From contig JAUPFV010000005.1 of NCBI GenBank assembly GCA_036936605.1, positions 234,699,770 to 234,763,769 of the forward strand: a stretch of 64,000 bases of DNA, given 5' to 3'. The notes beneath the pieces are model-generated. The model searched no databases. It had not been told where the DNA came from and worked only from the letters and a program-made list of their open reading frames with translations. Shown piece after piece: positions 1 to 64,000 of this stretch; positions within the stretch are counted from its first letter, which is position 1; every line of letters starts with the position of its first letter. Source of the stretch: Limnanthes douglasii subsp. nivea (Eukaryota; Streptophyta; Magnoliopsida; Brassicales; Limnanthaceae). A program made the translations under genes and the position numbers.

Positions 1-1763
1 GGAGTTTAAATTGGCTACCAATCGTCGAATCAAGATAAAAATTGCTTATCGAGATGATGTCTCATACTATGAAAAAGTTTTCAAAACCATTTTTTTCATC
101 AATTGGACATGGGGATGTTGTCTTCAGCCTATGAAAAGGTTTTCGAAATTAGTTTTTTTCATCAACCGGATGGCTTCAATGTGACTTCGAATAAGGAACA
201 CTCGAGAAGAATTTATCTTATTCCGATAAGATCAACAATTATAATTCCCAATGTAACAATTGAATAAAATAAAATAAAATAAATCCCAATGTAACGATTG
301 AATAAAATAAAATAAATAATTTGGGTTCTTGATGGTGATGGTGCTGTGAATTCGAGGACGAATTCTTGTCAACTAGGAGAAGATGATGTAGCCAAGAAAG
401 TCCAAACAAAAGTCTTATTTATTTTATTTTATTTTATTCAAATATCTTATGTATTTAAATCAAATCTAATTATATTAAGATTTGATTTTATTTGATTTTA
501 TTTTATTTTATTTCCTTGAATTATAATTTAGGGTTTTGAGAAGATATTATATAAAGCTTTAAGTTATTTTTAAGTTTTTGGAATAATATATTTTTATCTC
601 TGAAAATGTCAATTTTTGTTACCCGATTAGGGTTTTATCATGTTACTCTTGAATTAGGGTTTCATTTATCGTTGATTCTTCTTCTATTTCCGCCACATCA
701 TCACTACATATGCATTTGGCTCCCTTTTTGACTCTAAATCCGCTTATGTCTCCCTTTTTATTTCTGACTTAAGCTCAGCCTCAACCACAGTTGTGTCTCT
801 ACCTCTATGTCTGCCTCAGCCTTCGGCTATGCCAATTGCTTTGTAGATATAATATGGCTCAAATGTTTATCTCTACGGAGAACTACAGAGAAATTATTTG
901 ATCTTCTTGTTTAAAACTGATCATTCAGATGAACAAGGTTAGATGATGACGTTGAACGATCGAAGCTTTATTGATGATTTTTAGTTGTTTTCTCATATGC
1001 ATTATTTGAAAACACATAACATATACAAACATACACAAAAAAATCAAACATATAGTCAACAAATATAAAGCCTACATCTACAACGAAACCAATGAATACT
1101 GGTATCTAACAAAGTTTACTAATGTAACGCGAGATCCTAATGTCAACAAAATTCGTTGATAGTCATCACCTGCAACAAAACCTTAAAACTAAAAAAACGA
1201 CAATATTGTTTCTAATCAATAATGTTAAATATCTTATTTATGACCAAATTCAACAAAATAATTAAATATCCAAGATACATGTTTAACAAACAATTATTTA
1301 TAACCTAAAATTAATTTAATCCACTAAATTTGAAGGCATTCAATTTTTTTAAAAGAATTATTTTTTAAGGAGAAAAATTTGACACTTTAAGCAAATCCGA
1401 TTCAAGTAAAAAACCATATATAAAATTCTATTTTTTTTTGTATTTAAACAAAAATTTAAAATATAGTTAAAATATTTACGTATTATTTATTTTTAAAAAA
1501 CTTTTAGATAATCAATTTGAAACAATACTTTAAAATTATAATTAAAATAATTTACTCCTCGTTGTGTATAAGAGTTAGAAAAACTTGAAGTTGTATTGAT
1601 TTATTAGAGGTGAAAAATCTTTTGTATATCAACTCTTACCCAATATATTTGGATAAGTTCCGCAATAAAAATCATATGTATTGCAACAAGTATTGTCTTC
1701 ATAGAATAAGCTCATCTTCCAAATGTGCATTAACTTCAATTTTAGTTTGAAGCTCTTTATCAT
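1..1763. other. AT-rich intergenic spacer
   Basis: No convincing gene is visible. The stretch holds short A/T repeats of the ATAAA/TTTTA type around 264-315 and 415-512. There is a local imperfect duplication of a segment containing CCAATGTAACAATTGAATAA (about 248-315) and another near 68-160 (CTATGAAAA followed by TTTTTTTCATCAA). Confidence 0.6.
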
Positions 1764-1772
1764 TTTCAACAT
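1764..1772. repeat. Left target-site duplication of MULE-A
   Basis: The 9-bp sequence TTTCAACAT sits immediately left of the left TIR and is repeated exactly at 14713-14721, immediately right of the right TIR. Nine base pairs is the usual target duplication of Mutator-like transposons. Confidence 0.95.
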
Positions 1773-1812
1773 GGGCTAGGCTAAAATGAGACCTAAAATC
1801 TTTATAGTGAGA
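1773..1812 (+). repeat. Left terminal inverted repeat of MULE-A
   Basis: This 40-bp sequence matches the reverse complement of 14673-14712 with one mismatch. It contains the inner motif TTATAGTGAGA, which recurs inside the element upstream of the small genes. Confidence 0.92.
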
Positions 1813-2036
1813 CCCCATATTCAACAAATTTCTGCAATTGTGAAATTACCAAATTGCCCCCACATATAAAAACACTAATTTTTCCACCCACTCACTTCTC
1901 TCTCTTTTCCTCCTCTCTTTCCTACCAAAACTCTCTCCAAAATTCAAACAAACACCCACAAATATTAATTTCTGCAAACACCCACAAACATTTAATACAC
2001 ATTAATTATATAAAGTTAAACTCAATTACTCCGAGC

Positions 2037-5000
2037 ATGGATTTAAGCGACTTAAATGACAATTGGAGCTGCAACGCTGATGATTTCCTTTCGGAGGAGG
2101 AGGAGCCGCTTACTGATCACTTGGAGAGCGTTGCGGAGGAAAAAATCTAGTTTTTTTAAACACAGAACAAAATTTTGCATTTTCGTGCCTTCAACTGTAC
2201 ACTTCCACGCAAGAACATGCGTGGAAGATGCCAGATCTTCGCATGAACATGCGAAGATTTTGTCAAATCTTCGCACGATCATGCGAAGATCTGGCAACAT
2301 CTTTGCATAAAAATGCGAAAATCTGGCAAAATTGGTTTTACATGCCTTTCTGGTTAATTTTTGGGTTCTTCTTGGTTTTACATGTTTTTTTGGTTCAATA
2401 TTGGGTTTGTCTTGGTTTTACATGCCTTTTTTGTTGAATATGGGGTTTGTCTTTATTATTTGACTTGTAAATACATGTTTGTGTTTGTGTAGGAAGCGGC
2501 CGAAGCACCATGTCACATGACGGATTATAGTCAAATATTTAAGACGGATAAATTCTTAACCAAGGCGGAATTGATCGAATGGGTTGACAAAGAGAGCAAG
2601 AGTATAGGATTTATTGTCGTGGTAGATAAAGATGACGATGGTAGTAAAAACGGTAAAACACCGCGGTTATATTTTAAGTACGAGAGGCACGGTGTTTACA
2701 AGCCTAGGCCTAAACCGGGGATTGTGAAGAAACGACGAGATTGTTCATCCAAAAAATGCGGATGTTCGTTCATGCTTAGGGGCAATCCGGTGTTAGAAGC
2801 ACCCGGCTATTGGAAATTGGTAGTTATAATTGGAAAACACAACCACCAACCCTTCTTGCATTTGGATGGTCATTCACGGGCCGCGAGGTTAAAGGCGGAA
2901 GAGGAGGAGTATGTTCGCAAACTCACAACAATCGGTTCTCGGCCAAGAGATATATACCGTGGATTGAAGTTAAGAGATCCGGAAAATGTATCTAGTATGC
3001 GTACCATCTACAACATGCGGCACAAACACCAATTGGTTGATAAAGCGGGCAAATCCCAAATGCAATACTTGTTTGGTAAGTTAAAGGAGCACGAGTACTA
3101 TGTTTGGGAGCACACAAACAAAGAAACCGACGAAATCCTAGAATTGTTTTTCGCACATCCCACGAGCATCGATTTGTTGCGCACTTTTCCTCAAGTGCTT
3201 ATAATGGATAGCACGTACAAGACTACAAGGTATAAACTTCCTTTGCTAGAAATAGTTGGCCAAACTTCGACGAAAAAGACCTTTTGTATAGCTTTTGTTT
3301 TTATGAGCTCGGAGAAAGAAGAGAACTACACGTGGGCAATGAGCGTTCTAAGGAGAGTGATGGTGAACAACATGTGCGCATTACCAAATATTATCGTCAC
3401 GGATAGGGAGTTGGCTTTAATGAACGCTATCGATGAGGTATTCCCGGATGCAACTCATTTGTTATGCACTTGGCATATAAACAGGAACATTTGCTCATAC
3501 TCTAAGAAAGTGTTGCCCAAAGCGGACATGGGGGAGGAGTTCTTAGAGTTTTATGTCGCGTTTCAACATTCGGCGACGATCGAAGAGTATAAAAAAAACC
3601 TCACCGACCTTCACACAGCCTACGCATATTGTCCTAAGGTTCTCGAGTACTTGATGAAACAATGGATAGACCCTTACGGACACAAATTCCTTAATGTCTA
3701 CACTAACAAGATTAAACATTTAGGGAACCATACTAGCAACCGGTGAGTTATATTATCATATTTTTACATTACTATGTTTAACTAGTTGTTAGACTTGTAA
3801 CTAATCTAAGTTTATGGTTTAGGGCGGAGAGTGCTCACTCTAGTCTAAAACGGGCAATCGGCACAAGCCTATGCACTTTTGAGCAATTTGGGGATAAAGT
3901 TCATGCGTTGCTTCGCATTCAACACTCTACCATCTTCGAAACGTTCGAACGGAGTTTGTTTCGTCCTAGACAAGCATCTAGGGGAGCTATCTTTCGCGAC
4001 ATCAAAGGTAAAATTTCATGTACGACCATTCAAATATTAGAAGAAACTATTAGAAAGGCCGGGGATTTGTGGTTCACTCCCGCAAAGTGTGGTTGTGTAA
4101 TTAGGACAACACACAATTTGCCTTGTGCGTGTGAGTGTGATGTGATCGCGAAAGAAGGTAGGTCGATTCAAACGAGTGAATGTGATGTATATTGGAGTAC
4201 TTTAGCGATCAAGCCTAGGGAAAACGTTGGTACCGAAGATGAGCTTACAAGAAAGCTATCCTTAATTGATAGTACCATACGCGGTTACGGTCCACAAGTA
4301 CAAGATCACATCATAAATAGGATGATGCAAATCCTAGATCCCGCTACAAGCCATGTGTTGGAACCTAAGGAACCGGTTGTCACGAAAGGTCGGAAAAAAG
4401 CCGGTGTCGACAAGTCAACTAAGCGGAACCCATCCGGGTTTGAATACCCTAGTGTAGGCGCTAGTAGTACTCCCACCACGATAGGTAGCACGGCCGCGTC
4501 GGCGGTTAAGGCATTTATAGTACGCAAATGCAAAGATAAAGCACCACCGAAAAAAGAGAAAGCGACTCGATGTAGAAAATCGAATAAAGGAAAAGGATTG
4601 AGCGCCTACGGGAGTTGTTTTCCCGAGTACTTGCACGAGTACATAGCTACCATTGAAGACGTTGCTCCGGACGGTAATTGCGGATTTAGGGCGGTAGCTT
4701 TGACGATTAAAGGCAATGCGGACGCATGGGAGGAAGTGAGAAGGGATTTGATGTATGAACTTTCAAGTCAACGTGATCTTTGGGAAATGGTTTTTGACGG
4801 TGCAGAACGTGTTGACAATCTATTGCGGAGATTGGATTGTTTCAAAATGTACGAGAGCGGAACTAGGCACTGGATGACATTACCCGACTATGGGTTGGTG
4901 ATAGCCACCCGGTATCAATGTATAGTATACCATGTCTCTCTCCAACTATCATACACGTATCTTCCTTTGCGTGGTGTGCCTCCAAGATCATGTCCTATTG

Positions 5001-5325
5001 TCGAAGTTGGCATTAGTTTCGTACACGATAATCATTTCATGAAAGTAAGTAAACTAGTACATTCTTGATACTTAGATTTCATTTTATCAAATAATCCGCG
5101 ACGTATTTAATGTTTCTATATAATTGAAATTTTCAAATTGTATTAGACGGACCGTTGCCGGATATATACCCAATGTGGTTTGCGTTCCGCACTTGCGCTG
5201 AAGTTACAAATTGGGCCATACCAATAGGCACACGTCTCAACAAGTATCACCAAATTAAACCAGCACAACCTCCGACATTAAACGATGGCGATCATGAATG
5301 CTACGATTTGACCGGGGATGCATAA
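2037..5325 (+). CDS. MULE transposase fused to an OTU-type cysteine protease
   Basis: Proposed exons: 2037-about 2148 (acidic first exon, donor unclear), 2493-3742, 3823-5044 and 5137-5325; the last three are open and in phase (886 residues). Counting from the Met at 2517, a FAR1/WRKY-GCM1-type zinc cluster is seen at C76, C81 and the HNH at 108-110. A MULE DDE core follows with IMDSTYKT (D231), VTDRELALMNAI (D296) and LLCTWHI. Exon 3 continues with ESAHSSLKR and a SWIM-like cluster (CGC then PCAC, Cys in place of the usual His). The C-terminal part is an OTU protease: DGNCGFR with catalytic Cys codon 4679-4681, and His codon 5033-5035 in DNHF. The transposase should bind the TIRs and cut and join DNA; the OTU substrate is unknown (ubiquitin-type by family). 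The acceptor of the last exon is CAA here but CAG in the duplicate at 8498, so splicing may fail and reading would stop at 5068. Confidence 0.85.
2202..2330. repeat. Cluster of short hairpins in first intron of the MULE-A transposase
   Basis: At least three adjacent inverted repeats share a CGCA-six bases-TGCG core but have different arms: 2202-2227 (arm CTTCCACGCA, loop AGAACA), 2233-2258 (arm around ATCTTCGCA) and 2266-2292 (arm around AATCTTCGCA). A weaker fourth lies near 2300-2325. They lie between the first exon and the acceptor at 2491-2492. Confidence 0.8.
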
Positions 5326-5516
5326 TGCTTTGTTGTATTGTAATATTTTGTGAGACTTGTTTTTTTTTAATCCTTTCGAGACACATTTCGCCACCTCCGA
5401 CTACTAGACTTATGTTGTTTTTCTTGATAATATCTATGACTTTTACTTATGCTTTGTAGATGTGCCCAAAAAAAAATTGTTTTTTAAGCGGCCGTATGAT
5501 TTTTTTTACCAAAACA

Positions 5517-5953
5517 GAGCCTTAATAGGTACCCTTTGGCCATGATTTTTGGTGGAAGGCCAATTTTTTTTTTTTTTGATTTCCAACCTCAAATGTTGTT
5601 AAAACCATGTTTTGAAACCATTGGCAAGCATGAAAGTTCCAAAAAAAATTAAAAAATGCCCCAAAGCCCTTGTTTTATTTCTGGACAGTGCCTTTTTTGG
5701 CACACGTTTTCGTGTGCATGTACAAGAGCACGCAAAAATGCGCGTGCAAACGTACATGCACACGAAAACGTGTGCCAAAAAAGGCTCTGTCCAGAAATGA
5801 AATTTGAGCTTTGGGGCATTTATGATTTTTTTTGGAACTTTCATTCTTGCCAATGGTTTCAAAACATGGTTTTAACAACATTTGAGGTTGGAAATCAAAA
5901 AAAAAAATGGCCTTCGACCAAAAATCATGGCCAAAGGGTACCTATTAAGGCTC
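5517..5953. repeat. 437-bp near-perfect palindrome, copy 1
   Basis: Both ends carry the same sequence in inverted orientation (GAGCCTTAATAGGTACCC on the left). Complementarity continues through nearly the whole length to a central GCACGC/GCGCGTGC stem, giving arms of about 215 bp. Overlapping open frames on both strands are a by-product of the symmetry and not genes. It could be a foldback element or a nested palindromic insertion; a clear target duplication was not found. Confidence 0.9.
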
Positions 5954-6163
5954 TAAAAAATGGGGAATTTTTTTTTACATAAACTGAAGCCGTAAGGTTT
6001 AATCATTCCAAAAACTAAAACTACTATTACGAGCATTAGTTTTAACAAAAAAAACAACAAGCTCAACATTAGTTTGTGCAAGAAAATAAAACATGGAATC
6101 GAGATATCACGTACGGCCAAACATATACTGCCAAGGAATAAATGCGGGAGATATTTTAGAGGC

Positions 6164-6177
6164 CTCGTTATAGCGAG
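6164..6177. promoter_or_regulatory. TIR-like palindrome upstream of small gene
   Basis: CTCG-TTATAG-CGAG, followed by CTATAATGA at about 6200. It resembles the inner TIR motif TTATAGTGAGA and sits 160 bp before the start at 6337. A copy is at about 9532-9545 in unit 2. A role as a transposase-binding or promoter site is inferred. Confidence 0.45.
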
Positions 6178-6336
6178 ACACCTAATAATAGAAGTTAGGC
6201 TATAATGAAACCCTTACTATTGCTCGCCCACCAAAATTGACTCGTCCCCTATAAAAAAGACATAAAATCAAGAGATCATAATACACTTGCCAAACACTGA
6301 GCTTTCAACATAAATAAAACTCGTTAACGTTTACAT

Positions 6337-6765
6337 ATGGAGTTTACGGCGGACGAAGACTACCACATGCTTCAAGCTGTGAAGATTGCCCGCCAGATAC
6401 TGGGGGAAGATAGCAGCGATGCTTTTTTCGAGCGTGTCCTATGTACGATGTACATGGGCTACGGCCGTTTGGGTACAAGAGGCATCGTTGTGCGTACTCG
6501 TGACCAGATCAAGGCCAGATATAGTTTTTGTCAGCCAATACAGCATTTGTTGTTCTTGCCATCGTTAATTAAACAAGAAGCTGCTACCGTCTGGAACCTG
6601 AGCATAATAGACTACATCACCAGGGATATGGTAGCATTTCTGGAGGATAAGATTATTGCAAGGGTGGAATTGATATTGTCGAAAACAAACTTCGATACGA
6701 ATAATCATTCCACTCATGTTATTTCAACTTGTTTTTTTCGTATTGGTTGTTATTTTAACTTGTGA
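6337..6765 (+). CDS. Small MULE-A protein, unrecognised family (Myb/SANT-like pattern), unit 1
   Basis: This 142-residue open frame begins MEFTADEDYHMLQAVKIAR. The first ~110 residues are closely paralogous to the minus-strand frame 7419-7832. The pattern F-T-x-x-E-D-x-x-L-L-x-A near the start, an amphipathic middle and a late basic RTRDQIKARY segment resemble a three-helix Myb/SANT-like DNA-binding unit. That is an inference from spacing, not a recognised family match. The tail after about residue 118 is unlike the paralogue and may be read-through. A palindrome CTCG-TTATAG-CGAG lies 160 bp upstream (6164-6177). An almost identical copy is at 9705-10133. Confidence 0.6.
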   Translation: MEFTADEDYHMLQAVKIARQILGEDSSDAFFERVLCTMYMGYGRLGTRGIVVRTRDQIKARYSFCQPIQHLLFLPSLIKQEAATVWNLSIIDYITRDMVAFLEDKIIARVELILSKTNFDTNNHSTHVISTCFFRIGCYFNL

Positions 6766-6939
6766 TGGTCGGGGCATTGAGCATCCTGGACACGATGCCT
6801 CCCTACCGTGGTTGAAGAACATCCCGCACAAAACCGCATCGATGAAACCAGGAATCTCCTCTTGCATCGTACATCTGACGAAGTCAAATGCGACCAAGAG
6901 GCTTGCATCTTCGTGCACGTTCCACTCTGAATCACCCAT
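6724..6939 (-). pseudogene. Third paralogue of the small Myb/SANT-like family (partial), unit 1
   Basis: This 71-residue minus-strand frame overlaps the end of the plus-strand small gene. Its N-terminus (EWNVHEDASLLVAFDFV, then FIDAVLCGMFFNHG) follows the same pattern as the two neighbouring small proteins, with Trp where they have Phe. The later part is shortened. I take it as a diverged, probably truncated paralogue; a shadow frame is possible but the motif match argues against it. A palindrome GTCTCG-TTATAG-TGAGAC is 186 bp upstream (7125-7142). Confidence 0.45.
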
Positions 6940-7124
6940 TGTTGTAACTTAAGATATTTTGTTTCATAGTCAAATTATAGTATTTATAGACTCGAAGTCG
7001 GTGTGTCAGTTCTAAAAAAATAAGCGGGAAGCGAGGTTTTTGTTCCCGCGTTAATTAACTAGCGGGAAAGTATGGGCGAGAAATGCATTAAACGCGGGTG
7101 TTTTTGGCGGCAATATTTTCACGT

Positions 7125-7142
7125 GTCTCGTTATAGTGAGAC
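7125..7142. promoter_or_regulatory. TIR-like palindrome between small genes
   Basis: GTCTCG-TTATAG-TGAGAC followed by CTATAATGAGACCCC. The surrounding ~100 bp (7060-7165) recurs as a direct repeat at 7845-7940, so the two small minus-strand genes share similar upstream regions. Confidence 0.5.
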
Positions 7143-7418
7143 GTCTAATAATGGAAGTTGCGCTATAATGAGACCCCTATTACTGCACTGCTGCATTTGT
7201 GTAATTTTTTTAATGTAAACCTTGGGTTGTTTTAAGAATGATACATTGGATAGACTGGATACATTGGGTACAAAAAAATGAAAACAAAATAAAATGGGCA
7301 GTCAAATAAGAAACAGTAGTACATGGTAAATGTAAAATACAAACCATTCAAACATTAACTTAAACAAACAGTACATAAACTCCAAGAAGCAAACAAATAA
7401 AAACATAAGTAATGCCGA

Positions 7419-7832
7419 TTAGTCGAAGTCATATCCCAAGTTATCGTCAGAGTCAGTCCCCTCTTCCCTTTCAGTAATCCTATTCTCAAGATACAGAACC
7501 ATGTCCCTAGTGATGTAATCTACCACAGTCATGTTCCATACGGCGGCCGCTTCTTGCTTAATTATAAATGGTTGGAACAACAAACGATCCATTGGTTTGC
7601 AATTAATGTACCTCTGTTTGATTTGTTCACGGTTACGCACAGCAAAACCTTCAGTTCCTAAGCGGCCGTAGTTGTAGTACATGTTACACAAGACTAGCTC
7701 GAAAAACGCATCGCTACTATCTTCACCCAACTCACGCAGGGCAAGTTTCACTGCCTGAAGCAAATGGTAGTCTTCATGAGGGGTAAAATCCATTTTTGCA
7801 CTGTTTATGTTTGAGGAGTGATAAGCATCCAC
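7419..7832 (-). CDS. Small MULE-A protein, unrecognised family, unit 1
   Basis: This 137-residue frame is paralogous to 6337-6765 on the other strand; shared blocks include GEDSSDAFFE, YGRLGT and KQEAA. The Met at 7793 (MDFTPHEDYH) lines up with the start of the plus-strand paralogue and may be the true start. The C-terminus is acidic (EEGTDSDDNLGYDFD). Function is unknown; a Myb/SANT-like DNA-binding fold is a guess. A GTCTCG-TTATAG-CGAGAC palindrome lies just upstream at 7904-7921. A near-identical copy is at 10787-11200. Confidence 0.6.
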   Translation of the reverse strand: MDAYHSSNINSAKMDFTPHEDYHLLQAVKLALRELGEDSSDAFFELVLCNMYYNYGRLGTEGFAVRNREQIKQRYINCKPMDRLLFQPFIIKQEAAAVWNMTVVDYITRDMVLYLENRITEREEGTDSDDNLGYDFD

Positions 7833-7903
7833 TTATAAGCTTGTGGAAGTTTGGGCGGGAAGTGCATTAAACGCGTGTGTTTTTGGCGGCAATATTTTCA
7901 CGT

Positions 7904-7921
7904 GTCTCGTTATAGCGAGAC
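7904..7921. promoter_or_regulatory. TIR-like palindrome upstream of minus-strand small gene
   Basis: GTCTCG-TTATAG-CGAGAC, with 6-bp perfect arms, followed by CTATAATGAGAG. It lies 72 bp upstream of 7832 and 111 bp upstream of the alternative Met at 7793. The same motif occurs at about 11271-11288. Confidence 0.5.
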
Positions 7922-7993
7922 GTCTAATAATGGAACTTACGCTATAATGAGAGCCCTATCTTAAAAGTGTTAGGTGTCGCACTGCTGCATTTG

Positions 7994-8305
7994 CATATGA
8001 TGTACCATAAGTTCCTCGTAACCCACGAGGAGTAGACCACAGTGGTACCATCCTCCCGACCAGGAACATACTTCGCACCCCTCAGACTCTCGTGAATACA
8101 GTGTGACTCCCAATTATCCCAACTGAATGCATCCTAGAGGTAGAGGGTGTTCGCACGACGATGTCTAGTAGAACCGGTGAGAAGAGGACGCAATGGACCA
8201 GGAACTTGTATTTGAAAAAAAAAGTCTAAACTATGTACCACACATGCGCAATACAAACAATATTAATATTTCGAGTTACAAAATATTACCTGCTGAACGC
8301 GACCG
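7994..8305 (-). pseudogene. Truncated copy of the PMD gene 3' part, unit 1
   Basis: This is the duplicate of 11852-12157 and lacks the terminal ~200 bp of the last PMD exon. At the site where the unit 2 gene has a TAG stop (11910-11912), this copy has CGG (near 8056), so the stop arose after, or was fixed separately from, the duplication. Confidence 0.75.
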
Positions 8306-8687
8306 AACTATCATACACATATCTTCCTTTGCATGGTGTGCCTCCAAGATCATGTCCTATTGTCGAAGTTGGCATTGGTTTCGTACACGATAATCATTTC
8401 GTGAAAGTAAGTAAACTAGTACATTCTTGATACTTAGATTTCATTTTATCAAATAATCCGCGACGTATTTAATGTTTCTATATAATTGAAATTTTCAGAT
8501 TGTATTAGACGGACCGTTGCCGGATATATACCCAATGTGGTTTGCGTTCCGCACTTGCGCTGAAGTTACAAATTGGGCCATACCAATAGGCGCACGTCTC
8601 AACAAGTATCACCAAATTAAACCAGCACAACCTCCGACATTAAACGATGGGGATCATGAATGCTACGATTTGACCGGGGACGCATAA
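8306..8687 (+). pseudogene. Duplicated 3' end of the transposase-OTU gene, unit 2
   Basis: This carries the last part of the OTU domain with the His-containing DNHF, the donor GTAAGT, an intact acceptor TTTTCAG at 8492-8498, and the last exon (8499-8687) ending in GDA and a stop. It has no upstream part, so it cannot be a full gene. It shows that the ancestral last intron had a proper AG acceptor, which is mutated in the full-length copy at 5136. Confidence 0.85.
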
Positions 8688-8878
8688 TGCTTTGTTGTAT
8701 TGTAATATTTTGTGTAACTTGTTTTTCTTAATCCTTTCGAGACACATTTCGCCACCTCCGACTACTAGACTTATGTTGTTTTGCTTGATAATATTTATGA
8801 CTTTTACTTATGCTTTGTAGATGTGCCCAAAAAAAAATTGTTTTTTAAGCGGCCGTATGATTTTTTTTTACCAAAACA

Positions 8879-9320
8879 GAGCCTTAATAGGTACCCTTTG
8901 GCCATGATTTTTGGTGGAAGGCAAATTTTTGTTTTTTTTTTATTTCCAACCTCAAATGTTGTTAAAACCATGTTTTGAAACCATTGGCAAGCATGAAAGT
9001 TCCAAAAAAAATTAAAAAATGCCCCAAAGCCCTTGTTTTATTTCTGGACAGTGCCTTTTTTGGCCTACGTTTTCGTGTGCATGTACAAGAGCACGCAAAA
9101 ACGCGCGTGCAAACATACATGCACACGAAAACGTGTGCCAAAAAAGGCTCTGTCCAGAAATGAAATTTGAGCTTTGGGGCATTTATGATTTTTTTTGGAA
9201 CTTTCATGCTTGCCAATGGTTTCAAAACATGGTTTTAACAACATTTGAGGTTGGAAATAAAAAAAAAAACAATTTGGCCTTCCACCAAAAATCATGGCCA
9301 AAGGGTACCTATTAAGGCTC
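8879..9320. repeat. ~442-bp near-perfect palindrome, copy 2
   Basis: This is the counterpart of the palindrome in unit 1, carried by the tandem duplication. It differs by a few bases (for example CCTACG for CACACG in the left arm, ACGCGCG for ATGCGCG in the centre) and by short A/T-run lengths. The arms remain complementary almost throughout. Confidence 0.9.
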
Positions 9321-9704
9321 TAAAAAATGGGGAAAAAAAATTCTACATAAACTGAAGCCGTAAGGTTTAATCATTCCAAAAACTAAAACTACTATTACGA
9401 GCATTATTTTTAACAAAAAAAACAACAAGCTCAACATTAGTTTGTGCAAGAAAATAAAACATGGAATCGAGATATCACGTACGGCCAAACATATACTGCC
9501 AAGGAATAAATGCGGGAGATATTTTAGAGGTCTCGTTATAGCGAGACACCTAATAATAGAAGTTAGGCTATAATGAAACCCTTACTATTGCTCGCCCACC
9601 AAAATTGACTCGTCCCCTATAAAAAAGACATAAAATCAAGAGATCATAATACACTTGCCAAACACTAAGCTTTCAACATAAATAAAACTCGTTAACGTTT
9701 ACAT

Positions 9705-10133
9705 ATGGAGTTTACGGCGGACGAAGACTACCACATGCTTCAAGCTGTGAAGATTGCCCGCCAGATACTGGGGGAAGATAGCAGCGATGCTTTTTTCGAG
9801 CGTGTCCTATGTACGATGTACATGGGCTACGGCCGTTTGGGTACAAGAGGCATCGTTGTGCGTACTCGTGACCAGATCAAGGCCAGATATAGTTTTTGTC
9901 AGCCAATACAGCATTTGTTGTTCTTGCCATCGTTAATTAAACAAGAAGCTGCTACCGTCTGGAACCTGAGCACAATAGACTACATCACCAGGGATATGGT
10001 AGCATTTCTGGAGGATAAGATTATTGCAAGGGTGGAATTGATATTGTCGAAAACAAACTTCGATACGAATAATCATTCCACTCATGTTATTTCAACTTGT
10101 TTTTTTCGTATTGGTTGTTATTTTAACTTGTGA
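9705..10133 (+). CDS. Small MULE-A protein, copy in unit 2
   Basis: This 142-residue frame is identical to 6337-6765 except for Ile to Thr in the segment NLSTIDYITRD. The same upstream palindrome (about 9532-9545) is present. The conserved frame in both units fits either a recent duplication or a still-functional product. Confidence 0.6.
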   Translation: MEFTADEDYHMLQAVKIARQILGEDSSDAFFERVLCTMYMGYGRLGTRGIVVRTRDQIKARYSFCQPIQHLLFLPSLIKQEAATVWNLSTIDYITRDMVAFLEDKIIARVELILSKTNFDTNNHSTHVISTCFFRIGCYFNL

Positions 10134-10307
10134 TGGTCGGGGCATTGAGCATCCTGGACACGATGCCTCCCTACCGTGGTTGAAGAACATCCCGCACAAA
10201 ACCGCATCGATGAAACCAGGAATCTCCTCTTGCATCGTACATCTGACGAAGTCAAATGCGACCAAGAGGCTTGCATCTTCGTGCACGTTCCACTCTGAAT
10301 CACCCAT
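10092..10307 (-). pseudogene. Third small paralogue, copy in unit 2
   Basis: The translation is identical to the 71-residue minus-strand frame at 6724-6939, overlapping the 3' end of the convergent small gene. The same caveats apply. Confidence 0.42.
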
Positions 10308-10786
10308 TGTTGTAACTTAAGATATTTTGTTTCATAGTCAAATTATAGTATTTATAAACTCGAAGTCGGTGTGTCAGTTCTAAAAAAATAAGCGGGAAGC
10401 GAGGTTTTTGTTCCCGCGTTAATTAACTAGCGGGAAAGTATGGGCGTGAAATGCATTAAACGCGGGTGTTTTTGGCGGCAATATTTTCACGTGTCTCGTT
10501 ATAGTGAGACGTCTAATAATGGAAGTTGCGCTATAATGAGACCCCTATTACTGCACTGCTGCATTTGTGTAATTTTTTTAATGTAAACCTTGGGTTGTTT
10601 TAAGAATGATACATTGGATAGACTGGATACATTGGGTACAAAAAAATGAAAACAAAATAAAATGGGCAGTCAAATAAGAAACAATAGTACATGGTAAATG
10701 TAAAATACAAACCATTCAAACATTAACTTAAACAAACAGTACATAAACTCCAAGAAGCAAACAAATAAAAACATAAGTAATGCCGA

Positions 10787-11200
10787 TTAGTCGAAGTCAT
10801 ATCCCAAGTTATCGTCAGAGTCAGTCCCCTCTTCCCTTTCAGTAATCCTATTCTCAAGATACAGAACCATGTCCCTAGTGATGTAATCTACCATAGTCAT
10901 GTTCCATACGGCGGCCGCTTCTTGCTTAATTATAAATGGTTGGAACAACAAACGATCCATTGGTTTGCAATTAATGTACCTCTGTTTGATTTGTTCACGG
11001 TTACGCACAGCAAAACCTTCAGTTCCTAAGCGGCCGTAGTTGTAGTACATGTTACACAAGACTAGCTCGAAAAACGCATCGCTACTATCTTCACCCAACT
11101 CACGCAGGGCAAGTTTCACTGCCTGAAGCAAATGGTAGTCTTCATGAGGGGTAAACTCCATTTTTGCACTGTTTATGTTTGAGGAGTGATAAGCATCCAC
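10787..11200 (-). CDS. Small MULE-A protein, copy in unit 2
   Basis: This 137-residue frame matches 7419-7832 with two substitutions (MEF for MDF; NMTMVDYI for NMTVVDYI). The upstream TIR-like palindrome is at about 11271-11288. Function unknown. Confidence 0.6.
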   Translation of the reverse strand: MDAYHSSNINSAKMEFTPHEDYHLLQAVKLALRELGEDSSDAFFELVLCNMYYNYGRLGTEGFAVRNREQIKQRYINCKPMDRLLFQPFIIKQEAAAVWNMTMVDYITRDMVLYLENRITEREEGTDSDDNLGYDFD

Positions 11201-11648
11201 TTATAAGCTCGTGGAAGTTTGGGCGGGAAGTGCATTAAACGCGTGTGTTTTTGGCGGCAATATTTTCACGTGTCTCGTTATAGCGAGACGTCTAATAATG
11301 GAACTTACACTATAATGAGAGCCCTATCTTAAAAGTGTTAGGTGTCGCACAATCATTCGTCAACATGGATTACGCTATCCTTATCTTACAAGTGTGAAAA
11401 TTCGCAAGCTGGGGTTTATGTTTTAGTTTATGTTGCATTTGTTTTGCATTCAGATACGTACCCCTAAACTTGGAGTTTCAAAGCTGGAGTTTGAACAAAC
11501 ATTCGAAAGTTATATCACTAAAATGTAACAAAATAACATAACACATAATAAAAGAACGAACTAGTACCACATCACACAAAATAAACCGGTGAAAAGTAAA
11601 CAACACAAAAAAGTCTTAAGCTGTAAACACAAAAGACATAAATGATAA

Positions 11649-13995
11649 TCAGTCTCTGTACTCGTGAGATATGCGGTATATCTCATCCAAAGGATCCCGA
11701 AAGCTATCAAAAGTAACGCCGGGGTGTCTACGGTCGTACTCCTCCATCTCTAGTATGCGCGAAGTCAGCTCGTGCAGTGTGGTCGCATGTGTGTGTGGTG
11801 TAGGGTTCACCCCAATCTCCGCATCATCTCTGTCAGCCTCTGGATCAGATATGATGTACCATAAGTTCCTCGTAACCCACGAGGAGTAGACCACAGTGGT
11901 ACCATCCTCCTAACCAGGAACATACCTCGCACCCCTCAGACTCTCGTGAATACAGTGTGACTCCCAGTTATCCCAACTGAATGCATCCCAGAGGTAGAGG
12001 GTATTCGCACGACGATGTCTAGTAGAACCGGTGAGAAGAGGACGCAATGGACCAGGAACCTGTATTTGAAAAAAAAGTCTAAACTATGTACCACACATGC
12101 GCAATACAAACAATATTAATATTTCGAGTTACAAAATATTACCCGCTGAAACCGACCGAACTGTCTAGCCACCCGCAGCGGATAGTACGCCTCGACAATC
12201 TCCGCCGCCTTCAGCGTCGCATCTATCCAGGCTATATCAGCGGTACCTCGAGCACCTCGCATGATCGTATACGGCGTGAATGATACCTGTAAAATATTAA
12301 CATACCATTTATCATTACCAACTTAAATTATATATACGATAATTGAAATGAAACTGATTACAACTAACATCCTGCTCGGTGAAGCTATCCAGACAAAGTC
12401 TAATACCCTCTCGAGCCTCCTGGCTCTGTCGAAACTTAGCAAGCGCATGAAGGCATATAGTAGGATGTGCGCTACTATACCTCGGGTACTGATGAACTGC
12501 AAACGCCGAGAAATGGTCGTAAATCCACGTCTCTAACATGGCGAAAAAACCAGATATACCCGAAGTAGAGTGTAGGTAACCTCTGCCTAGCTGGTAGTAG
12601 AGCTGCGCCAGTATCATCTGCCCCCAGTTATACCTCGCGGAGCTGGTGTAATCGTCGATGAACTGCAAGTAGTCGAGGCTAATGTTGTTGCCCGACTTGT
12701 TGGCCAAAATGGTACAACCAAAGAAGTGCAACAAATAGCCCCTCGTAGCTCGTTTAGCATCCCCGTTAGTGATCTCCTCATCATAATATTGATGGGTGCA
12801 GAATCTCCTCTTCAGCCATGCAAGGCGCACATGCCTCTTACCGCCGCATTTGTTCTCCTTTATCTCAGCCTCAAGCTCCGCAGCGCTGCACCCAAGTAAG
12901 CGAGCGTATCTCGCAGGTACGCTCATAAGCAGTGGGGTACTCATATATCTCACAGTTGTGACCGACAACTGAGAGCCCCGTTATCATGTGGACGTCATCC
13001 AGGGTGACGGTCATCTCCCCGAACGAGAAGTGGAAACTGTTCGTCTCGGGATGCCATCTCTCAAGAAATCCCTCAATCAAGTGGATGTTAGTAGACCACT
13101 TACCCAAGGCCTCAACCAAGGGCCAGAAACAGGTGCTCCTAACCTGTGCGAGTACCGTCTGCTGCCGGGATTTCAAGTCCCAGCTACTATGTGTGTGGTA
13201 CATCGCATAACAGCGCAGTGACTGTCGGACCTGCATGCATTAAAAACATACAATATATATAAACATATACGCAATCTAAAACTTAAGATAATCCAATAAC
13301 TAACATATAAATAACCAATAACCAATAACCAACAAATACAATGCAGTAGTGAGTGTTAAAAATTAAAACCTAAACTCATCATAACATATAAACTCATTGT
13401 AACCTAAACTAATAAAATTTATAACACAAACCTAGTTTCAGTAACATATAAATTCTTAACATATAAATTCAGTAAATTTATAACACAAACCCAATACCAA
13501 ATCGAAATCCAATACCAAATCCAATGCAGGTAATATTCAATAGACAATGTTAAAAATTAAAACCTAAAATCATTCTAACATATAAATGAATTCTAACCTA
13601 ACCTAAACTAAACCAATATAAAATCCAATCCAGTAACATATAAATTGATTCTAACCTAAACTAATAAAATTTCTAACACAAACCAATAATAATAATAATA
13701 ACTTTAAAAAGTAAATTAAAACTATAAAACTTACATCGCCTTTGAAGACGCTGTATGCCTCATGCTCTCTATGCGAATGAAACGTAGAATATAGGTCTAC
13801 GACGTGACCATTGTATCTACGGAAGCGCTACTCTGGAGATACGCGACGCTGGACTGGTGGGCGCTCAACTGCCTATAAGGTCCCTCTCACACGGACCCGG
13901 ACACTGCGAGAAGTCTCACCGCGAGTGACCTCCTCAGTCTCCTGATCCGTCTCGTAGTCTCTAACGGTAACTGGAGGACGTGGGCGATGAGGCAT
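11649..13995 (-). pseudogene. Plant mobile domain (PMD, aminotransferase-like) gene of MULE-A, decayed
   Basis: Proposed exons on the minus strand: 13735-13995, 12369-13230, 12143-12286 and 11649-12059, with GT-AG borders. Exon 2 carries the PMD core: FLERWHPETNSFHFSFGEMT, VTLDDVHMITGL, then WLKRRF, LLHFFGCTI and WIYDHF, as in MAIN/MAIL1-like proteins and many plant transposons. Exon 3 has PLRVARQFGRF. Breaks: TAG at 13873-13875 and 13828-13830 in exon 1, a one-base frame shift near 12905 in exon 2 (exon length is one base out of phase), and TAG at 11910-11912 in exon 4, where the unit 1 copy has CGG. The role of PMD cargo in MULEs is not known. It is convergent with the transposase gene. Confidence 0.78.
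13240..13730. repeat. A-rich repetitive first intron of the PMD gene
   Basis: Low-complexity sequence with many copies of AACATATAAA, CCTAAACTAATAAAATTT and AACCAATAACC. It lies between PMD exons 1 and 2 and has no open frame. Confidence 0.6.
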
Positions 13996-14070
13996 ACTGC
14001 ACAAGACAAAACCGAACAATTAGAAGAGTTGAAACTATAAAACAAAAAAAAACATGAAATTGTGAAAATT

Positions 14071-14244
14071 CGCAATTTAATGAGTGGATTTGGGAAATCC
14101 ACGCATTAAATTGCGAAGATTTACCCAGAATCCACATTATGTGGATTCGGTATTTCCACGCATGTTCTTGCGTGGAAATACCGGATGCCCGCATGTTCTT
14201 GCGTGCATCCGGTATTTCCACGCACGAACATGCGTGTAAATACC
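14071..14244. repeat. Array of five hairpins upstream of the PMD gene in MULE-A
   Basis: Five consecutive inverted repeats: 14071-14115 (arms of 21 bp with one mismatch, loop GGG), about 14128-14149 (GAATCCAC/GTGGATTC), 14148-14183 (15-bp perfect arms starting CGGTATTTCCACGCA, loop TGTTCT), 14183-14210 (arms GGATGC/GCATCC around the same CGCA-TGTTCT-TGCG core) and 14211-14244 (arms GGTATTT.../AAATACC). They lie 76-250 bp upstream of the PMD start codon. Confidence 0.88.
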
Positions 14245-14635
14245 TGCTCGAGTCTGCAGCCCTCCCAAACCCAGATCTGCCCGAAATCAACCCTAAAACT
14301 ATAACCCAACACCCTAAACGGTCCTAATCACCTAACTAACAACATACATGCCCTTAAAATCAAACAAATCAACACCAAATACATAAAAATCGAATTTTTC
14401 TACCCAAATGGAAAACACTAAATATCTCTAAAAATAACAATGTAAAATGGAAAAAAAGGCATCATGAAGTGTAGAATCCATACCTTAACAGCTTCGTAGA
14501 GTTGGATTTCAAAAAAAGTCGACGGAATTTTTTTGGGTTTTTGGAGGTAGAGAGAGTTAGGGTTTCGGGAGAGAAGAAAGGGGAAGAAATCTGATTTTTA
14601 GCTTATATGGATGGCATTTTTGTAATTAATAGGGG

Positions 14636-14683
14636 TCTCACTATAACCAACCCGGGTCTCACTATAACCAGATCTCACTATAA
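14636..14683. repeat. Three tandem copies of the inner TIR motif at the right end
   Basis: TCTCACTATAA occurs at 14636-14646, 14657-14667 and 14673-14683, the last inside the right TIR. The left TIR has a single copy (as TTATAGTGAGA). These are likely transposase-binding sites, by analogy with other MULE ends. Confidence 0.7.
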
Positions 14684-14712
14684 AGATTTTGGGTCTCATT
14701 TTAGCCTAGCCC
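14673..14712 (-). repeat. Right terminal inverted repeat of MULE-A
   Basis: Reverse complement of the left TIR over 40 bp with one mismatch, ending at 14712 and directly followed by the TTTCAACAT target duplication at 14713-14721. Confidence 0.92.
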
Positions 14713-14721
14713 TTTCAACAT

Positions 14722-15800
14722 AAGTAGCTTTCACTTATCGGTTGATCTCCAAAGCTCTCACAAGATTGTTGCACTAATCAATATTTTGTAAAGCATTATA
14801 ACAATTGTTTTGCAATCATTGAAACTATTGTTTCATATTTTGTAAAGCATTAAAAGTAACTAAAATAGAAACACTAGTAGTTTTCATACACGATGCAGAA
14901 TACCAAAAAGCTTAAAATTCTTAAAAAATACACAAAACTTTCATAATTCTTACAAATGTATATATATGACTTTCATAATTCCTAAAAGTGTATATAAAAT
15001 TTCATAATTTCTGAAAGTGTATTTTACTGTTAAAATGACAAATAAACCTCTATTTTTAAACTCAATTTCTAATAAATTACCATACTAATTTTTTTTATCT
15101 TTATGAAATACCAAATATTTTGAAAAATTCCAAACCACCCTTAAGATAATTCAAACCCCAATTCTTTATTTCCTTAACCTAAAATCAAGTTGGGATACAT
15201 CTACGCTCGCCTTTTATACTTCCGTGTCTTATTGACCAACCTAAACTTTGTCTACTTATTTCTCACCGAGACCCTTAAATCTAGTTGAAAAGTTATATTT
15301 AGTTATAATTTTTTAGTAAGAATGAAAATTTAAATATACATATCAAGCATACCAGAGTGATTTGATGTTACTATTAAAAATGATTCAATGTTTACGTCTG
15401 TATAAAATATGTTTTGTTTAGTAATAACAATAATAAAACTTTTATCTTTAGATATTTCGAATAACAAAAATCAATCATTGTTATTCACATTTTCTAAAAT
15501 ATTTAATTTCAAAATAAATTTTGTTATCATTTAAAAAAACAAAAGTTAATAATGCATTTTTATCCTTGATGAACGGTCCTATGAGTTAATTGTTATACAT
15601 TTCTTACTTGTTACTCCTATTAGGCAAAAGAGTAACCAGACTATTTATTTCAAATAAACTACGTATTTCCACTTGACGTACAGAGCGTTTTCTTAGGCCG
15701 TATCGTATTTGTCTAAAAATTAAACTCACGCGACTCTATGACAGCCTGCTTTCTTATCATCATCGTTCAGTACCACCACTGATCGGAGCTCTCTCATGAA
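14722..15800. other. Spacer between MULE-A and the CFM2-like gene
   Basis: AT-rich sequence that contains the promoter and 5' leader of the downstream gene. No open frame or clear promoter motif could be assigned. A local repeat of CATAATT(C/T)CTxAAAGTGTATAT occurs near 14940-15020. Confidence 0.5.
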
Positions 15801-18800
15801 ATGTTGCTGTCTCTACCTCTGTATCACCACCAACCCTCTTCAACCCCTCCAAATGCCATAAACGGTCACCTTTTCCCGCCATTCCCAATTTCCAAAAACC
15901 TGAACTTACGACTTTCTAAAACCTCCAGGCTCATCATTATCCGGAGCTCCCTTTCCACCACTAAAACCCTTCCACAATCCGCTATCCAACGCATCGCCGA
16001 GAAGCTCCGCACCCTCGGCTTCGGCGATCAAAAACCGAACCAAACCCAAAACCAAACGGATAGTACTTCAAAACTCGAACTATCCACAGCCGGAGAAATC
16101 TTCGTTCCGTTACCCAACCAACTCGCGAAGTCCCGGGTCGGGCACACGATAGACACCAGCTGGAGCGTTCCCGAGTCACCCGTACCGAAACCCGGGTCGG
16201 GGACCGCCATTTCGAGGTACCATGAGTTGAAAAGCGTGTGGAAGAGGGAGAAGGAGTTGGAGAGGAAGAAAGATGAGGTCCCGACGCTGGCGGAGCTGCG
16301 ATTGCCGCCGAAGGAGCTGAGGCGGCTGAGGACAATCGGTATTGCGATTACAAAGAAGCTGAAGGTGGGTAAGGCGGGAATCACGGAAGGGATTGTGAAT
16401 GGGATTCACGAGAGGTGGAGAAGGACCGAAGTGGTGAAAATTGTTTGCGAGGATATTTGTAAGATGAACATGAAGAGAACTCATGATGTTTTAGAGGTTT
16501 GTATATGCTTGACTATTTAATGCAATTCTGGGTTTTTAAATCGAAGTTATGTTTCAATAATAGCAAACAACTTAGTGAACTCTTAGATAGAGTTCTGTGC
16601 CATTTATGTAATGCGAAACTTGATAGAGCTGTCTCCTGTCATAATAGTTGTTTCACATTTACTGAAATTTTGTGAGCTTGAAGGCATGTGCTTTAGGGCT
16701 CAATTATAGGTATAGGACGCTTCATTTTTCAGGTGTAAATTACTAATGTTGGTTTTCTGTTGAGTTCTCAGACAAAAACTGGAGGTTTGGTTATATGGAG
16801 ATCTGGAAGTAAGATATTATTGTACAGAGGAGCCAATTATAAGTACCCTTACTTCATACCTGATATGGACTCAGTAGATTATACTTCTTCCAGTGTCTTA
16901 CCAGATCCACCAGTGGGTATTAAGGAACTCGAGGATAGACAGATCAAACCACCATTAATCCAAGGTGTTGGGTCTCCGGGTAAAGTACGATTTCAACTGC
17001 CGGGTGAGACACAACTAGCTCAAGAAGCTGACCGCGTATTAGATGGATTGGGCCCAAGATTCACTGATTGGTGGGGATATGACCCTCTTCCTATTGATGG
17101 TGATCTTCTACCTGCTATGGTTCCTGGATACAGAAAACCTTTCCGGCTTCTTCCATATGGCATAAGTCCGAAACTAACTAATGATGAAATGACCACTCTA
17201 AGGAGACTTGGCCGGCCATTACCATGTCATTTTGCGTTAAGTGAGTCTGCTATCTAATTCTGTGTCTCTTGAAGTTATTGTTTTACTTGTTTCATTTTGA
17301 TTTGTCGCTTTCTATCAGGTAGAAATAGAAATCTTCAAGGGCTGGCTGCTGCTGTGGTCAAACTCTGGGAGAAATGTGAGATTGCCAAAGTTGCTGTCAA
17401 GAGAGGCGTGCAAAACACAAATAGTGAACTTATGGCTGAAGAGCTAAGGGTTAGTGGTATCTTGATTATTTCATTTTTATCGTCTTTTTCTTGCTATGTC
17501 TCTTAAGCTTAATCACGTAGCATTGTATTATTCAAGTTTTGTCTCCTTAAGTTGGAAGTCTTAAACTTTCGTGGCTTTATAATTGTCCTCATATTTTGTT
17601 AGCTTGAAAATCTGTTACTTGTTGCCCTTCTTCTTTCAATTGATCAATTTAATATCAAAGTATCTTAGTACCAGATAGTTGATAGTTTGTTAAAAGTTCT
17701 GTGTAAACGTGGGCGTTGTATATCAGTTGAGGAGGAATTCCTATTTCTATTGCAGTGGCTGACTGGAGGAACTCTGATATCCCGGGATAAAGACTTCATT
17801 ATCTTATATAGGGGAAAGGATTTCCTGCCATCTGCAGTTTCTTCTGTAATAGAAGAGCGGAGAAAGCATGTAATGTTTGCAGAGAAAGAAAGTGCTGCTG
17901 ACTATACTACCCCAAGTACCCAACAGGGAATTTATCGTCGGAGAGGTGCAAATGTTTCCGACGATGAACTTGACGATGGAAATCGACCAATGAGCATTTT
18001 AATATCTGAGCCTAGCGAAATAAGCTCCCCTGAGTCAGCTATCGAAAGAACCAACATCAGGTTGTCCATGGTATGTCTCACTAAAGTGCCATAAATGCTT
18101 TTGCTTCAGTAAGCTTAGCCTTTTCTTTTCTTACCCGTAACGTCTTTTGCTATAGGCTTTAGAAAAAAAGGCTCAGGCAGAGAAAATTTTGGGAGAGTTG
18201 GAGAGGACAGAGGTCCGTCAAAAATCTGATATAGATAAGGAAGGTATAACTGAAGAAGAAAGGTTTATGCTCAGGAAAGTTGGCCTGAGGATGAAGCCGT
18301 TTCTGCTTATGGGTGAGTTGCAGCTTCTAGTTTGTTGGTTTTGGATTTCAAAAATCATGATGTTGACATTGTCTTGTGAAGAGTATATTAAATACCACCC
18401 ATAAGCTGTTTTATATGTCAGGCTGCTTGTTTGTCTTGTTAATGGCTTTCTCTTTCTATATCAGGAAGACGAGGAGTTTTTGATGGAACAATAGAAAATA
18501 TGCATCTCCATTGGAAGTATAGGGAACTCGTGAAGGTCTTGTGCAATGAAAGAACCATTGACGGTGCTCATCGGGTAGCACGGATCTTAGAAGCCGAAAG
18601 CGGTGGAATATTTATTGATGTACAAAGAGTGAGCAAAGGTTATGTAATCATTATTTATCGTGGAAAGAACTATAAACGGCCTTCTTCTCTGAGACCTCAG
18701 ACTCTAATGAATAAGAAGCAAGCATTGAAGCACTCTATAGAGGCCCAGCGTCGCAAGGTAATAATTTTCAGTTTTTGTGATAGACGTAATGTTTAATTGT

Positions 18801-21280
18801 TTTTCATATCTCAATTCCTCATGCTAGAGGGCTAGTACGACCCAAAATATGTGATAGGAAAATGAAACTCATTACTAAAGAAATTTAAATAGTTCGTACT
18901 GCAACAATATTAGGCTGTCAAGCCAAAAAACTCTTACAGCATACTGTTGCTTTTCTGGTTTAAAATTTTGGTTGAGGAATCTAGACGATAGATTTGTTTT
19001 TGGATCATGCTCTGTGATTTATGGATGGGACTTATTTCGGACTTCATAATTTGGATTTTGTCCTAACCTTACCCCAGTTGAGGTTTTGTATCAATTTACC
19101 CACATTTTTTTTGTATCTATGCAGTCTCTGAAACTACATGTCTTGAAGCTTAATAAAAATATCGATGAGTTAAAGCAGAGGCTGGTGAGTTCTTTTTGAT
19201 CAATTTCTGATTGTTGAACTTGTTTTCTTTTTTCTTTTATAAAACATGTGCAGATAGTTGTAATTTGATGATGGGTTTTATTTAGGTCAAGGACAAGGAC
19301 AAGGACGCAAAGGTGCTACTGGCTGAGGAATCAACTTCCAGATTGGTTAGTTACTATTGTTAGATTTGTACTTTTCCAATTCAGCTAGTTATTTATTTCT
19401 GTGCTTAATTATGGGGAGTCATCATAGTGTAGGCCGGAGAAGAGATGGAACAAATGCTGTCCAGTGACTGTGTGATGCAAGAAGCTGGAGAAGAATCTGT
19501 TCGTGATATTGAGACAGCATTTCCGAAAGATGAAGAGAATGTTGAGGTATAAATTAATAAGATGGAAAAATAATAACTATAATATGCTTATGTTTGAAGT
19601 TAACTTGGTTTGTGCGCAGGATGCGACCGATCATAAATTAGATATGACTTCCGAGAACTTTGTCGAAGAAGCTAGCCAAGATGAGCAAATTAGTTTCTCT
19701 TTGGCACAAAATGAGATTGAGAACTATAGAACTGAGTTAGAGTCTTCATGTGGATCTGTCAGCAATGAATCCAATGCAAGTGTAAGCACGGGTTTGCATC
19801 ATGAAACTCAGATTATTGCCTCTGCATCTTTGGCTGATAGGTTTTTGGTAATATCAACCACTCATGTGTCTTTTTTGTTGTGTTTAATCTTTTCGTCAAA
19901 TGCTATAAAGGTCAAACTCTGTTGATTTTTTGGATTTCAGCAGAAAGGAAGAAACCACAATGTCTTTAAGGCTGAGAATACTGCACTTCATAGTGAACCA
20001 ATCAAGTTTTCATTAAAGAAAGATGAATCACGAATGCGAATACCAGTTTCGGAAGCTAATGAAATAATATCAAATGGAGCAACTTCCAGATCCATAAATC
20101 TATCCAATAGAGAAAGACTTCTCTTAAGAAAGCAAGCTCTAATGATGAAGAAGCGCCCTCCCTTTGCAGTAGGTAATCATGCTTCAGAGTTGCAAACTTC
20201 TTGGCTCTATAGTTAGATTTGACTACAACCTAGCGTGTATCCATCTGAAGAACCCAGACAGTAGGAGCATATAAAGTCTCTGTACTAGTTAGATTGTGAA
20301 TAACTGCTACGACAGTGATAAAATTCCTTACATTGGATTGGACTAATACAACTAGCTAAGAGACAATAGTCATAATAAGAAAAAACTAAATTGGAAATTT
20401 CAGAGTCACCTGATCTTATGTTCTATTACTAAACTAACATACTAATAAAAAATAGTTACGTATTGCCTCTACTCCCCTTCTGGGTTTCAGCTGAAACTTT
20501 CTAGTGGATGATGAGGAGATCTATAGCTTAATGTTCTTGGTTGGAGATCTATATCAATTCGAACAAACCTATGTTAGCTTTGAACCTTCTAGAGTGTCAC
20601 TTTTTATCTAGTATCTTTCTAGGTAAATATGTATGTATTACTATTACCTGGAAGCCTTGTATGGGTTTTCAGTACATATTTTTTGGACAAAATGTCCCAA
20701 ATAAAAGCTGGCTACAAACATACTCTAAGAAAAATAACAAAACAACTATCTCCATTATTTCCTTTTGTGTCTACTTGTACAACATCGTTTTATTGTTTCA
20801 TTCTTTATTTATAGGTAGAAGCAACATTGTGAGTGGTTTAGCAAAAGCCATTACGGCACATTTTCAAAAGCAGCCATTAGCTATTGTTAATGTTAAAGGC
20901 AGGGCCAAAGGAACTTCTGTCCAGGAAATGGTTTTAAAACTGCAGGTATTCCCGCGTAAAATGCCACTTTTGAGGTTGCTTGTTATCTTCTCTATATATT
21001 AAAGCTTCAATATCTTTTTCTTATTTGGTAGGAAGCAACCAGAGCAGTTCTAGTTTCACAAGAGCCAAACAAAATAATACTTTATAGAGGCTGGGGGGCA
21101 GGAATTGACCCTCGTGACCACAGGAACGGAAATGCTAGAGATACAAGTGAAAGTTTAGTAGGAGAAGACGATAAATCTCGGCTATCCGTCTCGCCCGAGC
21201 TCATTAGAGCTATCAGAATTGAGTGTGGTTTGTTAGATGGCCGCGACGAGGAGAAAACAACTAAAGATGCAGGAACCTAA
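15801..21280 (+). CDS. CFM2: CRM-domain group II/I intron splicing factor, chloroplast (CFM2-like)
   Basis: Thirteen coding exons with GT-AG borders and matching phases: 15801-16496, 16772-17240, 17319-17449, 17756-18070, 18156-18312, 18465-18757, 19125-19184, 19286-19345, 19433-19546, 19620-19847, 19941-20172, 20815-20945, 21032-21280. The product is 1044 residues. A Ser/Thr-rich basic N-terminus fits a chloroplast transit peptide. Four CRM RNA-binding domains follow, roughly at 165-255, 365-465, 565-660 and 890-985, each ending in an (I/L)xYRG motif: KILLYRG, FIILYRG, VIIIYRG and KIILYRG. Four CRM domains and this length fit CFM2; CAF1/2 have two and CFM3 has three. In Arabidopsis CFM2 helps splice plastid introns including trnL, ndhA, ycf3 and clpP. 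No break was seen. The gene starts 1.09 kb beyond the right end of MULE-A. Confidence 0.9.
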
Positions 21281-23641
21281 ACTTCCCTTAGATAACAATG
21301 CAATTATTCTTCAAACTAAGCCCATGGGAAGTGAAGAACTTGTGCAAAATGTGTCAGAGAATAACATAATATATCTAACACCCTGTTGTAAACATGAATA
21401 CATCATGGATGGTCGTAAGCATCTTTTTACGGAGCTAGAACTTAACATGTACATACAATATAGGATTAGCTCAAGTCATTTGTACCCAATTGTAATCCCT
21501 TTAGAAGGGATCAAAAGTGTTAGTAAGAAGCACATGCCAATTAATAAAACCAATGGACCATTGAATATTCATGAGGCCAACAAATAAATAAGCAGCTCCA
21601 TTGACATTTATAAATTAACGTTTATAGTCCAAAGATTCATAACTTTACCCAGTAGCAAATCCAAAGATTAAGAAAGTAACAATCATGGTAACCCAGCCTT
21701 GTAGTTTAAAGTTATAACCATGATATTTACTATCTGATGGAATTTCGGCTTTATACAAAAACAACTTAAAAGATATATGATTAAGTCGGCCTTAAGGCTT
21801 AAATACGGACACAAGATATGAGCTGTTTAATATACATAGAGGTAAAAGATCCTTTGTATTGCTGTGGATTCACCATCAAAAGTCAAAACTGTTTGGGCAA
21901 TAGTTTATATCTCGGATAATAAATCGCACGCATCATCAAATGGATCATTACATTATATCGATTCGTCTTTCGAAATTATACTATTTTTTGCCAATTAATT
22001 TACATAGCTATCTGTTTCTTTACAGATAATATATATTATATTTCACATTCCATCGAAGGATTATCTATACAAAGATGTGCATAGTACCGTTTATGATTTC
22101 TAAGCTCCGAACAAAGTTGTGCATAGTATCGTTTATGATTACTCTTTACTGACCGCATACAACTCATTTATTTATTTATTTATTTTATTTTTTTCGGAGG
22201 GAACACGCAGCCGCTACTCAAAGTACAATGAGTGCATACAGGGTAAACCTTCAATCTGATGCGATAGTCTGCAAACCAACGGCAGAAGGTAAACCACACA
22301 AGGTGACAGACTCAGCCGAGAAAGTGAACATACAACTCATTTATGTTCATACTATAAGTCCAGAAAATAAAACACAGAGCTTGGAGAATAATGGAAATTT
22401 AACTCGACAAACTCCATAAATCCACTCATAAAATCCATATAATAGTCTCAAAATAGCCTTTTAATTCCGACCGTACGCCTCGCACCACTATACTAAACCT
22501 TTGTTAGAATTTGGGTGGTCCAACATGGCCACCTCTTGGCTGCCTTTTCAGTTATAAAAATTGTTTAAATAATATTTAAATAAGAAAAAAATATAAAATT
22601 TGATTAAAAAAAAAGTCAATAACACCTCAATTCGTTTAATCATTTTGATATAAATAAATTATATACGATCCATTCAAATATTTTTAAAACCATTCAAATA
22701 CAACTAAACTTAAACTTTAAATAGGGCATTCAAATATTTTTAAATTATTCAAGTATAAAAAATTGCTTCACTCTAAAGCCTATTCACAATTTTCAAAAGA
22801 ACAAGTAACTTACAATTTTCAAGAATAAAATCTTCCACTTTAAAACCTTAACTTCACCTTCGAGCAAAGCAATGTGTAAAATTAAAAAAAAAAAAGGTAT
22901 GCGATTTTGTATAAAGAGACAATTTTAAAGTTAGAAATTTAGAAAACGAATAAATAAAGGTAATAAAGAGGTATGATCTTGGAAGTTGAAGAGTTTAATG
23001 AAATAAAGAAGCATACAAATGTATTTATTTAAAAAGTTATAAATGTATTTTTAGGATTTTTTAGCCCATCGATAAGACGTAAAACACTTCGACACAGGCC
23101 TAAACCACCGTGACGAGTGACTTATCGACCGAGGTGCCTCGCCATGGCATGAGGCACTGCAACTTCGTCTTGCAATGACTCATGCCGCGTTGACGTATTT
23201 TAAAACTATGAGAGTGAAACAATTTTTTTGGACATTTTAGTTTTCAGATTATATCTCATTTAAAAAATGATATAGGAGGGGGCGAGGCCAAGCTATTGAA
23301 TCTCGGTTTTACAACGAGTTTTAAAGATTACTCGAGTCTCTACCCGTGTTTTACTCCAATTTTGTTATGAGTCTTAACTATTCCATGTTGCAGCATCATT
23401 ATGTCTTTCATTATAGTCTTACACAAGCTTGAGTACCATGGTTTCGTGACGAATTGCATAATACCCTCACATGAATATTTTTTAATTAGGAAGAGACCCA
23501 AAAAACCTATTTATTTTGAATAACATTTTATCATTACTTGACCATTTGAATACCATTTTATCCTAGCTTGACCATTGATGCTCTATCGTATGTACCGCAC
23601 ATATTTTAATCATAAATAGTTTGAATGATATAAGTTGGATT
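21281..23641. other. 3' flank and AT-rich spacer
   Basis: Contains the 3' UTR of the CFM2-like gene, TTTA-type simple repeats near 22165-22195, and a GC-richer segment near 23095-23200 with GAGGTGCCTCGCC that may be a short dispersed repeat. No gene recognised. Confidence 0.5.
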
Positions 23642-23804
23642 TGTTAATAAAAAAATATAGAGAAAAGAGTGAAGAAAAAGAAGCCACTAAGAAGCGGTTA
23701 AGGTTTCTGTTTATTTAGAAAGTGTACAAATTACATAGTGTATAAAGTTCTTATATATAGATAAAACATATGAGATAATGAGCTTAGGCCTAATATCTTT
23801 AACA
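23642..23804 (-). repeat. 3' LTR of the Copia element
   Basis: A 163-bp repeat starting TGTTAATAAAAAAATATAGA and ending TTTAACA, similar to 27701-27861. Confidence 0.85.
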
Positions 23805-24580
23805 CCCCTCTCAAACTCACAATGCAATAATTATAAATATTGAGAGTTTGTCACAAAGAAAACGAAACTGTGCTGTTAATTGAGCCTTCATAAAAATATC
23901 AGCGACTTGCAAAGCTGATGAAACATATGGAAACGAGGGTGCCAATATGAAGATGATATCGAGTGAAGTGACAATCTATTTCGATGTGCTTCGCCCTCTC
24001 ATGAAAAATAGAGTTTTTTTCTATATGCATGACACTTTTGTTATCACAATGTAATGAAGTGGGTTTAGTCATGTTAAGCTCTCACATATGCAAGAAACCA
24101 TCGTAACCAAACAATCTCACATGTGGTCACGAGTATAGCACGGTACTTAGCTTTTGTAGACGATTTAGAGATAACATCTTGTTTTATATTTTTCTATGAG
24201 ATTAATGAATCTCCAAGGAAAACACAGAAGTCATTAGTAGATTTTCGGTCATGAGGATTACTATCCCAATCAGCATCGTTATAGGCACGTAGTTCAAGTG
24301 AAGAGGTCGAAGGAAACAAAATGCTCTGAAACTAAGTGCCCCGAAGATATCGCAATATTCGAAGAACAATTCCCCAATGGACGGATGTAGGAGCAGTAAC
24401 AAACTGACTAACCACATGAACAACATAAGTTGTATATTGTCGAGTAACAGTAAGATAGACCAAGCTCCCTATGAGAGTTCTATATAGAGTTGAGTCTAAC
24501 AAAAAAACACCATTAGTTAGAGAATATCGAGCATTGGTTTCAAGAGGGGTATCTACCGTTCTGTTATCAGAAAGTCACGC

Positions 24581-24820
24581 TCACTCAAACAAATCAGATA
24601 TATATTTTATTTGAGAGAGAATATAACATTTTGGATATTGAGCCACCTTAATACCTAAAAAATAATGTAATAGTCCTAAGTCATTCATCGCAAAGCGCTG
24701 AGCCAAATCACGTTTTAGTTCCTCAATACCATCAAAATCATAACATGTAATGATCATATCATCTAAATATAGGGATAAAATAATTCGTCTCGCACTCGTA
24801 TATTTGATATACAAGGCCAA
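24581..24820 (-). pseudogene. Copia reverse transcriptase fragment
   Basis: The minus-strand translation contains LSLYLDDMIITC, the catalytic YxDD box of Copia reverse transcriptase, then LAQRFAMNDLG and LHYFLGIKV, which normally follow it. Frames before and after are broken by stops and shifts, so this is a relic. Confidence 0.85.
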
Positions 24821-26015
24821 ATCATAATACCTAACAATAAAACCAAGTGAAGTTATAACCGTAGAAAAATTCTCAAACCAAACACGATGATCTTGTTTGA
24901 GACCATATAAAGCTTTTCTAAGTCGACAGACTTCACTTGGTTGATGAGCAACACCTAGGGAGGAGTCGTGTAAACCTACTCATGAAGATCATTATTCAAA
25001 ACACATTTTTGACATTTAGTTGGAAGAGCTTCCACTGGTGAACGGATGCAACCATGTAAGAGTACGAACAATCGTCATTTTTACCACTGGAGAAAATGTC
25101 TCAACATAATCCATACCATAATTCTGTTAGAATCCTTTTTCTACAAGAAGACCCCTTATATTTTTCAACAGACCCGTCAGACTTTGTTTTAATTTTAAAC
25201 CCAGCGAAAACTGATTATATGCTTACCGAATTGAGGTTTAACTATATCCCATGTGTGAGTCTGATAAAGAGCAGTAAGATCTTAACTAAAGCACTTTGTC
25301 AATGAGGATCACAAAAAACTTTTTTTAATGACTGAGGTTCATATAAATCATGTATGTTTACTATGAAAGAAGCAAACAGAGCCGAGTAAGAAGAATACGT
25401 AAAAAACTGGTAGTTTGGTAGACTTACTTGTAAAAATGAATCCCATGAGAGGTGGAAGATTTGTTGTTCTACGAGAGGAATGAGTTGGCTCAAACTTTGA
25501 TAGAGTAGAAGTAGTATAAAATGTTGTAGATGTCTCATAAGCTGGAATATTAATGTCAAAAGATGTATTGCTATCAATTTCAAAATGATCAATAGCCTGA
25601 AGGCATGTCTTTGTTACAATATGTGATTTTGTCGGAATTGAATAAGATAGGATATGCTTAAGAAATCTGACATGAAGAGATACATATAGCTTATGACTTG
25701 TGCGATAATAATAACAGTAATATTTATGCGTAATACCATAACTTAAAAAAACACATATAGCTGTTTTAAGACCCAATTTGTTGCATTCAACATAAGGACA
25801 AAGGATAAAACATGTACATCCAAATACTCATAAGAAAAAATAATCCGGAAGTTGTCCATATAACTTCTGAAAGGAAAACATCCCTACTTTATGAGCATTG
25901 GGAATTGATTAATCATATAAAAATCAGTAAAAAATTCTTCTTCCCAAAAAATAGTTGGAAATTCAGCTGATAAAAGAAAAGAATGAACAGTCTCAACAAG
26001 GTGACAATGTTTTCT

Positions 26016-26612
26016 TTATGTAACACCATTTTGCTGAGGGGTGTTAGTACAAGATGATTGATGTATAGTAATATCATATGAAAGTAAATGTTTCAAATAA
26101 TTTTTGGTATATTCACCCCCTAAGTCACACCTGAAGTATTTTATCACAATAGAATGTTGGGTCTTAATCAGTGCTCTAAATTCTTTATAAATTTCTAAGA
26201 AATATGGAGTTCGTTTTATCAGATAAATCCATATGTATAAAGTATAATCATCAATAAATGATAGGTAATATGACAAACCACCATTTGTGGAGACAAGAGA
26301 TGGACCCCAGACATCAGAATGAATAATATCAAATGGAGTAATAGAAGAAGTGACACTTTCATTAAATTGTCACACCATAAATTTTTCCATTTTACAACCA
26401 CTACAATCCGAGATATTACAAGTGCTTGAGTGACCTAAAGCACCTGTAGAGACTAAAAATTTCAAACGTGATGCAGATACATGTCCTAGATGAGAATGCC
26501 AAATATAAAACTTATACGATGAATGATTCAAACGAAACAATAATAAATCAACACTAGAGGCAACAATATCACTCAAGTATATTTTTCCGCTATCAATACC
26601 ATAGACATCCAC
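26016..26612 (-). pseudogene. Copia integrase and GAG-pre-integrase fragments
   Basis: 26370-26612 contains WHSHLGHVSASRLKFL and a later CSGC, the HHCC zinc finger of GAG-pre-integrase. 26016-26276 contains FIDDYTLYIWIYLIK and FRCDLGGEY, which carry the catalytic Asp region of Copia integrase. The two lie in order on the minus strand but in different frames. Confidence 0.82.
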
Positions 26613-26741
26613 ATCAGTTACTTCAAGTTTTTCTAAAACATAGAGTTTTCCTATTTCATGACATGTCCCAATCGTTCACTGAGTATGTTGATTTTGTATA
26701 GCATAAATTGAATCAGAAAACAAGACCCAATAACAAGATTT

Positions 26742-27023
26742 TCACAATTGGCTAACCAAAACAAGAGTCAAAACAAGGGCGAGAACATAATAAACATCAA
26801 ATAGTGATATGTGAAGGTTACAAATAAAGTCAATACCTTCCACTAACATTGTTGTAGCATTAGGAGACAAAACATATATGGGTGAAACATGAAATAATAA
26901 AACAAAGTTCGACATGTGATGTGACATATGATGAGATACACCAGAATCCAAAATCCACAATGATAAATCAATACCTGAAGTGAAATATGATGATATACCT
27001 GAGTGGTATATGGATGTAGACAT
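26742..27023 (-). pseudogene. Copia aspartic protease fragment
   Basis: The translation includes LWILDSGVSHHMSHHMS, matching the Copia protease WxLDSGAxxHM active site (Val in place of Ala). A short duplication (SHHMSHHM) lies just after it. Confidence 0.78.
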
Positions 27024-27700
27024 AACAAAGTTAGTCTCTATTAGTTATACGATTAAAATGTAGAAAATCATATTGTCATATGACATTCGTAGTAGGATCC
27101 ACAATTCTAATCGAACAAACTCAAACAATCACTAGGATACCAAATCCGAATCAGAAAATCAAATCAAAATCTTAATCAAACCCCAACCCAAATCCAAAAT
27201 CATAATCAAACCAATTCTAAATTTTAAATCTCAGTCAAAATCACAATAGAAATCCATATAAAAAACCAAAATCAAATTGAATACTCAATCAAATCCAAAT
27301 CTGAAATAAGTCAAATCCAAATCCAAATTAAATCCAAATCTAATTCCAAATCAAATCCAATAAAAATCAAAATCCAAACTTCAAATCAAAATCAAATCCA
27401 AATATTAATTTATGTGTAAAATCAAACATTTTTTACCAATAAAAGCATTGCACTGTTCCGACAATGATTTCTCATTAACTGTAGCATCAAATCACAATCT
27501 ACCCTCTCAGATTAAATCCATAAATGTTCTGAACATGCTGTCCAACATTCAGCAAAACCGACACCATTTGCCTTTCGATCAGACCGTTTGATTGTGGTTA
27601 CACACACCAGATCTGAAAATCGAAAACTATATCTTTTCTAATGATTTTGTGACCTGAAGAAAAAATCAATACTCCAAATATCGAACATGCTCTGATACCA

Positions 27701-27861
27701 TGTTAATAAAAAAAGATAGAAAAGAGAGAATAAGAAAAAACCTCTAAGAAGCGGCCACAAATTTTGTTTATTAAGAAAGTGTATAAATTACATAGAGTAT
27801 AAAGCTCTTATTTATAAATAAAATATATAATCTAATGGGCTTGAGCCTAATATATCTAACA
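27701..27861 (-). repeat. 5' LTR of the Copia element
   Basis: A 161-bp repeat beginning TGTTAATAAAAAAAGATAGA and ending ATCTAACA; the tRNA-Met primer site lies directly beside it at 27689-27700 on the minus strand. Confidence 0.85.
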
Positions 27862-28900
27862 TGATTAACATTCAAAACATATTTTGTTAGTGCAATCATG
27901 TGAATAAAATCACTATATGGTCAGAAACCCTAAAAACACTAAAGAGATAATCTCTTTGATGTAAAAGTCGAATATTTTAAAGATGAAGAAAAACTTAATG
28001 GTTTGAATGTTTAGTTCTTAAGCATCACACGAGTAAAAGTATTTAATATGAATTGGTTGTGGATCTTTCCACGTGATGCAAGTTGACTTAGATGTAGTCC
28101 ATTAAATGAAGAAGGAACCACAACCAACAAATAGAGTGAGAGCACTCTAGAATTCCGATTAGGATTTTAAGATACGAATATATATAAGAGGCTATTGTAT
28201 TTTTGTTTTGAAGAAAATAATGCACCATACTGAAGTTAGAGTTTTTGATTATTATGTATATTTAGTGATCCGGATACCCTAAATTAAATAGTTGTTTATG
28301 TAGTTTACTGAAAGTTCTATTAAAAATTTATTAACTCTATTCTTTTAGATCAACCCATTAATTAGTTATAAATTGATACAATATTATGTTCTTGCATCTG
28401 CAGATGATCATAACCTTATTGGGCTCTTAAGCCCAAATAACTAAAATGTCAAACTAAAAGACCCTTTTTTAGATCTTCATCAATATGACTCGTTACTATA
28501 ACTTCCATGATAATTCCTATATTATTATCTATATGTAAAATATACTATAAAGTGATTAAATTTATTAAATTTGACTTATATAATAACATCTTGGATACTC
28601 TGAGTCTATATCTGACGTGACATTTTAATTCATAATATACTTACTATCTCTCACTTGGATCATCACATGTATCTTCACTATTAGTTACCATCTACAACGT
28701 GTTCCTAAAAGACTGATGGTGGTAACACCTTATTGAAAAGATATGAAACTATTTAGTGTATATCGACGTGCTCAACCCTAGTCTTACCATTCTGAATTTA
28801 TTCATTCATAGAAACTTATTGTTTATATGTTTAGACTTGTTAGAGCTATTATTTATGTTTGAAAACATGATAATTAATTGTTGTCATCTTAAATTAGAAA
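27862..28900. other. AT-rich spacer
   Basis: No gene found. Phrases near 28400-28440 and 28640-28760 look like retrotransposon untranslated sequence but cannot be placed in an element. Confidence 0.4.
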
Positions 28901-28929
28901 TAATATTTCAATTTCATTTTCTTTACGCA

Positions 28930-29590
28930 ATCCCATGATAAAATTTCTTAACCAAAATGCATGGTTTGATACCTCAAAGCATGCTACATACTTGGTTGCT
29001 GTTGTAAAGGTTGTGACAAGAGTTTGTGTCTTACTCTTCCACAATGTGGTGGCTCTTTCTATAGTTTACATATAACCAGTAGTTGATATCTTAGTGTTTA
29101 CGTGTCCAAAAAAATCTGCATTAGAATACCTTACGATCTCCAGGTTATTCGATCTATTATATGTCAAACCGTAATACTTGGTATTCATCAAGTACAAGTG
29201 CATTTTTTCTAATGTTATCCAATCTGAAACTCTCAGATTGCTTATGTACCTCCTCAATATTCCAACTATTAATGATATGTGGTTTGGTGCACACCTGAGC
29301 ATACATGATACTCCCAACAACCGATGTATATGGTTATGTCTTCATGATCTGAATTTTGAATCTGTCTTGGAGTACTAATAAAGTGAGAATTTATCATATT
29401 TGGCTATGAAAATATCCCTAGTTTTCTTGTTTTCCAAACCATCACGATGTAACATACTGGTCTATTATGCTAAACACCTGATATAGTCTGCTTCAGGCTG
29501 TTCATACTTGTAAACATAAGCAAAATATGCATCCCGCATATTCCTGACAATTGGTACAAAAACTCCACACCCAGATAAAGTATTGTGTTG
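28930..29590 (-). pseudogene. Second Copia fragment (reverse transcriptase/RNase H end)
   Basis: The minus-strand frame 29066-29320 reads MLRCAPNHISLIVGILRRY, then LYLMNTKYYGLTYNRSNNLE and YSNADFFGHVNT. This is the segment after the Copia reverse transcriptase that leads into RNase H. No LTR was found, so it is a truncated relic distinct from the element at 23.6-27.9 kb. Confidence 0.7.
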
Positions 29591-29599
29591 ATGAAAGTC

Positions 29600-30699
29600 T
29601 CGAGTATCAAATATGATAGATTAGTCATGCTCAAAATATAAAATCTATTATAAAGCTTTATAATTCATATAATGTTATATAATTTGAATGAGCGGGTAGA
29701 TCTGTTGTAAAACTCTATAGCTTAGATGGTGAAACCTTTCACAACATGATTAAAATAAATATATAAAAATCAATTAAGATAAGGATAAATTAGTATTTTG
29801 TTCTAGAGAATGATTTGCTAGATTTGACCAAAATTTCACATATATTAAACATTTGAATGATAAATAATATACAAATAAAAGCATATATCTACGTTAATAT
29901 GAAACATTTTGAAAATGAATCAAAACTACAACATAAGATACATTTAAACCTCAAACAAAATATCATAAAAAATGTGTTATGTAAATTTATTAAAAAAATA
30001 AAATTTATCATCTCAGATTTTTTATTCTTTAATATATTATATTTGTCCGAAATTGTTTCTTCAATTTATATCAATGCACTTCTTATCCAAAACCTATTGA
30101 CATAATTATCTAGTTATAAACCCGCAAGTTTGTATTATGTACACTTTTATATATTTCATTACATTTCTTTTACAATCCCAAATTTTATATATTTTTATGG
30201 TAAAATTTACCATTTGTTTTTAAAATTTTAATCTTAAAATTTTGAAAGTTTAAATCCAAAATCATAACAGAATATATTGGTACCAAAATATAATGCATTG
30301 AAAGTTTATACTTATGTTTTTGTTTGTTTGAATTATAAAACATAACCAATTCCTTTTTAACAAAAATGCATATAATTATTTTTAATATATTAAGAAAAAT
30401 ATCTTATGTTATATGTGTCCAATGATGGGATCGACGACAAACATTAATAAAATTTAAAAAAAATGTACAATTAATTTTCGTAATTATGATAAAAAATTGA
30501 GTTTAAATACTTATCAAATATTTTAATAAGTCACGATTTTACAATAAAATATTATAATTTTAGTTTTAATTTAAATAATGACATTTTATATTTGTAAAAT
30601 ATACAATCAAATAACCATATATAAAAAGACTAGGCTATGTCTGTATCCAATTTTGTTAGATTACAATTACATTTTAGTTGTGTAATAAAATTAAAGTTA

Positions 30700-30700
<1 letters not shown>
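29600..30700. other. AT-rich spacer without recognised gene
   Basis: Very AT-rich, with a plus-strand open frame at 29857-30105 of biased composition that I consider chance. Confidence 0.5.

Positions 30701-30702
<2 letters not shown>

Positions 30703-30769
<67 letters not shown>
30703..30769. repeat. (TA)n microsatellite
   Basis: Uninterrupted TA dinucleotides of about 33 units. Confidence 0.97.
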
Positions 30770-30771
<2 letters not shown>

Positions 30772-31086
30772 AAAAAAAGGGGTGAAGAAAAAATGAGATT
30801 CGTTCTTTAAGAGAAAAATGTCTTCTCTCAAGAAATCAAATCTTGAATGGTTTTGCTGAAGTTCATTGATGGAGGATGAGCCGCAACATCATCTCGATGT
30901 TGATCATTTAATCAATACCAGTAGCTACAATTAGTCTCTCACCAGAATTCATTGCCTACAAACAAACTACCCAAGTAGTCCAAGCCACCAGCTCCTCTCC
31001 TTTCTTTCAATATGGTTCCTCATGAAACTTCTTCCAGTTTCTTCCCAACTCTCAAAGAAGTTTATCCATCGCATTAGGTTAACAAC

Positions 31087-31901
31087 ATGACATCCAGTCT
31101 TTCTTTTGATATTCAAAATAACACTGTGTATGACTACCAGACCTGCAACCAAATCAAGAATCCTACCCAAAATCATTTGAAAAGCTATTATGAGATTACC
31201 AAACCAATAATCAAGAAGTTGATCCATGAAAATATTTATATTCAAACACAAGAATACTATACATCTATAGATTTCCAAAAAACAGAGAGGTCTATTTTTG
31301 AATCCCAAGCCAAGATAACTCTAATAGGAAATTTTTCTTTTGGCAGATCCTAGATGCTTGAGATTCAATTTTTTTTCGACTCTCTTAAATTCAAAGGTCT
31401 AGTTAACCTAGCTCTATGGGATCCAAGGCACCTTATATTGAATTAGAGTTGCAAGAACACATTAAATACATATGGAGAAGATCAGTTTGTACTATTGGTA
31501 AACACACAATGAGGGTCCTCAAGTGGACACATAACTTCCACCCTTGAAGAGAATCGTCTATTTCTCCGGCCTGGATCACCCTGAACAATATTCCTCCTTA
31601 TCTATATAATATAGACACAATTAAACAGCTAGCCAGAACTATTTGTAATATAGTTTAAACCTGGATGCCTACAAAAAACCAGGCCATGTACAATTGCTGC
31701 AAGGCACGAGTGAAATTGGACCTTTCGAAACCTCTACAAGAAAATATTTGGGTAACTTTTGGAAATGAAAATGGTTTATGGATCAAGATAAATTATGGTG
31801 ATAAACCTCAATATTGTTCAGAGTGCTATCATATGGGTCAAAACACCAAAACCTACAACCAGCTCAATCAAGTACAAATCAAGACTACTGAAACATCATA
31901 A
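31087..31901 (+). pseudogene. LINE ORF1-like fragments
   Basis: Two frames: 31087-31353 and 31665-31901. The second contains LWIKINYGDKPQYCSECYHM followed by GQN and a Tyr where a plant L1 ORF1 zinc knuckle (CxxCxxxGHxxxxC) has His and Cys, so two ligands are lost. The family match rests on that knuckle and on its position before the reverse transcriptase. Confidence 0.6.
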
Positions 31902-32384
31902 ATTTCTTAATTAATATCCAACTCAAACCTACTGAAACCTAGATCCTTAAGCTTAAACTTATTCCACAACCCCAAGATCCCATTGACTATCAATGTAAAC
32001 CTCTTCAAGATCAATATGATCAACCCTATCAACCCAGTCCCTCAATCACCAATTTATCTCAAATTCTAATCATTTCCTAAGTTCCTCTTTAGAACCTAAC
32101 CATAGAGAAAGCCCTATCCTATCATCATCTCACCACCTCATACCTGAGATCCATAAAATATAAATTCAGGAATCTCTGCACTCTCTTGAAATTAGAGTTA
32201 AGTTATATTCATTAGCATATCTTGATCTTGATCAAGTTACCAACAACTCTCCCAGACCTCACCTCAGTGGAAGACTTCCTTCTTCTCCTATATAATATGA
32301 TGAGGATAGAATTTATTCAACCCACGAACCAAATTGGTGGAATATTGAACCGATATCTAGTTTATAATATATACCCAACAAATG

Positions 32385-32616
32385 TGTAATGTTAAGGGTC
32401 TTTTGCTAATAAAGAAAAGTTGGTGTTTATTTAGCAAGTTAGTTGATGGATTTGCCTCAAATGGACTAACCGTCTAGGTCCAATGGCCCAACAGTCCCAA
32501 TAGGCCCAATAAGTCTAAATACCCATTAATTTTGATATAAAACAACTTATATTTACTCGATCGAGATGAGGGTTTTGAGGCAGACTAGTTTTCTCTTCTT
32601 GTTTTTTTCTCTTTCA
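32385..32616 (+). repeat. Possible LTR with tRNA-Arg-type primer site
   Basis: The segment starts TGTAATGTTAAGGG, ends CTTTCA, and is followed after one base by TGGCGACCACAGTGGGAG, which resembles the tRNA-Arg-type primer site of Ogre-like Gypsy elements. No partner LTR was found, so this is tentative. Confidence 0.35.
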
Positions 32617-34707
32617 AATGGCGACCACAGTGGGAGACTCATGGTATCTTTCTCGCTTGATATCACATAAGTCTCACCATTATGGGTCACAACATTGGAC
32701 GAGTTGGCAGAGCGATAAGGCTCTGCGAAGTCATCTTTGTCCACTTTATTGAAATATATGGTAATGTTCTGAAAGGCATCAAGATTTAACTTTCCATCAA
32801 CATCGGTCTGTTCAGAATAAAGGTTGGATGGAATTTATTCTTGTAGAGTAGGATTAGTAGGAGCTGAATGAGGAATATCAGAAGGACGTAGAATTATCTA
32901 TGATCCAAGAGTGACTTTTTTCTTCTTTGTAGCTTTTTCATCACTGTTTGCCTCACGTTTCTTATCCTTTTGGAAATATTTGGTGGAGTACGATCCACCA
33001 GCCTCCTTAACAGTAACTTCCACTGCTTCCAGCAGAACAAAATTGATCCCTTCTTGGTTCTTCGAACCGGTTCCTTCGGTGGTTGTCTAAGGTGGGTCTG
33101 TTGTGATTTTTTTATTTATTTTGTTCTTCATCTTGTCCAGACGACTAGGGGATTTGAACCTGAAAGGCAAGTAAAGTTTAGCGTCCTTAGCCTCAGTTCT
33201 CCTTAGGATAAAGTCTGCAGGAGGTGCGGTGGTCAGTTGTTCCCAGAAGAAGTCTCTTCTCCCTGTGGTATTCCACAGATGAGACCTCACAAAATTCCCT
33301 GAGGTGAAGTAGTTGTGGAAACCATTCCCCTATTTCTCCAAGGCCCAGATGTTTAGCTTGGCACAAGTTTTTTTTACCTGCCTCCACGTGGTCTAAGAAC
33401 TTCTTCGAAAAAACTAAAAAGGGACACGAATCAGTTCGGAATAACCTCATAGTATTTAAAAGACTAAGGGAAACATAAATAAAGCTTACTTATACTCTTC
33501 CAGCGACTAGTCAGTTGGCTTGGGTTAGAGTCAACTTCTATCTTTTTCCCATTCTCTCAGGTTCCGCTGATGAACAAGAACTGCATTCTCTATGGCTTTT
33601 CCAACTCCAGTAGAATGACCACTTTGTAATCATTTCCCATATTGTAATGGTAGAAGGAAATGTGATGGTTCTTGCACAAATTTGCCACAACAACGAATTA
33701 TTCCATTGGTAGTGGGATCTTGGATAGTCTAGAAGCCATGATGTCAGCCATCAGAGTGTACCACGTGTTTGGGCTCAACTGACTCGGACATAGCTTAATC
33801 AGGTGGAATTACCTGACTATCTCTAGATCCAAAAGAAACTGAAGTCCCCAGTTCAACACTTTTGTGTAGACCACTAGTTCGTTAGGCTTGCAATCCATCA
33901 GAGTGTCCGGGATGATCAAGATTCTTACCTTAACAGACTCAGGGAACCCCCACTTTGTACGAATACGACCCAATTCAGCGGTATGAGTGTGTATACGTAG
34001 GCTATATTTTGGAGAGATAACAAGTATTTCACGTTGAATTTCTGGAAATTTGGCCATACTTTCCCTTCCATACACTCCCGAAGTGCATTCGGATTGGACA
34101 TACCCACTTTAGTTTTTCCCTTTCGATCTGCTGCGGTGTCCTCCGTCTGTCCGGACGCCTCAAAAGGAGTATCATGCATACTATCCTCCATATTTTCTTC
34201 CATTACAATGGAAGGCTGTTCGGATGGCTTGGTTTCTGCCATGGGCTTCTGTTCGGATGGTTTGGGTTCTGGAAAAGGCTTTACTATCTGTGAACTAGTG
34301 TGTTTTGAAGAGATAGGAGTGGACTTAGCCTTGGATTGGCGAGTTATTCGGTGAAGAGTATTCTTCTCAGGAGACTTCTCAACGTCTGAACCCATGGAAA
34401 TAAAGGGTGAAGGCTTCCTAGCACTGGAAACAACCTTTTCTTTAAGGAGAGGGTTATGAAATTCTTGAACAGAGGATCTTGATTGAAGAGGAGTAAAAGT
34501 TGGGACAAAAGGAAGTTTTATAACCTTAGATGACTTTGATGACGATGAACCTTGGTCTGTGTTTGCTTTTAGTTGATTGAGTTCTTCACCATGAGAAATG
34601 GGAAGACCAGCATCTATTCTTTCATCTCTTGGAACTTTTCTTGCTCTCTTTAATTCAGACAAATTTAACCAACCCCCTTTTACTAGTGCGTTTTTGGCTG
34701 TGAACAT
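32553..34707 (-). pseudogene. Retroelement gag-like gene (putative gypsy-type transposon domain), decayed
   Basis: A 260-residue frame (33925-34707) starts at 34707 and is Ser/Lys/Pro-rich with FPEPKPSEQ and ETKPSEQ repeats. Beyond it, fragments in shifting frames down to about 32560 include a CPSQLSPNTWYTLMADI segment. That resembles the PSQLxPNAW signature of the plant 'putative gypsy type transposon' domain, but assignment is by pattern only. It splits the LINE and is opposite to it in strand. Confidence 0.42.
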
Positions 34708-35556
34708 AAATTACTTGAACGCAATTCGGAAGAGAACTAAGCTTTCTCTCTCTAGAATTATTTGTATTTTTTAAGACAATGGAACAGCAAAGTCGAGTTA
34801 AATAACTGTGAAAATAGAAAATATTACCTATGGGAAGATAAACCTGATCATAGCCATGATTAAGGGCTATTAAGCATGAGGATTACGCCCTAAGTAACTT
34901 TCTAGCATAGTAGGTACGAGAATCTAGGAGAAAAAAGATTGAGAGGTCGAACCAGAGCCTGATACGTATCCTACGTTGAAAATTTAATACAAGCATACGC
35001 TTTAATTATCTCACTACACTCCACCTTACAAATTAAATTCACAAAACACTTTACTAAATTACCCTACACCAGAAATAATCCACACCAGAATTTACCACGG
35101 AAGATCAAATATTCAACAAACTTTAAAAAAATATGAAACCAATTCAAAGATGTTTTGAAGAATTCTAGCAAATACACAAATCAAACAGTTCATCAGCTAT
35201 AACCACATCCAAAACAATAGAATCTAAAAGGCCCGCCAGACCTCAAATTGGCTCCCTCAAATGACTTTAACAATTCTTTGCTAGAATGTAAGAGAAATTG
35301 GCAACAAAGCTACAAAGAGAAGAATCAAATTTATCACAACAACTGTAATGGAGACATAAATACAGTCGCATTTCATTCATATGTCAAGAAGAAATGGAAG
35401 ACAAATTGAATTACTAGAATACAAGTTAACAATTCCTTTATTCAATCTATATCCTACTTTAAAGCTCTGCTAACAGAATATAGATGCTTTAATGATCTAT
35501 CGAGTATACAATCAATTATTCCTAATCTTCTTACATATGAAGATAACTACTTATTA

Positions 35557-36378
35557 TTGAGCTTACCTACTCATCAAGATATATTCAACTCTATTAATGC
35601 CTTAATTTCTAACAACATATCTGATGTTGATGGGTTCAACATCAAATTCTACCAGATTGGCCTATTATATCTATTGAACTTTGCTCTTCTATCAGAGCAT
35701 TCTTTAATGGTGCTTATGTTCCAAGTGGGGTGTATGCTATTGTCATTTTTTAATACCTAAAAAGGAAGACCCAAAACTTGGAACAATTATAGACCTATAA
35801 GTCTATGCAATGTGTTCAACGAGATTATATCTAAAATCATTAATGATAGAATTTATATCCTCTTACCCAAGCTCATTTCTGCTGAGAAAAGTGGTTTTAT
35901 CAAGGGTAGATGCATCCGGGAAAATATCTTCCTCACTAAAGAACTTTCCTTTAATATAAATAAGAAAAGTCGAAGAGGAAATTTAATCCTTAAACTAGAC
36001 TCATCTAAGGCCTTTGATAAAGTATATTTTTCATTTATTACGTAAATTATAATTGCCTTTGTCTTTAATTACAGATTCATCAATCTATTCATGAAATCTA
36101 TCAACAATGTTAGATTTTCAATCATACTCAACTGTGAAGCTAAATGATTCTTTAAAACAACGAATGGAATTAGAAAAATGAATCTTTTTTCCTCTAGTCT
36201 ATTCATTCTAGCCCAAGAACTTTTAATAAGAGGCCTCAAAAAATTATTTCAAGATCATCTTAGCTTAAGATACAAAATTCCTAATAATGATATTATACAT
36301 TGTTTATCCTTTGCTGGTGACACTATCATATTTTATAATTGTTCAAAATCAGTGTTTGTATTCTCAATAGATTCTTAA
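35557..36378 (+). pseudogene. LINE reverse transcriptase fragments
   Basis: The translation in three frames gives ISDVDGFNIKFYQ, then NYRPISLCNVFNEIISKI, AEKSGFIKGRCIRENI, LKLDSSKAFDKV and LSFAGDTIIF. These are the successive motifs of plant L1 reverse transcriptase; the catalytic F(A)DD box has become FAGD. Confidence 0.85.
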
Positions 36379-37369
36379 CCAAGTTTCAGAATCAAACTGG
36401 TCAACTAATCAACAAGGAGAAATCCATACACATTCTTCCTACTTCATCTCCAGTCAGCAAATCAAACTAAATTCATCTAATTAATGGATACAAGAAAAGA
36501 AATTTTCCTATGAACTATTTGGGAGCAATCATTCATAATGGAACCACTGTCATCTATTATGAAGGCATAGTCCCAAAATTAAGGAAGAAAGTTCAAGAAT
36601 GGGACAATACCTTACTCTAATTTGGTGGTAGGCTCACTTTTTACCAATCCATCATGCTAGCCATTCCCAATTACCATTTTTAGTACACAATTCTTCCTGG
36701 ATATACTATCAAAAGAATCGAAGCCATCTGCAGTATATATTTGTGGGGCACAATAGAAAACCATAGAGCCATCTCCTAAGCTATCTAGAACAAGCTCTGC
36801 TTTCCCTATAAAGAATGAGGATTAAACATTATAAAATTAAAGACAGTCGGCTCACTTACTCCTACAAACTTTGAAAATAATTTAGAGAAAACTCAAGCTT
36901 ATGGTCTAAATTCACGCATAACATATAATGCTTTACTGCTCATCCTATGCAAGTGAAACTATCTTACAAAAGATCTCAAATTTGGAAGAGGCTTCATGAT
37001 ACAAGAAGCAGTATTGATGGTTTCATCTTCTGGTCTCTTGGTTAAGGAAATTGTGAGTTTTGGCTTGATCGTTGGTTTCATACCAAACCTAATTGACCTT
37101 ACCAATACAAATGATACTTCATAGTACATACAAACCAAAGTCAATACCTTCTGGATCAACGATGAATAGAATCTAGACAGTCTTCTATCTTATGTTACCT
37201 TAATAAACATCAATAGAATCTCTAAACTATCAATCAAGTCTCAACTTACATACAAGATACAATGGACTGCTAATGAGTCAGGGGAATTTTGTTTCCATGA
37301 TACATGGTCAAAGTAACTACATCATTCTTATACTCAAGCATCTGGAATAGAGTCACCCCTATCAAGTTT

Positions 37370-38335
37370 TATTTCTTCTTATGGAGATTTCTCCATAATT
37401 AGGAATTTGTTGACTATGTTCTCCAGTCCAAACACATCACTTTAGTTTCCAAGTGTCAGCACTGTGGTAACAATGAAACTACTCAACATACCTTTGTTCA
37501 ATGCAACCTAGCTTGTGCTGTATGGATTTATTTTAGCAATATGTTCAAAGAAACGATTCACAAGCATATGTCTCTCACTCACAATGTAAGGTTATGACTA
37601 TGGTATGCTCCTAACAAAATTCATATTAGAGAAACTCTGCCCTCAATCATCTACTGGACTCTTTGGAATTACAGAAACAAGAAAAAATTCAACCTTCAGG
37701 AGACTTCTCCTAAAATTTTCATCACTCATATCAAGCATGCTATACTCAAGTTAGATATGACTAACATTCTCAAAAGACACTTTTGGAGAAATGATTCTAG
37801 CATGATATATGAATTTGAATGCTTTTATCATCTAAATCAGGCAATAAAGTTGAAGGAAATACACTGGTCTCCTCCTACTGCTCCTAATCTAAAACTCAAC
37901 ACAAATGCTTCATGTTTGCAATATGGTGAAGCTTTAGGAAGTGATATCATCAGAGACTACAATGGTGATATCAATGCTGCAATTGGAAGAACTTATAGAA
38001 AGCTAAGTCTTATCATAGCTGAGACTCGTGCATTACTTGATGGACTAATCCTATGCAACAAATGAAAATTTCTAATCTGGAGATAAGACTGATTCTTTAT
38101 TACTCTTAAGTATGAACTCTACTAACAAAGCTCTACGGTTTTTTAATCCTACTCTACAATGTTGTAGAATTCTATTTATATCAAACATTTTTATCTCATA
38201 CATCAACAAAGAACAAAACTCTGTTGTAGACTGGCTGGCAAGATGGAAAAATAAATACAAATACAAGATTGATCTATCTGCAAAGCATATACCTAACCAA
38301 CTCAATGCTATGTCTTGCTTGATAGTCTAAAGACT
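37370..38335 (+). pseudogene. LINE zf-RVT and RNase H fragments
   Basis: SKCQHCGNNETTQHTFVQC at about 37450-37510 is a zf-RVT-type zinc motif. 37757-38065 then gives KLNTNASCLQYGEALGSDII, RDYNG and AETRALLDGL, and 38112-38330 gives NKEQNSVVDWLARW, together the RNase H domain found at the end of plant L1-type LINEs. Confidence 0.78.
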
Positions 38336-38381
38336 AATTTTATCAGAACATTCTTCGAGCCTTAACTCTCTAACTTTTACC

Positions 38382-38387
<6 letters not shown>

Positions 38388-38449
<62 letters not shown>
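38388..38449. repeat. (TA)n microsatellite
   Basis: About 30 TA units directly after the LINE RNase H region. Confidence 0.95.
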
Positions 38450-38452
<3 letters not shown>

Positions 38453-39079
38453 TATTTCAACTCAGCTAACTACTGAAATGATTAAACTCACCTAAAAAAT
38501 TCTTGTTTTGCAGGTCTCTTTAGCTCAGATTTATTTCATAGCTACTGATAATCCCTGCAAGCACCTTATCATCTTAAGGTCTTCACAAAGTCTTCTAAAA
38601 TTCTAAAGCAAGCCCCTCTCTTCTCAGTCTGCAGAGTGTTATCTTCTTACCAGTCCTCAAGCTTATCTACACAATCTCTCACTCTTTTAAAAGGTCTCGC
38701 ATCGCCAAGTTCTTTGAATCTCTTCAAATTCTACACTCTCAAAACATTAGTCAATCCTTCTTATTCTAAGGAATTTACTTCCCCTATACTTGGCTGAATT
38801 TAACACACACACACACACATATAAATAAATAAATGAGGTAAGTTACTGATCAAGGTCCGGTCTATAAACTATTATTGATTAAGTTTTAATTCCTTTATAA
38901 AAAGCTATAGATTTAAAAGTTCGCGGTAGCTGGGAAAAAAAATCTAAAATAGCATTAGTTTTGCTTTTCTAAGACGAACAAAACTAGAACAATTCATGAT
39001 TTTTTTTGTAGAAAAAATTGCAAGCCTAGTTAACCGTGGTCTCACATCTACCCGCATATATTATCTAATAATTATATTT

Positions 39080-39620
39080 TACACTCGTTTTGCATGATGT
39101 AGTCTTGCATCATTTATAGCTAGCCTGGTTTTTGCATGATATGGTCTCTCATCATTTGTAGTTTTCCTGGTTTAGCATGATGTGATCTATAATCATTTAT
39201 AGCTGGTCTGGTTTTGTATGATATGGTCTCTCATCATTCATAGTTGACACTGGTTTCTCATGATATATAAGTTGCCCTAATTTTGCATGATATGGTTTCT
39301 CATTATTCAAAGTTGGTCAGTTTTTTTGGCTTCGCATGATACGGTCTCTCATCATTTGTAGTTTGCCTGGTTTCACATATCTAGTCTCTCATCATTTATA
39401 GTTGGATTGGTTTCGTATGATATGGTCTTTCATTATTCATAGTCGGTATGGTTTCTCATGATATATTAGTTGCCATGATTTCATATGGTCTCTCATCATT
39501 CATAGTTGGTCTGGTTCCTCATCATTCATAGCTGTCTTCATCATTCATAGTTGTCTTGGTTTCGTATGACACAGTTTCTCGTCTATGCGTCTCTCGTCTA
39601 TCAGTCTCTCGGTTTTAATT
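39080..39620. repeat. Degenerate minisatellite
   Basis: Eight or more imperfect copies of a unit containing GCATGATATGGTCTCTCATC, CATTCATAGTTGGTCTGGTT and variants, spaced about 40-85 bp. Copies are seen near 39118, 39216, 39286, 39329, 39414, 39475 and 39540. Spacing is irregular, so the array has decayed. No coding frame is associated. Confidence 0.75.
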
Positions 39621-39659
39621 ATCTTATTTATCGTTCGTATATCTCTCGTCTTTTATAAA

Positions 39660-40110
39660 AAAAAAATATTATTAATGGATCTAGTTTTGTTCATATATAA
39701 AAAATAAATTAATAATAGTTTCAGATGTTTTTATTCTAATTACGGTTCCAAAAATGCGGATTTTTGAAAATTAAAATTTAAAAGAAAAAAAGAAAAAAGA
39801 AAATATAAAGGATGATTTTATACGAGAGAATATTTGAAATATTGTAAAACATAATTGAATTATAAATAATAAATAATAAAAATAATTTTTTTTTATAAAA
39901 ATAAAAATAGTAAATAAATAATTGTTTTGTTTTATTCCCATATATATATATATATTCCATTGGGTGTATGAGTTTGAATTTTAATTGATTCACAAAAATT
40001 ACCAAAAAAAGAGAGTATCAAATCCTAATTTTATTTAATTTTAAATATGAAAACCCACAAATAAACCTAAACGTTTCTAATTACTCATAACACGTCTTGA
40101 AATAATAATA
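39660..40110. other. AT-rich spacer
   Basis: Homopolymer-rich A/T sequence with no supportable gene. Confidence 0.5.
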
Positions 40111-40840
40111 ACCAATTTTAAAGGCCAAAGCTATTTCCCCATCATAATTTTTATTTCCTCAATGATTTGAAAAAAATTCCATGTTATTTCCTCCATAAAA
40201 TAAATGACATATTTGCCCTTCTACTCATTTATTCTACCTCTTTCATTTTCAAGAACACCATTAAGTCTCATTTTCCTACCTTCCATCAACTAACCTAACT
40301 CTATTAAATTATTTTTCCCCTCTATTATCCTACCCAGTAACTAGGTAAATCTACTTCTAACCCTAATTTTGATTTCTTTTATCATCTTCTTAACTGTTTT
40401 TTCTTTTTCAGGTCTAAAGGTAGCTTTTAACACTAATTTCGATTTCCTTTCTCATCTTCTTATATGTTCTTTCTTTTTCAGGTCTAAACCACTATAATCG
40501 GTTCATTTCGAATTCGCCAAGGACCGAGGTAAGTTTTGAGGCTTTGAGGTTCTGAGGTAAGTTTTCTAACGTTCGGTTCATTTGTTAGGGAATTTGAGAA
40601 GGTCGATTAACAGTTCTATTTTACATTTCAGGCCTACCGTTGGCGAATCAAAGACTGAAGCATTCGTACGTGGACTGAGATAAGTTCAATTAGGCTGTTA
40701 GATTAGATTAGGGTTCTTGATTGGTAGAAAATTAGGGTTAGATTAGGGTTCTTATGTTTCAATTTGGGTTTTATTATGTTTCGATTAGGGTTTTATGGTT
40801 CGAACATTAGGGTTCGAACATTAGGGTTCGATTTGGCTGC

Positions 40841-41037
40841 AACCACTGTTTTGCTGTTTTTTTAACAGAGAGAATGTGATTTCGAGATGGCCACTCAGAA
40901 TCACATGCTCTCTGTTAAAAAAACAGTAGAACAGTGGTGTTGAAAAATAGGTGATTCCGAGTGGCCATCTCAGAATCACCTGTTTTTCAATTTAAAAAAA
41001 AACATGTGATTCCGAGATGGCCACTCGGAATCACATG
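40841..41037. repeat. Hairpin array upstream of the second PMD gene
   Basis: Three successive inverted repeats share the core GATTCCGAGATGGCCACTC (with small changes) but have different arms. The first (about 40841-40940) has long nested arms including TTTTTTTAACAGAGAG and its complement. The second (40940-40990) has arms starting TTGAAAAATAGGTGATTC. The third (41003-41037) has perfect 14-bp arms CATGTGATTCCGAG/CTCGGAATCACATG. Confidence 0.9.
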
Positions 41038-41269
41038 CTCTCTGTTAAAAAAAACTGTAGAACAATGGTGTATCTTTTTAGGTTTTGATTTGTTGTCCTC
41101 TGCTTTTTCTAGCTTTGTTCCTTATGACTATTTGAGTATGATTTAATGCATTTCTAGTGGATGTTGTTGCTATTCATATACTATAGTGTTATTAATTGCT
41201 TTAAGATTGGTGGTACCCTATTGTGGTTTGAAATGTTTTACATTGTAGATATTGTTTTATGTTTGTAGT

Positions 41270-43204
41270 ATGGGACCAAGAAAGCTACTCAAGAGAATTT
41301 TGTGTGGCTCTTCATAATCCGCTCCAAATACCACAAACAATTCAGATATTGTTGAGACGCTACAACCTTTTCAAATTGTTGCCCCTGATCCTACGTCCCG
41401 TTCGGTTAGACATAATCGGCGCGATGCAAGGAGGGAACCATCTTCGGTTGCAATACCTCAATCAGAATCGGAAGATGATGAAGCTGAGCAAGGCGATAAT
41501 GAAACAACATTAACCGCCGAGAAAGAGTCCTTTTTAGCATGATTTCCGCATATACGCCACTACAAAGGTTTTACGAACCATACGACGTACCATGTTTACT
41601 ATGGCCGAGTAAGTTATTTTGAATATAAGGGTTACTTTAAATATAATCTATAAAATATTGTGCAATTGTTTTTATTTTTCTATAATAACGTTTCTCTTTT
41701 ATGTATCAGGAAAGAGGTGGACGTCCTTTGCGGTTTTTTGCCACGGGAAATGCGGTCAATCATTGGAAGCTGCGGTACCAAACTGGTGTGCGTGAGGTTG
41801 TCGAGTCCACCTCTTTTGGACTATTGTTGGTTGCCCTCCATCGTTGGAGTAGCGAGGTACCTTTGGTAGCCGCTTTCGTAGAACGGTGACATCATGAGAC
41901 GACATCATTTCACTTTTCTTTCGGCGAGATGACCGTCACTTTAGACGATGTGGCCATCATTACCGGGTTACCGATATGCGGTAGATTGTTGGAGGTGCGT
42001 AGAAGCAACGGTGTAGAGGAACGTGCGAAGCTGATACATGATGTTCTCGATGTGCCATACGGGGAAGCTTTAGCGGAGCTCGAACCGTGTAAAGGTATCG
42101 GTCTACGGTTAACTTGGCTAAGAGATTGCTTCTCCAACGAGCGTTTTCAAGACGTAGGTGGTCGATTAAGGAGGATTGATGTTCAACATTGTGCGAAAGC
42201 CTACTTACTTTATCTCTTTGGGTTTTGTCTATTTGTAGACAAAAACGGATATTACGTGAAAGCATATTGGTTACACGTGCTTGATGACCTTGATTCGTTG
42301 GGATCATATGCGTGGGGGATGCATATCCTTGCGGAGCTTTATAGTGGGTTACGTATGGCTTCCAAACATTCTACGAAGACGATGAGTGGATTCGTACAAC
42401 TACTCGAATGCTGGATTTTTGACCATTTCACTCGCTTTCAGGTACCTCATTCGGAGGGATTCTATCCCCATATACCGCACATTTGTACGTGGGCAACACC
42501 CAAACGATACCACTCGTTAGAAGAGTTTGGAGATCTAATTCAATCATATAGATTGACACTTGACCGATTAGATATATACTCGGTACGTTTATATCCTAAC
42601 TTAATTTATCTATTATATTTTTGAATACATTTTAATATATCGTGTTCGGTTGTATTCTATTTCAGGTTATTTTTCAGCCGTACGAGTATTGTCGAATGTT
42701 GAAACCCCTTCACGAGCTTGCGTGGTTTACCGGTGGATTGAAATTCATGGACAAAACTGAGCCGTACCAACCACTTAGAGTTTCCCGTCAGTTTGGATAC
42801 ATCCAATGCTTTGGAGATTTATTTGCAAAACTTGCTCCTAGGCGCGGTCGCTTGTCAAATACGATGATTGACTTTAAAAATGATGTGTGGGAAAATCGGT
42901 ACCAACACATAATACCACCGGAATGTAGAGGAATTCTTATCGAGGAAGGTAATGAGATAAGTACGACCGTACCGGATTACGATAATTGGGTTCGTGAAAC
43001 TCTATGGTACGTAGTTCCTAATGCACCTCGAGAAGAAGATTTTCCTATAGGGGAAAAGCCACAACATTTAACCCACCAAGATAATATCACTGGAGGTTTA
43101 AAATTCTCAACACCTACGAAGATTATGTGGAAGATATGACCGGTGAAGAGTGTCGTACTGCCTTAAGACATTGCATTCATATAAGCAAGGCGTATACAAC
43201 ATGA
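41270..43204 (+). pseudogene. Second plant mobile domain (PMD) gene, decayed
   Basis: Exons 41270-41608, 41710-42582 and 42666-about 43204 read in phase. The PMD core is clear: TTSFHFSFGEMTVTLDD, IITGLPICG, LTWLRDCF, AYLLYLFGFCLF, ECWIFDHFTRF, and PLRVSRQFGYIQ. It is related to the MAIN/MAIL1-type domain and to the PMD gene of MULE-A. Breaks: TAA at 41315-41317, TGA at 41540-41542, TGA at 41887-41889 where the MULE-A copy has a Trp codon (ERWHPE against ER-stop-HHE), and a frame shift near 43100 that changes the C-terminus. Hairpin repeats lie on both sides (40841-41037 and 43349-43387). It may be a small transposon of its own. Confidence 0.82.
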
Positions 43205-43348
43205 AGATGTTTCTTTGTTGATGTTGCTTTGTTTATCGGATGATGTTGCTTTGCTTATCGGATAATGTATGCTATCGTTGTTTATTTTGCTTTGTTTTAA
43301 GTGTTTAAACATTACAATACCAACAACTTTTAATAGAAAGTGACAGAA

Positions 43349-43387
43349 TGCACCTGATTCCGAGATGGCCACTCAGAATCAGGTGCA
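43349..43387. repeat. Hairpin downstream of the second PMD gene
   Basis: Same core as the upstream array (GATTCCGAGATGGCCACTC) but a new arm pair TGCACCT/AGGTGCA, giving 15-bp arms with one mismatch. Confidence 0.88.
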
Positions 43388-43759
43388 ACATTTTTTTTAA
43401 CAAAACACAACTTTAATAAAAAAACAGAGACATTGGACCGGATTCCGAATAACCGTCTAGGAATAAATGCACATTTTTTTCGAAAAATTACATACTATAG
43501 CTTTGCCTTTCTCAATGATTTCATAAGTCAAGAAATAGACAAGAGCATATTTTCGATTTGGAGTTAAAAAGATAAAAAGTCCGAAAGGCCCATAGAGTAA
43601 GAAGCTCAAGAAATGACTAAGTTAACCCATATATCTAAACGCGACTGAGTGGTCTATGTGATTTCTAGGCCGATATTTGCTTCATGTGTGGCAACCAATC
43701 AACCGAAAAGCAGACGATAATCGACAACTGTAACACCCCGTGAAAATCAAATCGGAAAA

Positions 43760-43796
43760 AGAGAGAAAGAAAGAAAGAAAGAAAGAACGAAAGGGA
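43760..43796. repeat. (GAAA)n microsatellite in the FTR 5' leader
   Basis: A run of GAAA units about 40-75 bp before the FTR start codon, so probably in its 5' UTR. Confidence 0.8.
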
Positions 43797-43835
43797 AATC
43801 AAGAAGAAGAAGCACACTTCAATCGAGTAAAAGCC

Positions 43836-46178
43836 ATGGCTCTTCAAGCCTCATTTTGTAGCTTTGGTGCCATCTCCACTCTCTACTCCTCTCCCAGGAT
43901 CTCTCGTCATCGCTCTTTAATCAGAGCTTCAGGTATAAATTCTAACCTTCCGCATTTTTCTCCGTCTGGCCGATGTTAATTCTAGAAATGACTTATGTAG
44001 TTGTTTAGTATCAATATAGTGTTTTCTTGATTTTGCGAGGCTCTTTCAAAGTGTGAACTGATCAAGTCTTCGTTGTATATTTGGTGCCATGGATTGATGA
44101 GGATATCTGTATATGTAATTGTGTTTTGTTACAGTGGAACCATCCGATAAGTCAGTCGAAGTCATGAGGAAATTCTCCGAGCAGTACGCCCGTCGATCCG
44201 GCACCTACTTCTGCGTCGATAAAGGAGTTACTGCTGTTGTTATCAAGGTACTCTCATTCTATACGCCCTATACGATTTAAATTGTAAAGACGGTGTTCAA
44301 TATTGAATAGTGTGCTCTTTAGTTTCATGATAAGTGCTGTTCGTTGACACTCATATCTTTGCGACAGGGATTGGCAGAACATAAAGATTCACATGGTGCA
44401 CCTCTTTGCCCGTGCAGGTTACTTCTTTCTCTACCATCCTACTATTTTTAAGGTTTATTAACATTTGTACATTGGGATCACACAGCAGTAATATGTCTAA
44501 CCGCTAATGTACACTAATTTTTGCAGGCATTATGATGATAAAGCAGCTGAAGTAGGACAGGGTTTTTGGAACTGTCCATGTGTTCCTATGAGAGAGAGGT
44601 ATAGAGTTACTATTTTAATTACTTTATTTTCTATTTTATCAGAAAATTGTACAAATTTGTGGTTACTGAACATTTTCTGTAACCCAAAACCATTAGATTG
44701 TTGGTACTAAGTTTATAGACAACCATAGGTATTACTGGGAGTTGTCTAAACTGTATACAGTGTGTGATGTTGGCAGTTCTACCAAGGAAAAAGAATAATA
44801 GAGGACCATATATTAATTGATTACTAGAGATATGCTCAGGTGTGCTATAAAAGAAGGAAGTTTGAAAGGTGGGTTTAGAAAAGAAATTGGTACCATGTTG
44901 ACTTAATCTAGTAGGACATTGGCGATGTTATTTATCTCTAGAGTTTGAAGTACTAAAAAGTACAACCCAAGGTAGCTACATTAAACCAATTTCGACTTCT
45001 TATTCGAGATGGTAAGTTTTCACTTTAGGTTAAAGTTCGCTCAGCTGTGTGTTGATATCTATATTGTTTGACGGAGTTTGCTAGGTGACACTACGTACAG
45101 TTAGGTGTGGTGCATTAGTTGCATACATATGGTTTTGAACATGACTATATAAATGTGATATTATACGTCCTTAAGAGTTTTTGGCTGGCGAATGAGTCGT
45201 TGAAGTGTATGGAGATGACTGACTACACAAGAGGAAGCCTTTACTATCCTGCAGCCTGCAGGAAAAAGACCGTTGATGCTCCCTGTATGTGGTATATAAA
45301 CAAAAGTATATAAATTAGTAGAGGGTTTTCTCGAGCTTCAAATGCTAAAATATTGGACAAAAGTCGACAGCTAAAAGATATCTTTATCAGTTTACTAGTA
45401 TAGTAGTATCTTTAGTTTATGAGGCATCCTAGTGGATCATGCATTAAGAACATACTGCTAGAAGTAGTGGAGCATGAATTGAAGACGATACACAAAGCGA
45501 TCTATGGTACCTGCTCACTCTACATGATTGGTCGTGATACTACATTGAGAAGAGAGCAATTATGTTATACAGATGCAGGAACTCTTCTTCCTCTAGGAAT
45601 ATTTTGTTCGGGGCTCATAAATATAAAATCCAAATATACCTTCCGGGCTCTATGTTCTGGGAATTGCAAAGAGCATTCCAGAAGCAGTATGCAACTTTGA
45701 CTTTCTATTCCGTTAATTTAGGTGTGTCGATTTGGTTATCTCTAGAACATGGTAGCTATAAAATGTACTTGGCATATGAAGGCTGCTTAAGATGATATTT
45801 AGAAATAAATTGTGTTTTAAGTTCAGTATCATACCAGAACTACAAAAGGAGTCAATCAGTCTTATGAATTTAATTATGGTTGATCTCAGCCTGATAATAA
45901 ATGCTAATTGTTCATGATATCTTGGCAGGAAGGAATGCCACTGTATGCTCTTCTTGACTCCAGATAACGATTTTGCTGGGAAGGAGCAGGTAATAGCAAT
46001 GATTAGTTTTGTGTACACAATTTTCTACCATGTTCAGTTCATCATGTCCATATGTCCAGTCTTAGCTAAGCATAGTACTATATTTCTATTCGCTCTCTCT
46101 ATAACAATTGCGAAATAACTGATTTTCTTGCAGGTTATTACGTTGGAAGAAATCAAAGAAGCAACAGCAAACTACTAA
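43836..46178 (+). CDS. FTRB: Ferredoxin-thioredoxin reductase catalytic subunit, chloroplast precursor
   Basis: Six coding exons with GT-AG borders: 43836-43932, 44135-44247, 44368-44417, 44527-44598, 45929-45989, 46134-46178, giving 145 residues. The first ~32 residues are a Ser/Arg-rich chloroplast transit peptide. The mature part carries the family signatures FCVDKGVTAVVIKGLAEH, CPCRHYDD, FWNCPCVPMRERKECHC and FLTPDNDFAGK. The CPC, CPC and CHC motifs supply the cysteines of the [4Fe-4S] cluster and the adjacent redox-active disulfide. The enzyme takes electrons from ferredoxin and reduces thioredoxins in the stroma, switching Calvin-cycle enzymes on in light. The gene looks intact; intron 4 is long (about 1.33 kb) with no recognised insertion. 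Confidence 0.95.
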
Positions 46179-46801
46179 CGGTTGGTGCATTAAATTTACT
46201 TACTTTTGCATTTGTCTTCCAGATGGCGTGAAAAAAGATGACCTACTCAAATCTGTTATGTGTTTGTAAATCTGTATGCTAATCAGGATCCTTTTTTGTT
46301 TTGCCTATATCTGCCATTTAGCAGCCACAAGTGCTCTGAACAATTTGGAGAAACATATGAACAATGTTTATAGCTGCATTCTTGTTGTATACACAAAAAT
46401 TCTCTGACAAAGGTCAAGTTCTATCCTTAGGATTAGGTTGTGATCCTTTTAATCTTAGTGGCGCTTTCTATAAGGGTGGTTTTTTTTTCAACATTATTAT
46501 CTACCTCCTGGACAATCTAGTCTCCTGATAAGAAGTGTTGCTTTGTAGTCGTTGGATTCTCAATTATAAACTTTAGGGATGTCTTTTTAATATTCTAAAT
46601 TTTATCAATATGATGGAATTTCTATAAAGCAGAAATAAAAATAAAAATAAAAATTAACATGAAAATACAGTCAATATGACTTATTGAAAAACAAATTTTA
46701 CCCTTTTAGTTAAGGTTATTACAAACTATTGGCAGCTAAATCACACATACAATGAAATCCTCAGATTTTCGGCAGGAAACAGCATATAAAGAAAAACAAT
46801 C
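46179..46801. other. Convergent 3' flanks of FTR and SAP genes
   Basis: AT-rich 3' UTR and spacer between two convergent genes; no further gene. Confidence 0.6.
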
Positions 46802-47577
46802 TTAGAAAGCCTTGATAGAAGGCCTATTAGGAGGACTAGCTCGCTTCTCACTATTGCCACAATCCTTGCCCTTTCTTAAGTCCAACCCAGCTATGGCAGT
46901 AGCCACCGCAGCAGCAACGCCCTTGTTACATTCGTGATCAGCCGCGAAGCGATGATTCAGACACACCTTGAGCTTACAAGTCTGGCAGGTCCAATTATTA
47001 GAGAAAGTTAACACCTCTCTACACCTCTTAACAGGGCACCTAGGTTTCTTCTTCTTCTTTGGATCGCAATTTCCAGAATTCTGATGCTTCACTATCATCG
47101 TTTGGACAACATTTTTGTCTAATCCTGTGGTTTCGAAAGACGTAGAACATGTTTCGCAAACAAACACTTTCCTGCTCTTCTCGTCTGGGTTATGGCAATC
47201 ATGCGATTTGTACGATCTATGTTCTAAACAGAATACCTAAACACCGCTTCAAAACTCAAAGATTCAGAAACCTAATTTATATCTCAATCCATAGAATTTC
47301 ACCAAGATTGATGCTTAACAACTAAATTATATTGTCTTATCAGATTTATGGTATCTTAAATAATAGAACTAGCACGATCACTGCATCCCAAAGCAGAGAT
47401 CAAGTTTCGGTAGAGGAAAGTTAGGGTTTATGATCGGAAAAATCACATGTAAAACTTTTGAAACTTTTTTACCTTCTTGCAACCATCGCAGGAAAACGGC
47501 AGAAAATCCAGTTGTTTGCAATCTTCGAGCTGGCAGTGTTTGCCTAAATCTGGAAACGCTTCAGTTCCTCCTCCCAT
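46802..47577 (-). CDS. AN1 zinc-finger stress-associated protein (SAP11/12-like)
   Basis: Two exons on the minus strand, 47473-47577 and 46802-47236, give 179 residues beginning MGGGTEAF. Two AN1-type zinc fingers are seen. The first spans the intron (C15, C20, then [20 protein letters not shown]). The second is [10 protein letters not shown]...[15 protein letters not shown] followed by FAADHEC. The AN1 finger is a zinc-binding fold of plant stress-associated proteins, which bind ubiquitin or partner proteins in stress responses. Two AN1 fingers in a protein this short, with no C2H2 fingers after them, is closer to Arabidopsis SAP12 than to SAP11 or SAP13. The open frames look intact. Confidence 0.9.
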
Positions 47578-48464
47578 GTCTGTTTGGTTTCTTGCAATCG
47601 GATGTTTTTTTTACGGTTCTTGTGTTTTGTTGATTGATTCGATGTTTTCTTGTTGAAGGAGATCAAGTTTGGAAGAAGAAAAAGTAAAGAGAACAGGTAG
47701 AAATAGGTTAGGCTTTCTTGGCTCGTAAGTCTGGCCGTTTTTTTTATTACGTGTTTTTGAACTTGCGTTGACTTGTTAGAAGATTCTAGAATGTAGTACT
47801 AGAATTGGAACTATTTTGCCACTCCTGTTTCACCCCTCATGGCTGACTCCAATATTATATCTGGCCCAATGGGCTGTTTGTTTGTATAAAAGTACAAAAT
47901 AAGATAAACTAAAAACAAAATCTAATTAATTAGAGATAAGAGTTAAATATAGTTGATTAGTGAATAAAAAATAAAAATAAATTTAGTACATGTATAAAAA
48001 TAAGAATAAATTTTAGTTAAATGTATAAAAAATATAATCCTAGTTAAAAGATACGTTAGTAGCTAAAAAATAGGAATATATTTGTAAAAAGGATATTTAT
48101 TATCCGATTTAAAGATAGAGTTAAATATAGAACCTATAAATAAGTATTTTAAATATTTGCTACAACTTTATTTATATCAACGTTACTAGATCGTCTTCCA
48201 GCTCTAACCTCTTGACGCATAAGAGGATATATATATATATATATCAAATCGAATTTGGGTAACAGCCATTTTAGTAATTATTCTTATATTGATTGTTTGA
48301 TTTTAGTAAGTATATATCGTTTATCATTCTCATGTCTTCTAGTCTCACCTACCAATTCCTAATTTCAATATGCCGAAGTGTAAGCATAGAATTTGTCCTA
48401 CATCCTTTCCGATTTCATTAATTGTTGGTGTTTAACCAACTTTGTAGAGATAGAAGCAGTAACA
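47578..48464. other. Spacer between SAP and DUF1218-like genes
   Basis: Divergent promoter region of the two host genes; AT-rich with a short AT run at about 48226-48243. Confidence 0.5.
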
Positions 48465-49209
48465 ATGTCAACAATAGAGAAACTAGTCTCGTCCTTCATG
48501 CTCACCGTTCTCCTTGCTCTTCACGTGGCCGCCTCCTCCTTCGCAATCGTTGCAGCACGACGTCCTAACGTACTTTATTTTTCTAAATCTCAATCTCCTT
48601 TCAGTTTTAAGCTTGCCTGTCCGTCTTTCACTCATTTGTTTTTTCGATTTTCAGGGTCGCGTTGCACCAAACGAGTTAGATCATCTTGTCCTCTGCGTCT
48701 ACGACGTAGACCCTGCATCAAGAATTTACATTTTGATGGCGTGTGGACTGCTCTTGATTAGCCACACAATGTTCAACGTCGTCACACACTTCTACTTTGC
48801 TAGACGCAATATCAATCGAACTTGCTGCTCTACCAGTTTAGTTTGGTTTTTGGTCATCTCTTCATGGTATATAGTTAATTATGATTGCGTTGTTTTCAAT
48901 TATCGAACACTCGAGTTCGTCTCAGTGAAATCTTTGGTTTCAAACTTTGAACTTATGTTTTTCAGGACAAGCTTTGTAGTGGCGGAAATAATCTTAGTAG
49001 TGTGTGGATCGGGAATAAGTCTTACATATCCAAGCTATATAGGAGCATTCGACTTGTATTGTCAAAGATTCAGAAGATATTATCTTCAGACTAGTGCAGT
49101 TTTCATCTTATTTTCTCTCGTTTTCTCTATTTTTTCCCACTCGGCTCAATTGAAAACAAAAGCCGCGGGTGGATTGTTCATGGAGCGGGTAGTCAGAGCT
49201 CTAGCATAG
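48465..49209 (+). CDS. Four-TM membrane protein, DUF1218-like
   Basis: Three exons (48465-48569, 48655-48866, 48966-49209) give 186 residues. Hydrophobic segments: LVSSFMLTVLLALHVAASS, then YILMACGLLLISHTMFNVV, then a long stretch from LVWFLVISSW across the intron to VVAEIILVVCGSGIS, then TSAVFILFSLVFSIFSHS. A conserved-looking Cys pair (LCVYD and the later CC) and four helices fit the DUF1218 family, some members of which modify cell-wall lignin. The assignment is by pattern and topology. No break was seen. Confidence 0.7.
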
Positions 49210-49259
49210 CTGATTTGTTTATTTATATAGATTTTATTTGTAGCTCCTCTGACCTAACT

Positions 49260-49855
49260 AATTTGTATAGATTTTATTTGAGCGGACTTTATTTGTATAG
49301 ATTTATATATATATATAATGATGAGGAGGTTATGTTTTAGAGGTCACCACGTTGAACTTGTAATTGTCTTTCGTAAAGTTTTGATAATATTTATTTCAGA
49401 GTATCTTTTGTCTTTTGTTTTTACGTCTTTTGTTTTTAGCGATAAATTTATGCATGTCTTAACCACTATAATGTTAGTGAATTTATTGGTCTACTCAAGA
49501 CTTTCACTTATCCATTTATTTGCATCGGAATACAACAACCGATAACCAATATTGTATTTCGTCCAAGAGTTTTTTATATCAATATTTTAAAACTGTATAT
49601 AAATACGTTATTTGAAGTTAAAAATATAAAAGAGTACCAAGAAATCATAAATTTTTTACTACTGCACGAAAACGGTACGTGGATCTTCTAATAACTAACA
49701 AATCGATAATTGAAATTATCAAACATAATTCGTCATAAAATCAATAATAATTTTATTCATTACTAATATGACGAAATCAATTATGTATTTTAATTTTAAA
49801 TCTTTTTACATTATTGTTTTTACACATATATATATTACAATAGATTGTATGGATT
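49260..49855. repeat. Left copy of a duplicated flank around MULE-B
   Basis: Sequence 3' of the DUF1218-like gene recurs, diverged and with indels, at about 61890-62735 on the far side of MULE-B. Shared landmarks are GTTATGTTTTAGAG, GATAATATTTATTTCA, TTTTAAAACTGTATAT, CCAACAAATCGAT-type sequence and ATATTACAATAGATT. Confidence 0.7.
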
Positions 49856-50559
49856 TTAACGAGAAAAGTACCGCTAAATATCCACTCAAATAACTAATTA
49901 TCCGGTAGCACCCAAATTTTGGATAGTGTTACTTAGTACATCGACTAAATAATTGGACAAAAATATCCCTCGACTATATATACCCAAATTTCATTTCAAA
50001 TCCATTTATTTCCACCTTCCCATCACCCTAAACAAACCAAAACACGTCTAATTTTAGAAACCACCAGAAACCGTTCGACTTCGTGATACTCTCTCTCTCA
50101 AACCCAAAACCCCTACAGCTTCTCATCGTTCGAAACCAGTCGTCGTTCGCACCTTCAACGGAATCGCACCGGTCACCGTCTCTTACTCAGTCCAACGATT
50201 AACCACTTCTGTTCGAGAAAGTTACCGTGAAGTCGTCTCCGACCAGTGAACAGTTCAACGTTTAGAAGTAACAAGGTAAGTGTTATCGTGGAAAGTGTAC
50301 TTTTTCTTGCATTTTTGATGACTTCGAACCACTATTTTATTTTATTTCACGATCGGCGTTGCTTTTTATACCGGAATGAAGTATTTAGTAACGATAGTTG
50401 GTCAGTTTCTCGGTTTATTGTCAAACGCAGGGTAGAAGTTTGGTTGCATGTAATGTTAATACTTTCCTGAGAACTGTGATGTATGTTAGATGTGCATTAG
50501 GTAGTTGATTGTTGATTTTATATGTAAAACATATAGTTGTTCGCATCCTGTAAGTATCC

Positions 50560-50830
50560 CCTGTTGTACAGTTCGCATCCTCATCACCCATGATGCAAAC
50601 AGTTCGCAGCTCATATCTGTTTATATGTCATATCAGTTCGCAGCTTGACTGAATGTTTATGCTATGTATTTCGTAGCTTGTATTTACAAACAATTCGCAA
50701 CATAACCTGCGAATTGATTGTAAAAACTCTACTGATATAAATAGACAATTCACAGCTTGTCATGCGAATCGTGTGATACTTTACCTGATGCATATAAAGT
50801 TCACAGCTTGTGATGCGAGGTGTGTGACAC
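50560..50830. repeat. TTCGCA/TGCGAA hairpin array 1 (5' leader intron)
   Basis: Repeated TTCGCAKCnT and TGCGAA half-sites in the intron before the Ulp1-gene start codon; the donor of this intron is probably at 50275. Confidence 0.7.
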
Positions 50831-51904
50831 TCCAACTGATTTGTGTTTGTGCAAGAAGTATGACAACAAAACCAAACTATTACAAATCAGGGTTGGTGAG
50901 CCTTCTGAAGCTTTTTAAAGAGATGGGTATTACCCGTGCCCACATTGAAGCTGCAAGAAACACACCATTCTATATGCTTTTGAAAACGAATTTCGACATT
51001 CGTAACGAGGCAGAGCTGTTGAAGAAGAAATTCTATTGTATCATTCAGTATCTCGTCGAGAGGTTCTCTGTCGATCGAGACGCCTTCCGTATTGGATCGA
51101 AGTTTGTAAAGCTAACTGAAGACGATGTGAAGGTCATATTCGGGATGAAACATGGCATAGAGAAAATACGGTTAACGAAAACCAGAGCATTTCACAACAA
51201 ATACGCGCCCGACGAGGAAGACGAATCGAGGATGATGAAGAAATACTTCATGGGTAAAACTAGCAGGAAAGTAGGACCGTCAAATACTAAAACAATAACG
51301 AATGTCATTATAAAGGTATGTGTAAAATCGACTTCATCTTATAAAGCAGGATTCTGTACTTTTCTAACATAACATGTTGTCGTTGGTTTTACAGGCAGGT
51401 ATAGAGAAGGCCATAAGCGAAGGGGGGAGCATGAGTTGGAAGACGTTGCGAGGTTGTTGATACTGTTTTTGTGCTCCACCCTATTCTACTCCGTATCTGG
51501 AGATATCCTGGGTTGGAGCACGGTTTATTATGTTGAAGACCTCAGCAAAATAAACAGTTACGACTGGTCCGGATCAATATTGTACAAGCTTCGACAGTCT
51601 ATCCGGAGTTGCTTAGCAATCGAAAAACCTGATCGAGTCGTCGGTTGCGTTGCCCTTCTAATTGCAAGATTGATCTATTAATATAAAAATTAGTTATGTA
51701 CAGAGTATCTTAATGATAAAACTTGTCCCCTTGCAGCCATTCTTCATGGAGCACACAACAGTCGACCTCGAGGTAGCAAAGCCGACCTTGATACCAAGGT
51801 TTTTCAAATGGTTGGGATTAGAGTGCCAAGCAACAACCGTGGCGCTGCTCCTTAGAATACCCAACCTGAAAGATGATTAGGTATAAGATTTATATAGGTA
51901 TTGA

Positions 51905-52140
51905 ATTGGGGTTGCAAACAGTTCGTAGCATATCATGCGTTTTGATTGGCGTTATATTAGTACAATGTATCAATCATTTCGCAGCCTCAGATACGAAATG
52001 AGTTCGCAGCTTATTATTTTCACACAGTTCGCAGCATATTGGTTACACACATTTCGCAGCTCAGCATGCGAGTTGTTTGCAACTCTAACATGGATAGAAT
52101 TTCACACAATTCGCAACATATAATGCGAACAGTTTATAAA
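51905..52140. repeat. TTCGCA/TGCGAA hairpin array 2 (intron)
   Basis: In the intron after the exon ending at 51880: ATTTCGCAGC, AGTTCGCAGC, CATTTCGCAGCTCAGCATGC and ACAATTCGCAACATATAATG occur in succession. Confidence 0.75.
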
Positions 52141-53314
52141 AACAATTTGGTTGTCTACACCTTCATACTTTCAAAACAACCCGCTTGCATCTATTTACTT
52201 ACATGTGCCTCTGTTGGTAGGTTTTCGAAGGTCCACTACGTCTTACTGAGGCCAAAGCGAAGCTTTCAGAGAAACAGTAGAAAGTGGAGATGCAGATGAG
52301 GAAGTTATTTCACCAGAAGAAAGACCAAGGAAGAGGAAGAAAAGCACAACCCCAAAACCAAGGAGACGAGCATCACAGAAACAGAGAGAAACGAATCAAG
52401 TGATATCTCCCAGACCCGAACAACCAAGACTCCCCGAGACAACGACTCCACCACCAAGACTCCTAAGCAAATGATTCCACCACAACCGATCGGCACATCT
52501 AGGAAGGAGCCCGACAACAATGGCACAACCAGTATGAGTAAAACAATCGGTGATTTTGTCCTCAAATGCAGAACGCCTAATCCAAATAAGTCTTCAACTG
52601 TTGCTGAATCAAAGCGTTTGAAGACATATGCCGACAAGAACAAGTACGAGAGAAAGATAAAAAAACTGGTCAGAGAAGTAAGTATGAAATTGAGCCTTAA
52701 ATAATCGCTATAACCACCACTTAATATGTTTATAAAACGTATGCTATCATTTTTTCAGTTGGAAGAATTGAAACGGAAGATAAAGGATCTTGAAGCACAA
52801 CAACTCCACAATACAATCTCTCAGCCAATTTACCAGATGGGAAGCCCAGTAGCTGAGAAGGTACCAGCATTTCCAGATAGAGCAGCATCCACTGAAGAGA
52901 GGCATGACGATGGGAACCATTCACCCATACCGGTACCATCTGGAAGGATGCAAGAAGAGTTGTTGGTGTCCATAGAGATGGACACCACAGAGACACAGAC
53001 GGAGAAAGAAAGACACGAGTCTCCTCCGAATGAGCAACAGCTCGTACTTCACAGGGCAAAGGAGATAGAAGTGGCAGAACCAGACAGCCTAGAAGATGTA
53101 AGTGGATCAAAAGTTCACTAAAATTCAAATATCTTATTTATTTGTTGTGATGAAATTGTTTCCTAATAATATTTACCGTTGTATAAATATTCAAACAAAG
53201 TCAGTGTATCTATTTAAAACAGTCAGCGGGTTTTCTAGTTGAATACATATTCAAAACAATGCATCACATGATATGATGATATCAAACAAATATCAGGATT
53301 GTTGTGTAGTCATG

Positions 53315-53440
53315 GACGAACAATTCACATCGTATATTGCGAATTGTTTTTACTATAGTTGACTGGTTATTCCACAATTCGCATGTTGAGCTGCGATTTG
53401 TTTAAGATTGACCAAACAAATATCAGGTCAGCATGCGAAT
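53315..53440. repeat. Hairpin array 3 (intron)
   Basis: CAATTCACATCGTATATTGC followed by GAATTG, then ACAATTCGCATGTTGAGCTG, in the intron before the Gln-rich exon. Confidence 0.7.
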
Positions 53441-53508
53441 CATTCGCGACTATGATAATAGTATACTTAACCATTCCACTTTTTTATTTGAAAATTTGTA
53501 TGAAACAG

Positions 53509-53880
53509 GAGACCGACAGACAACAACACCAACAGTAGCAACAACAACAACAAGAACAACAACAACAACAACACCAACAACAACAGCAACAGCAAGTTCA
53601 ACACGACCAACAGCAACAAAAACAAGTTCAACACGACCAACAGCAACAAAAACAAGTTCAACACCAACAACAACAACAACACCAACAACAGCAGCAACAA
53701 TAAGTTCAACACGAACAACAACAACAACAACAAGCTCAACACGAACAACAGCAGCAAGAACAAGCTTAACACGAACAACAGCAACAACAACAACAACGAC
53801 ACAACAGCAACAACAACAAGTTCAACAACAACAACAAAAAGAACAACAAGAATAACAAGAACAACAACAGCAGCAACAAA
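53509..53880 (+). repeat. CAA/CAG repeat encoding a poly-Gln tract, with four C-to-T stops
   Basis: About 370 bp of CAA/CAG codons broken by VQH(D/E) repeats. In the Gln frame there are four stops at places where CAR is expected: 53536 (TAG), 53701, 53767 and 53853 (TAA). The 53767 case is clearest: GCTTAACACGAA against the neighbouring GCTCAACACGAA. A frame change occurs near 53800. Confidence 0.85.
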
Positions 53881-54399
53881 TAGCCTTGGCAAAGAGAGAA
53901 AGGCTAACACAAGAGATAGCGCCGCAAGAGTCAGAACATGTCAATTCCTCTGAGAAGATGGAACTACTAAGCCAGGAAGGACCATCCTTTGAAGACAACA
54001 CCACATATGAAGATGCACCTCAAAGACCAACGGTGGTGTGCGCAAAGTCAGAATTGCTAAGCCAATGTGAAATTGTAGCACCAGTACCAAAGCAATCGCA
54101 AGCTCCAGAGTCAAACGATAACACAGTAGGTTTACCCAATGCTTTTGTTAATGGTATTTACACTCAAGTTTCACAGACATTTTTAAATGAAATTGATAAT
54201 GTATATTACGATTCTATAATACAACGGTCTTTGGAGAACATGTCGGAGGATGACTTTAATGATTTCTACCGACACGATCCAGATCCTAGGCCGAACAAGT
54301 CAACGATATTGGTCATCGCTGACGGTGTGGTAAGGGTTATTTTGAATGATTTTGCAGCATACAATGAGAATTGTGTGAATCTATTTTGAATTATAAAAA

Positions 54400-54545
54400 C
54401 GAATATCAGGATAGCATGCGAACTGTTCAGTGGAACCTCGAATAGTTCGCATGCTATCCTGATAGATACCTTGAAATGTATTCAGCTGGAACCAAACAGT
54501 TCGCATGTCAGCATGCGAACTGTTTACATGCGAACTGTTTGGGTT
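54400..54545. repeat. Hairpin array 4 (intron)
   Basis: Includes the strong inverted repeat at about 54494-54524 (AACAGTTCGCATG and CATGCGAACTGTT around TCAG), plus repeated GCATGCGAACTGTT copies. Confidence 0.85.
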
Positions 54546-55479
54546 CATTATCATGATAATGACTGACACTCTTTCGATTTTTGCTATTTACTAAGCTCGA
54601 GCCAAGTAAAGAGACAAATTTCCATACTTTTAATCTACAGACACTAACACAGCCTCCAGTGGCAGAGGAAGAGGAATAGATAATTATAACAGAATGGGAA
54701 CCGCCAAAATTTGAATACAACGGCTGGCCAAAGGCCACAAAAGTAACTGACCGTATCTCTCTCGGAGAATACCATAAAATATAGTTAGTTAAGGCCTACG
54801 AGAGTGACACCCCTGATCCAGTAGTATGACAATTACCAGAGTCCAAATTTGCATACAGAATTAGAGTGCAAGCGAGTGATGTGATGGCGCTATCTTTAGA
54901 ACTAGAGCTGTACGTAAAGGTATCCAATTGTCAACCAATTCTGTTTTTAATGTTTCAAACATGTCTTGTATATTTAACATAAATAAATAACTCCCTTCTT
55001 AGGCTGTGGACGCTTGGATTCGAAAGATGCTTGAAAAAGCAGACTTCAAAGTTCCATGCCCAAAACTTAAAGGAGTGTTCCATGACAGCGTAATGATTTC
55101 GGGCATGACTACGGTAAGTTTAGCTAAGGTAAATTTCAAAGTTTCAGAAAATGTTGTCATTGTAATGTACTGTCACTTGGATGCGGCATCCAATGGAATT
55201 AGGATGGGAAGTAACAGATTTGGTGGACGCTGCTTTTAGTAAAGCGCCCGAAAACCCCAACATCATCATCATTCCAATATGCACCAAGACAAAGGACCAG
55301 ATAAACCATTGGACGTTGCTCGTCATTGACGTCGACGGCAGGTCAGTAACAAACTACAACCCACTTCTGCCTAAACTGAAAGCGATAGACTACACCACAA
55401 GGACACCTATCAATCTGGTAATATTCCCAGTTATTAACTTACCTTTAAACATATTTTAAAATATACATGATCAATACAT

Positions 55480-55715
55480 GATGCGAACTGTGATCAAGGT
55501 ATGCTACAAAATGTGAGCAAATCAGTTTCAATTTGCAGCGTATCCATAAAAAAGTTCACAGCCTAGGATGCAAATCGTTTTGGCTGCGAAATGATTGTAG
55601 AAAAATTGATTGAATACCAAACAATTCGCACCCTATGCTGCGAATTGCTTGATATGTACATGTTGGATTGGTTGTCACACAATTTGCAGCCTATGATGCG
55701 AATTGTGTGGTAACA
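55480..55715. repeat. Hairpin array 5 (intron)
   Basis: Contains 55622-55647 (CAATTCGCA/TGCGAATTG) and about 55676-55709 (CACACAATTTGCA/TGCGAATTGTGTG). It sits in the intron directly before the exon with the protease Cys. Confidence 0.88.
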
Positions 55716-56012
55716 ACTGTTTAAGTTTTTCTGCTGGTTCCTAACAGTAATTATTATAGCCAGATCAATTATTTGGTGGGAAAAGGATTCCTACCTAAAT
55801 CAAGCACATGGTGGAAGGTGAAAAACGAAAGAAAAATTTCACAACAAAAACCTGGCACCCTGGACTGTGGTATTTTTGTCTGCAAATACGCGAGAGATAT
55901 TATCCATCATGGATATGTGCAGAAAAAATACGAAAAAGATATGGTCACTGCCTTCAGAGAAGAAATTTTTGATTTCTTCTTAAACGAAAAAGACACCGTG
56001 AAGTACGGGTGA

Positions 56013-57896
56013 TCCGAAGTAAAACATTATGGTTTTTTGGTGTAAATACATTGATTGTAATTTTTTGGTGTGCATACATTCACAGTATTTTTTGTTGTAC
56101 ATAGACTAATTAAAATTTCAGAAATGTGCAATTCCCAGATATATGTAGGACATATTTCTTATCAAACATTTCGCATGATACCCTGATATATAAGGGTTAG
56201 TTAATATTCGAACAATTCCAACCAAACATTTCGCAGCAACTCCTGGTATATCTTAAAAAAGGATTCTCACCTAACAATCCGCATCCTAACCGGATAGATG
56301 CTTAATTATCACTAAACGATTCACAGCCACTCCTGGTATATCACATTAAACAACAGTTCGCATCAACTCCTGGTATAAATATAAATAATTCAAAATATAT
56401 AGTTCAAGAATACGAACAGGCTATGGCGTATGCCTTGGTAACCGTTAACTGCATTGAGCACTCAAAAAATAATCTAATCACCAGAGGTCCAGAGCCCATT
56501 AATTACTGATTCGACATGGAGGCTATGTAATGATTAATATAGCCATACCACCACCTCATAAGCTCAGATTCCCTCCTTTCCCTATAAATAACACTAGTAA
56601 CCAGAGGCTAATTTTAAAACAAACTCCATATTTTTTTAAAAACAGCTCTTGTTCTCTTCATATTCCACACAGTCATATCGTTTTCCACCACCACAAACTC
56701 ATACTATGGTTCACTTGGTTCTCTGGGTGACTCCTGGTCATCCTTAACCACCAACTGGAGCGATGACTTGATCATGCCATCAGCACCACCAAACAGCCCA
56801 GTCTCCGTCCTTGATTTAAACATAGAGGACTACTTCTCTGCTGACTCTCAACCAGTGTAAGTTGTTGCAATGGTTGCTGTTGAACCTCAGCCAGAAGAAG
56901 TTCCAATGGTTGCTGCTGAACCTCAGCCAGAAGAGGTTCCAATTGTTGCTGCTGTACCTCAGCCAGCAAAGGTTCCACCTCAGATGGCATAGGTTCCAAA
57001 CAACAAAAGGAAGAGGGACGACGAAGCCGGTCCATCAAGGATAAATTTTTTATGCATGATGGATGTAGATAACGAAGAGGAAGAGGAAAAACCTCATGAT
57101 CAGCACGCAGAGGAGAAAGATGGTGAAGAATCCTCTACTGATGACTGATAGAGTTGCCTTTTGTTGTTTGCTTTTTTGGAATGCAACTAACAAACACTAA
57201 TAGATTGTAATTAGTGTGAACATTTGTTAGTGCATGAAGACTGTAATCCTCTTTTTTGTAATCCAATTTTTTTACACACTTTTAATCATATATACGATTC
57301 GTATCCAATTACCATTTGCAAACAATTCGCATCTTAACCTGATATATTACTTGTTTATCAATATTACTGATTTCATGCAATTCACAACATACCATGCGAT
57401 TTGCAATCCATTGAAAGTCCTGATATTTGTATGAAAGCACGATTCGCAGCTTACCATGCGATGTGTGAGCAAATATCAAGAATTCTAGTTGTTCTCAATT
57501 CACATCATATCATGCGATATACAAGCAGCCCGAAGTCCTGATATCTGTTCTGGTCATAATTCGCATTTGAGCATGCAGATTGTGATATTTTGTTTGTTGA
57601 TGGAGTATTTTAGAGTTGAAGGCAATTCACAGCCTATGCTGCGAATCGTAAGCAAATAAGAGTCATGATATTTGTTTGAAAAAGCATTACGTTAGAGCTC
57701 AACACAATTTGCAGCATAAAAATACTGATAGTTGTTTGATATGATTTTACTAACGATACGCATCCTGCTGAAATTTCACACACATCGCATTAAAAACTGA
57801 TAGATGTTTGCAACATGATATCAACATATTGTACACAATACGTGATGCGAATTTCAAAAAAAATGTGTACATGAATAAACAACTGTAAAAAAAATT
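56013..57896. repeat. Spacer between the convergent MULE-B genes, with hairpin arrays 6 and 7
   Basis: Arrays at 56160-56370 and 57295-57880 contain ATTCGCAKCnTA and TGCGAAT half-sites with TCCTGATATTTG phrases between them. Between them (56519-57150) lies a possible coding remnant on the plus strand with tandem repeats of the type QPEEVPMVAAEP and an acidic tail (DVDNEEEEEKPH), broken by stops; its identity is unknown. Confidence 0.6.
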
Positions 57897-57900
57897 GTGC

Positions 57901-60551
57901 TTAAACTGGAACATCACAAGTCCTCCTGTTATGGCCTGATTTCGAACAACAGCCACAACTCAACTGCTTGGTTGAGATTTCTCCTCTAGATGAGATTCGC
58001 TTTTTCTTAGGCCTTCCAGAGCGTCTCTTAACGTTCAGAGGCAGAACTTCAACAAACGAAGGATCGTTATCGTTGGACCCTTCCCCGAAATCCGTTATAG
58101 CTGGTATGCTGAAAGAGTAACTTTTCCTGTAATTCTTAACCGTAAAGAAGGGCTCTATTACGGTAAAAGGATCTTGGTCCGTATACTATATTGCCGCTAA
58201 AGCATGAGAACATGGAAAACACTCTTGTTTCCATGATCCGCAAGAACATTTGAAATCCAACAGATTAACAAAAGCCACAGGATTTGAAAAGACTTCGAAC
58301 ATGGCGGATGACGACTTACTTACCACCCAACTTCGGCACATGTCAACATTCTGCTTTAGCTTCTTCTCATACTCGGGGACCAAATTAGTACTCCAGCTGA
58401 GACCCTCTTCGTATCTTCGTGAAACTTGAGTCATAATCAAGACTCTAATCCAGTCAATAAACTCAACAATCGGTAGGCCGCAATATTTTTTGATCTGATT
58501 GTTAAACGATTCTGCCGCAGTAGAAGCCATAGAGCCGTATCGTTTCCCTTTTACGTAAGCATGCGCATAATTTTTCGGGGGTAAATTTACAAGAAAATCA
58601 CTAATTCTGTCACCACATTCAGATATAAAAACTGTTAGTATATCTTCAAAAATCTCTCGACTGGGAGCATAAGCAAGACGATGGAAGAAACTCAACATCC
58701 TTTTTTATAGTCTCCGTTAGTATGTTCCGGTTTTGCTTTCAAATTCTGCATGAGATGGAAATAACAGTACGCATGATAGCAGTTTGGATAGAAGACAAAA
58801 ACAACATTAACGATACAAGAATGACGATCTGAAATAAATGTGATCTGGCGATCCAACAAATGTGGTTTCAAACACCCCAAAAACCACATCCAATTGTCCC
58901 AATCTTCAATGCTAACTACACCAACAACACCAGGGAAGAATCCTGGAAAACGACAGATCAAATAAACACTACAGCAGTACTCAAAACGTTTAAAAAATAC
59001 AAACAGTTCGCATGCTTCCCTGAGATTTGTTCTCAAAACACAGGCTGCGAAATGTGTACAACCCCAGCTGCGAATTAATCACAGTTTCAATAACTGATTA
59101 GTTCGCAACCTCGAATGCGAATCGTTATGAAATATCAGGATTACCACAACAATGGTGTGCATATATATGATGCGAACCGTTGCTCAAAATTTCATGGCAT
59201 AATTTGCAGCCTCTATTGCGAAATGTCATCACCTAAACAACACTGCATAATTCACAGCCTATGATGTGAATCATTCTCGAATATCAGGATTCCATCATAA
59301 TGGTGTGCATATATATGATGCGAACTATTGCACAAAAATTTCAAACAAAAACATCATAACACATTCAGATTAACTAGTTAAATGTAACTAACCGTTATTG
59401 TCGTCCTTTGTTACGACAGTAAGCAAGGTACCCTTGTACTTGCTATATAAGTGGGTTCCATCGACAAACAACATTGGACGGCATGAATGAAAACCTTGAA
59501 GGGACAAACTGAAGGCTACAAAACAACGCTTGAATCAGTTTCCAGCTGATAATTCCAACTGACAGTCTAAAGTAATATCCCGGTTCTTCAATCGTTTGAA
59601 GTATCCGCTTAGTAAACTAAAAGAACTTGAACTATCTCCAAAAACTCCCCTCCTAGCATTCTCTAAATCATTCCATGACAAACGGTAAGAGATGTCAAGA
59701 CCGTAATCTTGTTTGAAAGTCGATTGTATGGTTTTGGCTGTCAACGAATGGCAGGTCCGGAGAGAATCCTGAATTTCCTATGCAATCAAATTTGATGTCA
59801 AATGCCTGTGCCGCTTATGCTTCTGGGAGAAAACGGGACTGCAAGTATGGTGCGGAACATACTTCTTGATCATCATCAATCTGGTGCTGGAATCAATAGA
59901 TGCATAAAGCCTCCATTTGCACCCGCTTGTGAACTTATTTTCACAATAAGCAGTGATCTTTGTTGCTGTGTTGTGCAGGTATTTGAAAGCAAAACCATGC
60001 TCTAAAGCAAACCTGCACAAAGATAACCTGAGACCTGCAACACCCTCTTCAAAAGCTTGACCCACTCCTGTAATAGCATCAGCCCAACCAGCAGTAACAA
60101 GTTGTTTTTTTCTCTGTTCAGAATTAACTAAACCGTTACTATTCTCCGTGCTAACTAGTTGATCAGGAGATGGTTCTCCCAAACTCAAGCTACGCTCTTT
60201 ACACTTTACACCACAATCCTTACCACCAGAGCTCTTATCACCAGAACTTTTTTGACCCGAACACTTATCACCAGAACCCTTATCGAAGACGTGTTGTTCT
60301 ATGAGAAAACTAACTCGTTTTAAACGCTCCAAATCAAGATATAACACCAACCCAACAAAATCCTTATGGTTATTAAAGAAACAATTATTGTGATCCCCGC
60401 ATGAGTAGGTAATTAGGTAGTCACCTGTAACAAGCTCCTCCCATGTGTTCTCCACATAAGCTTGGATACTTTGAAAGCTTTCAAACTCCGTGAAAGGCAT
60501 AATTGCGGTTTGGTGACCATATTTAAAAATACAAACTCGTGATTTGGACAT
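57901..60551 (-). pseudogene. mudrA-like: MULE-B MURA-like transposase, decayed
   Basis: Two exons, 59393-60551 and 57901-58942, would encode about 733 residues. The order is an N-terminal region; the MuDR DNA-binding domain (FALEHGFAFKYLHNTATKIT, then CKWRLYAS and HHTCSP); the DDE core (LFVDGTHLYSKYKGTLLTVV; ITFISDRHSCIVN; CYFHLMQNLK); SAAESFNNQ-type linker sequence; a SWIM finger (CSCGSWKQECFPCSHALAAI); an RSGRPKKKR basic patch; and a CGCCSKSGHNRRTC zinc knuckle. Breaks: TAG at 59778-59780 (expected CAG), TGA at 59535-59537 (expected CGA in the FKR motif), one base lost in the A-run at 58701-58706, and TAG at 58186-58188 (expected CAG). Repairing only these would leave one frame, so decay is recent in molecular terms. 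Hairpin array 8 lies in its intron. Confidence 0.9.
58990..59340. repeat. Hairpin array 8 (transposase intron)
   Basis: AGTTCGCATGCTTCC, GGCTGCGAAATG, CAGCTGCGAATTA and a repeated GGTGTGCATATATATGATGC segment (about 59154 and 59303) inside the transposase intron. Confidence 0.75.
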
Positions 60552-60614
60552 ACCTTACCCTGCACTAAATATTAGTTATTAATCCCAAAAATAAAGTGCA
60601 AATTATTTATTACT

Positions 60615-61190
60615 GCATTAAACATATCGCATCCTGTTTTGCGATTTGTGTATCTATATGCTGCGAACTGTTTATAATTCGTATCCTATCCTGATAGTTG
60701 TTTGTAAATCAACTAAAAACTGTCCTAATATTTGTTTTGAAATATAATACTCTAAAGTTCTACGCAGTTCGCATTCTAGCATGCGAATCGTAAAAGTAAC
60801 TAAAAAAGTCATGATATTGGTTTGAAAATGCAATACTTTATAGTTTCATACAGTTCACATCCTATCATGCGAAACGTAAAAAAGTCCTGATATTGGTTTG
60901 AAAATGCAATACTTTAGAGTTCTACATAGTTCGCATCCTAGCATGCAAAATGTAAAATTAACTAAAAAAAATCCTGATATTAGTTTGAAAATGCAATACT
61001 TTAGAGTTCTACATAGTTCACAGCCCATCCTGAGTTTTGTAAGCAAGTAAGAGTCATTATATATGTTTGAACATTCATATAATTCGCAGCAAATTTTGAA
61101 ACAATTCTTTCATGTAATTCGCACGTAATAATGCGAATTGGTACACAATTCGCCTCTTCTTCGTTGAATAAATCAAACAATTCGCATCTT
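60615..61190. repeat. Hairpin array 9 and ~80-bp tandem units upstream of the transposase
   Basis: Three units of about 77-90 bp share TCCTGATATTGGTTTGAAAA and GCAATACTTTAGAGTTCTAC followed by a TTCGCA...TGCGAA-type hairpin (starting about 60812, 60889 and 60977). A good hairpin is GCAGTTCGCATTCTAGCATG with CGAATCG after it, near 60766. Confidence 0.75.
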
Positions 61191-61199
61191 GCGTTGAAA

Positions 61200-61876
61200 G
61201 CGTGGACAACTAAAACTCGTAGTCTACACATGTTTAACGTCTGAAATAGAAAAATCTAATGCACTACAAATTTAGTATATAACATCAGAAAACAAGGACA
61301 TGAGTATATAACGACAAATATTAACAAAACAAGAACAAATCACTGGAACAAAAAAACAGAGAAAAGCTCGAAATCAGGCTATAACGTCTAAAAACAGTAA
61401 CATAATACCTATTCCAACTAAGAAAACCAACAAATAACTTCGAAATCAGTAGGTAATTGATTACCTGGAAGCAGCAACACGATTACTTGTAAAACACCAG
61501 ATTCCAAAAAGCACGATCAGTTCCTGTACGTAGAAGACAGTGGTTAGATAGGTTTAAACCACAAACTACATAAATGAACAGACCTTCTAACATTCCGATC
61601 ACCGGAATTGTGCTTCTAATCGTACTTCGTGGTGGTTCGTAGGGTTAGGTGGTTAGAGCGGCTAACAAATTCAAATATTCAAAAAGCTAGAAAAAATAGA
61701 AAGAAAACAGAAAATTATGTTTATATACTGGGTTAAGGGTAGTTAGGGTATTAAAATAATATTAGGTAGTAAGTGACAACCTATTAGTTGAGTTAGGTAT
61801 TAAGTAACAATTGATCAAACGTTGAGTACTAGAGGACAATTGAATACTTGAGTGGGTACTTTAGGTGTAATTTCCC
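61200..61876. other. 5' leader of the MULE-B transposase and right end of the element
   Basis: Probable untranslated leader (CT-rich on the minus strand) near 61540-61640, then TIR-proximal AT-rich sequence with repeats of the type TTGAGTTAGGTATTAAGTAAC. Confidence 0.5.
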
Positions 61877-61889
61877 TTGATTTATAGCC

Positions 61890-62735
61890 TTAAAAGAACT
61901 CACTTTATTTGTATGGAATTCTATATATAATGACGTGGATGTTATGTTTTAGAGTTCCTTACCTGAAATGTTATGAAATGAACATCAAAGTCGTGATGGT
62001 TTCTCATAAAGTCTTGACAATATTTATTTCATAGTCATCTTTTGTTTTTTGTTTTTACCGGTAAAATTGTATACGTCTTAACTGTTATAGCGTTAGCAGA
62101 CTCATTGAATACATAGATCTAATTTATGCTTATTTGAACCATTGAATACATAGATCTAAATTACGAGGAATTTAACCGCAACAGAACAAAAAAATCTGTT
62201 CTATACACCAGAAAGACAAATGTAACATTAGTTACGGTCCATGATATTGTACCGTGAATCAATATTTATGATAATATTTATTAGCCTGTCGAGCTTAGGA
62301 TTGATTTTATCGAGGATCGTTTTATTTAAGATCTTGAGTGATCCATTTGTTTGAGGAGAATTGTAATACAACAATTGGTAATCAATCTTATACTTCGCCC
62401 AAAAGACTTTTATATTAGTATTTTAAAACTGTATATGTTATTTAAAGTTAGGATCCAGAAGTTTTCGTACCAAAAACATGTCATTCATCTTGCTACTATA
62501 CTTGTGTCCTAACAAAACCAACAAATCGATGATTGGGATTGTCGAACATAATTTAGCATTACCATGACGATATAGTTACTTTTATTCGTTAACGATGTGG
62601 TGAAACCAGTTATAAAGGTTTCACCTATTTTATTTATTTTATTTTATTTCACATTTATTTTCTATATTTTTCGTATATAATTTATATTAGGTTTCACACA
62701 TATATTACAATAGATTTTCGCAAGCACTATTGTAA
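61890..62735. repeat. Right copy of the duplicated flank
   Basis: Diverged copy of 49260-49855. A further partial copy of its inner part (GTCCTAACAAAACCAACA) occurs at about 62840-62940 (compare 62505-62600). Confidence 0.7.
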
Positions 62736-62749
62736 ATTTTTGTACTTCT

Positions 62750-63790
62750 GACCTAGGTTGACAAAAAGATAAGAACAACCATCTAAAATAAATAATTCAT
62801 GTGAATCTCCTACCATGACATGATATCAACATATGAGTCCTAACAAAACCAACACATTTGTAGTTGGGAGGCCCAAACTTAATTCGTTAGTGGATTAGCG
62901 AAATAGTTAGTCTTATTTATCTTTGATATGGTGATATAAATTTGACAATACGTTAATTAACTTGGCGAATTATGGTATGAAAATTTCTAAGATCTGAGTG
63001 ATATTGTTTTCAAAATTTCCACAATTTCATGCAATATGGCAAACATCACTATGAAATTTTATAGGATACGATGAATTTCAAGACTTCATGCAAAATATGA
63101 TAATTTTACGAGACACACATAGTTTATAATATTTCCATAAGTATATGAATGGTTCTTAGGTCTAAGATACTTCGGAAGTCAGATTCTACATAGAGAAACA
63201 CAAAGATTCTAGAAATAGAAGTTGCCAAAAAATAGTAATTGAAATAATAACTCTTTATCTTTTTCCAAAAAGGGTATATCTATTTATATAGAAATGACGG
63301 TGCGCCCAAATACCACATGGTTGGTCAATTTTAGGTTATTCCACCCCATTATTCTACTGATTTTTAAACATATGTATTTTTTTTATTACATGACATATCC
63401 TTAATTTTACACATTTGTTGGGTCTAATTTACAAGACATATATTGGACCAAATTAACCTAATGTTTGACTGGTTCGACCCGCAGTTTGGATAAATCCTAC
63501 CCCTATAGCTGCCCCCTAGTCTTTGCATAGAATCTTTAAGAATAACTAGCTTTAATGGCACCTTGGATTTCAGGCTTACTAGAGGTAACACTACTTCGAA
63601 CAATATTGGAACACAAGGTCAAATAATTTCAACAACAATTTAAGATACGCGTCACGTGTATTCCTAGTTCTATACACATGTCATGATGGAATACGAGCAA
63701 GGTTACTTGAGAAATTGGCGTTAAAGCTCTTCCTCTTCCTTATGCTAGTGTCTTTTTTCTCCACCAGATGGGTGACCGTTGAGTTTTTAG
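62750..63790. other. AT-rich spacer at the right end
   Basis: No gene recognised. Confidence 0.5.
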
Positions 63791-63799
63791 CATCTTGCC

Positions 63800-63807
63800 T
63801 ATAAATA
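63800..63807 (+). promoter_or_regulatory. Possible TATA box of a gene or LTR running off the window
   Basis: TATAAATA followed about 60 bp later by a CT/GA-rich leader (AGAGAGAGAGATATAA). No coding start is identifiable before the window ends. Confidence 0.3.
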
Positions 63808-64000
63808 CAATTTCCCATTCTCACAATCATTTTTGTTTTCTACAACTATTTTCTAGAGAGAGAGATATAATTTTTTGCTTCCTCAAAAACATTTCTCGGT
63901 CAAAAAACCACCATTAAATCAGCTCTGCTGCATCTACCTTTGAGCTCTTCAGACGACAACCCTATATGAGAACCAAGTTCGATGTTCTTGACTGGTTTTC

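Follow-up and report, generated by a model that had tools for sequence, protein, structure and literature searches.

The VANC proteins of the Arabidopsis VANDAL elements carry the domain DUF1985, and one of them, VANC21, binds a short motif that occurs in introns, ahead of the transposase gene and within tandem repeats of non-coding DNA (PMC5735166). The motifs printed for VANC21 and VANC6 in that paper (YAGTATTAY; AGTTGTCC/AGTTGTAC) are 8-9 nt long and CpG-free, and the words 'palindrom', 'hairpin' and 'inverted' are absent from its main text. According to a review that names Sasaki et al. 2022, the VANC genes of the KIU (Kaonashi) elements have captured an Ulp1 domain (PMC13317346). In addition, Ikeda et al. 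2017 speculated that the plant mobile domain (PMD) captured by Mutator-like elements (MULEs) serves TE anti-silencing; they reported PMD-transposase fusions in grasses and Amborella, in passages that give no target motif (PMC5418596). A literature search by title and abstract, with subscription papers mostly outside its scope, returned no paper on dyad arrays in PMD-carrying MULEs.

In this work we analyzed a window, that is, a whole stretch of 64,000 nt, of the genome of Limnanthes douglasii subsp. nivea (GCA_036936605.1, contig JAUPFV010000005.1, positions 234,699,770-234,763,769, forward strand), in which three units carry clusters of short inverted repeats. The first, MULE-A (1773-14712), is a FAR1-type Mutator-like element with the features expected of this class: a MULE transposase, 40-bp terminal inverted repeats (TIRs; 1773-1812 and 14673-14712, 39/40 identical) and a 9-bp target duplication, TTTCAACAT (1764-1772 and 14713-14721). 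Its transposase (2493-5325, plus strand; a three-exon model with splice sites chosen by eye) matches the MULE domain with E 9.9e-29 and FAR1 with E 6.6e-6, the latter narrowly short of the cut-off; as a query against viral_contigs it gave zero matches. A PMD gene with a broken frame (12318-13239, minus strand), which the preliminary description had taken as separate, lies within this element, and the piece 12318-12980 also shows a weak match to DUF1985 (E 0.0049, below the cut-off). MULE-A holds as well a separate TIR-like motif that is repeated internally.

The second unit, the PMD locus, has a PMD gene (41689-43136, plus strand) with an in-frame stop, for which the PMD match reached E 8.1e-37 when the pieces were fused by X across the stop; no TIRs were detected in the surroundings of the gene. 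The structure predicted for the PMD protein (AlphaFold) has a mean pLDDT of 42, and sequence searches of the PDB gave no useful match (top E 0.66-1.4). In a large protein database the PMD query found two homologues, and exon 1 of MULE-B none. MULE-B (49861-61876, exact ends set by eye) is a Mutator-like element with degenerate TIRs (68% over 94 columns), at whose ends a target duplication was looked for and not found. Its plus-strand gene (50863-56012, broken frame) encodes a weakly PMD-like N-terminal part, a repetitive middle and a terminal Ulp1 C48 peptidase, and its transposase gene (57904-60554, minus strand) encodes a MuDR DNA-binding domain, a MULE domain and a SWIM domain. A Pfam scan of the MULE-B protein detected neither PMD nor DUF1985, and its link to PMD is weak: the alignment score was reached by 1 and 3 of 2000 shuffles, and the profile match had a probability of 5% and E 0.007. 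The partner genes of the arrays inside the window are broken.

In each unit the repeated element is a dyad, formed by two inverted half-sites at a fixed spacing, and each unit has its own type: CGCA-N6-TGCG in MULE-A, TTCGCA-N8-TGCGAA in MULE-B and GATTCYGAG-N7-CTCRGAATC in the PMD locus, all three with a CpG in the half-site. The letters of the CGCA/TGCG center proposed earlier as common to MULE-A and MULE-B are indeed shared, whereas the geometry is not, given that the spacers are 6 and 8 nt. MULE-A has two clusters, one at 2202-2329 ahead of the transposase exon at 2493 (dyads at 2208, 2240 and 2272, and a decayed one at 2304), and the other at 14069-14244 upstream of the PMD gene, where a decayed dyad (14071) and four exact ones (14102, 14159, 14190, 14221) form nested palindromes. 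The array of the PMD locus (40842-41054) includes three dyads (40878, 40953, 41008) with pairing arms that differ; a fourth (43349-43387) and a decayed fifth (43441-43465) lie downstream of the gene. In MULE-B, half-sites and dyads occupy the leader of the plus-strand gene (50540-50819; dyads at 50694, 50749, 50800) and its long inter-exon gaps, at 51978-52129 (51978, 52053, 52110), 53324-53439 (53324, 53378), 54351-54534 (54351, 54500) and 55482-55702 (55555, 55625, 55683). Further dyads are found in the intergenic region (57326-57851; 57381, 57443, 57499, 57560, 57626, 57832), within a gap that interrupts the transposase gene (59007-59324; 59007, 59102, 59203, 59251) and upstream of this gene (60626-61186; 60626, 60768, 60854, 60930, 61118), partly within an 87/76-bp tandem array. 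According to the coding model, nine non-coding stretches of MULE-B between 50.1 and 61.2 kb have half-sites and eight have dyads. Tandem arrays with dyads or half-sites are located at 2235-2329, 40943-41054, 52001-52061 and 60711-61029, and the remaining dyads are dispersed.

The clustered inverted repeats with a repeated center of the preliminary description were confirmed, and their cores exceed chance. The core GATTCCGAGATGGCCACTC has 4 matches at up to 3 mismatches and none in 100 shuffles; TTCGCA occurs 52 times in MULE-B against 5.45 expected, and a spacer of 8 accounts for 18 dyads (up to 1 mismatch) while any other spacer from 0 to 20 accounts for 0 or 1. Within the window each type is confined to its own unit: 7/7 exact dyads for MULE-A, 18/18 for MULE-B (up to 1 mismatch; 28/30 at up to 2) and 5/5 for the PMD type (up to 3). 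A motif-blind count of 6-mer dyads distinguished only MULE-B (18), with 6 in MULE-A, 4 in the PMD locus and 5 in a 12.8-kb stretch between units. The placement of the arrays outside exons held as first described: none of the 52 MULE-B half-sites falls in the coding model, which covers 6,111 of 12,016 nt (P 9e-17), nor do any of the 28 dyads of this element or any of the 9 sites listed for MULE-A. A family-private short motif repeated in non-coding MULE DNA is thus present in MULE-A and MULE-B, as seen in the window and a few copies.

The units do not stand out by their hairpin density, and under the density test proposed with the preliminary description the claim of hairpin arrays would fail. 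An inverted-repeat scan gave 1.00/kb for MULE-A (13 hairpins; 6.0 in its own shuffles), 1.20/kb for the PMD locus (4; 1.9) and 1.92/kb for MULE-B (23; 7.7, largest 10), compared with 1.14/kb (29; 16.7) and 0.63/kb (4; 4.8) for the two inter-unit stretches, while the short window ends gave 2.26 and 1.90/kb (4 each); this measure was therefore rejected, and it is the repeated core that distinguishes the units. All seven stems of at least 18 pairs (loop 3-14, up to 3 mismatches) are within the three units, the longest elsewhere having 15 pairs, and the five stretches tested for folding gave z-scores of -4.6 to -15.7. A duplicated foldback element (one copy at 5516-5954) was also considered and rejected as part of the system, because its sequence is different and, of the 9 arm pairs that changed from one copy to the other, 8 are one-sided.

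It had been proposed that arms which differ and still pair reflect either selection for folding or a copying process in which one arm is the template for its partner. The arms of MULE-A and the PMD family do differ and pair (P 0.00025, the lowest value that the test can give), and they differ between arm families as pairing blocks of 10-20 nt, with a single block occurring with different partners. This is in favor of copying, in the form of block copying or exchange, for these two types. Against selection for folding speaks the comparison among arms grouped by similarity (at least four per cluster): for the MULE-A type, 48 of 53 changed pairs were one-sided, 3 were re-paired and 2 had both sides changed and unpaired, and for the PMD type the values were 51, 0 and 1 of 52. 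Compensatory substitutions in the stems are thus not what characterizes these arrays. The three re-paired cases belong to one single MULE-A cluster, where 0.4 are expected by chance, and there may be slight compensation or conversion in it. For MULE-B, a modest signal of compensation in the window (P 0.002-0.012 for longer arm ranges; positions 1-3 non-significant) was lost over 104 dyads from seven copies, in which arm covariation was almost absent except at the outer position 1 and weakly at position 8, and spacer covariation was almost null; the claim of differing, pairing arms was thus not upheld for this family, and the arrays are of two kinds. Half-site mismatches of MULE-B on the transcript (11 G-U, 8 A-C) show no clear G-U bias, and the search of Rfam gave zero matches at the gathering score. 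A common origin of the arrays found no support in any of the results.

In the host genome there are 15,513 exact MULE-B dyads and 10 of the reversed pattern; with spacers of 5-11, a spacer of 8 represents 15,513 of 16,708 (reversed-pattern controls, 10 and 113). Conservation between copies was measured as departure from the group majority, given that a directed comparison demands exact half-sites in the query and inflates core identity. In 72 groups of homologous MULE-B-type dyads, the deviation was 3.5% (99/2813) for the non-CpG bases of the half-sites, 9.7% for the CpG bases, 10.5% for the flanks and 16.5% for the spacer; positions shifted by 60 nt gave 8-11% in all classes. The non-CpG half-site bases therefore vary two to three times less than the flanks, whereas the spacer varies more. 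In 151 directed comparisons the 20-nt dyad had insertions in 5 and deletions in 5, compared with 37 and 40 (insertions) and 40 and 30 (deletions) for the two 20-nt flanks. This test covers the MULE-B family, the only one for which constraint on half-site and spacing with a free spacer was observed, and its copies are related, so that the counts are non-independent. Constrained half-sites, a free spacer and scant arm covariation would be the footprint of a dyad bound by a protein rather than that of a hairpin.

The association with PMD was tested by a PF10536 search blind to the dyads, which revealed a fourth PMD-carrying MULE family, with FAR1/MULE domains in the two loci tested. At least three dyads of its own were present in 20 of 21 loci of this family, as opposed to 0 of 9 other PMD loci; the pattern GGTACA-N5-11-TGTACC was about 6-fold enriched over the control, at several spacers, and the arrays are crossed by stop-free frames. 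Two of the nine other loci (L102 and L103) had a top dyad count of 4, exceeding all 60 shuffles. The PMD domain is present in MULE-A, the PMD locus and the fourth family, and a CpG lies within the half-site in three of the four families. For the PMD type, 3 of 7 places with arrays (L005, L007, L008) had no detected PMD gene, and L009, adjoining MULE-B-type dyads, carried two exact MULE-A-type dyads.

From these analyses we favor, with scarcely more confidence than doubt, that the arrays are family-private candidate sites of a DNA-binding protein encoded by the element, most likely an anti-silencing factor of the PMD/DUF1985 type, similar to VANC. Against this reading stand the negative Pfam result for MULE-B, the motif-blind count that singled out MULE-B only, the PMD-type arrays with no PMD gene detected, the MULE-A-type dyads at L009, the dyad counts at L102 and L103, the broken partner genes and, for the fourth family, an enrichment of only about 6-fold at several spacers and stop-free frames across the arrays. 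Two protein subunits would probably sit on the two inverted half-sites, 6-8 bp apart; the protein would cover leaders, introns and spacers in the elements of its own family and clear these regions of silencing marks. For MULE-A and the PMD type, the core may also be the junction for copying or exchange of flanking blocks, with the long palindromes as a by-product. The fixed geometry, the confinement to units in the window, the avoidance of the coding model and the dyads in tandem repeats were observed; binding to the dyads, a PMD-type protein as the binder, the PMD type of the MULE-B protein and the loss of silencing are inferred. Beyond these loci, and as a considerably more tentative proposal, PMD could be what directs a broad class of transposon-encoded anti-silencing factors to inverted half-sites that lie a few bp apart and are private to each family; with a CpG inside the half-site in three of the four families, such binding could read methylation. 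The families would diverge as half-site, spacer and protein change in concert, and in some of them the core would double as a block-swap junction.

Among the alternatives, the one that survives best, although we think it improbable, is that the dyads are functionless by-products, palindromes and tandem repeats that spread through template switching at replication, through unequal exchange and through amplification of the elements. The blockwise, mosaic change of the MULE-A and PMD arms and the dyads inside tandem repeats fit this possibility, and template switching is reported to make and keep hairpins (PMC8794818); in the MULE-B type alone, it is at odds with half-sites conserved above and a spacer conserved below the flanks, with the rarity of indels in the dyad and with the avoidance of the coding model. 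It is even less probable that the dyads are sites of the element's own transposase, used for transposition or to control its own promoter. Both MULE transposases have DNA-binding domains (FAR1 of MULE-A being just under the cut-off), and in MULE-A as in MULE-B there are dyads upstream of the transposase gene; furthermore, FHY3/FAR1 bind a CACGCGC site. Nonetheless, the TIRs of both elements are devoid of dyads, the outermost MULE-B half-sites lie 285 and about 690 bp inward from the ends, sites occur throughout the inter-exon gaps of both MULE-B genes, no transposase was recognized in the reading-frame listing of the PMD locus (the domain scan covered the PMD pieces), and in MULE-A the internally repeated TIR-like motif is distinct from the dyads. 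Hairpins under selection, whether as precursors of small RNAs, as structures for splicing or termination, or as cruciforms recognized by shape, would account for the strong predicted folding, the complementary variable arms of two families and the re-paired changes of one MULE-A cluster, and are the most doubtful possibility in view of the mostly uncompensated arm changes, the near lack of covariation in the arms or spacer of the MULE-B type, the absence of a clear G-U bias and the negative Rfam search.

Candidate sites of a PMD-type anti-silencing protein make the printed speculation on MULE-captured PMD proteins (PMC5418596) directly testable, as they are named here for four families of one genome, one type being present 15,513 times. 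They also suggest a sequence-only route to the targets of TE-encoded anti-silencing proteins: family-private dyads of fixed spacing, in the non-coding DNA of elements that carry a PMD or DUF1985 gene. Beyond the earlier account, the analysis adds the fixed dyad geometry, the private half-sites, constrained in MULE-B, and the accompanying PMD-type genes.

These features can be compared with known systems as described in the cited texts. The arms of MULE-A and the PMD family resemble template-switch hairpins (PMC8794818) in that complementary arms arise in single events; in contrast, the central core here is constant and common to hundreds of sites. MULE-A and the fourth family are PMD-carrying MULEs, as are the elements of PMC5418596, but candidate cis motifs accompany them here, and the PMD gene of MULE-A is on the strand opposite to the transposase. 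The plus-strand gene of MULE-B is similar to those of KIU, as its weakly PMD-like N-terminal part is followed by a repetitive stretch and a C48 peptidase, and a MuDR-type transposase lies next to it; however, no DUF1985 was detected in it by Pfam, and MULE-B has degenerate TIRs whereas the review describes non-TIR MULEs (PMC13317346). As for the VANC21 and VANC6 targets of the VANDAL elements (PMC5735166), the likeness is a family-specific short motif in non-coding MULE DNA, often in tandem repeats, adjoining a gene whose product has repetitive regions and may be of the DUF1985 type, DUF1985 being below the cut-off in MULE-A and Pfam-negative in MULE-B; unlike the VANC motifs, those described here are dyads of fixed spacing whose half-site contains a CpG in all three units of the window, and two families form long palindromes.

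Arrays of dyads, that is, of inverted half-sites at fixed spacing, occur in three units of the window and had been described in a preliminary description as hairpins with a constant core and variable pairing arms. The arrays are real and more extensive than described, but the reading given to them has to be split by family: in the MULE-B-type family the dyad is constrained in the manner of a protein site and its arms do not compensate; in the MULE-A and plant-mobile-domain (PMD) families the arms are palindromic block by block, and compensation of point changes is slight or absent. Judged by its genes, the window comes from a plant; it is nuclear DNA and belongs to a genome of 1.78 Gb. A Copia-like and a LINE-like element occupy the stretches separating the units. 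MULE-A (1773-14712), a Mutator-like element with 40-bp terminal inverted repeats (39/40 matching) and the target duplication TTTCAACAT, encodes a MULE transposase that has a FAR1-like domain; a PMD gene lies on the opposite strand, and because this gene sits inside MULE-A, the "first PMD locus" belongs to the element and is not a separate unit. MULE-B (about 49861-61876), a second Mutator-like element with degenerate terminal repeats, carries a MuDR-type transposase and a plus-strand gene with a Ulp1 C48 peptidase at its end. The second PMD locus (about 40.2-43.5 kb) contains a PMD gene; terminal inverted repeats were searched around it and not found, and among its listed reading frames, of which only the PMD pieces were scanned for domains, none was recognised as a transposase.

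Several further features were observed in the two elements. MULE-A has a 3-kb internal direct duplication (4944-7982 and 8306-11350, 98.4% identity), which includes both copies (5516-5954 and 8878-9321) of an about 90% self-complementary foldback element; between these copies the changed arm pairs are one-sided in 8 of 9. A motif resembling the terminal repeats (about TCTCRYTATARYGAGAC, by eye) is found at 6164, 7125, 7906, 9530, 10493, 11272 and 14632-14712, inside the element; these repeats differ from the CGCA dyads, form a second system of motifs and are candidate transposase sites. The MULE-A transposase runs on into a part (3782-5065) that by eye is similar to an OTU-type protease but had no match in Pfam. 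MULE-B is flanked on both sides by direct repeats (49286-49831 and 61902-62658) of 65-83% identity.

The fixed geometry appears when half-sites are counted against spacer length. When up to one mismatch is allowed, MULE-B has 18 copies of TTCGCA...TGCGAA at spacer 8 and no more than one at any of the other spacers between 0 and 20; 25 of the 52 exact half-sites have a partner (at least 5/6 bases matching) at exactly +14, with 0 or 1 at each of nine other offsets tested. MULE-A contains seven copies of CGCA-N6-TGCG and the PMD locus five of GATTCCGAG-N7-CTCGGAATC (at most three mismatches). At these thresholds each motif is fully confined to its own unit in the window; with two mismatches allowed, 2 of 30 MULE-B dyads lie outside MULE-B. 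A motif-blind dyad count over all 6-mers gave best values of 18 in MULE-B, 6 in MULE-A and 4 in the PMD locus (3.3 kb), compared with 3 and 5 in two inter-unit stretches of about 12.7 kb and 2 or 3 in the three remaining stretches. Dyads of the ATGATA and AATGAT types contribute to the value of 5, whose source may be a 41-bp minisatellite at 39.1-39.6 kb; this repeat (39064-39611), upstream of the PMD locus, shows by eye repeated ATGAT...ATCAT dyads. The motif-blind counts are not decisive for MULE-A and the PMD locus, and their case therefore rests on the genome. There, TTCGCA-N8-TGCGAA has 15,513 matches against 10 for a reversed-pattern control (16,708 against 113 for spacers 5-11 summed), CGCANGAACATGCG has 635+627 against 2+1, and GATTCNGAGATGGCCACTCNGAATC has 212+210 against 0.

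The MULE-B coding model, built from reading frames, domain matches and splice signs and drawn after the sequence had been viewed, covers 6,111 of 12,016 nt. The placement of the arrays outside exons is borne out in our coding models, which include none of the 52 MULE-B half-sites, none of the 28 MULE-B dyads with at most two mismatches and none of the nine listed MULE-A sites. Exon gaps in the MULE-B model (51317-60554) are of two kinds: five short ones (47-82 nt) have no dyads, and five long ones (310-399 nt) have 2-4 dyads each. A second MULE-B motif, CCTGATAT (50.5-61.2 kb), has 11 copies in the element, all outside the coding model, with 3 more elsewhere; inspection by eye shows that it can come after a partnerless half-site.

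The MULE-B family was compared in ten stretches around genome-wide matches, which include six more MULE-B-type places (one, L013, without a protein match; another, L009, additionally with two exact MULE-A-type dyads) and two MULE-A-type copies (L017, L018). Among 104 dyads from the seven MULE-B-type places, the window's included, symmetric positions in the spacer and at outer positions 2-12 (except 8) showed no covariation; position 8 gave an uncorrected P of 0.04-0.05, and outer position 1 covaries (55 pairs against 44 expected, P 0.008; in the 57 dyads left once near-duplicates were removed, 29 against 22, P 0.02). Deviation from the homologous-group majority, measured in 72 groups that are not independent, was 3.5% for non-CpG half-site bases, 9.7% for CpG bases, 10.5% for flanks, 12.6% for outer positions 1-4 and 16.5% for the spacer, against 8-11% for every class when identical position classes were moved 60 nt. 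When MULE-B was the sole reference (21 groups), the figures were 4.3, 10.5, 9.9, 12.7 and 14.6%, respectively. In directed copy comparisons the dyad had gaps at only one sixth to one eighth of the frequency of each flank. From the low non-CpG deviation, the rare gaps and the little covariation it follows that in this family non-CpG half-site bases and spacing are held, that spacer letters are free, and that pairing past the core is not maintained. In the window, 31 half-site substitutions were counted, and 17 of them are CpG transitions, as expected if the half-sites are frequently methylated. The 8-nt spacer of MULE-B also diverges faster than the flanks (16% vs 10%), as if it were mutable.

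For the other two families, arms were sampled from 40 places per core among the matches listed, on one contig, together with the window and added loci (L009, L017 and L018 for the MULE-A core; L002-L008 for the PMD core); the cores are constant by choice, since exact cores were searched for. The 69 MULE-A-type sites (65 distinct, 15 after similar arms were collapsed) pair with their own arms at 0.60 vs 0.42 when permuted, and the 67 PMD-type sites (66 distinct, 18 collapsed) at 0.68 vs 0.53, both with P 0.00025, the lowest value that 4000 permutations can give. Within the window alone the test is weaker (MULE-A, P 0.0016 for 7 sites and 0.083 for 4 distinct arms; PMD locus, P 0.017 for 5 sites and 0.083 for 4 complete ones). 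The claim that differing arms still pair holds for these two types but not for the 104 MULE-B-type dyads, apart from outer position 1 and, weakly, position 8. Compensatory changes, on the other hand, are mostly absent: in arm families of the MULE-A type (5 clusters with 50/60 sequences) 48 of 53 changed pairs are one-sided and 3 re-paired, all in one cluster where 0.4 was expected, and in those of the PMD type (7 clusters with 47/67) 51 of 52 are one-sided and none re-paired; chance would give 1.3 and 2.4 pairs changed on both sides, respectively. Since changed pairs are nearly all one-sided, arm turnover is mainly block-wise. There are also mosaic arms, in which a single left-arm block faces two different right arms (12/16 and 6/16 paired), and we infer that arms are copied or exchanged at the core, whether by template switching or through recombination of inverted cores.

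The association of PMD genes with dyads was tested by searching the genome for PF10536 regardless of dyads; there were 121 matches, the scoring covered 117 of the 14,303 candidates from a first look, and the best 30 loci were taken. Twenty-one of these (L111-L131) are close relatives with a PMD (E 1.9e-44 in L118); in two loci tested, a MULE domain was found in L113 and a FAR1-like match under the cut-off in L117. This fourth family of PMD-carrying MULEs has private dyads, TGTGCC-N4-GGCACA and GGTACA-N8-TGTACC (alternatively read as TGTACC-N3-GGTACA), the latter in a 23-bp tandem; examples of its dyads lie in L118 at 363-436 and 3238-3530. At least three dyads of one kind occur in 20 of the 21 loci, which count as one further family and not as 21 tests (GGTACA-N8 in 16, TGTGCC-N4 in 18, both in 14); 60 shuffles of five loci gave a maximum of 3 for any dyad. 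In closely inspected loci the dyads lie off the PMD frames, and other stop-free frames run across them. Neither dyad was found in the other PMD loci (L102-L110), two of which (L102, L103) have other dyads with a count of 4, and the motifs of the three window units are absent from all 30. Across the whole genome GGTACA-N5-11-TGTACC is modestly enriched (3,074 vs 518 in the control). Small frames of about 135-145 codons in MULE-A (6328-6762, plus strand; 7422-7832, minus strand) and in L118 (3681-4082) look alike by eye; none matched Pfam above the cut-off (one was Myb-like, E 0.12).

PMD-type arrays have a PMD gene at most 1.5 kb away in 4 of 7 places; none was found in the stretches examined of L005 and L008, and L007 has a FAR1-type transposase instead. 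The MULE-A PMD matches DUF1985 at E 0.0049, below the cut-off. VANC proteins, the anti-silencing proteins of Arabidopsis VANDAL transposons, have DUF1985 and DUF287 domains; VANC21 binds to a short motif located in the non-coding tandem repeats of VANDAL21 (PMC5735166), and methylation is lost when VANC is expressed. A captured Ulp1 domain is present in some VANC genes (KIU; PMC13317346), and Ikeda et al. speculate on an anti-silencing role for PMDs captured by MULEs (PMC5418596). The best single account of the dyad arrays is that they are putative VANC-like target arrays, which would carry this kind of target over to MULEs with a PMD gene and to sites built as dyads. The N-terminal part of the MULE-B gene had no match in Pfam and is tied to PMD weakly (its score was reached by 1 and 3 of 2000 shuffles; profile probability 5%); the layout of MULE-B is similar to that of the KIU VANC genes with Ulp1.
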